Below, piece after piece: positions 1 to 64,000 of a stretch of 64,000 nt of DNA; the stretch's first letter is position 1, and each line of letters starts with the position of its first letter. This stretch comes from Pycnococcus provasolii (Eukaryota; Chlorophyta; Pseudoscourfieldiophyceae; Pseudoscourfieldiales; Pycnococcaceae), in the NCBI GenBank assembly GCA_938743325.2, contig OW568880.1, positions 186,001 through 250,000 on the forward strand. The letters are read 5' to 3'. A program made the translations under genes and the position numbers. The notes below the pieces were generated by a model that was not told where the DNA came from, made no database searches, and was given only the letters and a program-made list of their open reading frames with translations.

Positions 1-208
1 GTGGGTCCACACCAACAACTGTGTCCATTAACTCCTCCTCGCCTTCGTAGTCGTCGTCGAAGTCGTCGTCGTCGGAAGCAGGCGTATGAGCGAGAAGACT
101 GACTTGCTTCGACTTCTCAAGTTGAAGAAGTTGACCTTTACTTAAAGAAGAAGCAGAAGCGCGCGACACGGGACCGCCGTGACGCACTGTCGACAGAGAG
201 GACGCCAT
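1..208 (-). CDS. 5' end of an unidentified gene, cut by the window edge
   Basis: An open frame runs from an ATG at 208 leftward off the window without a stop, giving 69 codons. It begins MASSLSTVRHGGPVSRAS, is Ser-rich at first, then has a Leu/Gln/Lys stretch and a strongly acidic run of Asp and Glu (about residues 46-60). No further ATG lies in frame upstream before the intergenic region. The codon choice is GC-rich like neighbouring genes. The N-terminus could be a targeting peptide or simply disordered. No family is recognised, and with only 69 residues visible the call rests on the clean open frame and its position facing the gene at 2505. Confidence 0.5.
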   Translation of the reverse strand, partial: MASSLSTVRHGGPVSRASASSLSKGQLLQLEKSKQVSLLAHTPASDDDDFDDDYEGEEELMDTVVGVDP

Positions 209-379
209 AAAGTTATAAGAGAAGCTAACCTTAGGACGAGGAGATGAAGTGCCAGGGGATGGATGTGCACGCCTTGACTGAACTTCAACTTCAACGCTTC
301 GAGCGTGGCGTGGCGTTGCCGACTTGCCGTTGCGTTCGGCGAGTTCCCCTTGACGCCTTGACGCCTTGGCCTTGGCCTT

Positions 380-930
380 GACCAGGTGGCCTCTTGCGGC
401 CTGTTGCCTGGCCTATTGCCTCATGCGGCCTGTGGCCTGTTGCCTGGCCTGTTGCCTCATGCGGCCTCATGCGGCCTGTTTGTTGCCTCATGCGGCCTGT
501 TGCCTGGCCTCATGCGGCCTATTGCCTCATGCGGCCTATTGCCTCATGCGGCCTGCGGGGCCTCTTGCCACCTCCTCTTGCCTCTTGCCTGGCATGTTGC
601 CTCTTGCGGCCTCTTGCCTGGCCTCATGCGGCCTGTGGCCTCTTGCGGCCTGTGGCCTATTGCCTCATGCGGCCTCTTGCGGCCTGTGGCCTATTGCCTC
701 ATGCGGCCTGTTGCCTGTTGCCCCATGCGGCCTGTTGCGTGTTGCGTGTTGCCGGCCTGTGGCCTGTGGCCTGTTGCCTCATGCGGCCTGTTTTGCCTCA
801 TGCGGCCTGTTGCGTGTTGCCTCATGCGGCCTGTTGCGTGTGGCCTCATGCGGCCTGTTGCGTGTTGCCTGGCCTGTGGCCTATTGCCTCATGCGGCCTG
901 TTGCCTCATGCGGCCTGTTGCCTCGCCTTG
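380..930. repeat. Degenerate GC-rich minisatellite
   Basis: Irregular tandem copies of a unit built from GCGGCCTGTTGCCTCAT and its variants (GCCTCATGCGGCC, GTTGCCTGGCCT). Copies vary in length and order, so all three plus-strand frames stay open and give a Leu-Pro-His-Ala-Cys pattern. That is why it is read as a repeat and not a gene. Confidence 0.85.
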
Positions 931-2065
931 ACTGCACCTCTTCTTCTTTGCCAAGCTCTTCTTCCCTACGATAATTCAATACCCGTAAAATTACCCTACG
1001 AGAGTTAAACTTGCAAGCTTCCTCAAGGCCTTCAAGGCTTAGACTAAAGTGGTGTTTCTTGCAAGGGGCTGGCGAGCCACTTGAACGAACCCCAGGGGTG
1101 CCTCGCATGGAGGGATGTGCCACCTTTCAGCCTTTCACGCTTCGCAAGTGGCAAACCTCTCTCTCTCTTCTGCTCTTACTTCCTAGTACTACCGAAGTAC
1201 TTCTATACCATTCTATGAGAGCCTTTGAGAGGTACAGTATTTTATTGGTGGGCAACTGAACACGTGGAGCGTCTTCCCTTCTTCAGGTCACTCTTCACGT
1301 CGTTGGTGGTTGGGTGCCATACATGCTGTACCTCTCTTTCGTAGAGCACCCTTCTTCTCGTTCTTCTCGCTTCACGCTTCACGCTGTTCTCCTTCCCTGG
1401 TGCAGTGGTGCCTGGCTTCCCTGAACGCTTGCTGAACCTCGCTTGCTGGGTGACTTGGATCATATGGGCCTCGCCTCGCCTCGCCTCTTGGTTTTTCGTT
1501 TTTGGATGGTTTTCCAACGGCTCTCTTTGTTTTCTTGTCTTGGCCTTCTTCTGGCCCCTTTTCTTTTCGCGCGCGTCTCGCCTGAATGGGAACTGTATCC
1601 TATATCATATAGTCTTGGTGGTCGAAGAGTACTGGCAAGTCATGATGTCACGTCAAAGGTTCTACAGTCGACACACAGCTGCGCGACACTCTACTCACGG
1701 ACGCTCTCAAGACGGCCAGTCACCTACAGTATGATAAAGGTTTAGGCCGCCAACTCGCTCGGACCTCTCGCCAAAGCATAAATGTCGTCATACTCTATAG
1801 GGTGTCTTCATCTACGGTACAGTACAGTACCACCCTCTCTCCCGGACCGTCTTTCCCTACCCGGTACTCGTAACTCAGGCCACAAGGTTAAGGTTGGTCC
1901 ACAAAGTGCTCTGTCGTCATCCTTACATAGTCTATGTACATACCACCCTCTCAGGTTGGACATACCTTTATGTACTTCACTGTCCGAAATGTAAACTTTA
2001 CCGTACCGTACCGCTGGCCGAGTGACTCTTGGGCGCTGTTCGCTGGCGGCGGCGTGATCCCCCAT

Positions 2066-2077
2066 AAACCCTAACCC
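2066..2077. promoter_or_regulatory. Telobox-like motif
   Basis: AAACCCTAACCC lies about 430 bp before the start of the gene at 2505. The same short telomere-like word recurs in most of the divergent promoters of this window. Plant telobox motifs of this kind are known promoter elements; activity here is inferred from the recurrence. Confidence 0.35.
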
Positions 2078-2461
2078 GTGGCTGGTGAGCACGAGCGGGT
2101 GTAATTTTAACCTTTACTGCAGCCGCCCTCCGACGCACGCATCAACGTTTTCATAGTGCTAATCGGTGGTGGTGGCGTGGCCGCAAGTGGCCGCAAGTAC
2201 CACCTTAAGTTTGCAAGTGTTTGCAAGTGTTTGCAAGCTTTGGTTTGGTTTGGTTTGGCGTAAGTGATTCAATTTTTGCTCGCAATCCTGTTTACGGAAC
2301 CAATCCACGGCGGCATCGGCATCGGCATCGGCGGCCTTGCAAACATTATTAACCTCTCGAGTCTTATCTCGTCGACAAATCTAGTACATCACGAGTCGAC
2401 CGCGCCTTTCCTTTCTTCTCTCTTTTCAGAAACAAAGCACACACACACATACAGCGAGTGC

Positions 2462-2489
2462 TGAGTGAGTGAGTGAGTGAGTGAGTGAG
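2462..2489. repeat. GAGT tetranucleotide microsatellite
   Basis: About seven tandem copies of TGAG end 16 bp before the ATG at 2505, so they lie in the 5' leader of that gene. Reading on into the repeat only gives a GTG codon, which is why the ATG at 2505 is taken as the start. Confidence 0.85.
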
Positions 2490-2504
2490 AACGAAAACGA
2501 AACG

Positions 2505-5500
2505 ATGAAGACGAGCACACAAACGAAAGCGAACTCAACAAATACGACAGGAATGTCAGGCTTCGAGGTCAAGCTTCGCGCGAGAATGCAACGCGCGCTT
2601 CTCCTCGCTCTCGCGTGTCTGACGTGCCTAGCGCCAAGCACACAAGCGAAGGATCTTCCGTGCGGCGATATCACATCCTCCATCACCGTCAAGTACTTGG
2701 ACCAAAGCCTTCAACCAGACGGATCGTACGCCGTTCTCATGAAGTGCCAGGTATTCGTCAAGAGCAGTGCCTCCATCACATTCGAGCCTGGCGTGACCGT
2801 CAAGGCGCCCAAAACCGGAACAGACGGAAAGGCACCCGCGCTCGTCATCGAGCAAGGGGCGAAGATTGACGCCCAAGGAACGGCGGAGCTCCCAATCACG
2901 TTCACGACGAGCGAGACCCTTCCACCGCTCAGCTCAGACGACCCTGACAGCATAAAGAAGCAGCGCGGGCTGTGGGGTGGCGTCATCATATGTGGCAAGG
3001 CGCCAACCTCCAAGAGTGGAAACGGCAACAGTCTACCCGAGGTGGAAGGACTTAATCCCAGCGTGAAATATGGAGGAGACAACAGCGACGACGACTCCGG
3101 CATTCTGAGGTACGTGCGCGTGTGGCACGGAGGTGCGGTCATCGGCGCGGACAACGAGATCAACGGCATCACGTTCGCGGGCGTGGGTTCCAGCACGATT
3201 GTGGAACACGTGGAGGTGGCCTACAACGCCGACGATGGCATCGAGTTCTTCGGAGGCACGGTGAACGTCAAGTACGCGAGCGTGCTCTTCGTCGAGGATG
3301 ACGCTCTGGATACGGACGAAGGCTACCAGGGAAAGCTCCAGTTCGTCTTTGTGATGCTTGCCCACGACTCGGACCACGGCGCGGAGATGGACAGCATGAC
3401 GGGCGGCGACGTCAACAGCCAGCCTCGCTCGTTCCCGCAGCTGTACAACGCGATGTTCGTCGGACGTGCCGGACCTCGGACCTCGGACCGCGATGACGCC
3501 ATGCTCCGACTGCGCGAGGGCACGGGTGGTCGCTTCGCGAACATCATCATCACAAACATCGGGAGCGCCACTCCCGCAGTCAAGCAGGACCAGTGCGGCA
3601 GTGAGAAGCGCTCGTCGAACCTGGGAACTGCGTCGGCGGCGGGCGACAAGAACTACCTCTGGTTCGACTCCATGAACATCGTGCACTGCGGGATGAGCGA
3701 GGGGTGCCCGGAAATGACGATGTACGACCTCGACGCGTCGTGCAAGACTGATAATTCGAGCATCGACGACAGGACGATGACCCGCGTCGACCCCGAGCTC
3801 ATCCTGCTCCCTCGCACGAGCAACGAGTACACGAAGTTCCTCGACCCGCGCCCAGTCGAGGATGGCACGTCGTACTCTAGTTTCTACAATCCAGAGCTCG
3901 ACAGCTTCTTCGAGAGAACGGGATATCGCGGCGCATTTGGGCCGCATTTGTGGCTGGCACGCTGGTCGGCACTCGCGGATGAAGCAAAGCTGCCCGATGA
4001 TATCTACGGCCGTGTGCTAAATGAGGACATCAAGGGAGTCGTGATGCTCAAGGCAAGCGACACGAATCTTCTTGCCGCTCAGGTGCGCGTGAAGGCGGGC
4101 GCCACCTTGAATATCGAGCCGGGTGCAACCATCAGCTGCTACGCCGATGACGGCAGAGGTAAGGCTCCTTCGCTCATCATCGAGCAGGGTGCGAAGATCG
4201 TGGCGATGGGCACAGCCTCCAGTCCCATCACGTTCACTAGCGCGAAACCGCTAAAGCAGCGCAAGAGTAAGTCGTGGGGTGGCTTGATCATCCTCGGCAA
4301 TGCCCCGATCTCGCAGGGAGGAACGAATCAAGTTGAGGGTATTGACGGAGGCACGTACGGTGGCAATGACCCGAACGACAACTCTGGCACGTTGCAATAT
4401 GTGCGTGTGTGGTACGGAGGTGAAGTTGTCGGCACGAACAAAGAAATCAACGGCATCACATTCGCAGGCGTGGGCAAGGGCACAATCATTGATCACATCG
4501 AGGTTGCGTTCAACTTCGACGACGGTGTTGAATTCTTCGGCGGCACGGCGCAGGTGAAGTACTTGTCATTGATTGCGAACGGTGATGACTCGATCGACAC
4601 CGACGAGGGATATCAGGGCAAGATCCAGCACGCGTTTGTGATGCTCGGCTCATATGGCCACCACGGCGTGGAGATGGACAGCAGGACGGGCGGCAACCTT
4701 GACTCACAGCCTCGCTCATTCCCGCAGCTGTACAACGCGCTGTTCATCGGCCAGAAGGATATCATGCCGGCGAAGCTCAAGGCGGCGAGAAGCTCGGATG
4801 ACCTGTCGGATGGCTTGATGCGGCTTCGCGAGGGCACGGGTGGAGAATTCGGCAACCTGATTCTCACGAATGTGCGTGACGTGGGCGTAAAGAACGACGA
4901 CTGCAGCGCGTCAGTGAGGCACGTGCAGACGCGTGCAGACGCAACCTCGGTGTCTGGATTCGACTATCTGTTTTTCTCGAGCAAGAACATCATACATGGT
5001 GCCAACAAGCCTTTCGATCAGGCGAGTGGATGCAGCGGCACACTGAGCTCTGCTCAAAATGCCAATCCTGACTTGGAAAGTGTTCCCCCTGGGCTGGACG
5101 AGGATTCGACATACATGGATCCTCGTCCAAAGGATAAATCTGTTGCCAGGCAGAATTTCGACACTGTACCGAGTGATGGCTTTTTCGACGATGTGTCATA
5201 CAAGGGTGGATTTGATGATACCATCTGGCTATCAGGTTGGTCGTTTCTGGCGGACACCAATCGACTTCCCAGAGGAAGTCTGCCCTCCCGCGAATCATTG
5301 CTGTGCGGCGACATTACATCGTCGCGGACAATATCGGGCGTGGTATTCCTCAACTGTCAGACATTTGTCGCGTCTGGTGTGACGCTGACGATTCAGAAAG
5401 GAACGACGATCAAAGCTTCTGGCTCGACGAATGGCAAGGCGCCTGTCCTTGTCATCCAGCAAGGTGGTAAGATCAATGCCGTTGGCACGGCGGATGAGCC

Positions 5501-6833
5501 GATCACTTTCACATCCGCGGTTGCGCCAGCTGAATACAAGGACGTATCTAAGCATCCTTACGGTCTGTGGGGTGGCCTGATCATTTGCGGAAAGGCGCCA
5601 ATCAACACCCGCGGCACGAAGATTGTTGAGGGTATCGAAGAAGGTGGAAAGGGCACGTACGGCGGCAACGATCCGACAGACAACTCGGGAACCCTGCAGT
5701 ACGTGCGCGTGTGGCACGGAGGTGCTGTGATCGGTAAGGATAATGAAATCAATGGCATCACGTTCGCAGGCGTGGGAAAGGGCACGAAAGTTTCGCACAT
5801 CGAGGTGGCGTTCAACGCGGATGATGGAGTGGAGTTCTTCGGCGGCACCGTGGATGTGAAATACATGAGTGTGATGTACGCGGAGGACGACGCGATTGAC
5901 ACGGACGAGGGATACCAGGGTCGTATTCAGTTCGCTTTCGTCGTGCTTGGCAAGAACTCGCACCACGGCACTGAGATGGACAGCAAGGAGGAGAAAGATG
6001 CGAATGACCAGACGCGTTCGTTCCCGCAACTGTACAACGCGCTATTTGTCTCGCATCTGCAGCACTCCCCGGAGTCTCGAATGTCCGACGATCTGATTCC
6101 CGCGGTGATGCGCCTGCGTGAGGGTACAGGCGGTGAGTTTGGCAACATCATCATGACGAACGTCGTGAACGTGGGTATTCATCAGGACAAGTGTGCCGGG
6201 GAAATTCGCACTTCGAACCTGCCGAGACCTGAGTTTGGTCGACCTGGATACTTGTGGTTCTCGCAGAACAACATCATCTACGGGCCAGGTATGGCTTTTC
6301 AACTCAATCCTGGATGCGGAGGTATATCGAATATTATCCGCGACGATCCAAACTTGGGGTCTATACCGTCTGAGCCTGATCCGACAATGCTCGCAATCGA
6401 CCCGCGCCCTCTGCCGAATGGTGCAGCCTTCGAGAACATCGACCAAGTCCCGCAGGATGACTTTTTCGAGGACGTCACTTTCAAGGGAGCATTCGGATCG
6501 GAAGAGTCAGGCAATTGGTTGCAAAAGTTCTCGTTCCTTTCTGTGGCAGACAAGCTGTATTACTCGGGAACCCCCGAGGTTAAGCGGGTTGTGCAGAAAG
6601 AAACAGTGACTGTCACGAGTACAAGTAAGGAGCAGGATGACTCGCTCGCCGCCATTATTGGTGGTATCGTCGGCTTTGTTGCCCTAGTCGGTATAATTTG
6701 CTCGGCCTACATGTTCTATCAGAGAGCTCTGATAAAGAGACAGTACGACCGCCTCGTCTCTGACTTCCAAAGATCGCAGATGGAGATGGAAATGTCATCG
6801 AGGACAGGTTCTGTGGCTGGCGCCACAGTGTAA
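2505..6833 (+). CDS. Type I membrane protein with three bacterial-type surface domains
   Basis: A 1442-residue protein. A signal peptide is seen at about residues 28-48 (MQRALLLALACLTCLAPSTQ), so starts at 2553 or 2586 are possible besides the first ATG used here. Three homologous blocks of about 420-440 residues follow (about 52-495, 504-920, 932-1352). Each carries the series GKAPxLxIxQGxKIxAxGTA, WGGxIIxGxAP, YGGNDPxDNSGTLQYVRVW, EINGITFAGVG, DTDEGYQG and MRLREGTGG. One transmembrane helix (about 1379-1402) and a short basic tail end it. The blocks resemble a secreted, probably beta-helical domain known from marine Bacteroidetes surface proteins (recalled family pattern). The architecture suggests a cell-surface or vesicle-membrane protein. 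Its ligand is unknown, and the absence of introns fits both the genome and a bacterial source. Confidence 0.85.
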   Translation: MKTSTQTKANSTNTTGMSGFEVKLRARMQRALLLALACLTCLAPSTQAKDLPCGDITSSITVKYLDQSLQPDGSYAVLMKCQVFVKSSASITFEPGVTVKAPKTGTDGKAPALVIEQGAKIDAQGTAELPITFTTSETLPPLSSDDPDSIKKQRGLWGGVIICGKAPTSKSGNGNSLPEVEGLNPSVKYGGDNSDDDSGILRYVRVWHGGAVIGADNEINGITFAGVGSSTIVEHVEVAYNADDGIEFFGGTVNVKYASVLFVEDDALDTDEGYQGKLQFVFVMLAHDSDHGAEMDSMTGGDVNSQPRSFPQLYNAMFVGRAGPRTSDRDDAMLRLREGTGGRFANIIITNIGSATPAVKQDQCGSEKRSSNLGTASAAGDKNYLWFDSMNIVHCGMSEGCPEMTMYDLDASCKTDNSSIDDRTMTRVDPELILLPRTSNEYTKFLDPRPVEDGTSYSSFYNPELDSFFERTGYRGAFGPHLWLARWSALADEAKLPDDIYGRVLNEDIKGVVMLKASDTNLLAAQVRVKAGATLNIEPGATISCYADDGRGKAPSLIIEQGAKIVAMGTASSPITFTSAKPLKQRKSKSWGGLIILGNAPISQGGTNQVEGIDGGTYGGNDPNDNSGTLQYVRVWYGGEVVGTNKEINGITFAGVGKGTIIDHIEVAFNFDDGVEFFGGTAQVKYLSLIANGDDSIDTDEGYQGKIQHAFVMLGSYGHHGVEMDSRTGGNLDSQPRSFPQLYNALFIGQKDIMPAKLKAARSSDDLSDGLMRLREGTGGEFGNLILTNVRDVGVKNDDCSASVRHVQTRADATSVSGFDYLFFSSKNIIHGANKPFDQASGCSGTLSSAQNANPDLESVPPGLDEDSTYMDPRPKDKSVARQNFDTVPSDGFFDDVSYKGGFDDTIWLSGWSFLADTNRLPRGSLPSRESLLCGDITSSRTISGVVFLNCQTFVASGVTLTIQKGTTIKASGSTNGKAPVLVIQQGGKINAVGTADEPITFTSAVAPAEYKDVSKHPYGLWGGLIICGKAPINTRGTKIVEGIEEGGKGTYGGNDPTDNSGTLQYVRVWHGGAVIGKDNEINGITFAGVGKGTKVSHIEVAFNADDGVEFFGGTVDVKYMSVMYAEDDAIDTDEGYQGRIQFAFVVLGKNSHHGTEMDSKEEKDANDQTRSFPQLYNALFVSHLQHSPESRMSDDLIPAVMRLREGTGGEFGNIIMTNVVNVGIHQDKCAGEIRTSNLPRPEFGRPGYLWFSQNNIIYGPGMAFQLNPGCGGISNIIRDDPNLGSIPSEPDPTMLAIDPRPLPNGAAFENIDQVPQDDFFEDVTFKGAFGSEESGNWLQKFSFLSVADKLYYSGTPEVKRVVQKETVTVTSTSKEQDDSLAAIIGGIVGFVALVGIICSAYMFYQRALIKRQYDRLVSDFQRSQMEMEMSSRTGSVAGATV

Positions 6834-6885
6834 TGGTGTTGCGCACAGACAACCTTTTTCCTTCTCTCTGAGACACTTATGTTCA

Positions 6886-6910
6886 AAAATTAATAAAAAT
6901 AAAGAACCGT
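6886..6910 (+). terminator. Probable polyadenylation signal region
   Basis: AATTAATAAAAATAAAG occurs about 55 bp after the stop at 6833 and is the first AT-rich tract after the gene. AATAAA-type signals are one known class of poly(A) signal; use here is inferred. The minus-strand gene ends at 7138, so this convergent intergenic space must hold both 3' ends. Confidence 0.4.
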
Positions 6911-7137
6911 ACTTATATATCAAAGGCGTTTTCATTCAAAAAATAAACAAATAAAATGTGGCTTTCGTATAACAAATAAACGACAATGACTCCAAACGGT
7001 GCACCAAGCCCTCTGTATTCGTTTGCTTTTTGCACCATTCCCCCCACATACCCCAATTTGTAAAAGAGCTCAATATGTGCACCCACAGCGACATGAAATG
7101 CCATTGCGCAAGTGACTTTCTATCGACGGGATCAGAT

Positions 7138-10100
7138 TCAGTCATCTCCTAATCCGTGCAGCCGATAAAAGCGAAGTCGCATCTTACGATCCTTCGCGCC
7201 ACACAGCGAAATGTAGTCCAGAGCCTCCGTAACGCTGGCTGACCCGGCGCTCGCATTGAACACCTGCATGCTCGAGTTGGCGTCCGCCGACTCAACGCGT
7301 AGCAGGACATCACCAGCCTTAACGCCCGCCCCGTGGGCATTGGTTCCCTCAGCAACATCCTCGACGCTAAGCTCGCCACTGCGCCGAGCATTCAGAATAA
7401 TTCCGAGCGGGCGCTGGAGCACCACCTCGTACTCCTCGCGGCGATATGAGCTTGGGCTGCCGACAAAGCCAGCCGTGAAGATGTCTGCGACCGTCGCGAG
7501 ATTGAATGTTGTGCGCCGGGCCGGTGTGCGCGTATCGCTGCTTTCTCCTCTCTCGCCACTTGCAGTTCGGTCTTCTGCTGTCTTCGGTGCATCTGAAAAC
7601 CGTTGCCTCGTCTCGAAGAAATCATACGAGCGCTTCATCGGCGAAACGCCCGTCGAGCTCGATCCTTCGCCGCCAGCCATCGCGCTCGCCGAGCGCTGAG
7701 CAGCGGCATGGCGATTTCGGTATCGCACCATGCGCACGATCGCCTTCCATTCGTTCGCCTCCTGCTTCGCGCTCAGCAGTTGATCTTGCATGACCTTTAC
7801 TTCCTCATCCACGTTTCCACGCGGCTTACTCTGCAAGATATCCACCTGGGTTTTAAGTGAATCAAGCGACATTTGCTTTTCCTGCAAAGATAATTGAACT
7901 TCGGCCAACTGACGCTCGGCTTTTTCCCTGCGGACTTCCGCATTCGCTAGTCGGCTCTGGGAGGTTGCAAGCTCGATCGACGCGCGCCTATCAGCGGGTG
8001 AGGTACTGCGCGAACCAGTAGGACTTTTCAAATTGCCAGTTGCCGCGAGCTGAGCTCGCAGATCATCGACCTGCCTGCCAAGCTGCTTCACCTCATCCTT
8101 ATGACCGTCGTGAATGTCCTTCTTCTCGCGCGCAAACTCGCCGATTTGCTTCGAAATAAGCTGGCTCTTTTCGATCAGCTTTGTCGAAGTGCGATCGCAT
8201 TCGGACGTTTTCGCGTCTAAGTCTCGTTCGAGCGTCGCGACGCGTGATGCAAGGTCGTTGTGGAACTCCTTCTCGTCTAGACGGCGGCGACGCTCCTCCT
8301 CGAGCTCCTGGCGAAGATGAATCACGCTCGCGCGAAGAGTTGTGTCCTCTTTCTCGGTCCTTTCCTGAGTGTTTCGCAGTTCAGAATGCACCTTGCGCAC
8401 CGCAGAGGCGGCCACCTGGCGTGTGCGCTCGCCTTGTCGTTTAAATTTATCCTCGCGGAAGTATCGGTAGACGGTTCGCCATCGGCTCTGCGCGAGCCTT
8501 TCGCGAGCTGAGGATAGCTCCATGTCAAATTCGCTGTTCGCCTGCTGAAGACGGTAGATCTCTTCGTGCATATCCCCAAACTCGCTTTCCGCGAGTGTTT
8601 TCAGTCGTTCCTGCGCGTGCATGTTGGAACGGAGTTCGTCAAGCTCGTCGCGCATGCGCCTCTGCTTGTCATACCCGATGCGGCGCGCCACCTTCGCCGC
8701 AACGTGCCACTCACAAGCCTTGATAGCGAGCCGCCAGTTGCGACGCCTCAGTCCAGCAATGATGCCACCGAATTCCTCCACCATGATGCCACGCCTCAGG
8801 TCGCACTTGAACGCGTACGCCATCTCCCGACGCATGCGCTTCTGGTGCAGAACCCCGGATGCAGTTATGCGCCAAAGGCGGCGATAAAGGTGCCTGCGCC
8901 GCTCAAGTTCGCCGCGTAGAACGCCCTCCCGAACGCCCTTCTTCACGGCAATGATGAGGCGGTGCTGCTTGCCCTCGCGCCATATCTGCCGCCAGTAGCG
9001 ATAGAACTTGAGCCAGGTTGCCTTTCGAACCTTAGCGAATGCCTCCTTGTCCGCGCGAGTCACAGTAAGCCAGCTGCGGTACGCCCCGAGCAGATTTACG
9101 AGGCGCCAGCGTCGCACAACCTTTGAAGCCTTCTGGCGCATGAGTTTATCTTTCCTGACTTTGGTGCGCCACCTAAGAAATGCTGGCGCGTAACTGCGCT
9201 TCGACCAACGCAGTATCATCCTACACGTGCTTGATCGATGGCGCTTGTTCGTGGTTTGCACTTGCTTCCAGGAATTGAATGCCGCAAATTCGCGTTGCTT
9301 TCTCATTCGCCCCAGCACGGCACGCGCAGCGCGTTTGCGAGACGTGAGAAAGGAAACCCGACTCTTCCACCCTCTTAACGCACTTCCTGCCGCACGAAGG
9401 CTGATTTTTGCAAAGGTCTGGCGCAGGAATTTTCGACGCGACCGCACCATCTGGTGATTCTCGCTCCAGGCATCCCACGCCATGCACATTGCAAAGCGAG
9501 TCATGCGATTGGTCGCATGAATGAGCACACGGCGGGAATGACGCAGCTGCTGGGCTTTCGACGACCATGCATTCATAGCCATACGCACAGTGCGCTTGCG
9601 AAATGCGGCACCCGCCTTTGACATAGCCTGAACACGCCGCTTCGCATTCGCCTCGCGGCTGCGAAAGCGCATCCACTGCGCCATCGCGCGACCGAGACGC
9701 CCGTGCTGCATCCGCTTCAGTACACGCGTAGCTGACTGCTGCAGGCGCTTGCGAAGTCCCACATTATCCTTCATGGACTGAAAGGCGGCACCCATGATGC
9801 GTTTCGGCCAGCGGCGCAGTGCCCGACGCGCAGCCTCCCGCACACTGCGGCTCCGCCCAAAGCTTTCGATCCACAGGTCGAATGCCTTCACCATCATCAC
9901 ATTAGCTACGCGGTGCAGAGCGCGCCTGTGAATTCGCTGGCGAGCTTTTGCTTCGGCGTGCTGATCGCACCACCCCGTGAAGTAAGAGTGCAGGCCACGA
10001 AACAATTTTTTCCGCTGCAAGTTGCGAAAGCGCCGACGACGCGCCCCGCTCTCTACAGTTTCCTCCTTCCATGCTCGAACGACGTGCTGCAGAATGTGGA

Positions 10101-13100
10101 TGGCTCGGTCCTTTATCAGGCGAGAGCACTTGCGCCGGATTGCTCCTTGCTTCACGGCAAATTCAGACCACGCTTCGATTGCGCGTCGCTCTGCATGCAT
10201 GATGATTCGCATCGCCACGACTCGCATGCGAGCTCGGAGGTGCTTTTGTTTGCGCACATATCTGGCCCAATGGACCATGGTCTGCTGGAAGTGCTCTCGA
10301 TAATGACGCTTCACAAATCGCGAGATGCGAAGGTTCCTCAAGGCAAGCAAATGCCATGCTAGAGCGTACATGTGCAGCGTGGCGAACTTTCGCCGCATGA
10401 CAGTTTTTCCAATCGCCAGATCGCGATATGAAATCACATCCTGAACCTCCTCATACCAGGCCCAAAAGACCTCCGACTTGAACTCGCGGAAGATTCGGGC
10501 TAGGATTAACTGCGCGCGATGTTGAATGTAGTGCTCCTTCAGCACGTACATGAGCCAGGCTCTCGAGAACTCGATCAGCACCGCGTGTTGAACCTTTTTG
10601 AGCTGACGACCGAGCAAGCGCCGCATCGACTTCTGGTGGTGCGCTGCTTCGTACCAATCCTCCATCGCGTACACAAGTTCGCGTTTCATGTGGCGTATAA
10701 AGCGCTTGCCTGCCTCACGTCTTCGTTTCACTTCACCGACTCGAGCCACTGCCCACCATTCCGAGAAGACACGACGCTCCGCATGGGCGAGCGCAAACGT
10801 CGTGACACGCATGAGTTCGCGCCTACGATCGTGCTCGTCCCACACGAACTGACGAAAAGATTCGAAGACTAGCCGGAACGTGTTATGCCTGTGCAGCTGC
10901 TGCATGACAAACACGGGTTTGGTAGAGCTCGAGGACAGTTGCCACTGCGCAAACCACGCGTGGAAGACATTATCTATCAAGTGAATGTCGTGGTTCCGCA
11001 GAACCATCATGATGCGGTGACGTTCCACGTGTTGGTGATCCATGAAGTCGTGCCATGCGTCGAAGCACATAACCTCCCATCGATGGGTCATCATCGTTCG
11101 GACGTGATGGACAATGTGCTTTTGTCGCCTTCGTTCATGAACGAGATCATACCACGATTCAATCATCCGAGCGGATGCGTGATGTTTCATGCGCAGCGCA
11201 GCACGAGCAAGCAAGCTGTCGCGTCGCTTGTGCTCGTCAAGTGCATGAACGAATCCTTCGAAGGCTGTGTGCAAGTGTCGTAGAGCGAGACGAGCAATCA
11301 CCTTGCGCGCCAACGTTTTACGCTCCTTGGAAGTTCCCACAACCTCGTTCCACACGTTCCACGCACGCATTTCCGTGTGCATCAATGCCCTTTTGATTGC
11401 TCGATTCGCCCTAGAGCGTCCAGTCTTGCAATGCTTGTGAAATTCTTTGAACGCATTGAATGCCGAGTGGCAGCGATGGTTCTTCATCTTGAGCACCGCA
11501 GCTTTCACCCGGTTCCTATGGCCCCTGTGATGCATGCACGCCTCTTGGAACGCATGAAAGGCATGGCTGCGGCGACTGTCACGCAGTCTTCCGATCACGC
11601 GGCCAATCTTCCGACGCCTTGCGGCGCGGAATTTCGACTCCGTCGACCATTCCTCGAACCGAAAGTACAGCTTCAGGTGTCCGAGCACCGTGTAGGCAAC
11701 GCGCTTCACGCATCGCCAGCGGTGGAGTTCCCGACTCACTTGTCCCCACGCCTTGAATGAAGTTTTCTGGGTCCTAGTCAGCCCATGCGCTAGTGCGAGC
11801 TGTGCACGTCGTTTTCGCACTTTCGACTCGTGCACGGCGGTAACGAACAGGTGGAAAGCCTGCCTGTGGTCTTCCTCGATTTGCATGCGGATAGCCTTCT
11901 CGAGCGCCATCTCGGCTTCAGCGACAAAGCCGCGTCGCATCCTCGACGAGCTGAACGGGTTATGGCCCGTGACCATGCCGATGGACGCATTTCGCATGCG
12001 GCTCGTAAGCGGCGTGCGCAGCTCGGGCATCATCGATGCTGTAGATTGCCTGGCTGGGGTGGCGTACGGGTCATTCATGCCCATTCCCATGCCTCCCAAC
12101 GACGAGCGCCTGCTGGTGGCGCCAATCATCTTCGCGGCACCAATCACGCTACGGCGCGGTGGCATGCCACTGCCCCGTTGTTCCGTCCTCGGCGTTGCCG
12201 TCGCTGTCGTGGATGGAAGGAGTGACGATCGCTTCGACGTGGAAGGTGGCGTCTTGTCTGCCACCGTCGTCGTCGGGCTACCAAATGCCGCATCCATTGC
12301 CGAAGTCGCGGGTGAGAGCGCGTGCTCTACCCCAGGCGAAGCCTTCACAGCTGAGCTGGGCGTCGCCGTCGTCGTCGTCGTCGCGCTCTCTCTAGCTGGC
12401 GGCGGCGGAGAAGGGGTTTTGGCTGCGGCTGTTGTTGTTGGAGGTGGTGCGTTGGCGGCGGCGGCGGTGGCGGCGGCGGTGGCTGTGGCTGTCTTCGTTG
12501 ATGGTGGTGGTGATGGTGACGTTCGTGTGGCAGCGGCGTCGGTGGTGGCGGTGGTTGAGGGTGAAGGCTGCGCGATAGGGGGGGATGATGACGATGGCGA
12601 TGAGGTGGTGGTGGTGGTGGTAGCGGCGGCAGCAGCGGCAGTTGGCGGTGTTGGATTCGCCGTCGCAGACTTTGGCGGCGTCGTGCGCCCGAGTGCCGAA
12701 GACACCCGCGACGCCTCCTCAGCCGCACGTCTCGCCGGCGACGCCGGTTCGGACTCCTTCTCCGGCATCTCCGCCGGTTTGCTCGCACTTTCGAGGCTCG
12801 ACGACGCAGCCTCGGCGGCACGAAGGGGAGATTTGCTCCTTGCACTCGACGACGTCCTTGCCTGCGGTGTGGTGGCGGTGCCGCCTGCTGCCGGCCTGGC
12901 TGGCGATGGCTTGGCTGGCGACATGGACGCGGCCGCGCCAAGGTACGCGCAGTAGAAGCTCCACTCCTCGCGTGATATGCGCGCCGTGGCGTCCGCCCCG
13001 AGTTCGCCGAGGATCTTCGCGAATGCGCGCTTCTTCGCGGCGAACGCCGGTTCGCTCGACGCCAGCACGGCCGCGACGTTGGCGTCCGTCTGCAGGGCGT

Positions 13101-13203
13101 CTCTGAGCGCGAAGCGCGGCACGGTTCCCGCGCCGTCCGCGACTCCGGCTACCACAGCAAGGCGCGCGAAGACGCCCTGCAGGTGCTCCTTCGTCACCGC
13201 CAT
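7138..13203 (-). CDS. Giant Sfi1-like centrin-binding repeat protein with PDZ domain
   Basis: A 2021-residue protein starting at the ATG MAVTKEHLQGVF; further upstream the frame has no ATG. Order: an EF-hand-like helical N-terminus (about 1-90), a long disordered Ala/Thr/Pro/Ser segment (about 95-340), then dozens of helical repeats of the type FxxWxxxxxxxxxxRR (about 430-1430), e.g. AFDLWIESFGRSRSVREAAR. A Lys/Glu/Arg coiled coil (about 1520-1820) and a C-terminal PDZ domain (about 1924-2018; PLGIILNARRSGELSVEDV, AGVKAGDVLLRVES) follow. Repeats with a spaced Phe-Trp pair are typical of Sfi1, which binds centrin at spindle poles and basal bodies, so a centrosome or basal-body scaffold is inferred. 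The terminal PDZ domain is not a usual part of Sfi1. Confidence 0.85.
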   Translation of the reverse strand: MAVTKEHLQGVFARLAVVAGVADGAGTVPRFALRDALQTDANVAAVLASSEPAFAAKKRAFAKILGELGADATARISREEWSFYCAYLGAAASMSPAKPSPARPAAGGTATTPQARTSSSARSKSPLRAAEAASSSLESASKPAEMPEKESEPASPARRAAEEASRVSSALGRTTPPKSATANPTPPTAAAAAATTTTTTSSPSSSSPPIAQPSPSTTATTDAAATRTSPSPPPSTKTATATAAATAAAANAPPPTTTAAAKTPSPPPPARESATTTTTATPSSAVKASPGVEHALSPATSAMDAAFGSPTTTVADKTPPSTSKRSSLLPSTTATATPRTEQRGSGMPPRRSVIGAAKMIGATSRRSSLGGMGMGMNDPYATPARQSTASMMPELRTPLTSRMRNASIGMVTGHNPFSSSRMRRGFVAEAEMALEKAIRMQIEEDHRQAFHLFVTAVHESKVRKRRAQLALAHGLTRTQKTSFKAWGQVSRELHRWRCVKRVAYTVLGHLKLYFRFEEWSTESKFRAARRRKIGRVIGRLRDSRRSHAFHAFQEACMHHRGHRNRVKAAVLKMKNHRCHSAFNAFKEFHKHCKTGRSRANRAIKRALMHTEMRAWNVWNEVVGTSKERKTLARKVIARLALRHLHTAFEGFVHALDEHKRRDSLLARAALRMKHHASARMIESWYDLVHERRRQKHIVHHVRTMMTHRWEVMCFDAWHDFMDHQHVERHRIMMVLRNHDIHLIDNVFHAWFAQWQLSSSSTKPVFVMQQLHRHNTFRLVFESFRQFVWDEHDRRRELMRVTTFALAHAERRVFSEWWAVARVGEVKRRREAGKRFIRHMKRELVYAMEDWYEAAHHQKSMRRLLGRQLKKVQHAVLIEFSRAWLMYVLKEHYIQHRAQLILARIFREFKSEVFWAWYEEVQDVISYRDLAIGKTVMRRKFATLHMYALAWHLLALRNLRISRFVKRHYREHFQQTMVHWARYVRKQKHLRARMRVVAMRIIMHAERRAIEAWSEFAVKQGAIRRKCSRLIKDRAIHILQHVVRAWKEETVESGARRRRFRNLQRKKLFRGLHSYFTGWCDQHAEAKARQRIHRRALHRVANVMMVKAFDLWIESFGRSRSVREAARRALRRWPKRIMGAAFQSMKDNVGLRKRLQQSATRVLKRMQHGRLGRAMAQWMRFRSREANAKRRVQAMSKAGAAFRKRTVRMAMNAWSSKAQQLRHSRRVLIHATNRMTRFAMCMAWDAWSENHQMVRSRRKFLRQTFAKISLRAAGSALRGWKSRVSFLTSRKRAARAVLGRMRKQREFAAFNSWKQVQTTNKRHRSSTCRMILRWSKRSYAPAFLRWRTKVRKDKLMRQKASKVVRRWRLVNLLGAYRSWLTVTRADKEAFAKVRKATWLKFYRYWRQIWREGKQHRLIIAVKKGVREGVLRGELERRRHLYRRLWRITASGVLHQKRMRREMAYAFKCDLRRGIMVEEFGGIIAGLRRRNWRLAIKACEWHVAAKVARRIGYDKQRRMRDELDELRSNMHAQERLKTLAESEFGDMHEEIYRLQQANSEFDMELSSARERLAQSRWRTVYRYFREDKFKRQGERTRQVAASAVRKVHSELRNTQERTEKEDTTLRASVIHLRQELEEERRRRLDEKEFHNDLASRVATLERDLDAKTSECDRTSTKLIEKSQLISKQIGEFAREKKDIHDGHKDEVKQLGRQVDDLRAQLAATGNLKSPTGSRSTSPADRRASIELATSQSRLANAEVRREKAERQLAEVQLSLQEKQMSLDSLKTQVDILQSKPRGNVDEEVKVMQDQLLSAKQEANEWKAIVRMVRYRNRHAAAQRSASAMAGGEGSSSTGVSPMKRSYDFFETRQRFSDAPKTAEDRTASGERGESSDTRTPARRTTFNLATVADIFTAGFVGSPSSYRREEYEVVLQRPLGIILNARRSGELSVEDVAEGTNAHGAGVKAGDVLLRVESADANSSMQVFNASAGSASVTEALDYISLCGAKDRKMRLRFYRLHGLGDD

Positions 13204-14440
13204 TGGAAGCAGAGCAAGCACCGCGACGGATACGCGAGGGAGGCTCAACCCTAGAGGCCACCCCCAACGAACAAACAACAAACAACCCTCCGCCTCCGGC
13301 CTCGGCTCTCCGGAGTTAAACGGAAGAAGAGAAAACCGGGAAGGGAAGGGAAGGGAAAGTTTACGCGCGCAAGTGACCCAGGTACTCCTTGACACTCGTC
13401 TTGCCACTCGACCCTCGTTGCTTGAGCTTGGCTTGAGAGTAAGTTTACCTTGCACTTCCTCCTTGCACAGGTGCCTTGCCGTGATGGATGATGGATGATG
13501 GGCGATGAGGGACCTCGAGGAGGATCGTGGCTCGCAACGATTACAGGATTCCAGGCCTTATACTTCGAAGCAGCTCTCTTTAGTTATAAGCTCTTCGAAG
13601 CCAACACTTCGAAGCCTCGATGTCATGATGTCATGCCAAGAAGTGCAAGCACGTTGGTCGATGGCCATCATGTGACGACGCTCATTCGAACCTGATAGAA
13701 CTTGGGTTGGTCGGTTGGGACTTGGGTAGGCGGGAAAACACGGCTCTTTCTCGTTTCCTCCCTCGCTGGCTGGCTCCCTCATCATCAGCAAAAGGGTGGG
13801 CAGCAAGTTCCGAAAAAGATCTCCACGAGCGCCCAAAAGATCCCAAAGAACGAAAAAAGAGCTCGCTCCTCGTCATCCCTACAGGTCCAGTCCTTGCAAG
13901 TTGCGAGACGCACGGCAGCTTGGTCTGGTTGGCAAGACTTGGAGAGCGGTGTGTGCCTGCTCCTTTCCGAGTTGCTCCACGAGAGGTTGCGTTGTCGTCG
14001 TCGTCGACGCCGCCACCCCCCGGGGCCCGGGCGGAGAGACCTCCCCCAGTAGTACAGTAGGAAGTAGGACGACGAACGAGTCACAGGGAACGACAGGCGA
14101 AACCTTTCCCTAGCTAGAAAACAGGTGCAAGAAAGACCTACCCTAAACCCTAAACCAGTCAAGGGAGAAGTCGGGAACAACAGTCGGGAACAGGTGTCGG
14201 GAACCCTAGCTAAAATTACCATCTGTAGAACGCGAATCTACCGTGGGATTGAAAACAACCAAATCTGTATAACGAGAATCTAAAGTGGGATGGGATAAAA
14301 ACCAAACCAAATCAGTGAAATCACACACCCGTATTGGAGATAAATTGAGCGACACAACGTACAAGAAACAGGGGCCCCTCTCCCCCCCTTCCCCCTTCCC
14401 CATTCTCATTCTCGCTCCTCCCCCCTGGGCATTCCAAACG
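13204..14440. other. Intergenic divergent promoter region
   Basis: About 1.2 kb between two divergent genes. It has GGGAA repeats near 13340, TCGAAGC repeats near 13565-13615, a telobox at 14141-14156 and a short degenerate repeat around 14225-14300 (AATCTACCGTGGGAT, AATCTAAAGTGGGAT). No protein gene or RNA gene was recognised. Confidence 0.5.
14141..14156. promoter_or_regulatory. Telobox array
   Basis: CCCTAAACCCTAAACC, two perfect copies of the plant-type telomeric heptamer, lies 285 bp before the mitochondrial carrier start. It is too short to be a telomere remnant. It sits at the position such motifs occupy in the other promoters here. Confidence 0.45.
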
Positions 14441-15682
14441 ATGGCGGAACCCTCCATGGCGCCGCCAGTGCGTTCGTCGTCCTTGGAGTCGTCCTTGGGG
14501 TCGTCCTTGTCATCCTCATCGTTCTATGCATCGTCCGCAATCGCAGGTGCGTCTGCAGGTATCGCTGAACACGTCGCGATGTTCCCACTCGATACCATCA
14601 AAACGAGAATGCAAGCGGGATCATCCCTGTCGCAGTCGGGGTCACAGGGAGGTTCACTGGGAGGAGGAGGAGAAAGGCGTGGCGGTCCTCCTCCTGGGAC
14701 TGGGAATGGGAATGGGATCAAGGCAACTCCTGCTGCTGCACCGGTAATGCCTTTAGGGGGACTTCCTCCGTCGACAAAACAACAACCTACGTGCACATCA
14801 TCCTTGGCGTCCACCGTGCCTCTCAGCAACAGAGGGACAAACTTGGGAGGCGTGTGCCCCAAGGTTACGCAACAAGCTGTGACGAGAAATAATATGGCGG
14901 CGGCGTTCGCCAAAGGAAAGCACGGGGGATCCATCATGAGTCTCTACCGAGGTGTGGTTCCTGTCGCCGCCGCCGCTGGGCCTGTGCACGCCATCTACTT
15001 CGTGACGTACGAGGGCGCAAAGGACAAACTCATTGGCAGAGAAGGCGACCCCGCGCAGGCACCTCTGCGTGTCGCGCTTGCGGGTGCATCCGCCACGCTC
15101 GCCGCGGACTTCACGATGAACCCCGTCGACGTCGTCAAGCAGCGTATGCAGCTGTGCGACTCGCCGTACAAGAGTGCCTTCGAGTGCCTGAGGTGCGTCG
15201 TACGAACCGAGGGCATCGGCGCTTTGTGGCGGTCGTACCCGCTCACCGCCGCGACGAACGTGCCGTTCACGTGCGTGTACTTCACGGCGTACGAGACGGC
15301 GAAAGCTTTCCTCGGAGGAGGCGACGACGGGCCCGTCGAGCAGTGCGTGGCTGGTGGCGTAGCGGGAGGTCTCGCCGCCGCCGCAACGACGCCGCTGGAT
15401 GTTGTCAAGACGCGCATGCAGACGTTCGCAGAGGAAGTTCCCAAACCCAGTCTTGCCATATCCGCCACCACCTCATCCTCCATTTCAACCACTTCCACTT
15501 CCGCCTCCGCCTCACCACCTTCGCTAAGTTCAAGTGCTGCTTTAAGATTGATTTTGCGAGAGGATGGCGCCCGTGGCTTGCTTCGTGGTTTGATGCCTCG
15601 TGTTTTGTTCCACGTTCCAGCCGCCGCGATCTCGTGGACGACGTACGAGACGTGCAAGTCCGCGATGGAAGGCTCACCATAG
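14441..15682 (+). CDS. Mitochondrial carrier family protein, mitoferrin-like
   Basis: A 413-residue protein from ATG 14441 (MAEPSMAPPVRSSS). It shows the threefold repeat of the SLC25 family. The signature PxDxxKxRMQ appears three times: FPLDTIKTRMQ (about residue 50), MNPVDVVKQRMQ (about 226) and TPLDVVKTRMQ (about 316). Each is followed by helix pairs and a GxxxLxRG-type motif (MSLYRGVVPV, GIGALWRSYP, GARGLLRGLMPR). The second motif matches the mitoferrin/Mrs3-4 iron-carrier pattern, so inner-membrane iron import is the likeliest role. The protein is longer than usual because of a Gly/Pro/Ser-rich insert after the first motif and a Ser-rich insert before the last repeat half. S-adenosylmethionine carriers are the alternative. 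Confidence 0.85.
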   Translation: MAEPSMAPPVRSSSLESSLGSSLSSSSFYASSAIAGASAGIAEHVAMFPLDTIKTRMQAGSSLSQSGSQGGSLGGGGERRGGPPPGTGNGNGIKATPAAAPVMPLGGLPPSTKQQPTCTSSLASTVPLSNRGTNLGGVCPKVTQQAVTRNNMAAAFAKGKHGGSIMSLYRGVVPVAAAAGPVHAIYFVTYEGAKDKLIGREGDPAQAPLRVALAGASATLAADFTMNPVDVVKQRMQLCDSPYKSAFECLRCVVRTEGIGALWRSYPLTAATNVPFTCVYFTAYETAKAFLGGGDDGPVEQCVAGGVAGGLAAAATTPLDVVKTRMQTFAEEVPKPSLAISATTSSSISTTSTSASASPPSLSSSAALRLILREDGARGLLRGLMPRVLFHVPAAAISWTTYETCKSAMEGSP

Positions 15683-15885
15683 ACTAGGATACTGGTCACT
15701 AGTCTCTTTCTTTTCTTCTTGGTGTACTGTACTCTTTCTTCGCGCATCACAGCGCATAAAGAATAGTCTACCGAAGCACTTCCTTCTGTCTTGTCTTCCT
15801 TCCACAAAATCTCTTGACCAACCTCTTTGTAACTGTTGCAAAACTTCCTTCCACGACAACATCAACACTCCCATACTCATGTGGA

Positions 15886-16068
15886 ATTTTCCCGCACGTG
15901 CTCAAGGAGATGTACGAGGCGGACGTTCTCACGGACGAAGCGATTCTGAAGTGGGCGGAGGAGAAGGAGGGAGCGGATGAAGAGGACTTGGTCTTCGTGA
16001 AGAAGTGCGCGGCACTGTTGGAGTGGTTGGAAGAGGAGGACGACGAGGAGGAGGAGGGTTACCCGTAA
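15886..16068 (+). pseudogene. Orphan C-terminal W2-domain fragment (eIF2B-epsilon/eIF5 type)
   Basis: About 60 codons ending at 16068 encode FPHVLKEMYEADVLTDEAIL, then a Trp-containing helix, FVKKCAALLEWLEEEDDEEE and a stop. This closely matches the last helices of the W2 (MIF4G-related) domain that ends eIF2B-epsilon and eIF5, including the acidic tail. The rest of such a protein is not present upstream: the preceding 200 bp are pyrimidine-rich and non-coding, and the mitochondrial carrier gene ends at 15682. The first in-frame ATG is at 15910. It may be a 3' gene fragment left by duplication, a last exon whose partners are missing, or a very small gene. Its stop overlaps the convergent neighbour by 10 bp. 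Confidence 0.6.
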
Positions 16069-16883
16069 TATCCCATCTCACGCCCACCGTAAACGTAGTT
16101 TGGCTGAGGAGGAGGAGGACGAGGAAAAGGACGAGGAGGAGGAGGACGACGAGTCAGCTGGGCGTTGTTATTGATCTTCAGGTCGCCTCCGACGGTCGTG
16201 ATGCCGTCGATACCGGCGAGATCCGTCAGCTTGGCGTTGTTATTGATCTTCAGGTCGCCTCCGACGGTCGTGATGCCGTCGAGACCGGTGAGAGTCGTCA
16301 GCCGGGCGTTGTTCCAGATCGACAGGTCGCCTCCGACGGTCGTGATGCCGTCGAGACCTCTGAGAGTCGTCAGCTGGTCGTTGTCTTCGATCAGCAGGTT
16401 TCCTTCGACGGTCGTGATGCCGTCGAGACCTTTGAGAGTCGTGAGCTGGGCGTTGTTCCAGATCTGTAGTTCGCCTCCGACGGTCGTGAGGCCGTCGAGA
16501 GCTTTGAGAGTCGTGAGCTGGTCGTTATAAGAGATGTCCAGGTCGCCTGCACATCTGTGATCGCATTGATCGGAGCCGATCACTGCGACTAGGTTCGCCA
16601 AGGAAGAAAGGTCCACCGTCGACTTAGTATTTCTTATACTAAGATCGCCTTCCACACAACGTATGCCGCTCGCCTGCCAAGGTACGTCCTCATCCACGAA
16701 GTGCCAGTCGTCGTCCCTTGATGAGCCTGAGACGTGTCGCCCAAATCTGAGGTCACCAACCACCCATGTCACGCCCACCAGGTCCTCGGCTTTCGTGTAT
16801 CTCGTCACGATCTTCTTCACCGTCCCACACCTCTTCTCGCGTGCTGTTCTAGTGGTAGTGGTGGTGGTCGTCGTAGTAGGCTG
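16059..16883 (-). pseudogene. Second L-domain block, separated from the gene upstream by one in-frame TGA
   Basis: The frame of the protease gene continues past its TGA (16884-16886) for 274 more codons, giving a Thr linker, a second copy of the leucine-rich L-domain (LTTLxGLDGITTVGGxLxI repeats) and a Pro-rich tail ending NYVYGGREMGYYG. The only Met codon in the block is seven codons from its end, so it cannot be made on its own from a normal ATG. It starts exactly at a repeated junction (QPTTTT..TAREKRCGTVKKIVT) 624 bp from the first copy, so it arose by tandem duplication of linker plus L-domain. It is either a recent non-translated duplication, a sequence reached by readthrough, or the product of a sequence error. 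Confidence 0.6.
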
Positions 16884-19343
16884 TCAAGCGTTATCATAGA
16901 TCTGCACGTTGCCTCCGACGGTCGGAATGCTGTCGAGACCGGCGAGATCCGTCAGCTTGACGTTGTTATAGATCTGCACGTTGCCTCCGACGGTCGTGAT
17001 GCCGTCGAGACCGGTGAGAGTCGTCAGCTGGTCGTTGTAAGAGATCCACAGGTCGCCTCCAATGGTCGTGATGTCGTCAAGACCGGTGAGTGTCGTGAGC
17101 TGGTCGTTGTAAGAGATCGTCAGTTCGCCTCCAATGGTCGTGATGCCGTCGAGAGCTTTGAGAGTCGTGAGCTGGTCGTTGGAAAAGATCTGCAGGTTGC
17201 CTTCAATCACTGCGAGGTTCGCCAAGGAAGAAAGGTCCGCCGCGGACTTAGTATTCGTTATACTAAGATCGCCTTCCACACAACGTATGCCGCGCGCCTG
17301 CACAGGTACGTCCTCATCCACGAAGTGCCAGTCGTCGTCATACGAGGTCAACGAGATGTCTCGCCCAAATCTGAGGTCACCAACCACCCATGTCACGCCC
17401 ACCAGGTCCTCGGCTTTCGTGTCGCTCGTCACGATCTTCTTTACCGTCCCACACCTCTTCTCGCGTGCTGTTCTAGTGGTAGTGGTGGTCGTCGTAGTAG
17501 TAGGCTGAGTAGTAGTAGTAGTGGTGGTGGTGGTAGTGATCGTCGTAGTAGTGGTAGTGGTGGTGGTCGTCGTCGTAGTGGTAGTCTTCAGATTTCGCAC
17601 CAACTCGCATGATTTACCGCAGAGCTTCGGACACTGATCAGCAATCGACTGCACGGAACACTGAGAGGCGTCAAGATAAGCACACAATTGATTGTCTGAT
17701 GCTGTCGGATCGATCGAACGCACCACATACGGAAGCACGCGCTCGTCAGGATCGGCAAGCTTGCCTTCCGACATCTTCGATGCGATCCAGTCGCGCACCG
17801 ATGCCACGGACGTGTACACGCCTAACGGCTTGCGCTTCGCCTCGTCGCATGGTGCACCCCAGCTCACGATCCCGAACACGCGTGGAGGCGTGCCAGGAGG
17901 CGCGCATTGTGTCGACGTGAAAATCGGACCGCCAGAGTCGCCCCTACAAGCATCGCACTTGCCGTCGTCAAAGCCCGCGCAGATCATCGTAGGACCGATG
18001 CGACCCTTGCCCCATACCTTCTCGCAGCTCTCGTGAGATCTCACTGGCACATTCACCTCCAGCAGAGCACTGGATGGTCGCCCGGTCTCGTCTTTGCCCC
18101 AGCCAGCTACCGTGCTCAAGCTCGTCGCGCAATACGCCGGATCGTCTTCACGTGTCGCAAGCGTCGCCACGGGCACTCGTGACGGCTTTTCGAGAATCAG
18201 CACGGCGACGTCGTATGCATGTTTTTCAAGTGACGCATCCTTGTACTTTTCATGTGCGAAGATGCCTGTGATACGCCCAGACTCCTTACACGCTTGATTG
18301 ACCACGTCATTGCACCCCATGTGTACGGCCTGTCCAAGTCGGATCGAATTCTTTCCCCCGTGCGGTGCTACGCAGTGCGCGGCAGTCAAGATGACAGTCG
18401 GTGCGATGAGCGTTCCGCTGCAAACGCTCATGTGAACAATCCACGGATACGCGTCACGCTTCACCACAATTGGCTCGGGCGACATGATCCTTGTCACATC
18501 CTCTGATCGTGTGTTGGCGGCGTCACCTTCATTGGCTGAGAGCTGTTGACCACTCGTGCACTTTGGCGTCGGAATAGAACACTGCTGCGTTATGCCACCA
18601 TCAGTGCTCCTGCTAAGGTCCTCCTCGCTCAGCGCCCTGACAGTATCCTGAGGCGGTTCTTCCTCAATGACAAGCTGCGGCTTGTTGTAAGAGTCGACAT
18701 CGTCGATGTTCATGGCGATGTTTGCACATGCCACACTTTCCGACTTTTCATTCACAAGCACGAACGCTCGTCCAATCACGTCGTGCACGGATAGGCGGCT
18801 TCGATCATCGATTGTGCGTGTTCCGCTTGGTCCAGGCAGCGACCCGTGCTTACCGCTCAAGTCACCAAGTGCGCACACTTCCTCTCGTGCTCGTGTCTCT
18901 TCCTGGTCTGGCGCACCCGTGCTGCCGTCACATCCTTTGCTGGCTTTGTAAACGGGCCACTCGACGTGTGGCGGAGCACGCTTATCCGGATCGTACATTG
19001 TCGTGAGCGCGCCGCGACACTCGTCGAGTGTCATGCCAGCGTCCACCCTGTCGATAGGCTCCGCGGCGATGTGCGCTTTAAATGCGCCCATCGCGCCAAG
19101 AAACGAGCCGGTGTCGTCGTATGTGACGTTGATGCGTACTGGTTCGTCCGCACGTGCCTGCGACAGCGTGACATTTCCGAGCGCGCCCAAAGAAGCTGAT
19201 GCTGATATGGGATATAACGAGCTTCCCACTTGTTTGCACGGTTCGCCATCTCTGCACTTCGCCGCGTCGACGACGGCACCATGAAGCAGCAGGATCTCAA
19301 CTATTAGGAGGAGGGGGAGGAGCACGCGCATGGATGGAGCCAT
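16884..19343 (-). CDS. Secreted SOD-like / trypsin-like serine protease / L-domain protein
   Basis: An 819-residue protein from ATG 19343 (MAPSMRVLLPLLLIVEILLL), which begins with a clear signal peptide. A Cu/Zn-SOD-like domain follows (about 30-190; CALGDLSGKHGSLPGPSGT, VIGRAFVLVNEK) lacking most metal-binding histidines. Then comes an S1 protease domain with the full triad: His in LTAAHCV, Asp in YDVAVL, Ser in CRGDSGGP. A Cys-rich ShK-like stretch (LCAYLDASQC..CPKLCGKSC), a long poly-Thr mucin-like linker and leucine-rich repeats of the receptor L-domain type (24-residue unit LTTLKALDGITTIGGELTI) complete it. An extracellular or wall-bound protease with a ligand-binding tail is inferred. 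The frame ends in mid-repeat at a TGA; see the downstream block at 16059-16883. Confidence 0.8.
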   Translation of the reverse strand: MAPSMRVLLPLLLIVEILLLHGAVVDAAKCRDGEPCKQVGSSLYPISASASLGALGNVTLSQARADEPVRINVTYDDTGSFLGAMGAFKAHIAAEPIDRVDAGMTLDECRGALTTMYDPDKRAPPHVEWPVYKASKGCDGSTGAPDQEETRAREEVCALGDLSGKHGSLPGPSGTRTIDDRSRLSVHDVIGRAFVLVNEKSESVACANIAMNIDDVDSYNKPQLVIEEEPPQDTVRALSEEDLSRSTDGGITQQCSIPTPKCTSGQQLSANEGDAANTRSEDVTRIMSPEPIVVKRDAYPWIVHMSVCSGTLIAPTVILTAAHCVAPHGGKNSIRLGQAVHMGCNDVVNQACKESGRITGIFAHEKYKDASLEKHAYDVAVLILEKPSRVPVATLATREDDPAYCATSLSTVAGWGKDETGRPSSALLEVNVPVRSHESCEKVWGKGRIGPTMICAGFDDGKCDACRGDSGGPIFTSTQCAPPGTPPRVFGIVSWGAPCDEAKRKPLGVYTSVASVRDWIASKMSEGKLADPDERVLPYVVRSIDPTASDNQLCAYLDASQCSVQSIADQCPKLCGKSCELVRNLKTTTTTTTTTTTTTTTITTTTTTTTTTQPTTTTTTTTTRTAREKRCGTVKKIVTSDTKAEDLVGVTWVVGDLRFGRDISLTSYDDDWHFVDEDVPVQARGIRCVEGDLSITNTKSAADLSSLANLAVIEGNLQIFSNDQLTTLKALDGITTIGGELTISYNDQLTTLTGLDDITTIGGDLWISYNDQLTTLTGLDGITTVGGNVQIYNNVKLTDLAGLDSIPTVGGNVQIYDNA
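17460..17585 (-). repeat. Poly-threonine trinucleotide tract
   Basis: Runs of ACG, ACC and ACT codons encode a Thr-rich linker broken once by Gln-Pro (17502-17507). The same Gln-Pro plus poly-Thr segment recurs at 16850-16883, marking the 624-bp tandem duplication. Such a tract is a likely site of length change and a likely O-glycosylated stalk. Confidence 0.8.
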
Positions 19344-19585
19344 TGAAGCAGTGCTGGAATAGAGGGAGGGAGGGGTGACAAGTGACAACGTCCGGGAGAC
19401 CTGAGGGGCAATTAAAAAAATTCAGGGGAGGGGAGGGGAGGGGAAGGAAGCTGTGAGCCTGTGCGGCTGTGCCCTGTGAGGATCCCGGTTCCGCAAAACC
19501 ACGAAAAGAAGGACCATTGACAAGCCATTGAAGAAGAGAACATTTCCACGTAGGAAGGCTAACCCCTAATTGTTGTTGTTGGCGA

Positions 19586-19606
19586 TTAGGGGTTAGGGTT
19601 AGGGTT
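19586..19606. promoter_or_regulatory. Telobox array in a divergent promoter
   Basis: TTAGGGGTTAGGGTTAGGGT lies between the protease gene (starting at 19343, minus) and the SOUL gene (starting at 19720, plus). It is the only conspicuous motif in the 376-bp shared promoter. Confidence 0.45.
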
Positions 19607-19719
19607 CTTGAATGTTTGTTTTTTTCCCCCCCCCTCCTTCTCCTTCTCCTTCTCCTTCTCCGCCACACACCATTTCATTTTACACATCTGTTTCTTGCTC
19701 CAGCGTACTGTAAGTAATC

Positions 19720-20409
19720 ATGAAGCTGTCGTGCCGTTCTTGCTCGTCGTCCTCCTCCTGCTCGTCGTCGTCGTCGTCGTCGTCGTGTCATCGCCATCTT
19801 ACTCGTCATCATACTCGTCGTCAATTCCATGGTCGCAGATCGGTGTCAGTGCGTAGTGGTGCATCTTCGTCGTCATCTTCACGTGTTGACGATACAGCCA
19901 TATTCACGCTGCTTCGTGCGTCGGAGAAAGGATATGACCTGCGGCTGATCGACGCACACCCCGCAGTGCAGACCACGTACACAAACCGAGGCGACGGCAT
20001 TGAAAAATTGGCGAAGTACTTCGACGGCGTAAACGCGGATGGCGTGAAATTTGCGTCGACGCAGCCGCTCTTCATGTGGCACGGCGAAGAAGGTGGGAAA
20101 GTGATGCGCCTACGCGTTGGCAAGCGCGTCGACGGCGAAACGGGAAGCCTGCCACCAGCACCCGAACCTGGATCTGAACTTGCACTCACCGTAGCCGGTG
20201 GTAACGCCGTTGCGGTGATCGTCGTCAAGGAACAGAACGTCACGCCGGACGTCGCCAAGGTGTACCTAAGCAGACTCAGGGAAATGCTCGCCGAGGATGG
20301 CATCGCGATGAAGCACGCGGATGAAAGCAGGTTCGGCGTGTGCCAGTATGGCGAACTGTATACGATGGCAGAACGGCTAAATGAGCTGCTCGTCGAAGTT
20401 GCGCTCTGA
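19720..20409 (+). CDS. SOUL-family haem-binding protein, probably organelle-targeted
   Basis: A 229-residue protein from ATG 19720. The first 55 residues are almost only Ser, Arg, His and Cys without acids, resembling a chloroplast or mitochondrial transit peptide. The rest has the SOUL pattern: YDLRLIDAHPAVQTTYTN, then GIEKLAKYFDGVNADGVKFA, STQPLFMW, a Pro/Gly loop, and a C-terminal VCQYGELYTMAERLNELLVE. SOUL proteins bind haem or other tetrapyrroles, and plastid members sit in plastoglobules. The match rests on overall order and spacing, so the family is likely but not certain. It shares a promoter region with the protease gene. Confidence 0.6.
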   Translation: MKLSCRSCSSSSSCSSSSSSSSCHRHLTRHHTRRQFHGRRSVSVRSGASSSSSSRVDDTAIFTLLRASEKGYDLRLIDAHPAVQTTYTNRGDGIEKLAKYFDGVNADGVKFASTQPLFMWHGEEGGKVMRLRVGKRVDGETGSLPPAPEPGSELALTVAGGNAVAVIVVKEQNVTPDVAKVYLSRLREMLAEDGIAMKHADESRFGVCQYGELYTMAERLNELLVEVAL

Positions 20410-20471
20410 GAGCATTCGACTTTTTCTGAAAAATTTAACAGTGTTACTATGAATATCTCTACAATTACGCT

Positions 20472-23012
20472 TTAATTGCCGTTGGTGCCGAATCGGAAGC
20501 CTTGGCGGTGATCTCCTGCTGCACCACCACCTAATCCTCGGTACGTCATTGGACGATCCTGGTCATCATCGTCGTTGTGCAGCTCATCGTCTTCATCTTC
20601 TTCTCGCCTCCGACGACGACGGCGAATGTTCGGTGGTGACGCCGTCGTGTTGTCAGGTGGCGTCGAATCCGGCGCATCGAAAAATGTATCCAAACCATCC
20701 GTCGTTGTACCCTCCTCGTCGGTGCTCCATGGATTTGAGCTCCACGGCGAAGAGCTGCTTTCACCCACGCGTCTCCGCTTGCTTTTTGTGCCCGTAGCGC
20801 CGTCGTTGCTACCACCGCGTTGTTGGGCCAGCTGAGGCAAAGAAGCTTGTACCGCCTCGGCAGCTCGGAACGTCATGTTGTCAAACTGAAACGGCTCTTC
20901 GGCTTGTACGCCAGAGAAGGGACTACTCGACTCCTCGCGACGCATCTCCTCCTCGGAAAAGATTCCCAGGTCGTCGTCGTCGTCCTCCTCCTCCTCCTCG
21001 TCCTCGTCATCCTCCTCCTCCTCCTCCTCGTCGTCGTCGTCGTCGTCGTCGTCCAAGACTACCTCGTCGTCGTCGTCGTCGTCGTCGTCGTCTTCTTCTT
21101 GTGTCATCTGACTCACATCTCCGCCACTCGTCGTTCCTGTTCCCGTTGCCGTGGTGAGACCCTCCGCGTCGTCGCCGACGTGGCCGTCGAGATCGTCCAA
21201 GCCGTAGTCATTCCCAAAGACGCCGCCCTCGCCATCATCGTCATCGTCACCTGCACGAGGCAGCTGCTGCGGCGCTGAGGCTGGAGCCGCAGCCACGGGG
21301 AAGAATTTCTGCTGAGACGCTGGCGAAGCCTCAGGTGGCTGCGTCTCCTGATCCTGCGATGGATACCTCCACCTCATGTAAACGAACAAAGCAACCACGC
21401 ATATGACGCTTCCCACCCAGAAGGTGCTGATGACGGCGCCGACGAGAAGAAGGCTCGTGTACCGGTTGCGGTACAGGAACCAGCTCAGCATGCCAAACTT
21501 CAGTTGCACCACCGCACTTGCACGCATCACCGTCGGAACGTCGCTGGGGCGTGGCGCCTTGTCGCCTGCCCTTCTCTGATGATGTCCAAATGACATGTGC
21601 TGCGGACCTTCCTCCGACGACGCGTGCTCGTCATCAGCAGCGCCGCGCCGTGCAAGGCTGACGGAGACGGCGGCAAGCGGGCGAGACGGAAATTCGCGCA
21701 CGTCTTCAAATGCAACGCACGCGAGCGGCTCCACCTCGTCAAGCCAGCCGAGAGCGCTCCATGGAGCCTTCCAGAGTCGACGCAGGAACATCGCGAGTGG
21801 GCTTCGAGGGGGTAGCAGTGCTGGCCTCGTGGCGGTAGCCAAAGTGTTCCCGTACGCGTCGACGAGCGTTGCGATGATCTGGAAGTTCCCGAGATGTCGA
21901 TTCACGTCGTCATCTGCAACGTCGAGGAAAAGGACGACGCGATAGCGCTGATTTGGCGCAAGAAGGCGAACGGACATTGGCGGAACTTTTTCCACGCGAG
22001 GCGACCTGTCTTTGGTGTCCCAGCCAACGCCGATGAGACGGAGAGGATTTGCAGCGATGCGCACGGGAAGCAGTATAGCAGACACTAGACGGCTCTCGCC
22101 TCTCTTCTCGTCGTCGTCCGACACTGCCGTCATGGGCGGAAGCGGGAGAGGATCTCGAAACCACACGGTGGCATTTGGCCTCCCATACGTGTAGTCGAAG
22201 TGAAGTGCCCGTTCGTGCGTCTCTGCGAGAGGCACGAGCGTTCCCCCGCGTCTCAGCGCAACGAAGCTCAGAAGAAACGCAAACGCGGCAATTCCGAAAA
22301 GGAGTGAGCAAACGCCTACAAGCAAGGCGAGCGCCTTGGCCCACGCGGGGAAGAGTCCGCTGATAGACGTGTCGGCAGCAGGAGGAGGGGGTGGAACTTG
22401 TGGAGAAGGATACTGCTGCTGCTGCTGCTCCTGCTGCTGCATGTACTGCGTGTACTGTGGTTGTGGCGCTGACCACGGTGCTGAAGGCATTGCTGCTGCT
22501 GCTGCTGCTGCTGCCGTTGGTTGCGGCTGTGGTTGTGTTGGTTGCTGCATCCACCATTGCGGCTCCTGCTGCTGCTGCTGCTGCTGCATCTGACGTTGTT
22601 GGTGTCTCTGTTGGTGTCTGCGTTGCGCCGCCGACCCGCCTCCTGATAGCGATGGCGACGACGAGAGCTGGTTCCACGTCGTTCGCAGTTCCTCTTCGGA
22701 GTCAACATCAGTACGGTCAAGTTCAGAGAGACCCCCCAACAGGTCGTCATCTGTCGTCAAACCACCACCACCTAACAACTCGGAAGCATCAGAATCCTCC
22801 TCCTGAGAATCTGAAAACTCCTGAGAATCCAACTCCTCCTGAGAATCCAACTCCTCCTGAGAATCAAACTGAGAATCCAACTCCTCATCTGAATCTGAAT
22901 CCGAGCCCGATAAAACTTCACTGGCGAGACGCGCACTGACACTTCTTAACACAGAAGCACCATTTTCACCACCACGAGACACGGGAGGAGCAGGCATGGT
23001 GGGACGCGCCAT
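20472..23012 (-). CDS. Seipin-like lipid-droplet biogenesis protein
   Basis: An 846-residue protein from ATG 23012. A Gln/Ser/Asp-rich N-terminus has repeated LDSQEE units (about 40-75) and poly-Gln. The first transmembrane helix is at about 224-250 (ALALLVGVCSLLFGIAAFAF). A lumenal beta-sandwich follows, with FDYTYGRPNATVWF, RYRVVLFLDVADDDVNRHLG, FQIIATLVDAYGNTLATATR and LLPPRSPLAMFLRRL. The second helix is at about 519-545 (LLLVGAVISTFWVGSVICVV). The conserved YxVxLxLxVxxxxxNxxLGxFxxxxxL core between two helices is the seipin signature. Seipin forms ER rings that shape lipid droplets. The 300-residue cytosolic tail is extremely acidic with Asp/Glu runs from trinucleotide repeats and is much longer than in usual seipins. 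Confidence 0.8.
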   Translation of the reverse strand: MARPTMPAPPVSRGGENGASVLRSVSARLASEVLSGSDSDSDEELDSQFDSQEELDSQEELDSQEFSDSQEEDSDASELLGGGGLTTDDDLLGGLSELDRTDVDSEEELRTTWNQLSSSPSLSGGGSAAQRRHQQRHQQRQMQQQQQQQEPQWWMQQPTQPQPQPTAAAAAAAAMPSAPWSAPQPQYTQYMQQQEQQQQQYPSPQVPPPPPAADTSISGLFPAWAKALALLVGVCSLLFGIAAFAFLLSFVALRRGGTLVPLAETHERALHFDYTYGRPNATVWFRDPLPLPPMTAVSDDDEKRGESRLVSAILLPVRIAANPLRLIGVGWDTKDRSPRVEKVPPMSVRLLAPNQRYRVVLFLDVADDDVNRHLGNFQIIATLVDAYGNTLATATRPALLPPRSPLAMFLRRLWKAPWSALGWLDEVEPLACVAFEDVREFPSRPLAAVSVSLARRGAADDEHASSEEGPQHMSFGHHQRRAGDKAPRPSDVPTVMRASAVVQLKFGMLSWFLYRNRYTSLLLVGAVISTFWVGSVICVVALFVYMRWRYPSQDQETQPPEASPASQQKFFPVAAAPASAPQQLPRAGDDDDDGEGGVFGNDYGLDDLDGHVGDDAEGLTTATGTGTTSGGDVSQMTQEEDDDDDDDDDEVVLDDDDDDDDEEEEEEDDEDEEEEEDDDDDLGIFSEEEMRREESSSPFSGVQAEEPFQFDNMTFRAAEAVQASLPQLAQQRGGSNDGATGTKSKRRRVGESSSSPWSSNPWSTDEEGTTTDGLDTFFDAPDSTPPDNTTASPPNIRRRRRRREEDEDDELHNDDDDQDRPMTYRGLGGGAAGDHRQGFRFGTNGN
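20975..21095 (-). repeat. GAC/GAG trinucleotide repeats in the seipin gene
   Basis: Imperfect CGT/CCT triplet runs (minus strand GAC and GAG) encode Asp/Glu tracts in the cytosolic tail. A second CAG/CAA run encoding poly-Gln lies at about 22410-22600 in the N-terminal part. Both are likely to vary in length. Confidence 0.8.
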
Positions 23013-23110
23013 GACGAGCCTCGGAGCGTGCGCAAATGACTTGGAGCCGTCCGTTTTCTCTCTCGTCGGGGGGGAGGGGGGGAGGGGAGCCCAAAACGCA
23101 AAGCAGGCCC

Positions 23111-23129
23111 CCTAACCCTAACCCTAACC
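23111..23129. promoter_or_regulatory. Telobox array in a divergent promoter
   Basis: CCTAACCCTAACCCTAACC, three tandem copies of a TTAGGG-type unit, lies between seipin (start 23012, minus) and the isochorismatase-fold gene (start 23366, plus). Confidence 0.45.
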
Positions 23130-23365
23130 GAGCTCGGTTCCCCTCCTAACCCCTAATAATCGAGTCCTCAAGCACTATCGTAAATTAGTGGGAAGAAGTC
23201 ATTCAGAAGTGGGATCCCGTGTGTGTGTGTGTGACAAGTTTTCGTGTTCGTCGTCGTCGTCGGTCGTTGTCGGTCGTTTGACAGCACTGGTGGTCACAAC
23301 AACGTGCAACAACACAGCTATTATTGTAATGCGCATGCATCACGCATAATAATTAATAATTAATT

Positions 23366-24016
23366 ATGTCGTCGTTCTCGCCGCAAACGCACTTGCGTGA
23401 CGTACCTATCATTCCATCGCAAGCTGTCCTCGTGGTGATTGACATACAAAATTTCTGCTCCCACAAAAATGGTGGACAGTGGAAGCAAGCGCCGCCAGGT
23501 TCGGGGGCGCCAAGTGATTACTACTGGAAGACTCTTGATGAAGTCGTGCTTCCGAACATCTCCATGCTACAGACATGTTGCCGCAAGGCTGGCGTGGAAG
23601 TGATGTTCGTCGTCATGGAGTCGCTCACCGTGGATGGGCGTGACAGGAGTCTAGACTACAAAATCTCCGGATTCAACATTCCGCGTGGTTCGTGGGACGC
23701 GCAGGTCTTGGATGTGATCAGGCCAATTGGGGACGAGATGGTCATCTCCAAAACGTCTTCTTCTGCGTTTGTGAGTACAAATATTGACTACGTCTTGCGC
23801 AACATGGGCAAGAAGCAGATCGTGATTGTTGGAGGACTTACCGATCAGTGCGTGGAGAGTGCAGTGCGCGATGCGTGCGATCTCGGCTATCTCGTCACGC
23901 TGGTTCCAGATGCGTGCATCACAGTCTCTGCTGAGCGCCAAAGTCGCACGCTTGACACAATCAAAGGCTACTGCCGTTATCGATCCGCAGATGAGCTCGC
24001 TGCCGAGCTAAGCTAG
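23366..24016 (+). CDS. Isochorismatase-fold cysteine hydrolase
   Basis: A 216-residue protein from ATG 23366. It has the catalytic triad of the family: Asp26 in VLVVIDIQNF, Lys129 in MVISKTSSSAF and Cys162 in GGLTDQCVESAVRDA, with the usual spacing and the cis-peptide region before the Cys. The length is normal for a single-domain member. Family members hydrolyse nicotinamide, ureidoacrylate, biuret or isochorismate. The PRGSW and SAF elements fit an amidohydrolase of the RutB/ureidoacrylate type better than a nicotinamidase, but the substrate cannot be set from the sequence. No targeting peptide is evident, so it is probably cytosolic. Confidence 0.85.
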   Translation: MSSFSPQTHLRDVPIIPSQAVLVVIDIQNFCSHKNGGQWKQAPPGSGAPSDYYWKTLDEVVLPNISMLQTCCRKAGVEVMFVVMESLTVDGRDRSLDYKISGFNIPRGSWDAQVLDVIRPIGDEMVISKTSSSAFVSTNIDYVLRNMGKKQIVIVGGLTDQCVESAVRDACDLGYLVTLVPDACITVSAERQSRTLDTIKGYCRYRSADELAAELS

Positions 24017-24091
24017 CCTAAGCTAGCTAGTAGGAAGTAGTGAGTGGGGAAAATGTTTTTTGTTGTTATACTTTTTCCTTTCTCATTATTA

Positions 24092-25366
24092 TCATTCTGC
24101 GATGAGTCCCTTGAGCCTTAGACCCATCTCGAAGCTGCTTAGCGGAGTGCCGTGCGCGTACACACTCTCGCCGAAGCAGTAGTGGTATGAGCTTCGAAAC
24201 GTATTCTCGTGCAGCGTGCTCAGCGTGTTGCTGCGGCACTTCAACTCGCAATACGCATACGCCGTCAGCACAAACCCGGGCGGGAGATGATGGCCAATGC
24301 GCTTCCGCCGCAAGCCACGAACGTGGCCCAAAACACCGTCCCCATCCTGCCTCATAGAGACGTCGTCGTAGTCCTCAGGCAACCAACGCGGCGTTAGCGC
24401 ATCTGCTGCACCGTACGCGTCATCCGTGCACTTCGCAATCAAACTCGAAGATGCCCACTCCACGCCCGCGTCGTCGCTCGCATTCGCACGTGACGCGAGA
24501 TACCTCAACCAGTTGTGAGGATGCTCCATTGCAATGTCCGGAAGCGTAACGTTAACATCGTCGTAATCGGCCCAAGCCGTCGTCGACAGCAGCGTTGATT
24601 GGCACATCGCAACGCAAAGTGGATACGAACTGCAGCATCTGCTATTCGTGTCGCAGGATTTTGCGAACAACAAATTTGCGTCTTCCCTCGCGCCGGGAGG
24701 AGGAGGACAGCATGCCGCAGACTTCTCCGCCGCAGAATGCGCGTGCCAGCGAGCAAGCGTGCACACGTTTCCAAACTCATCGGCAAGGTGCTCGACATCA
24801 CGCACCGACTTTTTGCACGACGGCCTTTTTTTGTCGTCATCGTTGTTCTTCTTGAGCATTAGCAGAGGGGGCGATCCCTCCCTCGCGTGCGTGATTGCAA
24901 TGAAGTGCCAGTATTCGCTTGGTATAGCACGCGGATTCCAAGAGCACCCGATTGCGAGTATGTTCTTACTACTACCACTACCGCTAGTAGGACGAGCGCC
25001 TTGATGAGAAAGAGCTGTTGTTGGTGGTGTGCAGTTCATGTGCCGCAATCGCAGGGCGTGCATGAACACCGCGGCGAGCGCGTTCCTCTGTCTGCTTTTC
25101 CCTCGTTTGCGTCTGATGTATTGCCTGCCTTTCATCGCCTTGCTCGCGAACGCCTTGTCGAGCGCCTCGTCGACGACCGTCGCCAGGTACGGCGCATCCA
25201 GCAGAGCCATGGCGGGTGAGATGGTCGCGCCATCGTACGCATCGAGCGCTTCTAATGATGACGACGGAAGCTGCGATGACGCCAGTGACACCACCATTAT
25301 TGACGACGACGACGACAACGCCATCCACGTTATCATCATCACCACGAACACCACGAGCTGAGACAT
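24092..25366 (-). CDS. SPRING1 (C12orf49/UPF0454) homologue
   Basis: A 424-residue protein from ATG 25366 with a hydrophobic N-terminal anchor (about 3-31). Two conserved cysteine blocks match the animal SREBP-pathway regulator SPRING1: SCDTNSRCCSSYPLCVAMC (238-255) and CELKCRSNTLSTLHENTF (373-390), followed by YHYCFGES (394-401). In the human protein, as recalled, the last block contains CLAKCRTSSQSVQHENTY and YCYGES, a close agreement in spacing and identity. SPRING1 is a Golgi membrane protein needed to activate site-1 protease. A Golgi or ER proprotein-processing cofactor is therefore inferred. The protein is longer than the animal form because of low-complexity inserts. Confidence 0.75.
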   Translation of the reverse strand: MSQLVVFVVMMITWMALSSSSSIMVVSLASSQLPSSSLEALDAYDGATISPAMALLDAPYLATVVDEALDKAFASKAMKGRQYIRRKRGKSRQRNALAAVFMHALRLRHMNCTPPTTALSHQGARPTSGSGSSKNILAIGCSWNPRAIPSEYWHFIAITHAREGSPPLLMLKKNNDDDKKRPSCKKSVRDVEHLADEFGNVCTLARWHAHSAAEKSAACCPPPPGAREDANLLFAKSCDTNSRCCSSYPLCVAMCQSTLLSTTAWADYDDVNVTLPDIAMEHPHNWLRYLASRANASDDAGVEWASSSLIAKCTDDAYGAADALTPRWLPEDYDDVSMRQDGDGVLGHVRGLRRKRIGHHLPPGFVLTAYAYCELKCRSNTLSTLHENTFRSSYHYCFGESVYAHGTPLSSFEMGLRLKGLIAE

Positions 25367-25658
25367 GTATCTTCAATCAATCAAGTGTCAAGGAAGGATC
25401 GCGACGTAATCGTAACGTACGAGTAACGGGCGCGTGTGACGACACGATCGTGCGACCCGTGGGACTACTACTTCCTACTACGCAGCGGCAGCGGCAGCAC
25501 TGAATGAAGCCCCTCCCTCCCTTTTCCTTCCTTTTTGCGACGGTGGAACGGGGCTCCAGGGAGAACCGGAGCAGGAAAAAAGTCAAAAAACCCAACAACA
25601 ACAAATCGGACTTTCAGTTGCGTGACAAACACAACACAACACACAAAAAAACGAGGCA

Positions 25659-25672
25659 TTAGGGTTAGGGTT
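25659..25672. promoter_or_regulatory. Telobox upstream of the SPRING1 homologue
   Basis: TTAGGGTTAGGGTT lies 293 bp before the minus-strand start at 25366. Degenerate TTCGGG repeats follow (25673-25711). The 582 bp between 25367 and 25948 hold no gene; a TG-dinucleotide run is at about 25788-25808. Confidence 0.4.
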
Positions 25673-25948
25673 CGGGTTACCTGTTCGGGTTTCGGGTTCG
25701 GGTTCGGGTTCCGGAGGCCGTTCCGTTCTTCAGGTTGGTTTGTTCTTCAGGTCGAGCTGTCGGTTTTCACTTTACATACAAAGTAAGTGTGTGTGTGTGT
25801 GTGTGTGCGCAACATCATAGTAGTGACATAGTCTGTGAATTCCTTCCTTCCTTCCCGTGCGTGTATTCTTGATGACGTTTTCCTTTCCTCGTCGTCCAGT
25901 ACCAGTGAGTGGTGTCAGTCGCATTCTTCACGGCAACAAGTTAGTTTG

Positions 25949-28237
25949 TTAGTCAACGTATCCGCAAAGCCGAAGCACGATGTTCACCTGACCCGCGCTC
26001 GTATCGCCGAGTCTCAACGTCCACATCCCCTGTGAAAGGCGCCACGTCTGCGCCGTTTCCTCAAGCAGCGATCGCAGCGCTGCGGCACCAGGTCCTTGAG
26101 AGGCAAGTGGCGGTCCACCTCCAGGGCGCTGGCTACGAACAACCACCTCCGTTGCCGACCTGTCTCCGTCAAGCATCACAACCTGGTAATTGGGTGCGGT
26201 CGTCGTCGGGAGCATCGACGACGGCGCCTCGAGCCAGACACCGCCAGAATAAGCTGCTGACGCGGGACTGATGCTCAACTCAGCCGCACGAACGTGAAAC
26301 GGGGCAGATTTGCTGCGAATGACGATTGGCTTGGATGCATCGCCCTGAGCGACGTATCGTGTGCACTGTCCGCCGTTGGGGACCGTCTTTGGCAAATCAC
26401 AGCGCTCGCCTCCATCTTGCAAGAGCACACAAACCTGTTTGATGTGCGTCTGCTGCGACGCAGATGATGAGGGAGAAGAAGAGCGCAGAGATTTCGCGTT
26501 CACCGTCGGCCCCGCACTATATTCTGCATATTCACGCATCATCGCCGACCAGTTGCCAGCAGCAGCAGCAAGTTCGGGGTCCTCCTCCATGGTCCCAAGA
26601 CGCAGTGCAGATGTCACGGCAGAGAAGCCTTCGCGTACCGTCTCAGCTGCGCTCGCCACGGCATCCACAGCCTTCGCGCGTATCGTGTCATTCTTTCCCG
26701 CCACACCATCACTCGTGATGCTTCGAAAAGCCTGCTCCAGACGATCGCGTGCCGATGATGCCGCCTCGGATGCGCCATCGCGAGCGCTCGACGCCAGCGC
26801 GCTAGCGCGTGCGGAAATCGGACGTTGCGCTGTGGGATCGGCGCTAGTATCACCCTGGAATGCCTGCTTCACACGGTCCGTTGTCGAAGACGCCACATCG
26901 GATACACGCGACACCACCTCGGATGCGCCATCGCGAGCGCTCGACGCCAGCGCGCTAGCGCGTGCGGAAAGCGGACGTGGCGCGGTGGGATCCGACGACT
27001 TGACAGCACTTTCTCCGGTGGTTGCATTTCCAACAAACTCGATGACATCGCCTGCTCCCTCGCGTGCGCTCGAAACGAGGGCACGTACACGTTCACTCAT
27101 CGTTCGCGTGGCAGCTGTCGGATCATCATTCGCGTACGCGTTGGGATCAGCGCTAGCATTACCCTGGAATGCCTGCTTCACACGGTCCGTTGTCGAAGAC
27201 GCCACCTCGGATACACGTGACAGCACCTCGGATGCGCCATCGCGAGCGCTCGACGCCAGCGCGCTAGCGCGTGCGGAAAGCGGACGTTGCGCTGTGGGAT
27301 CGGCGCTAGTATCACCCTGGAATGCCTGCTTCACACGGTCCGTTGTCGAAGACGCCACATCGGATGCGCGACCTAGAGCGTTGGATGCACCCTCACCAAG
27401 ACGCGACGCCAGCGCACTAGCGCGTGCGGAAAGCGGACGTTGCGCGGTGGGATCCGACGACTTGAACTCGATGACATCGCCTGCTCCTTCGCGTGCACTC
27501 GAAACGAGGGCACGTACACGTTCACTCATCGTTCGCGTGGCAGCTGTCGGATCGTCATTCGCGTACGCGCTGGCTCCACTGCTCGTGGTAGATTGTTGTG
27601 AGGTGACGTCGTCGTAGTAGTATGACGGCTGCTGCTGCTGTTGTTGCTGCTGCTGCTCTCGCCAAATTTCCTGTTGTCGTATAATTTCCACACGTGCTTC
27701 GTCACTGATTGCGTACGTTGGGTACTCGCGCGTGACGACTGGCGTGACTTCACTTGCCGTTTTATTGTCTTCTTCCTCGTTCGTCCAGAGATTGCGCAAC
27801 GCCCCTTGCAGTCGATCGACTGCGCCTGCGAGACGTGGGAAACGCGCGTCGTCGTTTTCTTGATTGGAAGTTGGCGCAGTCGCCTTGTAGGAGTAGTTGA
27901 AAGCAAGGAACGGCGGTTCGTCGTCGTCGTCATCCACCTCCTCCTCCATAAAGGTATCATTCCCGCCCAAGGAAGTGCGGTTCATCGTCGTCATCGTCAT
28001 CATGTCGTGCTGCTGCTGGTCTTCTTGCGCGTTTACCACCTGAAGACAAGTCGGTCCCGAGAGAGAAAGAGAGGGCAGGAGAACGTTGTGCGTGCCCATG
28101 AACGTCATCATCATCAGGAGCATCGCACACCACGACGAGAACATCATCCCTGTGGCTGTGGAGGCCAACCCTGTTGTGTTTTTAAGTACCCTGCTGAGAC
28201 GACACGAACGCATCATCATCAGTGTCATCAATGTCAT
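25949..28237 (-). CDS. Secreted protein with tandem amphipathic-helix repeats, function unknown
   Basis: A 762-residue protein from ATG 28237. A hydrophobic N-terminal segment (about 28-70) should act as signal peptide or anchor. An acidic, Gln-rich region is followed by repeats (about 225-560) of two kinds: a 51-residue unit DPTAQRPLSARASALAS..DGASEVLSRVS..STTDRVKQAFQG (about five copies) and a shorter unit RTMSERVRALVSSAREGAGD (two copies). Both form Ala/Ser/Arg-rich amphipathic helices like those of apolipoproteins or LEA proteins. The C-terminal 160 residues are a beta-rich, Cys-containing domain ending WTLRLGDTSAGQVNIVLRLC, faintly like a convertase P domain. A lipid-associated or stress-protective extracellular protein is possible; nothing more can be said. 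Confidence 0.7.
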   Translation of the reverse strand: MTLMTLMMMRSCRLSRVLKNTTGLASTATGMMFSSWCAMLLMMMTFMGTHNVLLPSLSLSGPTCLQVVNAQEDQQQHDMMTMTTMNRTSLGGNDTFMEEEVDDDDDEPPFLAFNYSYKATAPTSNQENDDARFPRLAGAVDRLQGALRNLWTNEEEDNKTASEVTPVVTREYPTYAISDEARVEIIRQQEIWREQQQQQQQQQPSYYYDDVTSQQSTTSSGASAYANDDPTAATRTMSERVRALVSSAREGAGDVIEFKSSDPTAQRPLSARASALASRLGEGASNALGRASDVASSTTDRVKQAFQGDTSADPTAQRPLSARASALASSARDGASEVLSRVSEVASSTTDRVKQAFQGNASADPNAYANDDPTAATRTMSERVRALVSSAREGAGDVIEFVGNATTGESAVKSSDPTAPRPLSARASALASSARDGASEVVSRVSDVASSTTDRVKQAFQGDTSADPTAQRPISARASALASSARDGASEAASSARDRLEQAFRSITSDGVAGKNDTIRAKAVDAVASAAETVREGFSAVTSALRLGTMEEDPELAAAAGNWSAMMREYAEYSAGPTVNAKSLRSSSPSSSASQQTHIKQVCVLLQDGGERCDLPKTVPNGGQCTRYVAQGDASKPIVIRSKSAPFHVRAAELSISPASAAYSGGVWLEAPSSMLPTTTAPNYQVVMLDGDRSATEVVVRSQRPGGGPPLASQGPGAAALRSLLEETAQTWRLSQGMWTLRLGDTSAGQVNIVLRLCGYVD

Positions 28238-28552
28238 GAAAGTCGTCGTCGTCCAATGATAATGAAAATGATAACGATGACAGGAGTGAAGTAGTAGTCC
28301 AAACTACTGTACTGTGACGTGACAACGACCTCGTGAAGCCTCGTGAGCGTGGGACACTTGATAAAGCCGGCCATCGCAAACGCCTGCACGCACTGGGAAA
28401 AAAACAATTGACAGATACCACAACCGGGTACATACCTTGAACTGTGGGAGAAGAAGAGAGAAAATTTCCGACTCGGCGACTCCTACTTCCTACGCGCGTC
28501 CTATCCCTAACCCCTAATCTCAAGACCATCTCTCGCAGGACCAGGTTCGGGT

Positions 28553-28589
28553 TTTAGGGTTAGGGTTTTCAGATTCGGGTTAGGGTTAG
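28553..28589. promoter_or_regulatory. Paired telobox motifs in a divergent promoter
   Basis: TTTAGGGTTAGGGTTTTC and GGGTTAGGGTTAG lie close together between the repeat-protein gene (start 28237, minus) and the SfsA homologue (start 28797, plus). A third degenerate copy, CCCTAACCCCTAAT, is at 28505-28518. Confidence 0.45.
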
Positions 28590-28796
28590 CGTGTGTGGCT
28601 CTCAAAGCTCCTCCTCGCTTGTTTGGTACACACACGCCCTTTGTCGCATCCCACTTTTCGCTTGTGACAAATCCCACTCCTGGAACGTTCTTTTGGGACC
28701 ATCCTTGTCGTCAGCGTCAGCGTCAGCGTCAGCGTCTTCACATCGTCAGGGCACTCATCTGGTTTCGATATCAGATATCAGAGGTAGAATAGTACT

Positions 28797-30176
28797 ATGC
28801 AAAGAATACACGTCTCCATGGGTTTATCGTCGTCTTGCAAGCCGTTGTTGAACTTAAATTTCGCATCATCATCTTCTGCTTCTGCTTCATCGTCGTCGTT
28901 ATCGAAGAAAGTTGGTGGTGGTGGTGGTGGATTACAGCACGCCATCCACATTTGCCGTCCATCGAAACGAAACCGAAGTCCGTATGTCGCTGATGTCGAG
29001 CTTCTTGAAGGGCCACCAGGGTTGGGTGGACTTAGGGAAAAGAGAGAGGCGATCGCACACGTGCCTAACCTCGATAACGGAGGGAAGTGTGTGCCTGGTG
29101 CGCACCTACTCGTCAGAAGACAACCTGGTGTTACGCCTAACACGCTTGGACCGCACGGAACGCCGAAGTGTGAGGTGATTTGTCAGCTAGTTCGTGTGAA
29201 AGAACCGCCGGCGACGCACGACGAGCCCGGCTGGCACGAAGGCGAGGATGGCGGTGTGTGGGTGAACGCTCACCCACGCATTGGGGAACAGCTCGCACAG
29301 AGCCTCATGGAACGCGGTACCCTGGACGAATCACTTTCCGTTCAAGTTCAAAAAGATACAACGCACGTGTTTGAGCAGGTGACGCTCACGGCGGCTTCCG
29401 GAGAGGTGTTTCGACCTGACTTTGTTGTTGCTGACGACGACGCCAACTCAATCACAGTCGTGGAAGTCAAGCAAGTCGTTGACACGGACGTTGCGCCAGA
29501 GCACGCGGAAGCTCTCGCGGTGCAGCGATCGCCCGCACCTGTGTTCGTATCGCCACATGGTGGGAAGGATGGACGCAGCGGCATCTTTCCGTGGGGAGGC
29601 TCAAACCAGACGGGACCTGATGGCGAGAAGGTCGTGTCGGCGCGAGCCATCAAACACGTCGATTTGTTGTCGAAGCTCGCCTCATCAAAACCTGACAAAT
29701 CAAAGGCGAAGGCGCGCAAGACGCCCTGGACGCAGGCCGAGGCGGCGGAGGCGGCAAACCGCGCTGTCGCGGGCAAGCAGTCGCACGGCGCCGCTCGCGT
29801 CAGTGCCGCCGTGGTGTTCATCGTGGGACGCGCCGACGTTACTTGCATGCGTCCGAATGGTGCTGCATGCCCATCGTTTGCGAGGCACTTGGAAAATGCG
29901 CGAAAGAATGGCGTAAAGGCAATTGCGCGCAGAATCGTTTGGGACAACGACGGTGCGGCCTATGATGGCGGGGACCTTCCGATCTTAGATGCTCTCGAGG
30001 CGAATGCCAAGCTGTCGGCGCCAAAGCAGGCTGCCACCTCGCCGAAGAAGAAGCAAGTGAAGGCGCAGGCCGCCGCCTCGCCGGAAAAGAAGCAAGCGAA
30101 TGCGCACCCGCAGCCGCAGGCGGAAACGCCACCGGCGAAGCGCACGCGTTCGCGCACGCGGGTCCCAACAGTCTAA
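28797..30176 (+). CDS. SfsA-family protein with organelle-type presequence
   Basis: A 459-residue protein from ATG 28797; a second ATG at 28818 is possible. Residues 1-45 are Ser/Ala/Lys-rich and look like a plastid transit peptide. The core follows the bacterial SfsA order: YVADVELLEG, AHVPNLDNGGKCVPGAHLLV, VWVNAHPRIGEQL, RPDFVVADDDANSITVVEVK, and a distal VVFIVGRADVTCMRPN. The Asp208, Glu223 and Lys225 arrangement (PDF..ExK) is a PD-(D/E)XK nuclease-like site kept in SfsA. The C-terminus adds KKQ-Ala-Pro repeats ending in a basic RTRSRTRVPTV tail. SfsA binds nucleic acid and its cell role is unsettled. A plastid nucleic-acid enzyme of bacterial origin is inferred. Confidence 0.75.
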   Translation: MQRIHVSMGLSSSCKPLLNLNFASSSSASASSSSLSKKVGGGGGGLQHAIHICRPSKRNRSPYVADVELLEGPPGLGGLREKREAIAHVPNLDNGGKCVPGAHLLVRRQPGVTPNTLGPHGTPKCEVICQLVRVKEPPATHDEPGWHEGEDGGVWVNAHPRIGEQLAQSLMERGTLDESLSVQVQKDTTHVFEQVTLTAASGEVFRPDFVVADDDANSITVVEVKQVVDTDVAPEHAEALAVQRSPAPVFVSPHGGKDGRSGIFPWGGSNQTGPDGEKVVSARAIKHVDLLSKLASSKPDKSKAKARKTPWTQAEAAEAANRAVAGKQSHGAARVSAAVVFIVGRADVTCMRPNGAACPSFARHLENARKNGVKAIARRIVWDNDGAAYDGGDLPILDALEANAKLSAPKQAATSPKKKQVKAQAAASPEKKQANAHPQPQAETPPAKRTRSRTRVPTV

Positions 30177-30364
30177 GGAAGAAGGTGCTTTGTTGTGTTG
30201 TGCTGTGCTCAAGTAATCAAGTCATCAGTAATTTCACATACATGAAAAGTACATTAAAAACTACCACCACTACCACAACTCTTACAGCATGACTGCATAA
30301 AAGAGAGGTCTAGGCTAGGGGAACAATCACAATCACAAACACAAACACAAGCACAGATAGCTAG

Positions 30365-30401
<37 letters not shown>
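30365..30401. repeat. GACAAC hexanucleotide repeat
   Basis: About six tandem copies of GACAAC lie in the 400-bp intergenic region before the gene at 30580, which otherwise shows only a C-run (30523-30533) and CCCTAA-like words near 30450-30510. Confidence 0.85.
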
Positions 30402-30402
<1 letters not shown>

Positions 30403-30579
30403 GTCAAGGACAACGACAAGGACGTGCTGTGCGTGCGTGCTCTCCTCCCTAACCTTAACTAAAACCCCTAGGATTCGTAGGGGGGTACCCTACTGTAACC
30501 CCTAATCTAAACTTCTGCTCACCCCCCCCCCCCATCCCGCCGCCATACCTACCTGTTTGAGGCTCGCGCATAGACTATC

Positions 30580-32511
30580 ATGCCAAAGTCTTCTTCCACG
30601 TCCCCTGCTGCAGGAGGTGTTTCCGATACGGTGTTAACGACACGTGAGCGCAGCAGTTTAGGCCGCGCTGTTTTAGAACGTCACTTCTCCATGGTATCCG
30701 AAATTTCGTCAAGTTCAAATTTAGATGGGAATTCGCCCGTCTCACCGCACGCCCCTCTCCCGCCCCCCCCGCTCTCTCGCTCCTTATTGAACCGTCCGTG
30801 GCAACTTCTCACACTCCAGCGACTTTTCGATGTGCCGCTCACACCTTCGTTAGCAACACGTGACGGTGGTGTTGTTTTCGATCGACTTCTAGGAACTATC
30901 GATGGAAGGAAATGGTGGGCGACGCTTGGACTACGTGTGCGTGCTCAAAGAGCGTGGAAACAAGCACTCAGGCATAACGCGTCGCACCTCAGACAAAGTG
31001 CGTCCAACAACAGCGTCGGGACGCCCGGTGCCGTGCCAAAACCACTTCTGCGCGTCGGACTCAAGGAAAGCAGCGCGACGTCGCTGCTCGACCCGGATAA
31101 CTACGCGCTCGCGTGCAAAGCGAGGTGGCAAAGCCCGAAGGGGGGCGCGCTCACGGTCACCGCGCAGGCTGACGTGCCTTCCATGGCGGTGCCCGCCGAA
31201 CGGTGGTGGGCTCGCGCGCCCAAGCGACTAACTGCAGTGCTTCGACTCAAGGGGCACGACCTGTCCGGTGAGGCATCGCGCAACCGTGGCAAGCCACCGC
31301 CTCTCGTGGGATGGTCCATGCTCGACGCGGACATGGCCAGGGTGCCGTCCGACGATCAGCAGCAGCAGCAGCAACCCGCAGGACTCGCGGGTGCAGGACT
31401 CGCAGCACCGCCCGTGGCTACCGTGCTGCTCACCAGCCGAAACAGGAGCAGGTGGCGCTACCGTCTCGGCTGGGAACGTGCGCCAGATGCGCTTGCGGCA
31501 CGTTTCGGCGTTCCGTCGCCTACGCAGTTGCCACCCAACTCTGTCAGCACGCGCCACGTCGCATGTCTGATGCACGAGGCTTCGTTCGTCAGCCGACCGT
31601 CGTCGACGACGCCCGCGCAAAGAGCCTCGTCGCAGCAGCAGGCATCGTCGTCGACAACGCCGGAGCTCGCCTCCGCTGCCGCCGCCGCCGCCGCCGTCGC
31701 ATCGCCTAGCAAAGGCAAGAGACGACCATTCAGCGCGCTCGTGGCACAGCCGCGCAGATGCTTGCACGTTGCCCTTGGCGCGTACGCAAGCCGGGAGTGC
31801 GAGGCGCCGCCAAATTCCGCACCGCCGCCGCCGCCGACGGCCAGCGCCGCGGAGCGAATCAAGCACACCGCGCTCACGGGATCGCGCGTATGCGCATTCG
31901 GCGTTGCGGACATGCGCATAACCACGGGGCGCTTCGAGCGATGGTTCCTCGACCACACCATGCTCGGCGCGCGTCTCGATGCCGCGGCGCTCGTGCCCGT
32001 GTCTAAAATCGCAGCCGGCGAGACCGTGCGTGCTGCCGACTGCACGAGGCGCGGCGCACTCACGCTGTCGCTCACACAGCAGGTGATCGGCCCACTTCGC
32101 TTTCGTGCGGATGGGCGCATAGGCTTGCGCCCGATTGCGCCGCGACTGGGGTCAGAAGATCCCATGGCTGCCGCAGGCGCGGCTGCCGAGGCGCGCCTCT
32201 CCTCCTCGTCCAGCAGCATCCCGACCACGTCGGCGGCATCGCCGCCTGCAGAAGGCTCTGCGACATCGAGACTTCAGCGGGCCACCTTGTCCGCACGTGC
32301 CGCCGCGGCACGTGTGATGCAGAACGCGCCGGAGTCTGTGCAGACGCGTGCATTAGGCGCGATCGAGGCGACAAAACGCGTCACGGTCGCCGACACGGTG
32401 TTCAGCCTCGACATTCCCTTGACGCCTACGGCGGGTGCGATGAAGGCTGTCGTGTGGTACGCGCCAGGACGCGGGGAAGGCATGATGGAGTTGCGGTGTC
32501 TGGAGGCGTGA
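30580..32511 (+). CDS. Possible TGD4-like plastid envelope lipid-transfer protein
   Basis: A 643-residue protein from ATG 30580. The N-terminus is Ser/Pro-rich and disordered. NRPWQLLTLQRLFDVPLTPS followed by GGVVFDRLLGTIDGRKWWAT, many alternating hydrophobic strands, and the closing strands VFSLDIPLTPTAGAMKAVVW and YAPGRGEGMMELRCLEA resemble the start and end of TGD4/LPTD1, beta-barrel proteins of the chloroplast outer envelope that move lipids from the ER. The middle carries poly-Ala, Ser and Pro inserts that TGD4 lacks. The assignment rests on recalled family patterns and is tentative. The protein is in any case predicted beta-rich without a signal peptide. Confidence 0.45.
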   Translation: MPKSSSTSPAAGGVSDTVLTTRERSSLGRAVLERHFSMVSEISSSSNLDGNSPVSPHAPLPPPPLSRSLLNRPWQLLTLQRLFDVPLTPSLATRDGGVVFDRLLGTIDGRKWWATLGLRVRAQRAWKQALRHNASHLRQSASNNSVGTPGAVPKPLLRVGLKESSATSLLDPDNYALACKARWQSPKGGALTVTAQADVPSMAVPAERWWARAPKRLTAVLRLKGHDLSGEASRNRGKPPPLVGWSMLDADMARVPSDDQQQQQQPAGLAGAGLAAPPVATVLLTSRNRSRWRYRLGWERAPDALAARFGVPSPTQLPPNSVSTRHVACLMHEASFVSRPSSTTPAQRASSQQQASSSTTPELASAAAAAAAVASPSKGKRRPFSALVAQPRRCLHVALGAYASRECEAPPNSAPPPPPTASAAERIKHTALTGSRVCAFGVADMRITTGRFERWFLDHTMLGARLDAAALVPVSKIAAGETVRAADCTRRGALTLSLTQQVIGPLRFRADGRIGLRPIAPRLGSEDPMAAAGAAAEARLSSSSSSIPTTSAASPPAEGSATSRLQRATLSARAAAARVMQNAPESVQTRALGAIEATKRVTVADTVFSLDIPLTPTAGAMKAVVWYAPGRGEGMMELRCLEA

Positions 32512-32691
32512 AGCGTTTTGAAGCGAATTCACGAAAGAACGGTGGCGGTTGGGACAGGAAGGACCGAAGGAACGAGATTTATTTCTATGGTAGTTATGTC
32601 ACGTTTCCCTCTATCAACGATCACCTCCTCCTCCGCTCGCGGCGATCGTGCGTGGTGCTTTCGATTTGCCCTGCCGCCTGGAGTTCGATTC

Positions 32692-34881
32692 TTATGACGT
32701 CGCCGGCATGACCACGCTTCCGACACACATCATCAGCAGAAGGGTAATACTTAGACTTTCTGACGATGAGCTGCGCGAGGTTTGCGCGACCAGCAGGGCA
32801 ACGGCGCTGCGGTTCAACATCACACTGGTGTGAAGGACCTTGTCGCCCTGCACGAGGTGCTCGAGCACCACCTCGGGACTGACGGTTCTCTCACGCCGCA
32901 CAAAGGCGTACAGGGGGCGGAGCCGGTCACAGTCGACGGTCGCGCGTTCCTGCCCTACCTCCCGTCGATGGTTCCAGCCGCCGCGCGCGCACGAGAAGAA
33001 CTGGTCCCCATACTTGCGCCGTGCGTACAGGATGCTGCGTCCCGGCGCGTCAAAGAGCTGGCCATGGAAGACCTTCTTGACCGTCGGCAGTATCCAGTCG
33101 CGTTGGTAGACGTTCTGCGGGTCCGGGCGGCCAGCCGCCGCCGTCAATCTGGCGGGGTGAAAATATCCAGGAGGTGGACGACGAGAGGCAGGGTCCGTTG
33201 AGGTTGCAAGCAGACGTCGCCATGGTGAACGACTGGGAGCAATCTTCTGCCACATGTGCGTCGCGTTGCTGCGCAGCGTGAACACGTCGACGAACGGGTA
33301 CCCCCACGGGAGTTTGCCAGCCTTGGGCGAGTCTTTGTAAAACACTTTGAAGTATTGCCCACCTGTCGTTATCGCCGTCATGCCCGTACGGCCTTCGCGC
33401 ATCTCCACGTCGTTTTTCACGCAGACGTCCTCGTCCTCGTTGCCGACGACGTACATGTCGGCGTCGTCGTCCCACGGCAGTCGGCGGTGCATGACAAGCG
33501 CGCCGGCGAGGGTCCCGGCTGCGAGCATGGCGGTCGTACCGCATCGATGGGCGGCGGCCTGGACCTCCTGCATAAGGCTGACGAACCGTGCATCCTCGGC
33601 CGCACTAACGGTGTCATTGAAGAAGGCGGCAAGCTCGTCCGCCCGCGGCGGCTGCGGGGGGTTCGTGGCGTTACTGGCGTAGGTCCGGCTGTCGAACGGC
33701 TGTGCATTTTCTTCGCCGTGTATGCGACGAGGCAGCTCCACTGATGTTGGCATAGCAGCACTCTGGTTTGTTCGAGCAACTAGGGCAACGGCGCTGCGGT
33801 TCAACATCACACTGGTGTGAAGGACCTTGTCGCCCTGCACGAGGTGCTCGAGCACCACCTCGGGGCTGGCGGTTTTCTCACGCCGCACAAAGGCGTACAG
33901 GGGCCGGAGCCGGTCACAGTCGACGGTCACGCGTTCCTGCCCTACCTCCCGTCGATGGTTCCAGCCGCCGCGCGCGCACGAGAAGAACTGGTCCCCATAC
34001 TTGTGCCGTACGTACAGGATGCTGCGCCCCGGCGCGTCAAAGAGCTTGCCATGGAAGACCTTCTTGACCGTCGGCAGTATCCAGTCGCGTTGGTAGACGT
34101 TCTGCGGGTCCGGGCGGTCAGCCTTCGTCTTCTGCCACATGTGCGTCGCGTTGCTGCGCAGCGTAGACACGTCGACGAATGGGTACCCCCACGGCAGTTT
34201 GCCAGCCTTGGGCGAGTCTTTGTAAAACACTTTGAAGTATTGCCCACCTGTCGTTATCGCCGTCATGCCCGTACGGCCTTCGCGCATCTCCACGTCGTTT
34301 TTCACGCAGACGTCCTCGTCCTCGTTGCCGACGACGTGCATGTCGGCGTCGTCGTCCCACGGCAGTCGGCGGTGCATGACAAGCGCGCCGGTGAGGGTCC
34401 CGTATGCGAGCATGGCGGTTGTACCGCATCGATGGGCGGCGGCCTGGACCTCCTGCATAAGGCTGACGAACCGTGCATCCTCGGCCGCACTAACGGTGTC
34501 ATTGAAGAAGGCGGCAAGCTCGTCCGCCTGCGGCGGCTGCGGGGGGTTGCCATGGCGCCGGAGTCTTCCCCAATTGTTGAGTGCTGCTGATGTTGGCATA
34601 GCATTGTAACTGTGGACGAACATCTGGTTTGTTCGAGCATGAAGATTCGTTCTCGTCGCCATCATTCGACGATGTTCATCAGCAGAGGAGGAGGATAGCG
34701 CCAATAAATCGCGTCGGGTCATAGTACTCATCATCAGGGAGGTTGTGTGTCTGATGGTGATGAGCACGCTTACGATCAGGAGGAGAGCGACAATCGGAAG
34801 AGCCTTTCGCAGCAGCATGCGCGATGATGATGAAGAAGAAGCGCGACGTGACGACGGCTGCTGCTGTGTTCTCATCATCAT
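32692..34881 (-). CDS. Type II membrane protein with two tandem LicD transferase domains
   Basis: A 729-residue protein. The start chosen is the first ATG of the run MMMRTQQQPSSRRASSSSS, shared with three other genes in this region; further upstream only GTG is in frame. A signal anchor (about 26-46, LLRKALPIVALLLIVSVLIT) and a Ser/Arg/Asn-rich stem precede two copies of a LicD/fukutin-type domain. Each has AFFNDTVSAAEDARFVSLMQ, CGTTAMLA, GALVMHRRLPWDDDADM and GYPFVDV. LicD proteins transfer phosphocholine or other phospho-alcohols to glycans. The DDDAD is the expected catalytic acidic motif. The copies derive from a 987-bp tandem duplication; the second carries an extra stretch of about 34 residues before GRPDPQNVYQRD. 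Golgi lumen action on surface glycans is inferred. Confidence 0.8.
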   Translation of the reverse strand: MMMRTQQQPSSRRASSSSSSRMLLRKALPIVALLLIVSVLITIRHTTSLMMSTMTRRDLLALSSSSADEHRRMMATRTNLHARTNQMFVHSYNAMPTSAALNNWGRLRRHGNPPQPPQADELAAFFNDTVSAAEDARFVSLMQEVQAAAHRCGTTAMLAYGTLTGALVMHRRLPWDDDADMHVVGNEDEDVCVKNDVEMREGRTGMTAITTGGQYFKVFYKDSPKAGKLPWGYPFVDVSTLRSNATHMWQKTKADRPDPQNVYQRDWILPTVKKVFHGKLFDAPGRSILYVRHKYGDQFFSCARGGWNHRREVGQERVTVDCDRLRPLYAFVRREKTASPEVVLEHLVQGDKVLHTSVMLNRSAVALVARTNQSAAMPTSVELPRRIHGEENAQPFDSRTYASNATNPPQPPRADELAAFFNDTVSAAEDARFVSLMQEVQAAAHRCGTTAMLAAGTLAGALVMHRRLPWDDDADMYVVGNEDEDVCVKNDVEMREGRTGMTAITTGGQYFKVFYKDSPKAGKLPWGYPFVDVFTLRSNATHMWQKIAPSRSPWRRLLATSTDPASRRPPPGYFHPARLTAAAGRPDPQNVYQRDWILPTVKKVFHGQLFDAPGRSILYARRKYGDQFFSCARGGWNHRREVGQERATVDCDRLRPLYAFVRRERTVSPEVVLEHLVQGDKVLHTSVMLNRSAVALLVAQTSRSSSSESLSITLLLMMCVGSVVMPATS
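32795..34555 (-). repeat. 987-bp tandem duplication of the LicD domain
   Basis: Two near-identical direct copies (about 32795-33670 and 33782-34555) are offset by 987 bp, a multiple of three, so the frame is kept. Between them lies a short stem segment also found in the GT8 gene. The low divergence suggests recent duplication or ongoing homogenisation. Confidence 0.85.
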
Positions 34882-35189
34882 GTCGTTGCTGTTATGTGCC
34901 ACCACGAGCACGATGTTGTTGAGCGTGGCGGTGTTTTGGCGCGTGAAGAGGCGCAGGAGGAGCGCGTGCACGTCGCTCCACCAGCGGTTGCAACAAGAAT
35001 GATGACAGCTGAGGGCTGGTAGATGAAATAAGTTGAAAATAACGCACTGCCGTGGTCGAGGCGCGGGGGGCCGGTTTGCAAACGAGGGGAAGAAATCGAT
35101 TTGGAAAACATTAACCCCGAATTCAACTTCCCTCAGACCCTCTCGTCGTCCCGAGCAGAAAGGGTGCTCATGGACGTGGTGGACAACAG
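34766..35189 (-). repeat. Shared promoter/anchor cassette, copy B1
   Basis: This block contains the promoter, 5' leader and anchor codons of the LicD gene. It is almost identical to B2 (36391-36820), with a few substitutions and small indels over about 425 bp. Its anchor-coding half is also homologous to the A repeats. Similarity begins inside the membrane anchor and ends at GGACGTGGTG, after which the two loci are unrelated. Confidence 0.85.
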
Positions 35190-35354
35190 TAAGTTTTTTT
35201 TCACATATCGTACGCGTTCTTCGTCCTCTCTAGGCATGCCCGCGCAATGCATGGCGTGAGGTTGGGCGTCAGCTGGAAGGAAAAAAAGCCGGCACACCAG
35301 ATACGTTTATTTTGTTGTTGCCATTAAGGTCTGAAAAGAAAAAAGGTGGAAAAC

Positions 35355-35609
35355 ATGCCACTTGTTCGTACTCAGTGAGGTTCCAAACGTGCAGCTTGGT
35401 TACCATGGAGGCATACTGCGTGCTCACGCGCCCGCCGGTGCTGTAGCGCTCCACGCGCCTAAAAACCAGCCAAGGCACGTCGAGCGACCGCAGGTATGCC
35501 AGGAGCCAGGAGGTCCGGCTTGATCTCGTCCGTGTAGAGCACCACGACGTCGGCCCCGTGCGAGTTGAAGCGGCCGACGCTCCGTGCGAACAGCGCTGTG
35601 TTCACCATG
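35355..35609 (-). pseudogene. GT8 glycosyltransferase fragment
   Basis: About 255 bp match the first third of the GT8 domain at 37470-37730: MNTALFARSVGRFNSHGADV-like, VVLYTDEIKPDLLA and WLVFRRVERYSTG are readable, but in different frames because of small indels. The DxD motif and everything after it are absent, and no promoter or anchor precedes it. It sits just downstream of the sulfotransferase gene on the same strand. It is a dead remnant or a silent sequence reservoir. Confidence 0.8.
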
Positions 35610-35648
35610 ACACGTAGTGCGCGCGCTCTGCGAGGCGCACAATGCAAG

Positions 35649-36506
35649 TCAGTTTTGTTTATGTTTATGTTTATGTTTATGTTTATGTTTATGTCGCCGT
35701 TTATCACGTTTACCAACGCACTCCACGTTATCTGTCGTGTAGCCATTCCGGTTTGCATGCGCAACTTTCGAAAAAGTACACTCGGAGACATTCAACCAGC
35801 GAACAAGCCGATTGAAATTTTGTATCGAGAATTCTTCGAGAGGTATTTGAAATGCGGACTCGCGATTCTCGTTGGACCAATTCACCAGGTCTTCGTTTCT
35901 TTTTGTCAATGCTTCCACCGTCGTTTGCCGATGAAATTGAGACCGGTGCTGACTCTCCGTATCTTTTCGAAAGTTTACCACAAATTTAGCACACGGGAAC
36001 AGCTCTTTCATAAAATCGAGCTGCCGCAGGTCGTATCGAATCTCCTTCCAGCCAATCGCAGCATGTATGCCTATGGCGCCAATGGCAGTGCGCGCATACC
36101 GTTGCAACTCACACAAAATCTCCTTTTTCTTAACATCGGCGTGATACCATGCACCAATATCTGTTGGGGTGCCTCTAGGTCCAAAGCCCGTTCGCTTAGC
36201 ATCTTCATACAACTCGTGCAGACACTTCGCCATGCCCTTGTTTTCTCCCGCCAAGTACAACGACGGGATTGCGTTCAGCATTTCGAGGATGGTGGTAGAC
36301 CCAGATCTGCCGGTCGCTACTACAAAAACCCATGTGTTGTCTCGGCAGATGTCACAAACTCTCTTGTTGTCATTCGCATTACCTTGCGCTACGCTTACGA
36401 GCAGGAGGAGAGCGACAATCGGAAGAGCCTTTCGCAGCAGCATGCGCGATGATGATGAAGAAGAAGCGCGACGTGACGACGGCTGCTGCTGTGTTCTCAT
36501 CATCAT
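35649..36506 (-). CDS. Type II membrane sulfotransferase
   Basis: A 285-residue protein beginning MMMRTQQQPSSRRASSSSSS and the shared signal anchor (RMLLRKALPIVALLLLVSV), then directly the catalytic domain. The PAPS 5'-phosphosulfate loop is VFVVATGRSGSTTILEML (about residues 56-73). The 3'-phosphate site is FVVNFRKDTESQHRS with the expected Arg and Ser. This identifies a carbohydrate-type sulfotransferase that moves sulfate from PAPS to a glycan in the Golgi. It lacks the stem found in its LicD and GT8 neighbours. The C-terminus ends in a Lys-His run coded by a TTTATG repeat. Its anchor half is nearly identical to the LicD gene while the catalytic half is unrelated and more AT-rich. Confidence 0.85.
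   Translation of the reverse strand: MMMRTQQQPSSRRASSSSSSRMLLRKALPIVALLLLVSVAQGNANDNKRVCDICRDNTWVFVVATGRSGSTTILEMLNAIPSLYLAGENKGMAKCLHELYEDAKRTGFGPRGTPTDIGAWYHADVKKKEILCELQRYARTAIGAIGIHAAIGWKEIRYDLRQLDFMKELFPCAKFVVNFRKDTESQHRSQFHRQTTVEALTKRNEDLVNWSNENRESAFQIPLEEFSIQNFNRLVRWLNVSECTFSKVAHANRNGYTTDNVECVGKRDKRRHKHKHKHKHKHKQN
35656..35693. repeat. TTTATG hexanucleotide repeat
   Basis: Six to seven tandem copies of TTTATG encode the alternating His-Lys tail of the sulfotransferase on the minus strand. Length changes here would only alter the tail. Confidence 0.85.
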
Positions 36507-36820
36507 GTCTTTGCTGCTATGTGCCACCACGAGCACGATGTTGTTGAGCGTGGCGGTGTTTTGGCGCGTGAAGAGGCGCAGGAGGAGCGCGTGCACGTCG
36601 CTCCACCAGCGGTTGCAACAAGAATGATGACAGCTGAGGGCTGGTAGATGAAATAAGTTGAAAATAACGCACCGCCGTGGTCGAGGCGCGGGGGGCCGGT
36701 TTGCAAACGAGGGGAAAAAGAAATCGATTTGGAAAACTATTAACCCCGAATTCAACTTCCCTCAGACCCTCTCGTCGTCCCGAGCAGAAAGGGTGCTCAT
36801 GGACGTGGTGACCAGTAAGT
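36391..36820 (-). repeat. Shared promoter/anchor cassette, copy B2
   Basis: The second copy of the B cassette carries the promoter, leader and anchor start of the sulfotransferase gene. Compared with B1 it has only scattered substitutions and indels (for example an extra AAAAG near 36716). Both copies contain the divergent-strand word ATGGACGTGGTG followed by a GTAAGT-like site, perhaps a relic of a former divergent partner gene. Confidence 0.85.
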
Positions 36821-36957
36821 ACAAGACTTGTTCGTTCGTTACATTCCCCATCGTCGGTTGGGTATTATTTCTTCACCATCTAGTACAACGTAGTCTTCGC
36901 GTTGTACTTCACGATTCTCCCCTCCCTCCTCGTCAACGTCAGGAGAGCTCCGAAGCC

Positions 36958-38400
36958 TCACCCCCTCCTGGGAGACCTCCGCGGCTCCGCCCGACTCCTC
37001 CATTCCCTTTGCCTTTCATTGATGCGAGGCTCGCTGAATTCTAAAGAGTCCACCGAGAGGCAGAGTTTCAAGCGCTTCAGTTCCGCGTTCCAAAATAGCT
37101 CAGGCTCGGGGAATTTGGCACGCAGTTCCCACCACTTCTCGTGCAGGGCGACGGTCTCGCCGCTGCTCACATCATTCTTGCCCGGCTTCAGCACGTTATA
37201 AACGCCGGGCAACCGCTTCCACGTGTTGTTGAATAGGGAATTCAGCATGTCTTGCTCCCCAAATCTCTTGTTCTTTGCCAGGTCCATAGAGTTCAGGAGG
37301 TGCGCAAAGGTGTCAGCGGAAGGCCGCAAGACCATGAACCCCGAGTTGAAGTAGTCGTCACTCATACCGGGTCGCGGATAGTCCCGGACCGCACAAAACT
37401 CCGCCTGGCCGCAGGCGTCAAATACCTGCGCGGGGTCTTTCATGACGATCATATCCGAGTCGAAGTATGCCACTTGTTCGTATTCAGTGAGATTCCAAAC
37501 GTGCAGCTTGGTTACCGTGGAGGCATAGTGCTGGTGCTCCCCCATAGTGCCGGTGCTGTAGCGCTCCACGCGCCTAAAAACCAGCCAAGGCACGTCGAGC
37601 GACCGCAGGTTTGCCAGGAGGTCCGGCTTGATATCGTCCGTGTAGAGCACCACGACGTCGGCCCCGTGCGAGTTGAAGCGGCCGACGCTCCGCGCGAACA
37701 GCGCTGTGTTCATCATGTACTTGAGCGTGGACTTGCTATGAGCGGTGGTGAGCAGCGTGGCGTAGGCCCGGCTGTGGAACGACTGTGAATTGTTTTCGCC
37801 GTGTATGCGACGAGGCAGCCGCTCCACTGATGTTGGCATAGCATTCTGGTTTGTTCGAGCATGAAGATTCGTTCTCGTCGCCATCATTCGACGATGTTCA
37901 GCAGAGGAGGAGGCCCGGCTGTGGAACGACTGTGAATTGTTTTCGCCGTGTATGCGACGAGGCAGCCCGCGCTCCACTGATGTTGGCATAGCATTCTGGT
38001 TTGTTCGAGCATGAAGATTCGTTCTCGTCGCCATCATTCGACGATGTTCAGCAGAGGAGGAGGCCCGGCTGTGGAACGACTGTGAATTGTTTTCGCCGTG
38101 TATGCGACGAGGCAGCCCGCGCTCCACTGATGTTGGCATAGCATTCTGGTTTGTTCGAGCATGAAGATTCGTTCTCGTCGCCATCATTCGACGATGTTCA
38201 GCAGAGGAGGAGGATAGCGCCAATAAATCGCGTCGGGTCGTAGTACTCATCATCAGGGAGGTTGTGAATCTGATGTTGATGAGCACGCTTACGAGCAGGA
38301 GGGAAGCGACAATCGGAAGAACCACTCGCAGCAGCATGCGCGATGATGATGAAGAAGAAGCGCGACGTGACGACGGCTGCTCCTGTGTTCTCATCATCAT
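36958..38400 (-). CDS. Type II membrane GT8 (glycogenin-like) glycosyltransferase
   Basis: A 480-residue protein starting at the shared MMMRTQEQPSSRRASSS; an in-frame ATG at 38583 would add 61 residues but lies in the leader. After the signal anchor comes a stem with three 49-50-residue repeats (EHRRMMATRTNLHARTNQNA, PRRIHGENNSQSFHSRA). The GT8 domain follows: MNTALFARSVGRFNSHGADV, VVLYTDDIKPD, YASTVTKLHVWNLTEYEQV, AYFDSDMIVMKDP with the metal-binding DxD (about residue 313), DDYFNSGFMVLRPSADTF and FGEQDMLNSLF. This is the full GT8 series of glycogenin/galactinol-synthase-type enzymes that transfer UDP-sugars. Golgi glycan synthesis is inferred. Confidence 0.85.
   Translation of the reverse strand: MMMRTQEQPSSRRASSSSSSRMLLRVVLPIVASLLLVSVLINIRFTTSLMMSTTTRRDLLALSSSSAEHRRMMATRTNLHARTNQNAMPTSVERGLPRRIHGENNSQSFHSRASSSAEHRRMMATRTNLHARTNQNAMPTSVERGLPRRIHGENNSQSFHSRASSSAEHRRMMATRTNLHARTNQNAMPTSVERLPRRIHGENNSQSFHSRAYATLLTTAHSKSTLKYMMNTALFARSVGRFNSHGADVVVLYTDDIKPDLLANLRSLDVPWLVFRRVERYSTGTMGEHQHYASTVTKLHVWNLTEYEQVAYFDSDMIVMKDPAQVFDACGQAEFCAVRDYPRPGMSDDYFNSGFMVLRPSADTFAHLLNSMDLAKNKRFGEQDMLNSLFNNTWKRLPGVYNVLKPGKNDVSSGETVALHEKWWELRAKFPEPELFWNAELKRLKLCLSVDSLEFSEPRINERQREWRSRAEPRRSPRRG
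37766..38217 (-). repeat. Stem-region tandem repeat, three copies of 147-150 bp
   Basis: Three in-frame copies begin near 37771, 37918 and 38068. They differ mainly by a 3-bp indel (GGCAGCCGCTCC against GGCAGCCCGCGCTCC). The same unit, in part, forms the stem between the two LicD domains (about 33699-33780) and behind the LicD anchor (about 34585-34700). It spaces the catalytic domain from the membrane. Confidence 0.85.
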
Positions 38401-38922
38401 GTCGTTGCTGTTATGTGCCACCACGAGCACGATGATGTTTGCAACAAGAATGACAGCTGATGAGGGCTGGTGGATGAAATAAGTTGAAAGTAACGCATCG
38501 TGGGGCGGGGCAAGTTTGCATACTGTGGGCGCGCCACAGCGTACGGCGAAGATAAAGCCCCCGCCGATGAGCGCGCACGCCATTCCCGCCCACCATGTCG
38601 GTAGCGCGAGGAAATCGATATGGAAAACGAACCTCTCACTCTGACCCACTGTCGTCGATCGATCGATCAGTCGGGGAACTCACTCAATTGGGGGTTCCGA
38701 CTTACGTGACGTGACGTCAAGCTCTAGGGAGGGATTCCCCTCCTCCACACAGCCCATCAGGGTCGGGTAGCCTCCCTCCCTCCCTCCATCCAATTGATCA
38801 GTTTTGATGGCGTCTTCCTCGCTCGCATTCATTCTAACACGTTACGATGATGAATGAAGAGTTCAACAACAACTCTATGAAAAGGAATAATAATCATGGT
38901 GTGCACAGCTGTGTCGCTCGGT
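38241..38922. repeat. Bidirectional promoter/anchor cassette, copy A1
   Basis: A 682-bp block nearly identical to A2 (41498-42174). It carries, leftward, the anchor codons, leader and promoter of the GT8 gene and, rightward, a promoter plus the first 20-odd codons of a short-chain dehydrogenase (MMNEEFNNN..HGVHSCVAR) that then runs into a stop. So A1 holds a dead 5' end of the gene that is intact next to A2. It differs from A2 by a TCTATG insertion and single-base changes. Confidence 0.9.
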
Positions 38923-39144
38923 TGTGAGACTAACCCCGAACTAGACAACGTATATATGTTGCTCATACCTCAAGTTTCCTTTCTACTTGTTTTTCTCTTA
39001 AGAAAGGCTTGAATCGCGACTCAGGTGTTGCAAGTTTTGCGTGCGTTACTTACTTACACGAAGGAATCGGTCAACGTGCGTGTTACTTACTTTCCGAATT
39101 TGGGAAGTGAGCTTGGAATATATCCAGGTGGGCAGGACACGCGC

Positions 39145-40536
39145 ATGATAGTAGTTAGTCACACGACCACTGCACGAATAAGTTTTGCTGCCACAGTCTT
39201 TTTATTGTTATTCTTGTCGCATTGTTTGAAGCTTTTTGCCTGGGTCCAGACCGAAGCGTCATCAACACATTCCCTTGTGAAACGTTCACCAGTTGTGTCA
39301 CAATCAAGACGACAAAATGTTTATAATGACTCTGTTCCTGCCACTCCAGCAAACGGATACGTCGTTCCGTTCCTTACTGGACAGGGTGTAAACAACCAGA
39401 TCTGGGAATACAGGTCTGCTATGGCCATCGCGAAAGAGGCAAACAGAAAGCTATGTCTTGTACCTTTCCAGCGTTTCTACCTCAGTGACGGTAGTAAGTT
39501 CGACAACCCCTCGCTACGTGTTGCGGGGGTCACGGAGTATGGACTTCCGTTTGACCTGTTTTTTGACGAACAGGCAATCGGCACTCTGGGCGTGCAGACA
39601 GCTACCGTCAGAGAGTGCTCAGTTGCTTGCCGCCGCCGACCGCCGTGCACGCTACACTTCACATCGCACAATATTCACAGAGTGGCAGACTGGCGACCAG
39701 GATCTATACATCGCTTTACCGCGACGACAGGAATTTCACGCCTCAAAGTATCGGACATCCGGGCAGCGCGACCTGGACGCAATGTGCTTGCGCAGTGCAA
39801 ACCTAATGACTGCGCGATACTTGTGTCCGCAAAGCACCCAACCGCGCAAGATAACATCGAAATCACCAACGCACTTGGACCATCGCGTTCGATTCAAGAG
39901 CTTGCATGGTGGGTGAAGCGCAACGTTCTACGCCTAGAAGATGAAGACGTCTTCGCGTGCATCCACTGGCGCCTAGAAGAGACGAAGTGCAGAGGACTTG
40001 GTATGGGGCTGAGTGACGGACGCAGCGCGTCTGATGGTGAGAGAGAGGCACACTTGGGATCACCGCTGTGCTTTCCAAACGTTCCAGATCAAAATCTCAT
40101 TGAGCTCCCGACTAAGAGTAGTAAGCGTGTGCTAGGTACCGTCGCTCACTTCGTCGACGTGCTTAAGGCGTTCAAAGATCGCGTGCATGCGCGCGGCATA
40201 CTGCTTGCAACTGACTGCCATGACGTGGGACTGCTGGGATTAGTCGAGCGCGAGGGTGGTGTCATCGCGCTCTCGTCCGCGCTAAAGCGCTTGATTGCCT
40301 CTCCGCCCGAGCTGGCGGATGGTGAGGTGCGTAGCCGAGTCGAGCAGACGCTTTGTAGTGCGGCAAATGGATTCCTCGGAAGCACGTACTCATCTTGGTC
40401 AGAAACGGTATTTCGCTGGAGGAATGCCGCGAGTGGACGCGATGGGTACCAGCGCGGGTCTTTCATAGACGACACGATGGAAGGTGCCCTCGAGGTGGAA
40501 ATGTTGCATGCCATCAAACGCAATAGCGCGAATTGA
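39145..40536 (+). CDS. Type II membrane O-fucosyltransferase-like protein
   Basis: A 463-residue protein from ATG 39145; the frame upstream begins only at GTG. A signal anchor (about 11-33, ISFAATVFLLLFLSHCLKLF) unlike that of its neighbours is followed by GQGVNNQIWEYRSAMAIAKE and LCLVPF, which match the N-terminal donor-site motif of the GDP-fucose O-FucT family. FACIHWRLEE occupies the place of the HxRxxDFE motif, and FLGSTYSSWSETVFRWR that of the C-terminal acceptor motif. Fucosyl transfer to protein or glycan in the ER/Golgi is inferred. It lies just beyond the plus-strand side of cassette A1, about 220 bp after the dead dehydrogenase start, so it may use that promoter. Confidence 0.75.
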   Translation: MIVVSHTTTARISFAATVFLLLFLSHCLKLFAWVQTEASSTHSLVKRSPVVSQSRRQNVYNDSVPATPANGYVVPFLTGQGVNNQIWEYRSAMAIAKEANRKLCLVPFQRFYLSDGSKFDNPSLRVAGVTEYGLPFDLFFDEQAIGTLGVQTATVRECSVACRRRPPCTLHFTSHNIHRVADWRPGSIHRFTATTGISRLKVSDIRAARPGRNVLAQCKPNDCAILVSAKHPTAQDNIEITNALGPSRSIQELAWWVKRNVLRLEDEDVFACIHWRLEETKCRGLGMGLSDGRSASDGEREAHLGSPLCFPNVPDQNLIELPTKSSKRVLGTVAHFVDVLKAFKDRVHARGILLATDCHDVGLLGLVEREGGVIALSSALKRLIASPPELADGEVRSRVEQTLCSAANGFLGSTYSSWSETVFRWRNAASGRDGYQRGSFIDDTMEGALEVEMLHAIKRNSAN

Positions 40537-40649
40537 GCATGATCGCTGTTACACAATTGTAACAAAGCGCCGAGTCCACCACCGCCTCCGACGAGCCTGC
40601 CTCCGCCACCTCCGCCGGTACCACCACCACCTCCATCACATCCACCTCT

Positions 40650-41657
40650 TCACCTGCCTTTTCCTGTACTAAGTTCGTCGCCGTCTTGTTGTTTATTTGT
40701 GTGCGTCATAGAAAGATCTGAGGCGAGATCCCTGAGCAAAGATACTTTTGGCGAATCTCCATTGGAAGACTCACGTCGATTGAAAATAAGAGAGGTGTGT
40801 TTGCGCATCATCCACGTATTCCAATTAACCTCGCGGTATGTAACCACAACTTGCTCTCTAACCATTCTGGCAAAGTCGTCTACTGCACCCTTTACCGCCT
40901 GACCTGTTTCGTCAATTGTACCGTCGTAGTTTAAAGTCCAGTCTTGTTTGCCAACATCCGACTGAGTCACGTAATCGTGTCCTGCAAAAATTCCTCCTGG
41001 CTTAACTTTAGGCCACCATGCAAGCAAATCTTCAGTCACTCCTTTGCGATCATGCCTGGCATCGACATACACATAATCTAGCGATTCATCTGGAATCGAG
41101 TTGGCACAATTCAACGTAAAGTTTCGGCAAACAAACACAACATCTTGGAAAGCGGCGAGCCGTCTTAAAGTTTCACGATATCTGGCTTCTTGTTCGTCGT
41201 AGTTCACATTAGCAATATCCTTGTAGTTCTCCATATGCTTCCATGCATCGACCAGAAGGTAGTACGAACACGACTTCCAAGAGGATAGGGTTTCGCTCGC
41301 GAAGAGTCCACGCTGAACACCAAGTTCTGCGCCACGAGAAAATCCTTGTTGTTCCAGGAAAGCTCCTATCTCATTCCGTGTTCTCAGAGGAGGAAATATT
41401 TCAACTTCAATATTTCGTTTTGTCGAGTTGGCGATTGCCAATTTAGGATAACTCTTCGCAAAGCTTGCGGTATCCTGCAGGGTAGCACCTTCATCAATAG
41501 TACTCATCATCAGGGAGGTTGTGAATCTGATGTTGATGAGCACGCTTACGAGCAGGAGGGAAGCGACAATCGGAAGAACCACTCGCAGCAGCATGCGCGA
41601 TGATGATGAAGAAGAAGCGCGACGTGACGACGGCTGCTCCTGTGTTCTCATCATCAT
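40650..41657 (-). CDS. Type II membrane SAM-dependent methyltransferase (copy 1)
   Basis: A 335-residue protein with the shared start MMMRTQEQPSSRRASSSS and anchor, then a short linker (SMMSTIDEGATLQDTAS-like) and a class I methyltransferase domain. Motif I is RGAELGVQRGLFASE. The acidic strand is YYLLVDAWKHM, then LDYVYVDARHDRKGVTEDL and WWPKVKPGGIFAGHDYV. The VDARHD..EDL..WWPKxKPGG series is typical of the Methyltransf_24 family, often linked to sugar O-methylation. The catalytic part appears identical to that of the gene at 47328, but anchor, linker and C-terminal tail (ending DGDELSTGKGR) differ. Golgi O-methylation of glycans is inferred. Confidence 0.85.
   Translation of the reverse strand: MMMRTQEQPSSRRASSSSSSRMLLRVVLPIVASLLLVSVLINIRFTTSLMMSTIDEGATLQDTASFAKSYPKLAIANSTKRNIEVEIFPPLRTRNEIGAFLEQQGFSRGAELGVQRGLFASETLSSWKSCSYYLLVDAWKHMENYKDIANVNYDEQEARYRETLRRLAAFQDVVFVCRNFTLNCANSIPDESLDYVYVDARHDRKGVTEDLLAWWPKVKPGGIFAGHDYVTQSDVGKQDWTLNYDGTIDETGQAVKGAVDDFARMVREQVVVTYREVNWNTWMMRKHTSLIFNRRESSNGDSPKVSLLRDLASDLSMTHTNKQQDGDELSTGKGR
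40687..41417 (-). repeat. 731-bp inverted duplicate, methyltransferase module copy 1
   Basis: This block is the reverse complement of 47526-48256. Lengths are equal, and in every stretch compared by eye no difference was found. The edges fall just before the catalytic domain (NIEVEIF) and just after it, so the duplicated unit equals the enzyme module. By hand count, a 60-base line of the partner copy (47701-47760) is 25/60 G+C, against 38/60 in a LicD line (33961-34020). Confidence 0.9.
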
Positions 41658-42174
41658 GTCGTTGCTGTTATGTGCCACCACGAGCACGATGATGTTTGCA
41701 ACAAGAATGACAGCTGATGAGGGCTGGTGGATGAAATAAGTTGAAAGTAACGCATCGTGGGGCGGGGCAAGTTTGCATACTGTGGGCGCGCCACAGCGTA
41801 CGGCGAAGATAAAGCCCCCGCCGATGAGCGCGCACGCCATTCCCGCCCACCATGTCGGTGAGCGCGAGGAAATCGATATGGAAAACGAACCTCTCACTCT
41901 GACCCACTGTCGTCGATCGATCGATCAGTCGGGGAACTCACTCAATTGGGGGTTCCGACTTACGTGACGTGACGTCAAGCTCTAGGGAGGGATTCCCCTC
42001 CTCCACACAGCCCATCAGGGTCGGGTAGCCTCCCTCCCTCCCTCCATCCAATTGATCAGTTTTGATGGCGTCTTCCTCGCTCGCATTCATTCTAACACGT
42101 TACGATGATGAATGAAGAGTTCAACAACAACAAAAGGAATAATAATCATGGTGTGCACAGCTGTGTCGCTCGGT
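41498..42174. repeat. Bidirectional promoter/anchor cassette, copy A2
   Basis: Near-identical partner of A1. Here the leftward side serves the methyltransferase gene and the rightward side the intact dehydrogenase at 42105. Similarity starts inside the anchor/stem codons (TAGTACTCATCATCAGGGAG) and ends 70 bp into the dehydrogenase gene. Confidence 0.9.
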
Positions 42175-43259
42175 ACGTCGCGCCGTGTTGGCCTGTCGGA
42201 CACGTGCTCGGTCTGAAGGGCATCTCCGGGTATGGATCCTCCTCAACTGCGTCGGAAGTCCTCATTGATCAATACCCTCTGTGGGCTGCTGGTGGTGGTG
42301 GCGATGAGGATGCCGCAATGACGACACCACCGTCATCCAGTGCTGGCTTGGCGGTTGTGACAGGTGCAAACAGCGGATTGGGACGAGAAGTTGCACGCGT
42401 GCTCGCATCAGAGCCGGCGAATATGCACGTCGTCATGGCGTGCCGATCGATAGAAAAGGCAAACGCGGTGGCTGATGAAATGCGTGCGGACGACCCCAAT
42501 GCGAAATTGTACGTGATGCAACTCGATCTCGACAATCTGGAGAGCGTGCGCGGCTTTGCTCGCAAGCTAAAGGCAAGGACCGACACGGGGGAGATGCCGC
42601 CACTCCGTCTCCTCGTACTCAATGCCGGAATCATGCCACCAAAGGAAATACAAATGAAGGAGATGGAAAATGGTGAGCAAATTGAACAGGCGCTCGCCGT
42701 GAACTTTGCTGGACATCACCTGCTCGCCGAGATGCTCGAGGAGCAGCTCAAGACAGGAGCGCGTGTGCATGGCGACGCGCGCGTCGTCGTCGTCTCCAGC
42801 GCCGTGCATCGCCTTCACGGCGTGAAGAACTGCAATGTCGCTGAATTTGGCGCGTCGTGCTCGCCTCTGCACGCGTATGCGCGAAGCAAACTAGCTGGGA
42901 TTTTGCATGTACGCCAACTTGCGTCGCGCTGGCGATCGAGTCATCCGAATCTGCGTGCCGTTGCCGTGCATCCCGGTGGAGTCGACAGTCAAGGATCGCG
43001 AGACAGTGCGACAGGCTCGGGTGCGACTGGGGTGGTGCTACGCGCGCTGGGTGCGCCGTTCGTGAAATCAGTCGCTCAAGGTGCCGCGTCGATCGTGTGG
43101 GCGTGCACATCTCCGCTGGCCACCTCAGGATCGTACGTTGCGAACTGCAACGTCGCCATGCCCGCCGCGACAGCACTAGACGCGAATCTCGCGTTGGCGC
43201 TGGAGGAGCGCGCGCGAAGCTGGACTACCTCTACTAACGCGTTGCCGGTTGATTTGTAA
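42105..43259 (+). CDS. Short-chain dehydrogenase/reductase
   Basis: A 384-residue protein from ATG 42105. The Rossmann motif LAVVTGANSGLGRE (about 82-95), a CRS/D-x-D stretch (QLDLDNLESV), LLVLNAGIM, and the catalytic VVVVSSAVHRLHG..HAYARSKLAG with Tyr and Lys are all present. The order and length fit the retinol-dehydrogenase/WWOX/protochlorophyllide-reductase-like branch of classical SDRs, NADP-preferring by the Arg after the second strand. About 75 N-terminal residues precede the domain; the first 23 are duplicated in cassette A1. The substrate is unknown. It shares its promoter with the methyltransferase gene. Short copies of its 3' end lie at 43615-43690 and 45078-45152. Confidence 0.85.
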   Translation: MMNEEFNNNKRNNNHGVHSCVARYVAPCWPVGHVLGLKGISGYGSSSTASEVLIDQYPLWAAGGGGDEDAAMTTPPSSSAGLAVVTGANSGLGREVARVLASEPANMHVVMACRSIEKANAVADEMRADDPNAKLYVMQLDLDNLESVRGFARKLKARTDTGEMPPLRLLVLNAGIMPPKEIQMKEMENGEQIEQALAVNFAGHHLLAEMLEEQLKTGARVHGDARVVVVSSAVHRLHGVKNCNVAEFGASCSPLHAYARSKLAGILHVRQLASRWRSSHPNLRAVAVHPGGVDSQGSRDSATGSGATGVVLRALGAPFVKSVAQGAASIVWACTSPLATSGSYVANCNVAMPAATALDANLALALEERARSWTTSTNALPVDL

Positions 43260-43285
43260 TGGCTGTGTTGGAGACGAGAGCACGC

Positions 43286-43530
43286 TTACCCTCTTCTGAA
43301 ATAACCCCTTTTCCTATCTTTTCCGGTAACGACCAGCCCACCAGTTCTTCCGGGAGAAAAGTCATATCCGACACGACCGCCGAGCAATCCTCGATCCGCC
43401 ACCAGAAGATCGTCATTAGCGGATTCCGGTTCCAGAGCCTCTACTTGCTGAACAACATCATCATCGAGCAAGTTACGAAGGCGGCGGCGATCGTCGAAGA
43501 TCCCTGGATCAACGTATGAAAACCCGCCCG
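43286..43530 (-). pseudogene. Fragment of the small secreted acidic protein family
   Basis: The minus strand reads GGFSYVDPGIFDDRRRLRN, LLDDDVV, then DLLVADRGLLGGRVGYDFSP and GRTGGLVV. These are segments of the proteins at 43874 and 45336 but in a different order, without a signal peptide of the family. It suggests that the family is built of a repeated module and that this copy is a rearranged remnant. Confidence 0.6.
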
Positions 43531-43614
43531 TAGGATGTACGTTGATGTACGTATTCTTCTCAAAAAGCAAAAAAGTTATCAACAAGATGATGGGCTGCGT
43601 GGCGCTCAAGAAGC

Positions 43615-43690
43615 GAAGAATCTCGCGTTGGCGCTAGAGGAGCGCGCGCGAAGCTGGACTACCTCTAGTGCGTTGATTTGTAATGACTGT
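43615..43690 (+). pseudogene. 3'-end fragment of the dehydrogenase gene (two copies)
   Basis: CGAATCTCGCGTTGGCGCT and the following 55 bp match the last codons and stop region of the dehydrogenase (43180-43260) with small deletions. A second copy lies at 45078-45152 within duplication D. They show that repeated segmental copying included the dehydrogenase tail. Confidence 0.75.
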
Positions 43691-43873
43691 GTGTAAAGGG
43701 CTAGAGGCTGTAAAAAGGTAAAAAGTGTTTAATGTTTCGTGAAATCTGAGGGAAAGTGTGTATCATTCAAATGTTGCAACAAATTGATCTTCTTCTCCTC
43801 CTTATCGCTCGTGTGTTCCACTCACTGGTTGTGAATTGTTCTTCTTGTTGTTGTGTGCATGATGCACCACCGA

Positions 43874-44344
43874 TTACGGGATACGATTTTCTTCTCGGAG
43901 GCGTTCCGAGTTTGCGATTTCAGGCAAATACGTGCCATCTCGAATCGTAGGGTCACTGAGTGCCGCGGGATCTTCGCTCAAGTATGAGCGATCCACCGCC
44001 AGCTCAAATTCCGGAGCAGGCGCCATGTCGAGAACAACATCATCATCGAGCAAGTTACGAAGGCGGCGGCGATCGTCATGGCTATCCTCAACGACCAACC
44101 CGCCACCACTTCCTAGAGGAGAAAAGTCATATCCGACACGACCACCGAGCAATCCTCGATCCGCCGCCAGAACATCGTCACCAGCGGGTTCCGGTGCCAG
44201 AGCCTCATCTTGCTGCTCGACGACTTCTGACTCCGAAGCTTCCTGTGCAGTCAACGACAACACCGGCGCATCATCATCCCCGGCGGCGACGACAGCGATC
44301 AAAGAAGCGAGCACCACCACCATCATCATCATTAACTTCGCCAT
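43874..44344 (-). CDS. Small secreted acidic protein, copy 1
   Basis: A 156-residue protein from ATG 44344. A strong signal peptide (MAKLMMMMVVVLASLIAVVA) is followed by acidic sequence with SLTAQEASESEVVEQQDEAL, APEPAGDDVLAADRG, LLGGRVGYDFSP, DDRRRLRNLLDDDVV and VDRSYLSEDPAALSDPTIRD. No family is recognised. The Arg-rich doublets (DDRRRLRN) and the ADRG/GLLGG junction could be processing sites, which is inference. A nearly identical copy lies at 45336, and rearranged fragments at 43286 and 46160. The APEPAxGDD..RGxxGxRxGY motif also appears in the TSP1 protein at 59998. Confidence 0.7.
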   Translation of the reverse strand: MAKLMMMMVVVLASLIAVVAAGDDDAPVLSLTAQEASESEVVEQQDEALAPEPAGDDVLAADRGLLGGRVGYDFSPLGSGGGLVVEDSHDDRRRLRNLLDDDVVLDMAPAPEFELAVDRSYLSEDPAALSDPTIRDGTYLPEIANSERLREENRIP

Positions 44345-44701
44345 CGTTCACGTTTGCAAGTACAAGTATGGAGTACGGACCACGCAAAAACTGAATTAGG
44401 GCGCGGGAGAACTTGGTCGGGGATTTTCAAATCCGACCTTTTTTCTCGTTTTTCTCGTCGCGCAGCAGCCCCCCCCGGCCTGCTTCGCGCCGGCCTGCTT
44501 CAGCTTTTCACTTCTCCTCTTTTGCACACGTCACTTGTGCTGTGAGTCATGTCCGCTGCTGCCTCCACCCCCGCCTCCTCCCCCCTCTCCGCATCGTAGC
44601 TACGCATCGAGACGTTTGAATCAGCGGTTGCCGTCGACGACGATGAAAATCCCACCGCGTCGTGTCGGAGAGATACGTTCCACAAACCACACACATATAG
44701 T

Positions 44702-44971
44702 ATGTTGGAGCGCAAGGCTGTGATCAAGAACACTGACATGTCCGAGGACATGCAGCAGGAAGCTATTGACTCCGCGACGCAGGCGCTTGAGAAGTACAAT
44801 ATCGAGAAGGACATTGCTGAGTTCATGAAGAAGGAGTTCGACAAGAAATACAACCCCACTTGGCACTGCATCGTTGGCCGCAACTTCGGCTCCTACGTGA
44901 CGCACGAGACCAAGCACTTTATCTACTTCTACCTCGGCGAGGTGGCGATCCTCCTGTTCAAGTCGGGATAA
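44702..44971 (+). CDS. DYNLL: Dynein light chain LC8
   Basis: An 89-residue protein from ATG 44702, exactly the usual LC8 length. It contains [60 protein letters not shown] and [20 protein letters not shown], which agree with animal and algal LC8 almost residue for residue. LC8 is a dimeric hub of dynein, intraflagellar transport and other complexes. It lies between the two copies of duplication D, whose second copy carries its promoter region but not its coding sequence. The gene itself was therefore not duplicated, or its second copy was lost. Confidence 0.97.
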
Positions 44972-44987
44972 GCTATCTCAGCTCGGC

Positions 44988-46109
44988 CGTAGGATGTACG
45001 TTGATGTACGTATTCTTCTCAAAAAGCAAAAACGTTATCAACAAGAAGATGATGGGCTGCGTGGCGCTCAAGAAGCGAAGAATCTCGCGTTGGCGCTAGA
45101 GGAGCGCGCGCGAAGCTGGACTACCTCTAGTGCGTTGATTTGTAATGACTGTGTGTAAAGGGCTAGAGGCTGTAAAAAGGTAAAAAGTGTTTAATGTTTC
45201 GTGAAATCTGAGGGAAAGTGTGTATCATTCAAATGTTGCAACAAATTGATCTTCTTCTCCTCCTTATCGCTCGTGTGTTCCACTCACTGGTTGTGAATTG
45301 TTCTTCTTGTTGTTGTGTGCATGATGCACCACCGATTACGGGATACGATTTTCTTCTCGGAGGCGTTCCGAGTTTGCGATTTCAGGCAAATACGTGCCAT
45401 CTCGAATCGTAGGGTCGCTGAGTGCCGCGGGATCTTCGCTCAAGTATGAGCGATCCACCGCCAGCTCAAACTCCGGAGCAGGTGCCATGTCGAGAACAAC
45501 ATCATCATCGAGCAAGTTACGAAGGCGGCGGCGATCGTCATGGCGATCCTCAACGACCAGCCCACCAGTTCTTCCGGGAGAAAAGTCATATCCGACACGA
45601 CCACCGAGCAATCCTCGATCCGCCGCCAGAACATCGTCACCAGCGGGTTCCGGTGCCAGAGCCTCATCTTGCTGCTCGATGACTTCTGACTCCGAAGCTT
45701 CCTGTGCAGTCAACGACAACACCGGCGCATCATCATCCCCGGCGGCGACGACAGCGATCAAAGAAGCGAGCACCACCACCATCATCATCATTAACTTCGC
45801 CATCGTTCCGTTTCCAAGTACAAGTATGGAGTACGGACCACGCAAAAACTGAATTAGGGCGCGGGAGAACTTGGTCGGGGATTTTCCATCCGACCTTTTT
45901 TCTCGTTTTTCTCGTCGCGCAGCAGCCCCCCCCCCCCCCGGCCTGCTTCGCGCGCTTGTTCAGCTTTTCACTTCTCCTCTTTTGCACACGTCACTTGTGC
46001 TGTGAGTCTTTAATGTCCGCCGCCGCCGCCGCCGCCTCCTCCTCCACCCCCGCCTCCTCCTCCTTCTCCGTATCGGAGATACGCATCGAGACGTTTGAAT
46101 CAGCCAGAG
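44988..46109. repeat. Tandem duplication D, copy 2
   Basis: Repeats 43529-44634. It ends just where the LC8 leader would continue (ACGCATCGAGACGTTTGAATCAG), after which the sequence is unrelated. It contains a C-run and GCC-repeat expansion (about 45927-45940 and 46019-46035) relative to copy 1. Confidence 0.85.
45336..45803 (-). CDS. Small secreted acidic protein, copy 2
   Basis: A 155-residue protein from ATG 45803, nearly identical to the gene at 43874. The visible difference is SPGRTGGLVVEDRHDD in place of SPLGSGGGLVVEDSHDD. Signal peptide, acidic body and DDRRRLRN motif are kept, and the frame is intact, so both copies are likely functional. The orientation is convergent towards the LC8 gene at 44702. 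Function unknown. Confidence 0.7.
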   Translation of the reverse strand: MAKLMMMMVVVLASLIAVVAAGDDDAPVLSLTAQEASESEVIEQQDEALAPEPAGDDVLAADRGLLGGRVGYDFSPGRTGGLVVEDRHDDRRRLRNLLDDDVVLDMAPAPEFELAVDRSYLSEDPAALSDPTIRDGTYLPEIANSERLREENRIP

Positions 46110-46159
46110 TTCTTATTTATTTCAAGTATACAAAGGTCATTGGCGTTCGTCTAGAATAA

Positions 46160-46340
46160 CAGGCATCATCATCGAGCAAATTACAAAGGAAGGCAGCGGC
46201 GATCGTCATTGATCCCTGGCTCAACGTATGAAAACCCGACCGTACTTCCGGGAGAACGAGAGACCATCCGACACGAGCTTCGAGCGAGTATTCCTCGATT
46301 CGCCGCCAGAAGATCAACGTTCCACGGCATCTGCCACGTG
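46160..46340 (-). pseudogene. Degenerate fragment of the small secreted protein family
   Basis: Readable pieces are DLLAANRGILA, FSYVEPGINDDRR and NLLDDDA in broken frames, in the same order as in the 43286 fragment. It lies just beyond duplication D and marks a third, older copy event. Confidence 0.55.
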
Positions 46341-46529
46341 AGCACTTCAATCTGTCGGCAAGTCTGGCTGCACGTACAACGGCCTTGAGATGGTCTGAGC
46401 GAGCTCGCCGTATATGTGCTTCGCGTCACTCGTTAGCAGATTTTGGTAAATGCTCACCTCGTATTCGTGACTCGCGTAGTCTCTGCCCTCTACTTCCATG
46501 GGCACAGTACTCAAAGCCTTTGGCAAGTA

Positions 46530-46997
46530 GACTTCAACCCCATTCACCGAGAGGCTTGGGCTAACTCTTCGTGTTGCCCGTGGCAGTACAATAATGATGT
46601 GACACGTTTCCTTTCATCTGGGATATCTGATTGGGATGCGTATGCGCAAGCGTACAAATCGCGAGCTATACAGCAGCCAGTCCGAAGATTAGATCTGACA
46701 CGTGGAAAACGCGCACTATGCTTGATGGACGTAGTGTGCGTTCTGAGCGACTTCGACGCGTGCATGAATCGTATCAAGACGCTTTTCAATATAACGAAAA
46801 GTTCATCTATGCTTGTAGAGAGCTTAGATCGTCATCAGACGCCAACAAGACCGAAAACTATCAGCCACGACGCTCTTAAATTGATTGAGTCGCGAAATAC
46901 GCTTGACGTGAAACTCTATGAGTGGGCGAATGTACACTGCAAATACGGCCAGTGCAAGTGCGGAAACATCCCCACACCTGACACCTCCCACACCTGA
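46530..46997 (+). pseudogene. 3' half of a sulfotransferase gene without promoter or anchor
   Basis: An open frame without a suitable ATG encodes FNPIHREAWANSSCCPWQYN (NP.HR like the 3'-phosphate region), WDAYAQAYKSRAIQQPV, a Cys-rich helix and the C-terminal pattern RPKTISHDALKLIESRNTLD followed by VKLYEWA. The latter is typical of the end of Golgi sulfotransferases (L..LN.LDxELYxYA). The PAPS-loop half is missing. The frame is open to its natural end at 46997, so it is either a recent truncation or a silent module. It is a different sulfotransferase type from the gene at 35649. Confidence 0.6.
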
Positions 46998-47327
46998 CAC
47001 CTCCGACACCTCCATTGCGACTTTATGATCAATAAAGTCATATTTTATTATGCAATAACATAATTTTTATGCGTGTTGATGTAAGAGCCGAATGGGACAT
47101 CACGTTGTTAGTTTTCCCTAAAACCCGAACGGTGACATCACGTTGTTAGTTTTCCCTCCCGCAGAAGATTTCGATTTCCGATTTGTTCCCCCCGAACCCA
47201 ACCCCGGTCGAAGTTTTCAAATAACGCCGCATTCGTGCGTTACACGTTACACATCGTCGCATAACCCACGAATATACGAAACGCGCGCACACAACTGCTA
47301 CTAGTGCTCTTCACGCGTATACACGTC
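46998..47327. other. Intergenic region with a short direct repeat
   Basis: GACATCACGTTGTTAGTTTT with CCCT occurs twice (about 47097-47120 and 47132-47155). AT-rich AATAAAGTCATATTTTATTATG at 47031-47052 may be the poly(A) region of the fragment upstream. The remainder is the promoter of the methyltransferase at 47328. Confidence 0.5.
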
Positions 47328-48356
47328 ATGCGACCGAAAGCGAATCCTGGCACTGACGGTGGTGGTGGTGGTGGTCGTCGTCGCCCGCGTAGGACAGCCT
47401 GGTGTGCGTCGATCCTTCTCGTCGTCACCACGCTCGTCGCGCTGAACATTGTCGGCGTGATTCTGAGAAGTGCCCCGGAAAGGGAGACGACGGATCAAAC
47501 GTATCGTCGTCAAATGCCATTTGACCGAAATATTGAAGTTGAAATATTTCCTCCTCTGAGAACACGGAATGAGATAGGAGCTTTCCTGGAACAACAAGGA
47601 TTTTCTCGTGGCGCAGAACTTGGTGTTCAGCGTGGACTCTTCGCGAGCGAAACCCTATCCTCTTGGAAGTCGTGTTCGTACTACCTTCTGGTCGATGCAT
47701 GGAAGCATATGGAGAACTACAAGGATATTGCTAATGTGAACTACGACGAACAAGAAGCCAGATATCGTGAAACTTTAAGACGGCTCGCCGCTTTCCAAGA
47801 TGTTGTGTTTGTTTGCCGAAACTTTACGTTGAATTGTGCCAACTCGATTCCAGATGAATCGCTAGATTATGTGTATGTCGATGCCAGGCATGATCGCAAA
47901 GGAGTGACTGAAGATTTGCTTGCATGGTGGCCTAAAGTTAAGCCAGGAGGAATTTTTGCAGGACACGATTACGTGACTCAGTCGGATGTTGGCAAACAAG
48001 ACTGGACTTTAAACTACGACGGTACAATTGACGAAACAGGTCAGGCGGTAAAGGGTGCAGTAGACGACTTTGCCAGAATGGTTAGAGAGCAAGTTGTGGT
48101 TACATACCGCGAGGTTAATTGGAATACGTGGATGATGCGCAAACACACCTCTCTTATTTTCAATCGACGTGAGTCTTCCAATGGAGATTCGCCAAAAGTA
48201 TCTTTGCTCAGGGATCTCGCCTCAGATCTTTCTATGACGCACACAAATAAACAACATGGGGCTATTGCGAACAGTATAAAACGCAGAGTAAAGAGAGAGA
48301 AATCTTTACGCGTGCGCCGTCAATCTCAACCGCGCCGTACGCTTCGAAGCGCTTGA
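47328..48356 (+). CDS. Type II membrane SAM-dependent methyltransferase (copy 2)
   Basis: A 342-residue protein from ATG 47328. The N-terminus MRPKANPGTDGGGGGGRRRP and the anchor (TAWCASILLVVTTLVALNIVG) are unrelated to the anchor of copy 1. From NIEVEIF onward the catalytic domain is the same as in copy 1 (GAELGVQRG, VDARHD, WWPKVKPGG). The two proteins part again after MTHTNKQ. The C-terminal tail here is basic (IKRRVKREKSLRVRRQSQ) and lies antisense to a gene fragment at 48262-48522, so the tail is probably a fortuitous fusion. Function as for copy 1. Confidence 0.85.
   Translation: MRPKANPGTDGGGGGGRRRPRRTAWCASILLVVTTLVALNIVGVILRSAPERETTDQTYRRQMPFDRNIEVEIFPPLRTRNEIGAFLEQQGFSRGAELGVQRGLFASETLSSWKSCSYYLLVDAWKHMENYKDIANVNYDEQEARYRETLRRLAAFQDVVFVCRNFTLNCANSIPDESLDYVYVDARHDRKGVTEDLLAWWPKVKPGGIFAGHDYVTQSDVGKQDWTLNYDGTIDETGQAVKGAVDDFARMVREQVVVTYREVNWNTWMMRKHTSLIFNRRESSNGDSPKVSLLRDLASDLSMTHTNKQHGAIANSIKRRVKREKSLRVRRQSQPRRTLRSA
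47526..48256 (+). repeat. 731-bp inverted duplicate, methyltransferase module copy 2
   Basis: Reverse complement of 40687-41417. The left edge falls between the linker and the catalytic domain, the right edge a few codons after it. The two copies are about 6.1 kb apart. Confidence 0.9.
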
Positions 48357-48522
48357 GCCACCACGGCCATGGTTTGATAACCTCGTGTAACCATGGATCA
48401 TTTTTCTCACTTCCAAACTTCTCCGGTTTCTCGTTCAAGCCAACTTGGAACCACAGATAATCTTTTGCAACTCGAACAAGCTGGCAGATGCTCCGGTCGA
48501 AGTCTTGCCGCATAAAAAGCAA
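48262..48522 (-). pseudogene. Unidentified enzyme fragment antisense to the methyltransferase tail
   Basis: The minus strand reads MRQDFDRSICQLVRVAKDYL, WFQVGLNEKPEKFG, DPWLHEVIKPWPWWLKRFEA and YGAVEIDGARVKISLS. The amino-acid pattern (Trp/Pro clusters, regular strands) looks like the C-terminal part of a folded enzyme, but the family was not recognised. No anchor or catalytic core is present upstream. Its end overlaps the 3' end of the gene at 47328, on the opposite strand. Confidence 0.45.
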
Positions 48523-48726
48523 AACGTGTCGTCAGTGATGTCGATAATTTCAAAGTAATCTTATTGAAGTACTTGAAGTTCTCTCGGTAATCTGCACGCC
48601 ACTACGGCGTGCGAGCAGGATACATTGTCGTAACGAAGAAGAAGAAGAAAATGCGACAAGTTACTGATAAAGAGCGTTAATAGGAAATATTCCCGAGAGG
48701 ATACTCGCGCGGATCACGCATCGTGA

Positions 48727-49617
48727 CTACGGCGCGCCGCTCAGATCCGTCTTCCCGTGGCTTCCATAGATGTAAATCGCATCGCCGAGTACCGTGCTGA
48801 CGGTGACACCCTCGCGCACGAGCGTTTCCGGCGTGCGCACCTCGCTGCCGTCCATCATGAGAAGCATGGACGACTGAAAGTCGCGCCAAACTGTTACGTT
48901 CGCGTCGCCGAGCTCAGCAATCCCGGGAACGTTCAGGTGTACGAAGGGCTTACCTTCGCCCGCAGACGCGAATGCGACTAGGCGGGTTATGCAGCGCACG
49001 CCAGAAGAGCTCACCGCGAGTGGTCGGAACGACTCTAGCCGCCTGCCACTCGCCGAGGCGTCGCATGTCGGCGCTTCTGCGGCTGACGTGGCAAGCTGTA
49101 CGAGCGACTTGCGTTCGCTCCGTATGCCACCACCACCAAGCTGAAGAAGCTGCCTTCGACGACGACGACGACGACGACGACGCAGTGCCTCTTCCATCGT
49201 CACGGATTCTTCAGCACCTTTTCGTCGTCGTCTCTTTGACCCGACACGAGGGTTCACGGACATCACCAGCAAGCGTCCTCCGTTCCACGTTGCGTACACG
49301 AAGGCAAATCGCCGATTGTTCGATAGCGCGAGCGCGCTTTTCGACCGTTCGTCGTTCAGTGCCGTTTCATTCAGGGCATTCCGCGATGGTGATGGCGATA
49401 ATGGAGCAGCGGCACGGTCCGTTGTGTCGTCGTCGCCATAGTCTTCGTCTGACGACGTTTTGCTGCTTATGTCCTTCTTCTTGAGCTCGTAGGTTGCCGG
49501 ATGGTTCTCCATCGTCTCCAGACGAAGCCTCGGTTGCTCGTACAAAAGGCGATAGCACGGTCGACACCCGAATGCATCTGAGAGTGCTGCCACAGCGCAT
49601 AGCCCTGAGATGTTCAT
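48727..49617 (-). CDS. Protein of unknown function
   Basis: A 296-residue protein from ATG 49617. The N-terminus is hydrophobic and Cys-containing (MNISGLCAVAALSDAFGCRP), possibly a short signal peptide. An acidic Ser/Asp-rich stretch, an Arg run coded by CGT repeats (about 49162-49182) and a C-terminal half of alternating strands follow (FAFVYATWNGGRLLVMSVNP, KPFVHLNVPGIAELGDANVT, SSMLLMMDGSEVRTPETLV, GDAIYIYGS). No family is recognised. The intact frame and the balanced composition of the C-terminal half support a real gene. Confidence 0.55.
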   Translation of the reverse strand: MNISGLCAVAALSDAFGCRPCYRLLYEQPRLRLETMENHPATYELKKKDISSKTSSDEDYGDDDTTDRAAAPLSPSPSRNALNETALNDERSKSALALSNNRRFAFVYATWNGGRLLVMSVNPRVGSKRRRRKGAEESVTMEEALRRRRRRRRRRQLLQLGGGGIRSERKSLVQLATSAAEAPTCDASASGRRLESFRPLAVSSSGVRCITRLVAFASAGEGKPFVHLNVPGIAELGDANVTVWRDFQSSMLLMMDGSEVRTPETLVREGVTVSTVLGDAIYIYGSHGKTDLSGAP

Positions 49618-50116
49618 GTTGTTCTTGTTATTACTACTACGTATTGGTAGTTAAAGTTTACGTTCCGGAATAAAATTCACAAAAACAAAGGCGGAAAAAA
49701 CCAACACACAACGGAATGAAGAATAAGGGGAATAGACCCGAAGGGGGCATGATGTCACACTTTTTCACCCTTTTTATGGGAATTACAGTATGGGATTTCC
49801 TCGGACCTCTCCCTCAGGTCTCTCCCTCTCCCTCTGCGCCACCTCCCTCTCCCTCGGGCTGTCGGGCTCGGCCTGAAGAGGGAGGGAAGACGCGGCGGCC
49901 ATACATCCACATGGTGGTCAGATCAGTCAGTGACCCGTCCGAGAATACGATAAGGTATCCTTAGTCTAACTATGTATAGCAGTAAGATATTGGTGACCAG
50001 TGACGGCATTTCATACGGTAGTACTACTGCACTGCATGAGACGTCTCAGTTCAGTTTCAGTTTCAGTGACTATGTTCCATTACAGAGTGATGTTAAGGTC
50101 CTAGTTAGCTAGCTAG
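49618..50116. other. Intergenic region, promoter side to uL10 3' side
   Basis: About 500 bp. It contains a CCTCTCCCTC repeat (about 49806-49858), TCAGTTTCAG repeats (50044-50070) and a GCTAGCTA run just after the stop of the uL10 gene. No gene seen. Confidence 0.5.
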
Positions 50117-51286
50117 CTAGCCCTCCTCGGACTCCTCGGACTTGCGGTTCGCAAGCACCGCGGTGAGCACCTGCGACGGCGCGACGAGCTGCGCGAGAAG
50201 GCGCCCGCCACGCGCGCCGTCGATCGTCGAGACGAGCTGTGTCGCCGGCGCATGAATCGCGCCGAGAAGCTTGCCGTACACCTGCGCAGGGTCGCCGAGC
50301 TTCTCTAGGTTCTCGAGGTCAGAAGGTGCATACCAGCTCTTCTCGCGCGTGTGGAAAACGCCCAGCTTGATCATACCCTTGGGCACGTTCGGCCACTCGT
50401 TGCGGTTGAAAATTTTGTTGAAGATTTTCGACGCCGACGCCACCTGTGCCGCTGCCGCCGCCGCCTCGGTGACGGCGTTCTCGTGCTTTTCCGTCTCGGC
50501 GACGTGCGGCGCCTTGTCGCTTTCCCCCACGTCGAACCCGCCGCCCGCGAGGTGTCCGTACGTGTGCCTGGGTGCGCAAGGATATGCGATGGCAAATCTC
50601 ACGGACCCGAGGAACGGCATGCCCATCGCCTCCTCCTGCGATCGGTTCCACTGGTTCCAAGGTACGAGTTCCGCGCCCAACTTGCGTGCAGCGAGTTGGA
50701 TGTGCAAGGTTTCGTTGTTGTCAAGCGGTGGTCCGTACAGCAGCGTGATGGTTGGTACAGCGTCAAGTATGGCTCTCTGCCTGTCAATGAAGTGCGCCTT
50801 TCGTCTCCTTTCCATGGACAGTTTAACGTTCCTGTATACACGTTGATCACGCAAGGCACGCGGGTCATCTTTCGTTCCCTTGAAAGCGAAAGAAAGATTC
50901 GCATCCATGAAAACATCTTCCAAAGTTCTCCTGGAGGAGGAGGAACCCGAACCCAAGGGTGACTCCACAGATGATGACATAGGAGCACAAGACGAGTATG
51001 ACGACGACGCCAAGGACGATGACCCCGATGCTAAGGATGATGACCCCAACAAGGATGAGCAGGGTGCACCACTGATTCCTCCAGAACGACCAGAAGAATA
51101 AAGACAAGAAGATAAGATACCCGTAAGCGTAAGAGAAGGAGACTGAAATGACTTGAGGAGCGACACCATATGCAACGGCAACGAGGAGAGAGAACGATGC
51201 GGCGGCATGGCTGTTGTTGTTGTGAGGGAGGACGGCTGTTCAGAGGGAAACCCCTCAACAAGAGCTGGTTGGTCCCTCCTCGCCAT
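50117..51286 (-). CDS. Organellar ribosomal protein uL10 homologue
   Basis: A 389-residue protein from ATG 51286 (MARRDQPALVEGFPS); only GTG lies further upstream, and later ATGs are possible. A Ser-rich N-terminal region of about 130 residues may contain a transit peptide but is unusually long. The uL10 pattern follows: RRKAHFIDRQRAILDAVPTI, LLYGPPLDNNETLHIQLAAR, KLGAELVPWNQW, and near the end KLGDPAQVYGKLLGAIHAPA, TQLVSTIDGARGGRLLAQLV with a short acidic end. uL10 anchors the L7/L12 stalk of the ribosome. The divergence and presequence point to a mitochondrial or plastid ribosome. An Ala-rich insert (about residues 270-290) is extra. Confidence 0.6.
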   Translation of the reverse strand: MARRDQPALVEGFPSEQPSSLTTTTAMPPHRSLSSLPLHMVSLLKSFQSPSLTLTGILSSCLYSSGRSGGISGAPCSSLLGSSSLASGSSSLASSSYSSCAPMSSSVESPLGSGSSSSRRTLEDVFMDANLSFAFKGTKDDPRALRDQRVYRNVKLSMERRRKAHFIDRQRAILDAVPTITLLYGPPLDNNETLHIQLAARKLGAELVPWNQWNRSQEEAMGMPFLGSVRFAIAYPCAPRHTYGHLAGGGFDVGESDKAPHVAETEKHENAVTEAAAAAAQVASASKIFNKIFNRNEWPNVPKGMIKLGVFHTREKSWYAPSDLENLEKLGDPAQVYGKLLGAIHAPATQLVSTIDGARGGRLLAQLVAPSQVLTAVLANRKSEESEEG

Positions 51287-51599
51287 TCGCAAAAGGGAAC
51301 AGTGCGAGGGGTAGACCACCCCAAGGGGGATCCCCAGCGAAGCGAACTCTGGGGGAGTTTCCTAAGGGCTTTTTCTCTTTGCGAGCTCTTTCTTTCCCTG
51401 TCACCCGACTACCTTGGACTGATCTTTTGTTGCCGCTGATCATCCCGTTTCGATCTTAAAGCGACGACTGTACCATCCGCGAGAACTTTGGTGAATTGTT
51501 AAGTTGCCGTGTGTTAAGTGTGCACCACCTTGTGTCTTCCAAGGCACTCTCACATCTGAGACAACTTAGTAGGTGGGAGGCGGTTTGTGTCTCCAACCA

Positions 51600-53009
51600 A
51601 TGGCCATGGCAGGGTTAGGTATGGTCTCCGTTGGCTTGTGGGATCCCTTTTGCTGTTTCTTTTGCGGTTTCTTTTGCGGACGTGTATCTGTCGGCATGTA
51701 TCGTTTTGGTGCGTTCAAAGATCTTGTATCGTCGTCAAAGAAAGGCGGGCAGCAACGCTTCTGCCTCAGGAGCATGCTCAGCATCAGCATCAGCACGCGA
51801 TCTTCAAGGGTAAGGTGTGGGACATCTTCATCATCATCATATTCACCTTCTCTCCGGAGACATCTGTCATCCTTTTGGCTTCTTTTCTTTTGGCTACTTT
51901 TGGCCTTGCTGTGCGCTTCCTTGGAAGTTCACGCCGCTCTCGAGGAAAAACAAGACGGCAAAGACGATCGACTTGTTGAGACAGGTGCTTCGACGACGTA
52001 TGACATGTACAGAAAAATCTCAGACGGCGACGACTTGCAGCAGCTCGAAGATAGTACAGACACGACAACCACAGATACCACAGAAACCACGACCATTGCC
52101 ACAACAACCACACCCACTACGACAGTCACCACCGCCACACTCTCCGCCTCCGCCACCGCCATAGCAACCACGATCAACTCCCAAAACGCCCCAGACACCA
52201 CGACGCACACAAAGAGTGAGAGCGAAACTGCAAGAAACGACGTTGGCACGCTTCGCTCAGACCTACTCGCAGTCAGCGCGAAGCGGAAGGCACTCAGCGA
52301 AGAGCGCGCGATGCGAGAGAAACTCAGCGAAGAGCGACGCGCGGTGAAGGCTGCCGAGGCTGCCGAGCAGCGAAGAGCTCTTCGTGCCACCACGTCGTCG
52401 TTGTCGGCGGAGGACACAGCGAAGTACAACAAAATCGTCAAGGAGGTTCCTCTGGTGCTCGTCGGTAACGGCAAGAGCGTGATGAAGGTCAAACTGGGCA
52501 GCGTGATTGACAAGTTTAAGGAGGTTGGGCGATTCAACTACTTCCGAACGAGAGGCTACGAGACAAACGTGGGCAGGAAGACGACGATTTGCTTCGCGAG
52601 TGACCGCAAGGATCCGAAGCTGATCAGAGAGCGCGAAGGCTGCAAGCAGTTCATCGTTCCCATCATCCCATCGCCTGGCCGGCCGCGTCAGCGCCTCGTA
52701 TCCGCGATCCGCGGGTGGTACAGAAGAGCTGGGCTATCTAACAAGCTCACTTTCATGCCGGCGGACATGGAGCGCGTTCTCAGGCGCCAATACAAGCTCA
52801 ACAAAGGCCCGAGCACGGGCATCCAGTCGATCATCTTCATGCTCAAGAAGTACAAGAAGATCGCCATCACTGGATTCGACTTCAGGGGCGGCTCGCACAC
52901 GCACTACTTCGAGCGTAAGTCGAAGAAGAAAACGACGCACAGCATGAGCGGCGAGGGCCGCATCATCGACCAGCTCGTTTCAGAGGGACGCGTTGTAAGA
53001 TTACCTTGA
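51600..53009 (+). CDS. GT29 sialyltransferase-like type II membrane protein
   Basis: A 469-residue protein using the first ATG (51600); ATGs at 51699 or near 51774 would place the anchor closer to the N-terminus. The signal anchor is SFWLLFFWLLLALLCASLEV. A Thr-rich stem and a coiled helix (ALSEERAMREKLSEERR) precede the catalytic region: VPLVLVGNGKSVMKVKLGSV (sialylmotif L-like), GPSTGIQSIIFMLKKY with AITGFDF (motif S), and HYFERKSKKKTTHSMSGEGR with RIIDQLVSEGRV (motif VS with His and Glu). This fits family GT29, which transfers sialic or related nonulosonic acids from CMP donors in the Golgi. The acceptor is unknown. Confidence 0.8.
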   Translation: MAMAGLGMVSVGLWDPFCCFFCGFFCGRVSVGMYRFGAFKDLVSSSKKGGQQRFCLRSMLSISISTRSSRVRCGTSSSSSYSPSLRRHLSSFWLLFFWLLLALLCASLEVHAALEEKQDGKDDRLVETGASTTYDMYRKISDGDDLQQLEDSTDTTTTDTTETTTIATTTTPTTTVTTATLSASATAIATTINSQNAPDTTTHTKSESETARNDVGTLRSDLLAVSAKRKALSEERAMREKLSEERRAVKAAEAAEQRRALRATTSSLSAEDTAKYNKIVKEVPLVLVGNGKSVMKVKLGSVIDKFKEVGRFNYFRTRGYETNVGRKTTICFASDRKDPKLIREREGCKQFIVPIIPSPGRPRQRLVSAIRGWYRRAGLSNKLTFMPADMERVLRRQYKLNKGPSTGIQSIIFMLKKYKKIAITGFDFRGGSHTHYFERKSKKKTTHSMSGEGRIIDQLVSEGRVVRLP

Positions 53010-53182
53010 GGGAGACAGCTGTACACGTCGGCATTTGTGGCGCGCGTCCATTATTGTTCATGTTCAAAATGCAAAATTATTTTTATTTGAAATGAAAAGT
53101 GTTGTATTTATTCTTCTTTACAAAAGTGTGTGCCACGCACTTGCTTTATAGATGACGATCTCGAGGTGGTGTGCGTCACGTA

Positions 53183-54286
53183 TTACGTATTGGGGAACGC
53201 GAACAGGCGCTCGTGGTAGGGCGGCGGAAGAGGTGGTTCAGGTGGCCACTCATTTTCCGCCAGTCGTTCCACCGCCTCGTCCATGATTTGCCGTTCGGAA
53301 AATGCGAGTCGATCTCGCATCACGTTTTCGTGCTGCGCAAAGTCTGCGCGCACCTTTGCTTCTTTCTTCTCCGCGTTCTTCGCACGCCGCCTTTCCTTGT
53401 CGCTCATCAGATAATTCTTGCGTAATTCGAATGGAATGTGTCCGAACGACGTGCCGTGTGGACTCGCACGTACGTCCGGCGTCGGCGGTGCGCGTTTCAG
53501 TCCTTCGTGCCTTCGCGCCCACGAGCCCTGGTCGTGGTGGAATGGAAGAGCTTCCTGCAGGTGCTTCACCGCCCTCTCCTTTCTCTCCTCTTCGGACGTC
53601 GGTGGGCTCGGCGGTGGAGGAGGTGAAGGTGGCGGCGGTGGTGAAGGCGGCTCCGGTGGTGGTGGTGGCGGTGGCGAGGACACTTCTTCGACGAAACGCT
53701 GCGCGTGTTCAGAGTATGAGTTCGCCTCTTCGATTCGTCCTTGTCGAACGAGCTCATCGAACGTGGTTACGTGTCCGAGTAGTTTCATAAACTCCGGCTT
53801 GTGTATGGGCCGCGCGGGCATCGGTGGAGTTGGAGGTGGCGGTGGGCTCCATCCGTGCAGAATTCCCATTTCAACCCCACTTCCAATTTGGCTGACTGCT
53901 TCGACGACCCGTGCTTTTGGTTTTGGTTTGAACTTCTTGCGTCCCAGCAGAGCTCGTCGAGGCGCGCGACGAAAGTGAAGTGCCTCCTCCACACCGTGCT
54001 GCACTGGGACGTCTTCTGTGCCAACATCATGAGCATCATTTTTATCACCAACTCCATATAAGGTTAGTCCCATGCAAACATACAGCAGATACATCATGCC
54101 CAATACGACGCCAGACAAAGATACCATTGCGAGAACATAAGTACAGATACGTATACGATCACTTTGACGCGGCCGCAAAGCACGCGAAGCACTGCGGCCG
54201 CCGCCTCTTCCTACTAAAGGTAGTAACTTCTTATTAACCCACTCATCAAACGCATCCTCCAAGGCGTACGCCATCGCCATCGCCAT
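53183..54286 (-). CDS. Proline-rich membrane protein of unknown function
   Basis: A 367-residue protein from ATG 54286. One transmembrane helix (about 48-76, VLAMVSLSGVVLGMMYLLYV) follows a short basic N-terminal part. The outer or lumenal part has PPPPPTPPMPARP and a longer SPPPPP..PPEPPSPPPPPS run, between which lies a helical segment (KPEFMKLLGHVTTFDELVRQ, RIEEANSYSEHAQRFVEEVS). A charged helix (KERRRAKNAEKKEAKVRADF) ends it. The SP(n) runs resemble algal hydroxyproline-rich wall glycoproteins. Its divergent partner is the PAPS reductase gene, but no functional link can be shown. Confidence 0.6.
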   Translation of the reverse strand: MAMAMAYALEDAFDEWVNKKLLPLVGRGGGRSASRALRPRQSDRIRICTYVLAMVSLSGVVLGMMYLLYVCMGLTLYGVGDKNDAHDVGTEDVPVQHGVEEALHFRRAPRRALLGRKKFKPKPKARVVEAVSQIGSGVEMGILHGWSPPPPPTPPMPARPIHKPEFMKLLGHVTTFDELVRQGRIEEANSYSEHAQRFVEEVSSPPPPPPPEPPSPPPPPSPPPPPSPPTSEEERKERAVKHLQEALPFHHDQGSWARRHEGLKRAPPTPDVRASPHGTSFGHIPFELRKNYLMSDKERRRAKNAEKKEAKVRADFAQHENVMRDRLAFSERQIMDEAVERLAENEWPPEPPLPPPYHERLFAFPNT

Positions 54287-54428
54287 CGCCAACGCACACA
54301 CACGGAGGTTGAAGTTTGATGGGACGATCGTATTTGGATTTCCTCCCTACCACTAATTTGAGCCGGTACTTCGAGATTAGTGCGACTGCGTAGTGGTAAA
54401 GGGACCGTAACCCTAGTTCACGTCCCCC

Positions 54429-54442
54429 AAAACCCTAACCCT
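54429..54442. promoter_or_regulatory. Telobox in a divergent promoter
   Basis: AAAACCCTAACCCT lies between the minus-strand gene starting at 54286 and the plus-strand gene starting at 54537, about 95 bp before the latter. Confidence 0.45.
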
Positions 54443-54536
54443 GGAACCTGGTCTCGAGGTTTGCCATGACGTTTGCCAAGAGGTTGCCGACGCACCGCAC
54501 CCCCCCATCAGGCTCCCAGATCACTCCAGGTGGATC

Positions 54537-56012
54537 ATGTCCGCGTCTGCACAGCAGTCTGAGCCTTCCATGGTTGGGAAGCGTGCCTCCGAGTCTCACA
54601 GGCACAGGAGAAGTTCTCAAGGTAACCTTGAAGCAAGAAGGGTTAGAAGTTTACATGAAGACTCCACGCATGTCGATGCTGCTCCTCCTATTAGTGTCTC
54701 GTCATCTCGCGTCTCATCCTACTTTAAAGCTCTCGGCGCGGCTTGGGCCCCAAGTCCGTACTCTGTATGGACGCATATCTACGGACGGGTCGTGCTCGGT
54801 GGGTGCTTCGTTGCCTTGGGACTCGCATGGTGGCTCATGCTACACCTCCACGGCATTCACATTGAAGCACAAAGCACCACCACTGCTCCTGCCGCCAAGA
54901 CCACAGCCAAACCACGAGACATCATATCATATATTCCCCTCGAAGACGATACCCAAATCACGCCAGAACTTGTCGACAGACTCAACAACTTAATACAGTT
55001 TCGGCAACCTGACGACTCTGACTTGACGCCGCACGAAGTGATGAAGAACCGAGTCAGAGATTTGCAATACATGTTCGAAGGACTAGAACAAATGGTCGAA
55101 CCAAGTCAGTGGGTGCAGCTCACGTCGTTCGGACCGTCTGGCCTCGTCATATCGCACGCCATCGAAGCTCGAAGAAAAGAACATCACACTAAAAAGCCTT
55201 ACCACGTCGTCACCGTTGACACGCTGCACCTCTTTCCGGCGTCCGCTGCGTTCGTCAATGATTGGTCTGATGAAAGGCGGCGCAACAACACTGCTGTCGT
55301 GCACACGTACGCGCCGCGAGGCGTCGCTCTCAACGCAACAGACGATGCGGGCGTTTCTCGCATGGCTTTTGCAGACCTGTTCGGTGATAGGCTGTGGGAC
55401 CGCGAGCCAGACCTGTACGGTTACCTCGTCAAGGCGGAACCGGTCGCGCGCGCCGCACGTGACATGCCAAATGTGATAGTCTGGATCACTGGCAGGAGGT
55501 CGACGCAGGGATACGCGCGTTCGACGCTGCGCCCTTGGGAGCTGTACAGCGTTCCCGAATTCGAGGGAAGGCAGTCGGACGATACGTACCGTCCCACCGG
55601 AGCGAGCAGGGCGCTTCTCAAGCTCAATCCGCTGTGCTGGTGGACGGAGAAGCAGGTGTGGGATTACATCCGCATACTTGGCATCGAGTACAACGAGCTG
55701 TACGACGAAGGGTACAGAAGCATTGGCGACGTTCACTCCACGCACAAATCCATGTCGAAAGACGGCGAACGTGCGGGTCGCTTTATCCCGTCGTCAGAAC
55801 CCTCTTCGAATGCCGGCGGCGCCCCACAGGCTGAGTCGACGACATCCCATTCTCATGCAAATGGCAATGAGAAGGAGTGCGGTATGCACACGAAGGTTCC
55901 GGCGGGAGCGACCGCCGGTGCCGCCGCGGAGCGCATGGAGTGGCGTCGTCGCGTCGCGATCGAGGAGGCTGCGCGCGGCGGTTTGGCGTCCATCGCGGGC
56001 TTTCACGGGTGA
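54537..56012 (+). CDS. Membrane-anchored PAPS reductase
   Basis: A 491-residue protein from ATG 54537. A transmembrane helix at about 83-103 (GRVVLGGCFVALGLAWWLML) precedes a complete PAPS reductase (CysH/MET16) domain: LTSFGPSGLVISHAIEA, VVTVDTLHLFPASAAFV, KAEPVARAARDMPNVIVWIT, GRRSTQGYARSTL, LNPLCWWTEKQVWDYI, YDEGYRSIGDVHST and the catalytic ECGMH (about 446-450). SIGDVHST, without the paired cysteines of APS reductases, marks the PAPS-specific, cluster-free type. The family reduces PAPS to sulfite with thioredoxin in the cytosol or plastid, so a membrane anchor is unusual. The 40-residue C-terminal tail after the active site is extra. Confidence 0.85.
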   Translation: MSASAQQSEPSMVGKRASESHRHRRSSQGNLEARRVRSLHEDSTHVDAAPPISVSSSRVSSYFKALGAAWAPSPYSVWTHIYGRVVLGGCFVALGLAWWLMLHLHGIHIEAQSTTTAPAAKTTAKPRDIISYIPLEDDTQITPELVDRLNNLIQFRQPDDSDLTPHEVMKNRVRDLQYMFEGLEQMVEPSQWVQLTSFGPSGLVISHAIEARRKEHHTKKPYHVVTVDTLHLFPASAAFVNDWSDERRRNNTAVVHTYAPRGVALNATDDAGVSRMAFADLFGDRLWDREPDLYGYLVKAEPVARAARDMPNVIVWITGRRSTQGYARSTLRPWELYSVPEFEGRQSDDTYRPTGASRALLKLNPLCWWTEKQVWDYIRILGIEYNELYDEGYRSIGDVHSTHKSMSKDGERAGRFIPSSEPSSNAGGAPQAESTTSHSHANGNEKECGMHTKVPAGATAGAAAERMEWRRRVAIEEAARGGLASIAGFHG

Positions 56013-56806
56013 AGTGAAGATACCCCATACATACAAATAATTATCGTAGTAGTTATTAGACTTATCAGTTTGTAATATATACATGCATACATGCATGCAC
56101 ATTTTTTTATTTTTTATATGATAGTTCGGCACGTGGGATGCGCGCTGCGCATGATGCATCATTGACTGCGTTGATGTTTTGCGGTCAATTTCCGAGTGAA
56201 TTTGTCTGGCCATGCGCCATCCATCCGTCATTTTCAGTCCGCTGATGTCCATTTTCCCGATGCCATTGATGGTGACTGAAGTTGTGACTGCCTTAGAGGA
56301 ATCCTCATCGCTAACACGAGGACTCCACCCGACACATGGGGGGAGAACGGATCCGTCGGGCAAAGAGGCCGTCACCTCGTACTTGACGCCAGCTCTTTCC
56401 TTGTTGGCCTTGGCCTTGCCGGAACACGCGTAGCGAGCGCGGCGGTGCCGCGACGTGTCGCGCTACGCACTTGATCGTCGATGAGCGCCTTCAATGGCGT
56501 CACCACGGCGGCAATGGGTGGGGCGGGAGGTACAGTAGCGCGTGGACGCCATAAATATTGATTCGTTCCCGTCACAACTGTCCGACTCCCTCAAATCCAT
56601 CCGGTCACCGATCAATCTCCGACCAAAGCCAGAGCGGGATCCCCAAAGGGCCGAGTCGCCCCCTCCCCTGGAAATTCCCCCTGGCGCCCTGCTCAGCCTG
56701 CACCTCACCGGCTGACCGGACCGGTCATTTTTATTTTTTGAACTGCTCGCAAGTCACAGCAGGTGTAGGTGGTTTTGATTTGTCTTTCTACATAATAATA
56801 CTGATC
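56013..56806. other. Intergenic region with possible gene fragments
   Basis: About 800 bp. The minus strand reads PPIAAVVTPLKALIDDQVR (about 56470-56535), like helicase motif Ia of RecQ proteins, and farther on CSGKAKANKERAGVKYEVTA and DGWRMARQIHSEIDRKTS in another frame. These are suggestive of decayed coding sequence but are too short to call. ATACATGCATAC repeats lie near 56080-56100. Confidence 0.35.
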
Positions 56807-57772
56807 ATGTCCGATTCGTGTGTGGCTTTAGAAGACGTTTTGAAGATTCAGAAGAAGCGTTCGTTCGCCTTGTTGGAGGAGGAGAATGCTGCTGAGGAGG
56901 ATCTTGTGGCTGCCCCTGATTCTGATGGTGCTGCAGCTTCATCATTGGCAGTGGCAGTGGCAGTGGCAGCGGCGAAAGTGCCAAAGCTCGAGCACACTTT
57001 GCCTGGGAACGGGGGGGATGTCGATGTCGCTGATCCTGAAGAAGCGTCTCAACCAAAGGAGGAAGCACAGCAGCAGCAGCAGTCGTCGTCGTCGACGACG
57101 CCAGAAGAAACGATCGTCTTAAGTGCCATATCCGACGGCATGCCACGCAAGGCGCAGGAAATCGCGAAAGCTACCAAGCTTGAGAAAAAGGTAGTCAACA
57201 GTATTCTGTACAAACTGGCGTCGCGCGGACTTGCGGTAAAACACGAGGATTTCACGTGGACGGCGAAGGGTGCTCCAAGCCAGGCAAAACAGGAGGCTGG
57301 TGCCGCAGGTGCAGCTGGACCGTCGTCAAACACAACAGCCGCGAAACCGGAAAACGCCGTCGTCGCTCTAGACACTCGGCGATTTGTCAGCGTCTCCAGC
57401 TTTCACGGCAAGAGCCTCGTGGATATCCGCGAATTCTACGTAGACGGCGGTGAGCTCAAGCCAGGGAAGAAGGGAATCTCGCTCACCACGGAACAGTGGG
57501 AAAAACTTGGCCAGGACATAGACGGCGTGTCGAACTCGCTCCCTGGCGCGACGAAGGAGGCAAAAACCATCGTCGACCTGTCGGCGAAGCGACGGTTGTC
57601 TGTCGTCAACCTTGGAGGTGGACCGCGCGTGGACATTCGAGAATACTACGTTGCGGAAAAGGAGGGTGGAGCACTCAAGCCAGGCAAAAAAGGGATATCA
57701 CTTACCGCCGACCAGTGGGAGAAGCTGATAGCGAGCACCGAGGCTGTGAACGAAGCGCTTTCGCGTCAGTGA
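56807..57772 (+). CDS. Z-alpha-like domain fused to two PC4 coactivator domains
   Basis: A 321-residue protein from ATG 56807. After an acidic, low-complexity N-terminus comes a winged-helix domain at about 100-156: EETIVLSAISDGMPRKAQEI, EKKVVNSILYKLASRGLAVK, ending in FTWTAKG. Lys127, Lys128, Asn131, Tyr135 and Trp151 fall where ADAR1 Z-alpha has Lys169, Lys170, Asn173, Tyr177 and Trp195, its Z-DNA contacts. Two PC4/Sub1 domains follow (about 187-236 and 256-307), each with RRxxVxxF/LxG, VDIREFYV-like and LKPGKKGISLTxxQWEKL. PC4 binds single-stranded DNA and acts in transcription and repair. A nuclear factor that recognises left-handed and unwound DNA is inferred. Confidence 0.85.
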   Translation: MSDSCVALEDVLKIQKKRSFALLEEENAAEEDLVAAPDSDGAAASSLAVAVAVAAAKVPKLEHTLPGNGGDVDVADPEEASQPKEEAQQQQQSSSSTTPEETIVLSAISDGMPRKAQEIAKATKLEKKVVNSILYKLASRGLAVKHEDFTWTAKGAPSQAKQEAGAAGAAGPSSNTTAAKPENAVVALDTRRFVSVSSFHGKSLVDIREFYVDGGELKPGKKGISLTTEQWEKLGQDIDGVSNSLPGATKEAKTIVDLSAKRRLSVVNLGGGPRVDIREYYVAEKEGGALKPGKKGISLTADQWEKLIASTEAVNEALSRQ

Positions 57773-57868
57773 TTTCTTTACTTGGCTTGGTTGTTGCAAC
57801 AATCTACGCCAATCTGTAAGCCATCCTTTTCTCCACCTACTTCCTTTCTTCTCTCTTTCTTTTTTTCC

Positions 57869-59651
57869 TCAAGCAAACTCCATGACATCTGACGCACGCG
57901 TCGTATTATGCGCCGTAGGATGCGCACGCCACTGAAGAAGCATACGCAAAATGTCCGTGTTGGCGATTACCCCGAGGGCACGCCCAATTGAGTCCACCAC
58001 GTAAACGCGATGGATGTGATTCTCGGCGACGATTCGCAGCACATCGCCCAGCGTACTTTTTGGCTCTACGCGCATCGCATCAATCGCCTGTCGACGCGAG
58101 CTGATTTGAGTCGTGATCGGGAATAGGCGGCGGCGCGCTTCCTGGAGCACGCGCTCGTCCTCGAAGCTAAGCCTCCTCACGTGCGCACCACTGCCGCCCT
58201 GCTGCAGCATCGACGAGGCCAAGGCTGTACGCGAAGGGCCTGACGATGCGGCTGATGCAGCAGCGGCTACCGAGGAAGAGCCACCGTGTCCCGCGTTTGT
58301 CGTGGCGGCGGCGGGGAAGCCTGCTGATGCCGCCGCGCTCGGATCTTCGAATGCAACACGACGTGGGCTCGCCTGAGCTGCTGTGGTGGTTGCCGACGGC
58401 GGCGGTGCATCCATCGAAATGCGACGCTTCTTCTCTCGCTTCTCCTCAGCGTCGCGTGCGTGGACAATGCTCAGATACTGCCCGACGGGAAGTGCAAGCC
58501 ACTCCAAGTGATCCGTATCTATGCCGCGAAGATCGCTGGCGCTGAGATTGGACAGCAGAATGCCCTCGTCGCTGACAACACCGAGCGCACTCACGTCCAT
58601 TTCGTGCAGCTTTGCAAGTGCCTGGATGGCGGGTAGCGTGCTTGGAACGACATGCACACTGCCACTAGGCTGTTTCTTGATATCGCCGTCATAGAAGAGG
58701 TTTTCTACCGTCTCGTTGAGCAATTCCTTAGGGATGTCGTTGCGATGCTTCTGCAGGAATCGTATGATGTCAGACTGGCTGACAATGTTGTTGACCGATC
58801 CGTCAGACGAGAACACCGCGATGCGATGGCTCGACGGGCTGAACACACCCGGACGGTACGGTGTGGTGTTTAGCAGACCTGACGCCGTGCACACGTCAAG
58901 CAACGTCTTCGTGCCGTAGAATCCCGCCCATAGCAGGTCGCCGTCGTTGCCCAGCACGTTGATGAGCTTTTGCTCCAGAAATTTCGTGCCGAGCTTGCCC
59001 AGAAACGCGTTGCTCCACTCCTTCTGGCTCGCTGATGTTCCAATTTCCTTGGCGGCGAGATCACACAGCGTGCCGCATATGTCAATCACGTCGATGAATC
59101 CCAGGTAGGTTCCGCCGAACGAGTCGCCCTGCTTTGCTTGCTCCTCCGCGTTGTAGTACGACTGCAGACGTCCCATCTGAACGGAATTGTTGTTTTATTC
59201 ATGCGTTTTGTTTTTGTTTTGTTTTGTTTTGTTTTGTGTGTGTGTCGATTGTGATTTTCAGTCAGTGAATCAATTCGAGCAAATCACCACAAATTCACAA
59301 CTTATAATACAACAGTCACATAAAAGTCACACAAGACAATTGAACAGTCACATAAGTTGTGACAATGAATAGTACAACAAATTATAAACCGTTGTGATGA
59401 ACGTTGTTGTATTTTTTACCTACCTCGTCGTCTGCGTCATCCATCACGCCTTCCATCGTTCCAGGTCCTTGCGTGACAAACTCGTCAACCACCACAGGTG
59501 CAGACAGCACGCCGCGACGCGCGAGTGCCTTGAGTGCATCACGCACCGTGTCGTTGTGGTAGAGCACGAGCAGACTGCGTTCGTCACGTCCTGCGCGCGG
59601 TCGTATGTCGTTCAGGTGCGTGGACGCCAACAGGGCGCACACGGACGACAT
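57869..59651 (-). CDS. CBS-domain protein, AMPK/SnRK gamma-like, with one intron
   Basis: Exon 1 is 59651-59424 (76 codons from ATG MSSVCALLASTHLND) and exon 2 is 59176-57869, giving 511 residues. Splicing joins GVMDDADDE to MGRLQSYYNAEEQ in frame (phase 0). The join completes the first CBS motif: LVLYHNDTVRDALKALARRG, VLSAPVVVDE, then YLGFIDVIDI in exon 2. Further CBS halves are RIAVFSSDGSVNNIVSQSDI, LGVVSDEGILLSNLSASDL and a last one with IHRVYVVDSIGRALGVIANT. Four CBS motifs with long inserts resemble the gamma subunit of AMPK/SnRK1 or Sds23-type energy sensors that bind adenine nucleotides. A Ser/Ala-rich loop (about 320-410) separates the last pair. Confidence 0.85.
59177..59423 (-). other. 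Spliceosomal intron of the CBS gene (247 bp)
   Basis: The donor is GAG/GTAGGT and the acceptor TTCCGTTCAG/ATG on the minus strand. The exons keep one frame, and the CBS domain is continuous only across this junction. The intron is AT-rich with a GTTTT repeat near the acceptor. It is the only intron I could support in the window. Confidence 0.8.
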
Positions 59652-59804
59652 GGAACCTGTTTTTTGTTTTCTAGGTAAAGTTTAAAATATGATGACGGGG
59701 AGGGGAACTTTTTGGGATTTTTTGTGGGATTTTTGTGGGATTTTGGGATTCACAAAACCCTACTCTGTTACCCAGCTGGAACCAGATTTCCCTCCCTCAA
59801 AACA

Positions 59805-59819
59805 AAACCCTAACCCTAG
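59805..59819. promoter_or_regulatory. Telobox in a divergent promoter
   Basis: AAACCCTAACCCTAG lies between the CBS gene (start 59651, minus) and the TSP1 gene (start 59998, plus), near the middle of the 346-bp shared promoter. Confidence 0.45.
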
Positions 59820-59997
59820 TCTATTTCTATTTATTTATTATTTCCCCGATTGATTTCTCTCTCCAAGAACAAGAAAAAATCTCCCCAAACTCCCAGTTCC
59901 AATCCCCCGTCAGTTCCGGTTTTTCCGTACAGGGAGGTAGGAAGCCGTTCTTCTTCACAACTGAACTTCTTCGTGAACAATTTTCTGTCTTCAAACA

Positions 59998-60687
59998 ATG
60001 GCGTACGCATCTCCCTCCTCTGGTTTCTTCGTCCTCTACGGGATCGTGCTGTCATGCCTTGCTGCTATTGCTTTGCACTCTGCTCATGTCGTGGTGGGAC
60101 AATTTAACGACGAGGCATCAGGCGCTCTCGTGGATGGCGAGCTGCCCGAAGTGGTCGGGGTGCAACCACCAATGGCGACTACAGCCGAGGAGGATGTCGC
60201 TCTGGGTGATCCCGTCTTCATCGACACAATGACGCACATGGCGACGATGATGGCACCAGAACCTGCTAGTGGTGACGACGACGGGGAATTTGAGCTCGCA
60301 ACCGCACGTGGTCGATGGGGACGACGATGGGGCGGCTACGGCTACGGCGGAGTCAGCAGCACGACGAATATCATAACGATGCCAGCACCTCCTCCACCAC
60401 CGCCAGCTCCTCCCGCCATGATCGTGAGCGCGGCGTACCAAACGGCAGCCGCTCAGCAAATGCAAACCCTTGCCGCACAGCAGCAGGGCGTCGCCGCCGC
60501 ATCGACGGCGGCAGCGGCTCGTAATTGCGAGTGGGGTCCATGGAGTGCTTGGGGATCCTGCAGCGGCGCACCTGGACAAGAGGGATTACGCTACCGCAGC
60601 CGTGTGAAGCTCGTGCAGGAATCTAATGGAGGCACATGTGATGGCACAGCCGAGCAAGCACAGAGGTGCATTAGTGGAACTGCATAA
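59998..60687 (+). CDS. Secreted protein with thrombospondin type 1 repeat
   Basis: A 229-residue protein from ATG 59998. The signal peptide (FFVLYGIVLSCLAAIALHSA) is followed by an acidic segment with MMAPEPASGDDDGEFELATA and RGRWGRRWGGYGYGG, a proline run (PAPPPPPPAPPA), a Gln/Ala helix and one TSP1 domain at about 175-229: CEWGPWSAWGSCSG, RYRSRVKLV, GGTCDGTAEQAQRC. The WxxW cluster, Arg layer and four Cys are kept, two fewer Cys than classical TSP1. Extracellular adhesion or wall attachment is inferred. The APEPASGDD..RGxWGxRxGGY part resembles the small secreted proteins at 43874 and 45336. Confidence 0.8.
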   Translation: MAYASPSSGFFVLYGIVLSCLAAIALHSAHVVVGQFNDEASGALVDGELPEVVGVQPPMATTAEEDVALGDPVFIDTMTHMATMMAPEPASGDDDGEFELATARGRWGRRWGGYGYGGVSSTTNIITMPAPPPPPPAPPAMIVSAAYQTAAAQQMQTLAAQQQGVAAASTAAAARNCEWGPWSAWGSCSGAPGQEGLRYRSRVKLVQESNGGTCDGTAEQAQRCISGTA

Positions 60688-60895
60688 ACAAACGGCACAT
60701 ATACACACGCATGGACGGGAGGAGTTTCTTTTTGGATGCGAATTTTGATGTTCACGACGACGTTTTTTTACATGATGATACTGTGGTGATGTGTGTGATG
60801 ATGAGCCTCGCCAAAACTGGTAACAAAATCGAGCCTCCTTTTTCTAATTCCCTTCTTGTTGTCTTTGATGGAGATGCCAAGAAGATGGAATAATG

Positions 60896-61483
60896 CTAGC
60901 GACCTATGTTCAGCACGCCTTTGATGCTCGCGACGACCGCCTCGCCGGCGCCGACGAGTAATGCGAATGTTGTGAACACCGTAAACGAGATGATGGCAGC
61001 AGCAAAAAATCCGGAAAAGAGTAAGCCTGTGAAGAACACCACGCCGGCGAATGCGACAGAAGCAAGTGGAAAAGCAAAAGTCACACCGACCTTCTCCGCG
61101 GCAGTCATCGGACGAACTTCGATTCGTTCGAAGTACTGTCCCGCGCGTCCTGAGTTCCCATCGGGTCGATGATACACGAGGTAGTAGGTTTGAATTTGGT
61201 CCTTCGTCATCTTGTTGTTGTTCGATGATGCTCGCTGCGGGGTCTCACGGCGGTCACCACCACCCCCGTCACCACTACGCGCACGACAAGTGAATGCTGC
61301 CGCTGCTCTATTGTTGTTGTTGAATGAGGAGGAGGAGGAGGAAGAAGAACGCACCGGGGTCGGTGGTGATGATGAGCGTGCTGAGATATTATTATTATTG
61401 TACCTCCGGCTTGGACTGAAAAGACGAGGACAAAAAGAAGAAGAAGAACGAGAGTGGTGGCACAGCAAGGAAGAAAGCGCCAT
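60896..61483 (-). CDS. Probable plastid membrane protein of unknown function
   Basis: A 195-residue protein from ATG 61483. Residues 1-80 are Ser/Asn/Arg-rich without acids (MALSSLLCHHSRSSSSFCPR), like a chloroplast transit peptide. TKDQIQTYYLVYHRPDGNSG and YFERIEVRPMTAAEKV precede two transmembrane helices (about 128-150 and 153-183: TFAFPLASVAFAGVVFFTGL, FFAAAIISFTVFTTFALLVG). No family is recognised. The hydrophobic hairpin and presequence suggest a thylakoid or envelope protein. Confidence 0.6.
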   Translation of the reverse strand: MALSSLLCHHSRSSSSFCPRLFSPSRRYNNNNISARSSSPPTPVRSSSSSSSSFNNNNRAAAAFTCRARSGDGGGGDRRETPQRASSNNNKMTKDQIQTYYLVYHRPDGNSGRAGQYFERIEVRPMTAAEKVGVTFAFPLASVAFAGVVFFTGLLFSGFFAAAIISFTVFTTFALLVGAGEAVVASIKGVLNIGR

Positions 61484-61578
61484 GTCCTATCGATAGAGGA
61501 TATTCCAGTAGCCCGAAATGGTCGTAAAATTAAGTCCAGTTTTTTTTTCCAAAATAGAGTAGAAGCGGCGGAACCCCG

Positions 61579-62160
61579 TCAGTGCACGCGTTCCTTAGCA
61601 CCAAGAATCTGCAAGTCGGCATCGGTACTAAAGATCGCCTCGACGAAGCCTTCGCGTTCAAGCCAAACCAGTTGAGGATCCGCCTCGTAAGCAGCAACCA
61701 AATATGGCACGCCGTGTTTGCGTAGAACGTTCAGAATGGCAATGAAGAAGTCCTGTGTGATGCACGCGGCAAGTTGTTGGCGGAGGACTCAGCGAAGACG
61801 ACGTAAGCTTGGCATCCTTGTTCCTTCGGCGTCTGCGTACCCTTCTGCTTTTCTTGCCACTTGCTATTCGATAGCAACTCCCAGCCAGCATCAAGCAATG
61901 CTTTCGCCTTAGCACTGATAGGCGAGCCTTCGTGCTTGAACGGCAAGCGAGCACCCTCATGCACTGCGAGAGCACGCGCCGTGCCCCACTTCTGGATCCC
62001 GTTGGGCGACGTCCACAGGATGTTTTTTTTGAACTTTTCGTACTTCCACTTCGCGCGCGTTAGCGTCGCCGGCGTCGGGAGGAAGGCTAGAGTCCACGTA
62101 GCCTTCCTCCCGCAACCATGCGACGAGCATCTCGTTCCCCTTCGTCGTTCATCACGGGAA
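61579..62160 (-). pseudogene. Broken XPG/FEN1/EXO1-type nuclease gene
   Basis: The minus strand holds the XPG-I motif AILNVLRKHGVPYLVAAYEA, DPQLVWLEREGFVEAIFSTD, ADLQILGA, which matches the family's acidic active-site region. Upstream, VHEGARLPFKHEGSPISAKA and KALLDAGWELL match the segment before it but in a different frame. Farther upstream EMLVAWLREEGYVDSSLPPD lies in yet another frame relative to AKWKYEKFKKNILWTSPNGI. At least two frame changes separate the parts, and the 5' nuclease start is missing, so this is a decaying host gene copy. An unrecognised intron could explain one of the frame changes. Confidence 0.65.
62076..62112. repeat. 14-bp perfect inverted repeat (hairpin)
   Basis: CGGGAGGAAGGCTA and TAGCCTTCCTCCCG are separated by 9 bp. 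It falls inside the broken nuclease gene at one of the frame changes. It could be an insertion footprint or a chance local inversion. Confidence 0.7.
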
Positions 62161-62550
62161 ACAAACTACTCACAAAAAGAAAAGCTAGCCCGAGCACGAC
62201 GACATAGTCCTCCGCCCGTTTGCGTCTTGTTTCGCGCGCGTGTAATACGTTTTGCTAGGTTGCTCCACCTCCAATTCGTGCTTCCCTTGAATATTGGCGA
62301 TCATTGTCCTTGCCTTCGACAAAAACGTCGCCTCCCCATGCGGCTCGCATGACGCGACCGGGATCCCGCGTGGGATTTCTTGTGTTGTACCCCCTAGCTC
62401 AAGATCTATGGTTCTACGAGGGATCCCCCAGGTGAAAAAACCCAGGTGTAAATTTCCTAAATCCCCGCCCGTGGCCTAGGTGGGCGCGGCGGCGCCGATT
62501 ATCTTCCTCCCATCATCAAGCAAGCCGAATATTCTTCGAGCGATCATATC

Positions 62551-63465
62551 ATGGACGGCGCGTCGACCGTCAGCTACCTGCTCAGCAGTCTATCTCTCTC
62601 CGACACCGAAGTCGCCTTTGTCTCACACGCGCCAGTCATGACGTGCGAGGAAGCTTCCTCGGTTTACAACGCGCTAACGCCACCTCTCTCCCCCCCGTTC
62701 TGCAAGAACTTATTCGTCAAGGATAAAAAAGGGGGGCTGTATCTCTTTATTTGTGAGGATAATACCAAGGTGGAACTCGCGAAAATTGGCGCACGCTTTG
62801 GCATGGGAAAAGGTCTAAGACTCGCAGACGACTCCATCCTTCTTGCAGCCCTATCCGTGAAACCTGGAGGTGTCACGCCGCTCGCGCTACAAGCGACTCA
62901 AGTGCCCATCCGCGTGATCATTGACGAAAAACTCAGAAACGCACAGCGTCTGCACTTCCACCCACAGAGCGGTAACGATGCCACCGTTTCCCTGAGTGCT
63001 GAAGACTTAGTCGCGTTCCTCAAACACGTCGGTCGGGAACCGACGTTCGTTGACCTCGAGCTCAAGGTGGCTGTCAGCAAGGATGCGCCGCCGGACCTCG
63101 CTCACCTCGTCGCAGAAAAGGGGGCGGCGGAAGCGGCACTTGAGGCGGCAGGCTTGACCTCCGCTGCTGGTGCTGGTGATGGTGGAGCTGGAGACAAGGG
63201 ATCAGCAGCCTCCGCGCCAGCTCCATCAAAGGCAAAGGCGAAGGCGAAGGCAAAAGGAGCAGCCCCCGCTGCCACAACACCAACCACGAACACCAGTCCG
63301 AGCGATCCTAAGACGCTGACGAAGCGCGTGCTGGCGCTTGTGGACAACCTGAAGGGTGAGGAACGCGAACGTGAACTTGAGCTCACGCTCACGCTCGCTC
63401 TCGCTGACGCGTACTCCAACGGACTCGTCAGCGTGTGCCCCAAACCCAACCTTCGATGCCTGTAA
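62551..63465 (+). CDS. YbaK/ProRS-editing-domain protein (PRORSD1-like)
   Basis: A 304-residue protein from ATG 62551. Residues 1-175 form a YbaK/INS-type domain: VSHAPVMTCEEASSVYNALT, KNLFVKDKKGGLYLFICEDN, LRLADDSILLAALSVKPGGV, TPLALQ, VRVIIDEKLRN and DATVSLSAEDLVAFLKHVG. The order and length match PRORSD1/ProX, which hydrolyse Ala or other residues mischarged on tRNA(Pro). The Lys of KNLF is the expected catalytic residue. A Gly/Ala/Lys-rich linker (KAKAKAKAKGAAPA) follows. The last 60 residues (LTKRVLALVDNLKGEERERE..) look helical and may be a tRNA- or synthetase-binding tail. Cytosolic proofreading is inferred. Confidence 0.85.
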   Translation: MDGASTVSYLLSSLSLSDTEVAFVSHAPVMTCEEASSVYNALTPPLSPPFCKNLFVKDKKGGLYLFICEDNTKVELAKIGARFGMGKGLRLADDSILLAALSVKPGGVTPLALQATQVPIRVIIDEKLRNAQRLHFHPQSGNDATVSLSAEDLVAFLKHVGREPTFVDLELKVAVSKDAPPDLAHLVAEKGAAEAALEAAGLTSAAGAGDGGAGDKGSAASAPAPSKAKAKAKAKGAAPAATTPTTNTSPSDPKTLTKRVLALVDNLKGEERERELELTLTLALADAYSNGLVSVCPKPNLRCL

Positions 63466-63680
63466 GTTCCCAAAGATCGTTTATTTCGAAATGGAACGTA
63501 CTTTGCTTTGTCCAACGGTTGTCCACTCGCATTCACCATTCAGCCAATTCAATGGCGTGAGGCACAACGCGCGCTTGCTGTCAGCGTTGTCGTCGCCATC
63601 GCCAACAAATCGTGCTAAGTCAGATCCTTAGATTTCACCTTTTAATTTACAAATACTTCTCAGAAAAACATTGACATGGT

Positions 63681-64000
63681 TCATGCTGCATTCACAAGCA
63701 CGTAGTTGTTTGGATCGTCAGGGTCTAATACAGATGCCACCGCATCCCGCAGGCTTGGGAAATCGTCCTCCTCCTCGTCATCGACGGCACCTTCCGCCGC
63801 GTTGTCATCACCCGTTTCGATCCCAAACTCCTCCTTGAATTTCTCCTCATCCTCCTGCAATGCCTCCTCGAACATCTCAAGGCTTAGCAGTCTCGCAGCG
63901 TCGTCAGCGTCTAGATCGCCATCGACGATGAACACCTTTCGCACCTTATCGAGCACCTCCTGCAGCGTGAGCTCATCTCGACTCGTCGCGTGCAAGTCGA
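63681..64000 (-). CDS. 3' end of an unidentified acidic protein gene, cut by the window edge
   Basis: The frame enters from beyond 64000 and ends at 63681, giving 105 complete codons. It reads LTLQEVLDKVRKVFIVDGDL, DADDAARLLSLEMFEEALQE, a Glu/Asp-rich helix and ends SVLDPDDPNNYVLVNAA. The strongly acidic, helical composition and regular codon use support a real gene. The family was not recognised, and no start is visible. Confidence 0.65.
   Translation of the reverse strand, partial: DLHATSRDELTLQEVLDKVRKVFIVDGDLDADDAARLLSLEMFEEALQEDEEKFKEEFGIETGDDNAAEGAVDDEEEDDFPSLRDAVASVLDPDDPNNYVLVNAA

Follow-up and report, generated by a model that had tools for sequence, protein, structure and literature searches.

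The picoalga Pycnococcus provasolii probably (probability about 0.8) carries a dispersed family of glycan enzymes with type-II signal anchors, the genes of which are built of exchangeable promoter/anchor, stem and catalytic modules and have been shuffled by recombination. Promoter and N-terminal anchor came as one of at least three unrelated leaders (L1, R and H). The same leader was found before unrelated modules and the same module behind unrelated leaders, as expected of domain shuffling by recombination. The window (the whole stretch of 64,000 nucleotides analysed) is carried by contig C20; C3, C5 and similar codes also denote contigs of the P. provasolii assembly.

Four minus-strand ORFs within 32692-41840 shared the start MMMRTQ(Q/E)QPSSRRASS and almost the same hydrophobic segment, beyond which they diverged, as the initial annotation had described. 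The domains were identified with Pfam as LicD (PF04991, E 1.7e-15), Sulfotransfer_3 (PF13469, 1.5e-7), GT8 (PF01501, 2.6e-11) and Methyltransf_24 (PF13578, 9e-14). The features of these genes are:

32692..34881, minus strand, L1-LicD gene: L1 leader followed by two LicD domains in tandem, separated by a stem element of the GT8 gene
33676..33778, minus strand, this stem element, common with the GT8 stem, between the two LicD domains
34766..35194, minus strand, B cassette of the LicD gene: upstream region and L1 leader, 97.2% identical over 433 bp to 36391-36820
35649..36506, minus strand, L1-Sulfotransfer_3 gene: L1 leader first, GTTTAT microsatellite at the end
36391..36820, minus strand, B cassette of the sulfotransferase gene: upstream region and L1 leader
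36958..38400, minus strand, L1-GT8 gene, with a second in-frame ATG at 38583
37764..38213, minus strand, GT8 gene stem, with three 150-bp repeats matching at 99%
38241..38922, minus strand, A cassette of the GT8 gene: 683 bp aligned with 41498-42174, zero mismatches
40650..41657, minus strand, L1-Methyltransf_24 gene (MT1), with a second in-frame ATG at 41840
41498..42174, minus strand, A cassette of MT1, a copy of that of the GT8 gene

The single common promoter previously proposed for these genes was replaced by two versions, A and B, with only short blocks in common upstream of the ATG. The two copies of the A cassette were 99.0% identical over 683 bp, differing in gaps only.

A fifth cassette gene, with leader R, is present in the window, and its methyltransferase module is a second copy of that of MT1:

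40687..41417, minus strand, methyltransferase module copy 1, 731/731 bp identical to 47526-48256, inverted
47119..47516, plus strand, R cassette of the fifth gene: 209 bp upstream and the first 189 bp of coding sequence
47328..48356, plus strand, R-Methyltransf_24 gene (MT2), with the R leader
47526..48256, plus strand, methyltransferase module copy 2, identical to copy 1

Exactly the same module therefore stands behind L1 in MT1 and behind R in MT2. The R cassette of MT2 was 99.7% identical to C5:411480-411877 (1 mismatch in 398 bp) and thus both parts of this gene have near-perfect copies elsewhere. The edges of the module were without long homology, and none of the six other genomic PF13578 loci matched it better than E 0.01. 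The hand-counted G+C values that had been offered as a sign of mosaic composition (38/60 and 25/60) were reproduced, in a window with 55.6% G+C, although the second of the two lines (47701) belongs to the fifth gene, with its different leader. A weak likeness was observed between AIANSTKR, upstream of the module of MT1, and AIANSIKR, downstream of that of MT2.

The cassettes are not confined to the window: copies with different modules behind them were found on other contigs. Leader counts were obtained from first-look candidates and are lower bounds. L1 was present in at least six genes on three contigs, four in the window and one each on C3 and C26, the C26 gene sharing the leader and not the upstream region. 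R was present in at least nine genes on six contigs (C20, C5, C40, C8, C10 and C14), with seven kinds of domain behind it, and a promoter-only piece of R was found on C7; one R copy (C40) stands before a truncated polyketide synthase. H was present in at least five genes on C5, C7 and C24, among them an H-PF04488 gene starting at C5:323043, besides diverged copies on C6 and C18. The GT8 copies of C20 and C3, 96.8% identical over 894 bp, lie behind promoter A and a B-like promoter, respectively.

Stems are shared as well. A 103-bp stem was 100% identical in an F-FkbM, an R-GT8 and an H-YibB gene, with different leaders and different catalytic domains.

Ordinary tandem duplication and decay, with leaders and modules copied by segmental duplication and the occasional chimera a chance fusion of no functional consequence, appears rather unlikely. 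Tandem arrays are clear (R genes on C5, H genes on C5, LicD domains, GT8 stem repeats), and broken pieces do occur, namely a GT8 remnant at 35326-35617, fragments of 190 bp on C17 and 310 bp on C26, and a frameshift on C8. Nevertheless, duplication alone does not account for R before seven domain kinds on six contigs or for a module that occurs behind two leaders, and 21 of the 22 leader-module joins remain in frame, the exception being that on C8. The control set points in the same direction: among 40 non-overlapping ORFs of at least 250 aa from 124 kb of C20, C3 and C26, compared within the extracted DNA set, eight had a repeated 5' segment. These were seven cassette genes and a divergently transcribed SDR gene abutting cassette A, this last being the only exception among the 33 non-cassette ORFs; the other 32 shared no 5' segment.

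The 5' edge of the R cassette was near-constant in four settings, and its 3' edge was variable, a pattern that random crossing-over leaves unexplained. The copies C5a, C5b/c and C40 start at one and the same base (GGACGTAAAACCCGAA) in different flanks, and that on C20 starts within 5 bases of it. Chimeric retrocopies, in which a reverse transcriptase jumps to a leader mRNA while copying a module mRNA and the cDNA is then inserted, would account for the constant 5' edge and for the contiguous ORFs. Such an origin is nonetheless improbable, since the 3' edge of the methyltransferase module carries no poly-A tract, L1 and H cassettes have no constant 5' edge of the R type, and recombination fits better with the joins inside stems and with the stem that three genes have in identical form.

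Three leaderless fragments were found in all, two of which adjoin cassette genes:

35326..35617, minus strand, remnant of a GT8 catalytic module, frame-broken and leaderless, just 3' of the sulfotransferase gene
C17:156352-156541, leaderless fragment of 190 bp
C26:466234-466542, leaderless fragment of about 310 bp

The first of them was 92.7% identical to the C3 GT8 gene over 259 bp, in agreement with the promoterless GT8 pieces annotated initially. The corresponding sulfotransferase pieces were not recovered: tblastn revealed no fragment in the window, and the single match in the genome was the gene itself.

Silent-cassette antigenic variation is known from VSG, vlsE and pilS, with near-identical tracts. 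Programmed variation of this type, with fragments and paralogues as silent donors whose sequence is copied, inside a clone, into cassettes that are expressed, is very improbable in P. provasolii. The leaderless fragments and the near-identical copies, inverted and direct, would fit such a scheme. On the other hand, all 22 genes carry a leader of their own, there was no sign of a single expression site, the genes occur on ten contigs and in most cases lie far from a contig end, and the fragments are only three; the comparison made in the initial annotation is thus not supported so far.

Relatives of several genes were found in other assemblies and in a metagenome, and the between-strain join points given here derive from proteins and not from DNA. 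The FkbM module at C5:409224, behind leader F, shared 632 of 633 residues (99.84%) with the metagenome protein P0127, which has leader R and comes from a single short contig (2,711 bp), its cluster comprising 15 members. Residues 1-113 of P0127 also matched R-GT8, at 98%, which places the join inside the shared 35-residue stem. The YibB-like module stands behind leader H on C7 and behind leader R in P0129, from another P. provasolii assembly (NCBI, 873-kb contig), and the H/R changeover also falls in shared stem sequence. The YibB assignment is weak, the C7 protein being barely over the Pfam cut-off and P0129 under it. A domain X is inserted in the C7 protein and absent from P0129 and P0137. 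Also, P0150 carries a GT92/GT2-like domain behind L1. Differences in pairing between samples, proposed as a check of the shuffling, were thus observed at protein level for FkbM (F/R) and YibB (H/R), while three other pairings were unchanged: R-GT69 of C5 in P0132 (99.6%), L1-Q of C26 in P0153 of Pseudoscourfieldia marina (97.5%) and the R-GT47-like gene of C10 in P0138 (97.7%). The A-type leader also recurs in other data (P0143); the LicD, sulfotransferase, MT1 and MT2 joins were not recovered there. Taken together, the genome-wide cassettes, the differing modules and the differing pairings in the other assembly and the metagenome strongly support the view that catalytic modules have moved to positions behind shared leaders. 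Sequences repeated at 100% identity may be collapsed or misjoined, yet an assembly error behind the near-identical cassettes and chimeras is barely conceivable, given the distinct flanks of the cassette copies inspected, the recurrence of R-GT69, L1-Q, R-GT47-like and the A-type leader elsewhere, and the reported quality of the assembly (HiFi, 444-fold coverage, QV 58.2; PMC11130579).

The predicted architecture was that of Golgi type-II glycan enzymes, with a short basic N-tail, a membrane anchor, a stem and a catalytic domain. The leader supplied the best hydrophobic segment (1.99-2.67) in 39 of the 41 proteins scored, and the 15 residues ahead of this segment contained 1-6 K/R; of the other two, P0137 has no leader, and the H-PF04488 protein of C5 was left out of account because its translation was out of frame. 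LicD has a further hydrophobic stretch at the C-terminus (1.96). The LicD family model gave 0 matches over the genome, missing the window gene itself, and a protein query was used in its place. Pfam recognised glycan-enzyme domains in these proteins, the exceptions being modules X, Q and D, which had no Pfam match, and the polyketide synthase of C40. Searches of PDB by sequence gave nothing for X, nothing better than 0.26 for Q and nothing better than 0.063 for D; P0136, a database relative of the C10 genes, matched exostosin GT47 chains at 1.7e-7. NCBIfam gave nothing above cut-off for P0153, P0134, P0128, P0131, D or the C18 protein. For dN/dS, the 117-nt leaders are too short to be of use.

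A viral origin, considered for three proteins on their matches in IMG/VR, was rejected. The X-domain protein P0134 had 3 pattern matches, 0 of them confirmed, L1-GT8 had no pattern match, and the relatives of the methyltransferase module were at 29-41% among the best 80 of at least 392. The sulfotransferase had no relative in bacterial genomes (591 pattern matches, 0 confirmed).

Under recombination shuffling, ectopic crossing-over or gene conversion would find its homology in the leaders and stems, which are near-identical over about 100-700 bp, and an exchange would join the promoter, anchor and stem of one gene to the catalytic module of another. The survivors would mostly be in-frame products keeping the anchor and the catalytic domain. 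Sharp-edged joins with low homology, such as those of the methyltransferase module, would need end-joining or template switching. New pairings may alter the timing and the place of action of each enzyme within the Golgi, and cell-surface glycans would thereby diversify; such an effect on surface-glycan chemistry is suggested by the enzyme families and their predicted topology. More tentatively, the leaders and stems might be kept near-identical as landing sites for recombination. They would then belong to a eukaryotic system for generating diversity, in which promoter, Golgi anchor and surface-glycan catalytic chemistry are reassorted under virus or grazer pressure, fast enough for strains of one species to differ in pairings and module content; we regard this as possible, if doubtful.

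If the shuffling is real, P. provasolii offers a natural counterpart of the anchor and stem swaps between glycan enzymes made by hand by glyco-engineers, and a concrete way for a picoalga to alter its surface chemistry without inventing enzymes. The divergence of algal glycan repertoires between strains becomes directly testable with existing strain genomes. The data also suggest that the N-termini of such enzymes are unfit for inferring orthology in these algae.

No description of shared anchors of glycan enzymes was found in the titles and abstract openings searched, which is no proof of absence. As in exon shuffling, functional protein modules are recombined, but the joins lie within continuous ORFs, at varying positions between the membrane segment and the stem end, and not at introns. 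Crinkler (CRN) effectors of oomycetes have a shared N-terminus and recombine at its junction. They and the P. provasolii proteins alike combine an N-terminal targeting part with differing C-terminal domains. Crinklers are effectors acting in the host, whereas the proteins described here are membrane-anchored glycan enzymes with several leader families, in which promoter and stem are also exchanged. One of the Crinklers, CRN8, is termed a modular protein (PMC3426532). Bacterial CDI/Rhs toxins have polymorphic C-terminal regions (PMC3150448) and orphan modules (PMC3967940); these are bacterial toxins with immunity genes, whereas the genes of P. provasolii are eukaryotic and nuclear, lie scattered over chromosomes and showed no immunity logic. 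Neither Crinkler nor polymorphic-toxin domains were above the Pfam cut-off in the proteins scanned. In Ostreococcus tauri, chromosome 19, the viral immunity chromosome, changed in size in 34 of the 36 resistant lines tested (PMC5082852). A single low-G+C outlier chromosome of that type does not describe P. provasolii, given its ten contigs and the base composition of the window: O. tauri has whole genes on one chromosome, and P. provasolii gene pieces on ten contigs.

The cassette genes of Pycnococcus provasolii, a marine green alga whose cells are small, coccoid and walled (PMC11130579), are mosaics with near-identical shared tracts. A total of 22 was found in the genome analysed (46 contigs, 32,333,900 bases; the CCAP190/2 assembly is described as 32.2 Mb in 44 pseudomolecules and two organelle genomes, HiFi 444-fold, QV 58.2 (PMC11130579)), and the join between leader (N-terminal signal-anchor segment) and module was in frame in 21 of them. 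Leader L1 is carried by six genes, four in the window (C20:186001-250000), a GT8 gene on C3 and a gene on C26 whose module, Q, has no Pfam match and whose upstream region differs from those of the other L1 genes. The unrelated leader R is carried by nine genes and leader H by five, on C5, C7 and C24:

C20, 47328..48356 (+): MT2, R and Methyltransf_24 (MT24)
C5: R and GT8 (two genes); R and GT69/CAP59
C40: R and polyketide synthase
C8: R and domain X, out of frame
C10: R and a GT47-like domain (two genes; relative P0136 against PDB exostosins, 1.7e-7)
C14: R and GT17
C7: R promoter piece, leaderless
C5: H, D (no Pfam match) and PF04488; H and D alone; H and X
C7: H and HtrL_YibB (24.7 bits, cut-off 24.1), with an X insertion
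C24: H and Sulfotransfer_2
C6: diverged H copy and X
C18: diverged H copy and a possible FkbM-like methyltransferase (E 0.11)

The C40 copy (C40:9776-11608), the sole R copy seen ahead of a non-glycan enzyme, has promoter and anchor in frame with a truncated polyketide synthase ORF (open frame 3,113 codons). Downstream (3') of the C26 gene lies a 310-bp copy (94.5%) of a C5 GT8 module (C26:466234-466542), and the 3' end of the C26 gene recurs as a 190-bp, 100% identical copy at C17:156352-156541.

As the initial annotation proposed, one leader is common to four minus-strand genes of the window, followed by two LicD domains, Sulfotransfer_3, GT8 or Methyltransf_24 (ORF and Pfam). The promoter it described as common to all four is shared only within pairs, version B by LicD and sulfotransferase and version A by GT8 and methyltransferase; of the gene fragments it reported between them, a GT8 remnant (35326-35617, minus strand) lies 3' of the sulfotransferase gene, and a sulfotransferase fragment was found neither in the window nor in the genome. 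Third-position G+C was 75-81% in LicD, 77% in GT8, 50% in sulfotransferase and 41% in methyltransferase modules, and 56-62% in the four L1 leaders. The GT8 gene stem, between anchor and catalytic module, consists of three copies of a 150-bp unit, and a piece of it lies between the two LicD domains. GT29 sialyltransferase-like genes occur near L1 genes on both C20 and C3 (window 51600-53009; C3:953159-954964). Beside the SDR gene, which adjoins cassette A, a small protein gene, its product probably secreted, is tandemly duplicated (window 43525-46104; 1,129 bp aligned, 94.8%).

The fifth gene, MT2, contains a second methyltransferase module, identical over 731/731 bp to that of the L1 gene MT1 (40650..41657, minus strand), behind leader R. 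Its R cassette (47119-47516) differs from C5:411480-411877 by one mismatch in 398 bases; thus each part of MT2 has a near-perfect counterpart at another place, in different company. The boundaries are sharp. AIANSTKR precedes the module in MT1 (41418-41460) and AIANSIKR follows it in MT2 (48257-48290), possibly a trace of an older repeat. Methyltransf_24 is fused to GT8 or PF05637 in other database sequences (P0012, P0013, P0025, P0109), so the domain partners glycosyltransferases elsewhere too.

Other modules also occur behind several leaders. X was found behind R, behind H and inside H-YibB; Q behind L1 on C26 and, 64% identical, on C1 after an N-terminus without detectable similarity. Between C20 and C3 the GT8 copies are 96.8% identical over 894 bp; promoter A precedes the former and a B-like promoter the latter. 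F-FkbM (C5:409524), R-GT8 (C5:411926) and H-YibB (C7:639179) share a 103-bp stem without a single difference. Among 40 non-overlapping control ORFs of at least 250 aa (124 kb of C20, C3 and C26), compared with the retrieved DNA rather than the whole genome, a repeated 5' segment was present in eight (seven cassette genes and the SDR gene) and absent in 32.

At the protein level, different pairings were detected in another assembly and in a metagenome. P0127 (ENA metagenome, 15 members, 2,711 bp contig) joins R and an R-GT8-type stem to an FkbM module 99.84% identical over 633 residues to that of the leader-F gene, with the changeover within the shared 35-residue stem. P0129 (P. provasolii, NCBI) has R and YibB, against H and YibB in this genome, again changing over in the stem; the X insertion of the C7 gene is absent from P0129 and P0137. 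R also precedes Methyltransf_22 (P0130), PF04488 (P0133) and, with and without stem, a further domain without Pfam match (P0128, P0131; QMMARFNRGD is repeated at the P0128 changeover). P0135, an FkbM relative (85%) behind an R variant, and P0136, GT47-like, have similar N-termini; P0150 combines L1 and GT92/GT2-like; P0142 (C3 type) and P0143 (A type) share one tail after different upstream sequences. Counting against swapping, P0132, P0138 and P0153 retain the pairing of this genome. No match above 61% to the MT module was found among the best 120 of 252, and the 24 matches to the L1-GT8 module included full-length relatives at only 33-41% (best 45% over 16% of the query). Since other assemblies of P. 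provasolii contribute proteins to the database, these results give a hint of modules specific to strains, conditional on gene prediction and search reach.

Ectopic homologous recombination within leader and stem tracts would build such mosaics, as suggested by the stem changeovers of P0127 and P0129 and by F-FkbM and R-GT8, neighbours that are separated by 266 bp, share their orientation and carry the identical stem. Array fragments have moved too: the C24 H gene is followed by a stretch of at least 103 bp that recurs, identical over 103 bp, ahead of the C7 H cassette. Although the flanks differ, the 5' edge of the R cassette is constant (C5:411475 and C40:9771; window 47119, within 5 bases) and may mark where transcription begins or where a unit ends; its 3' end varies. 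The constant edge and the MT module are not explained by leader or stem recombination, and template switching or cDNA may have contributed to them. Hydropathy was consistent with a signal anchor in 39 of 41 proteins scored (the LicD C-terminus is also hydrophobic), and we infer that the enzymes reside in the Golgi and act on surface glycans.

In the titles and abstract openings examined, no description of a constant N-terminus with swapped C-termini was found for glycan enzymes. Crinklers and CDI/Rhs proteins, in which a constant N-terminus is combined with exchanged C-termini, follow the same logic as the cassette genes. On chromosome 19 of Ostreococcus tauri, duplicated glycosyltransferases are shifted in a modular way and size changes occur in virus-resistant lines (PMC5082852); there, unlike in P. 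provasolii, whole genes move.
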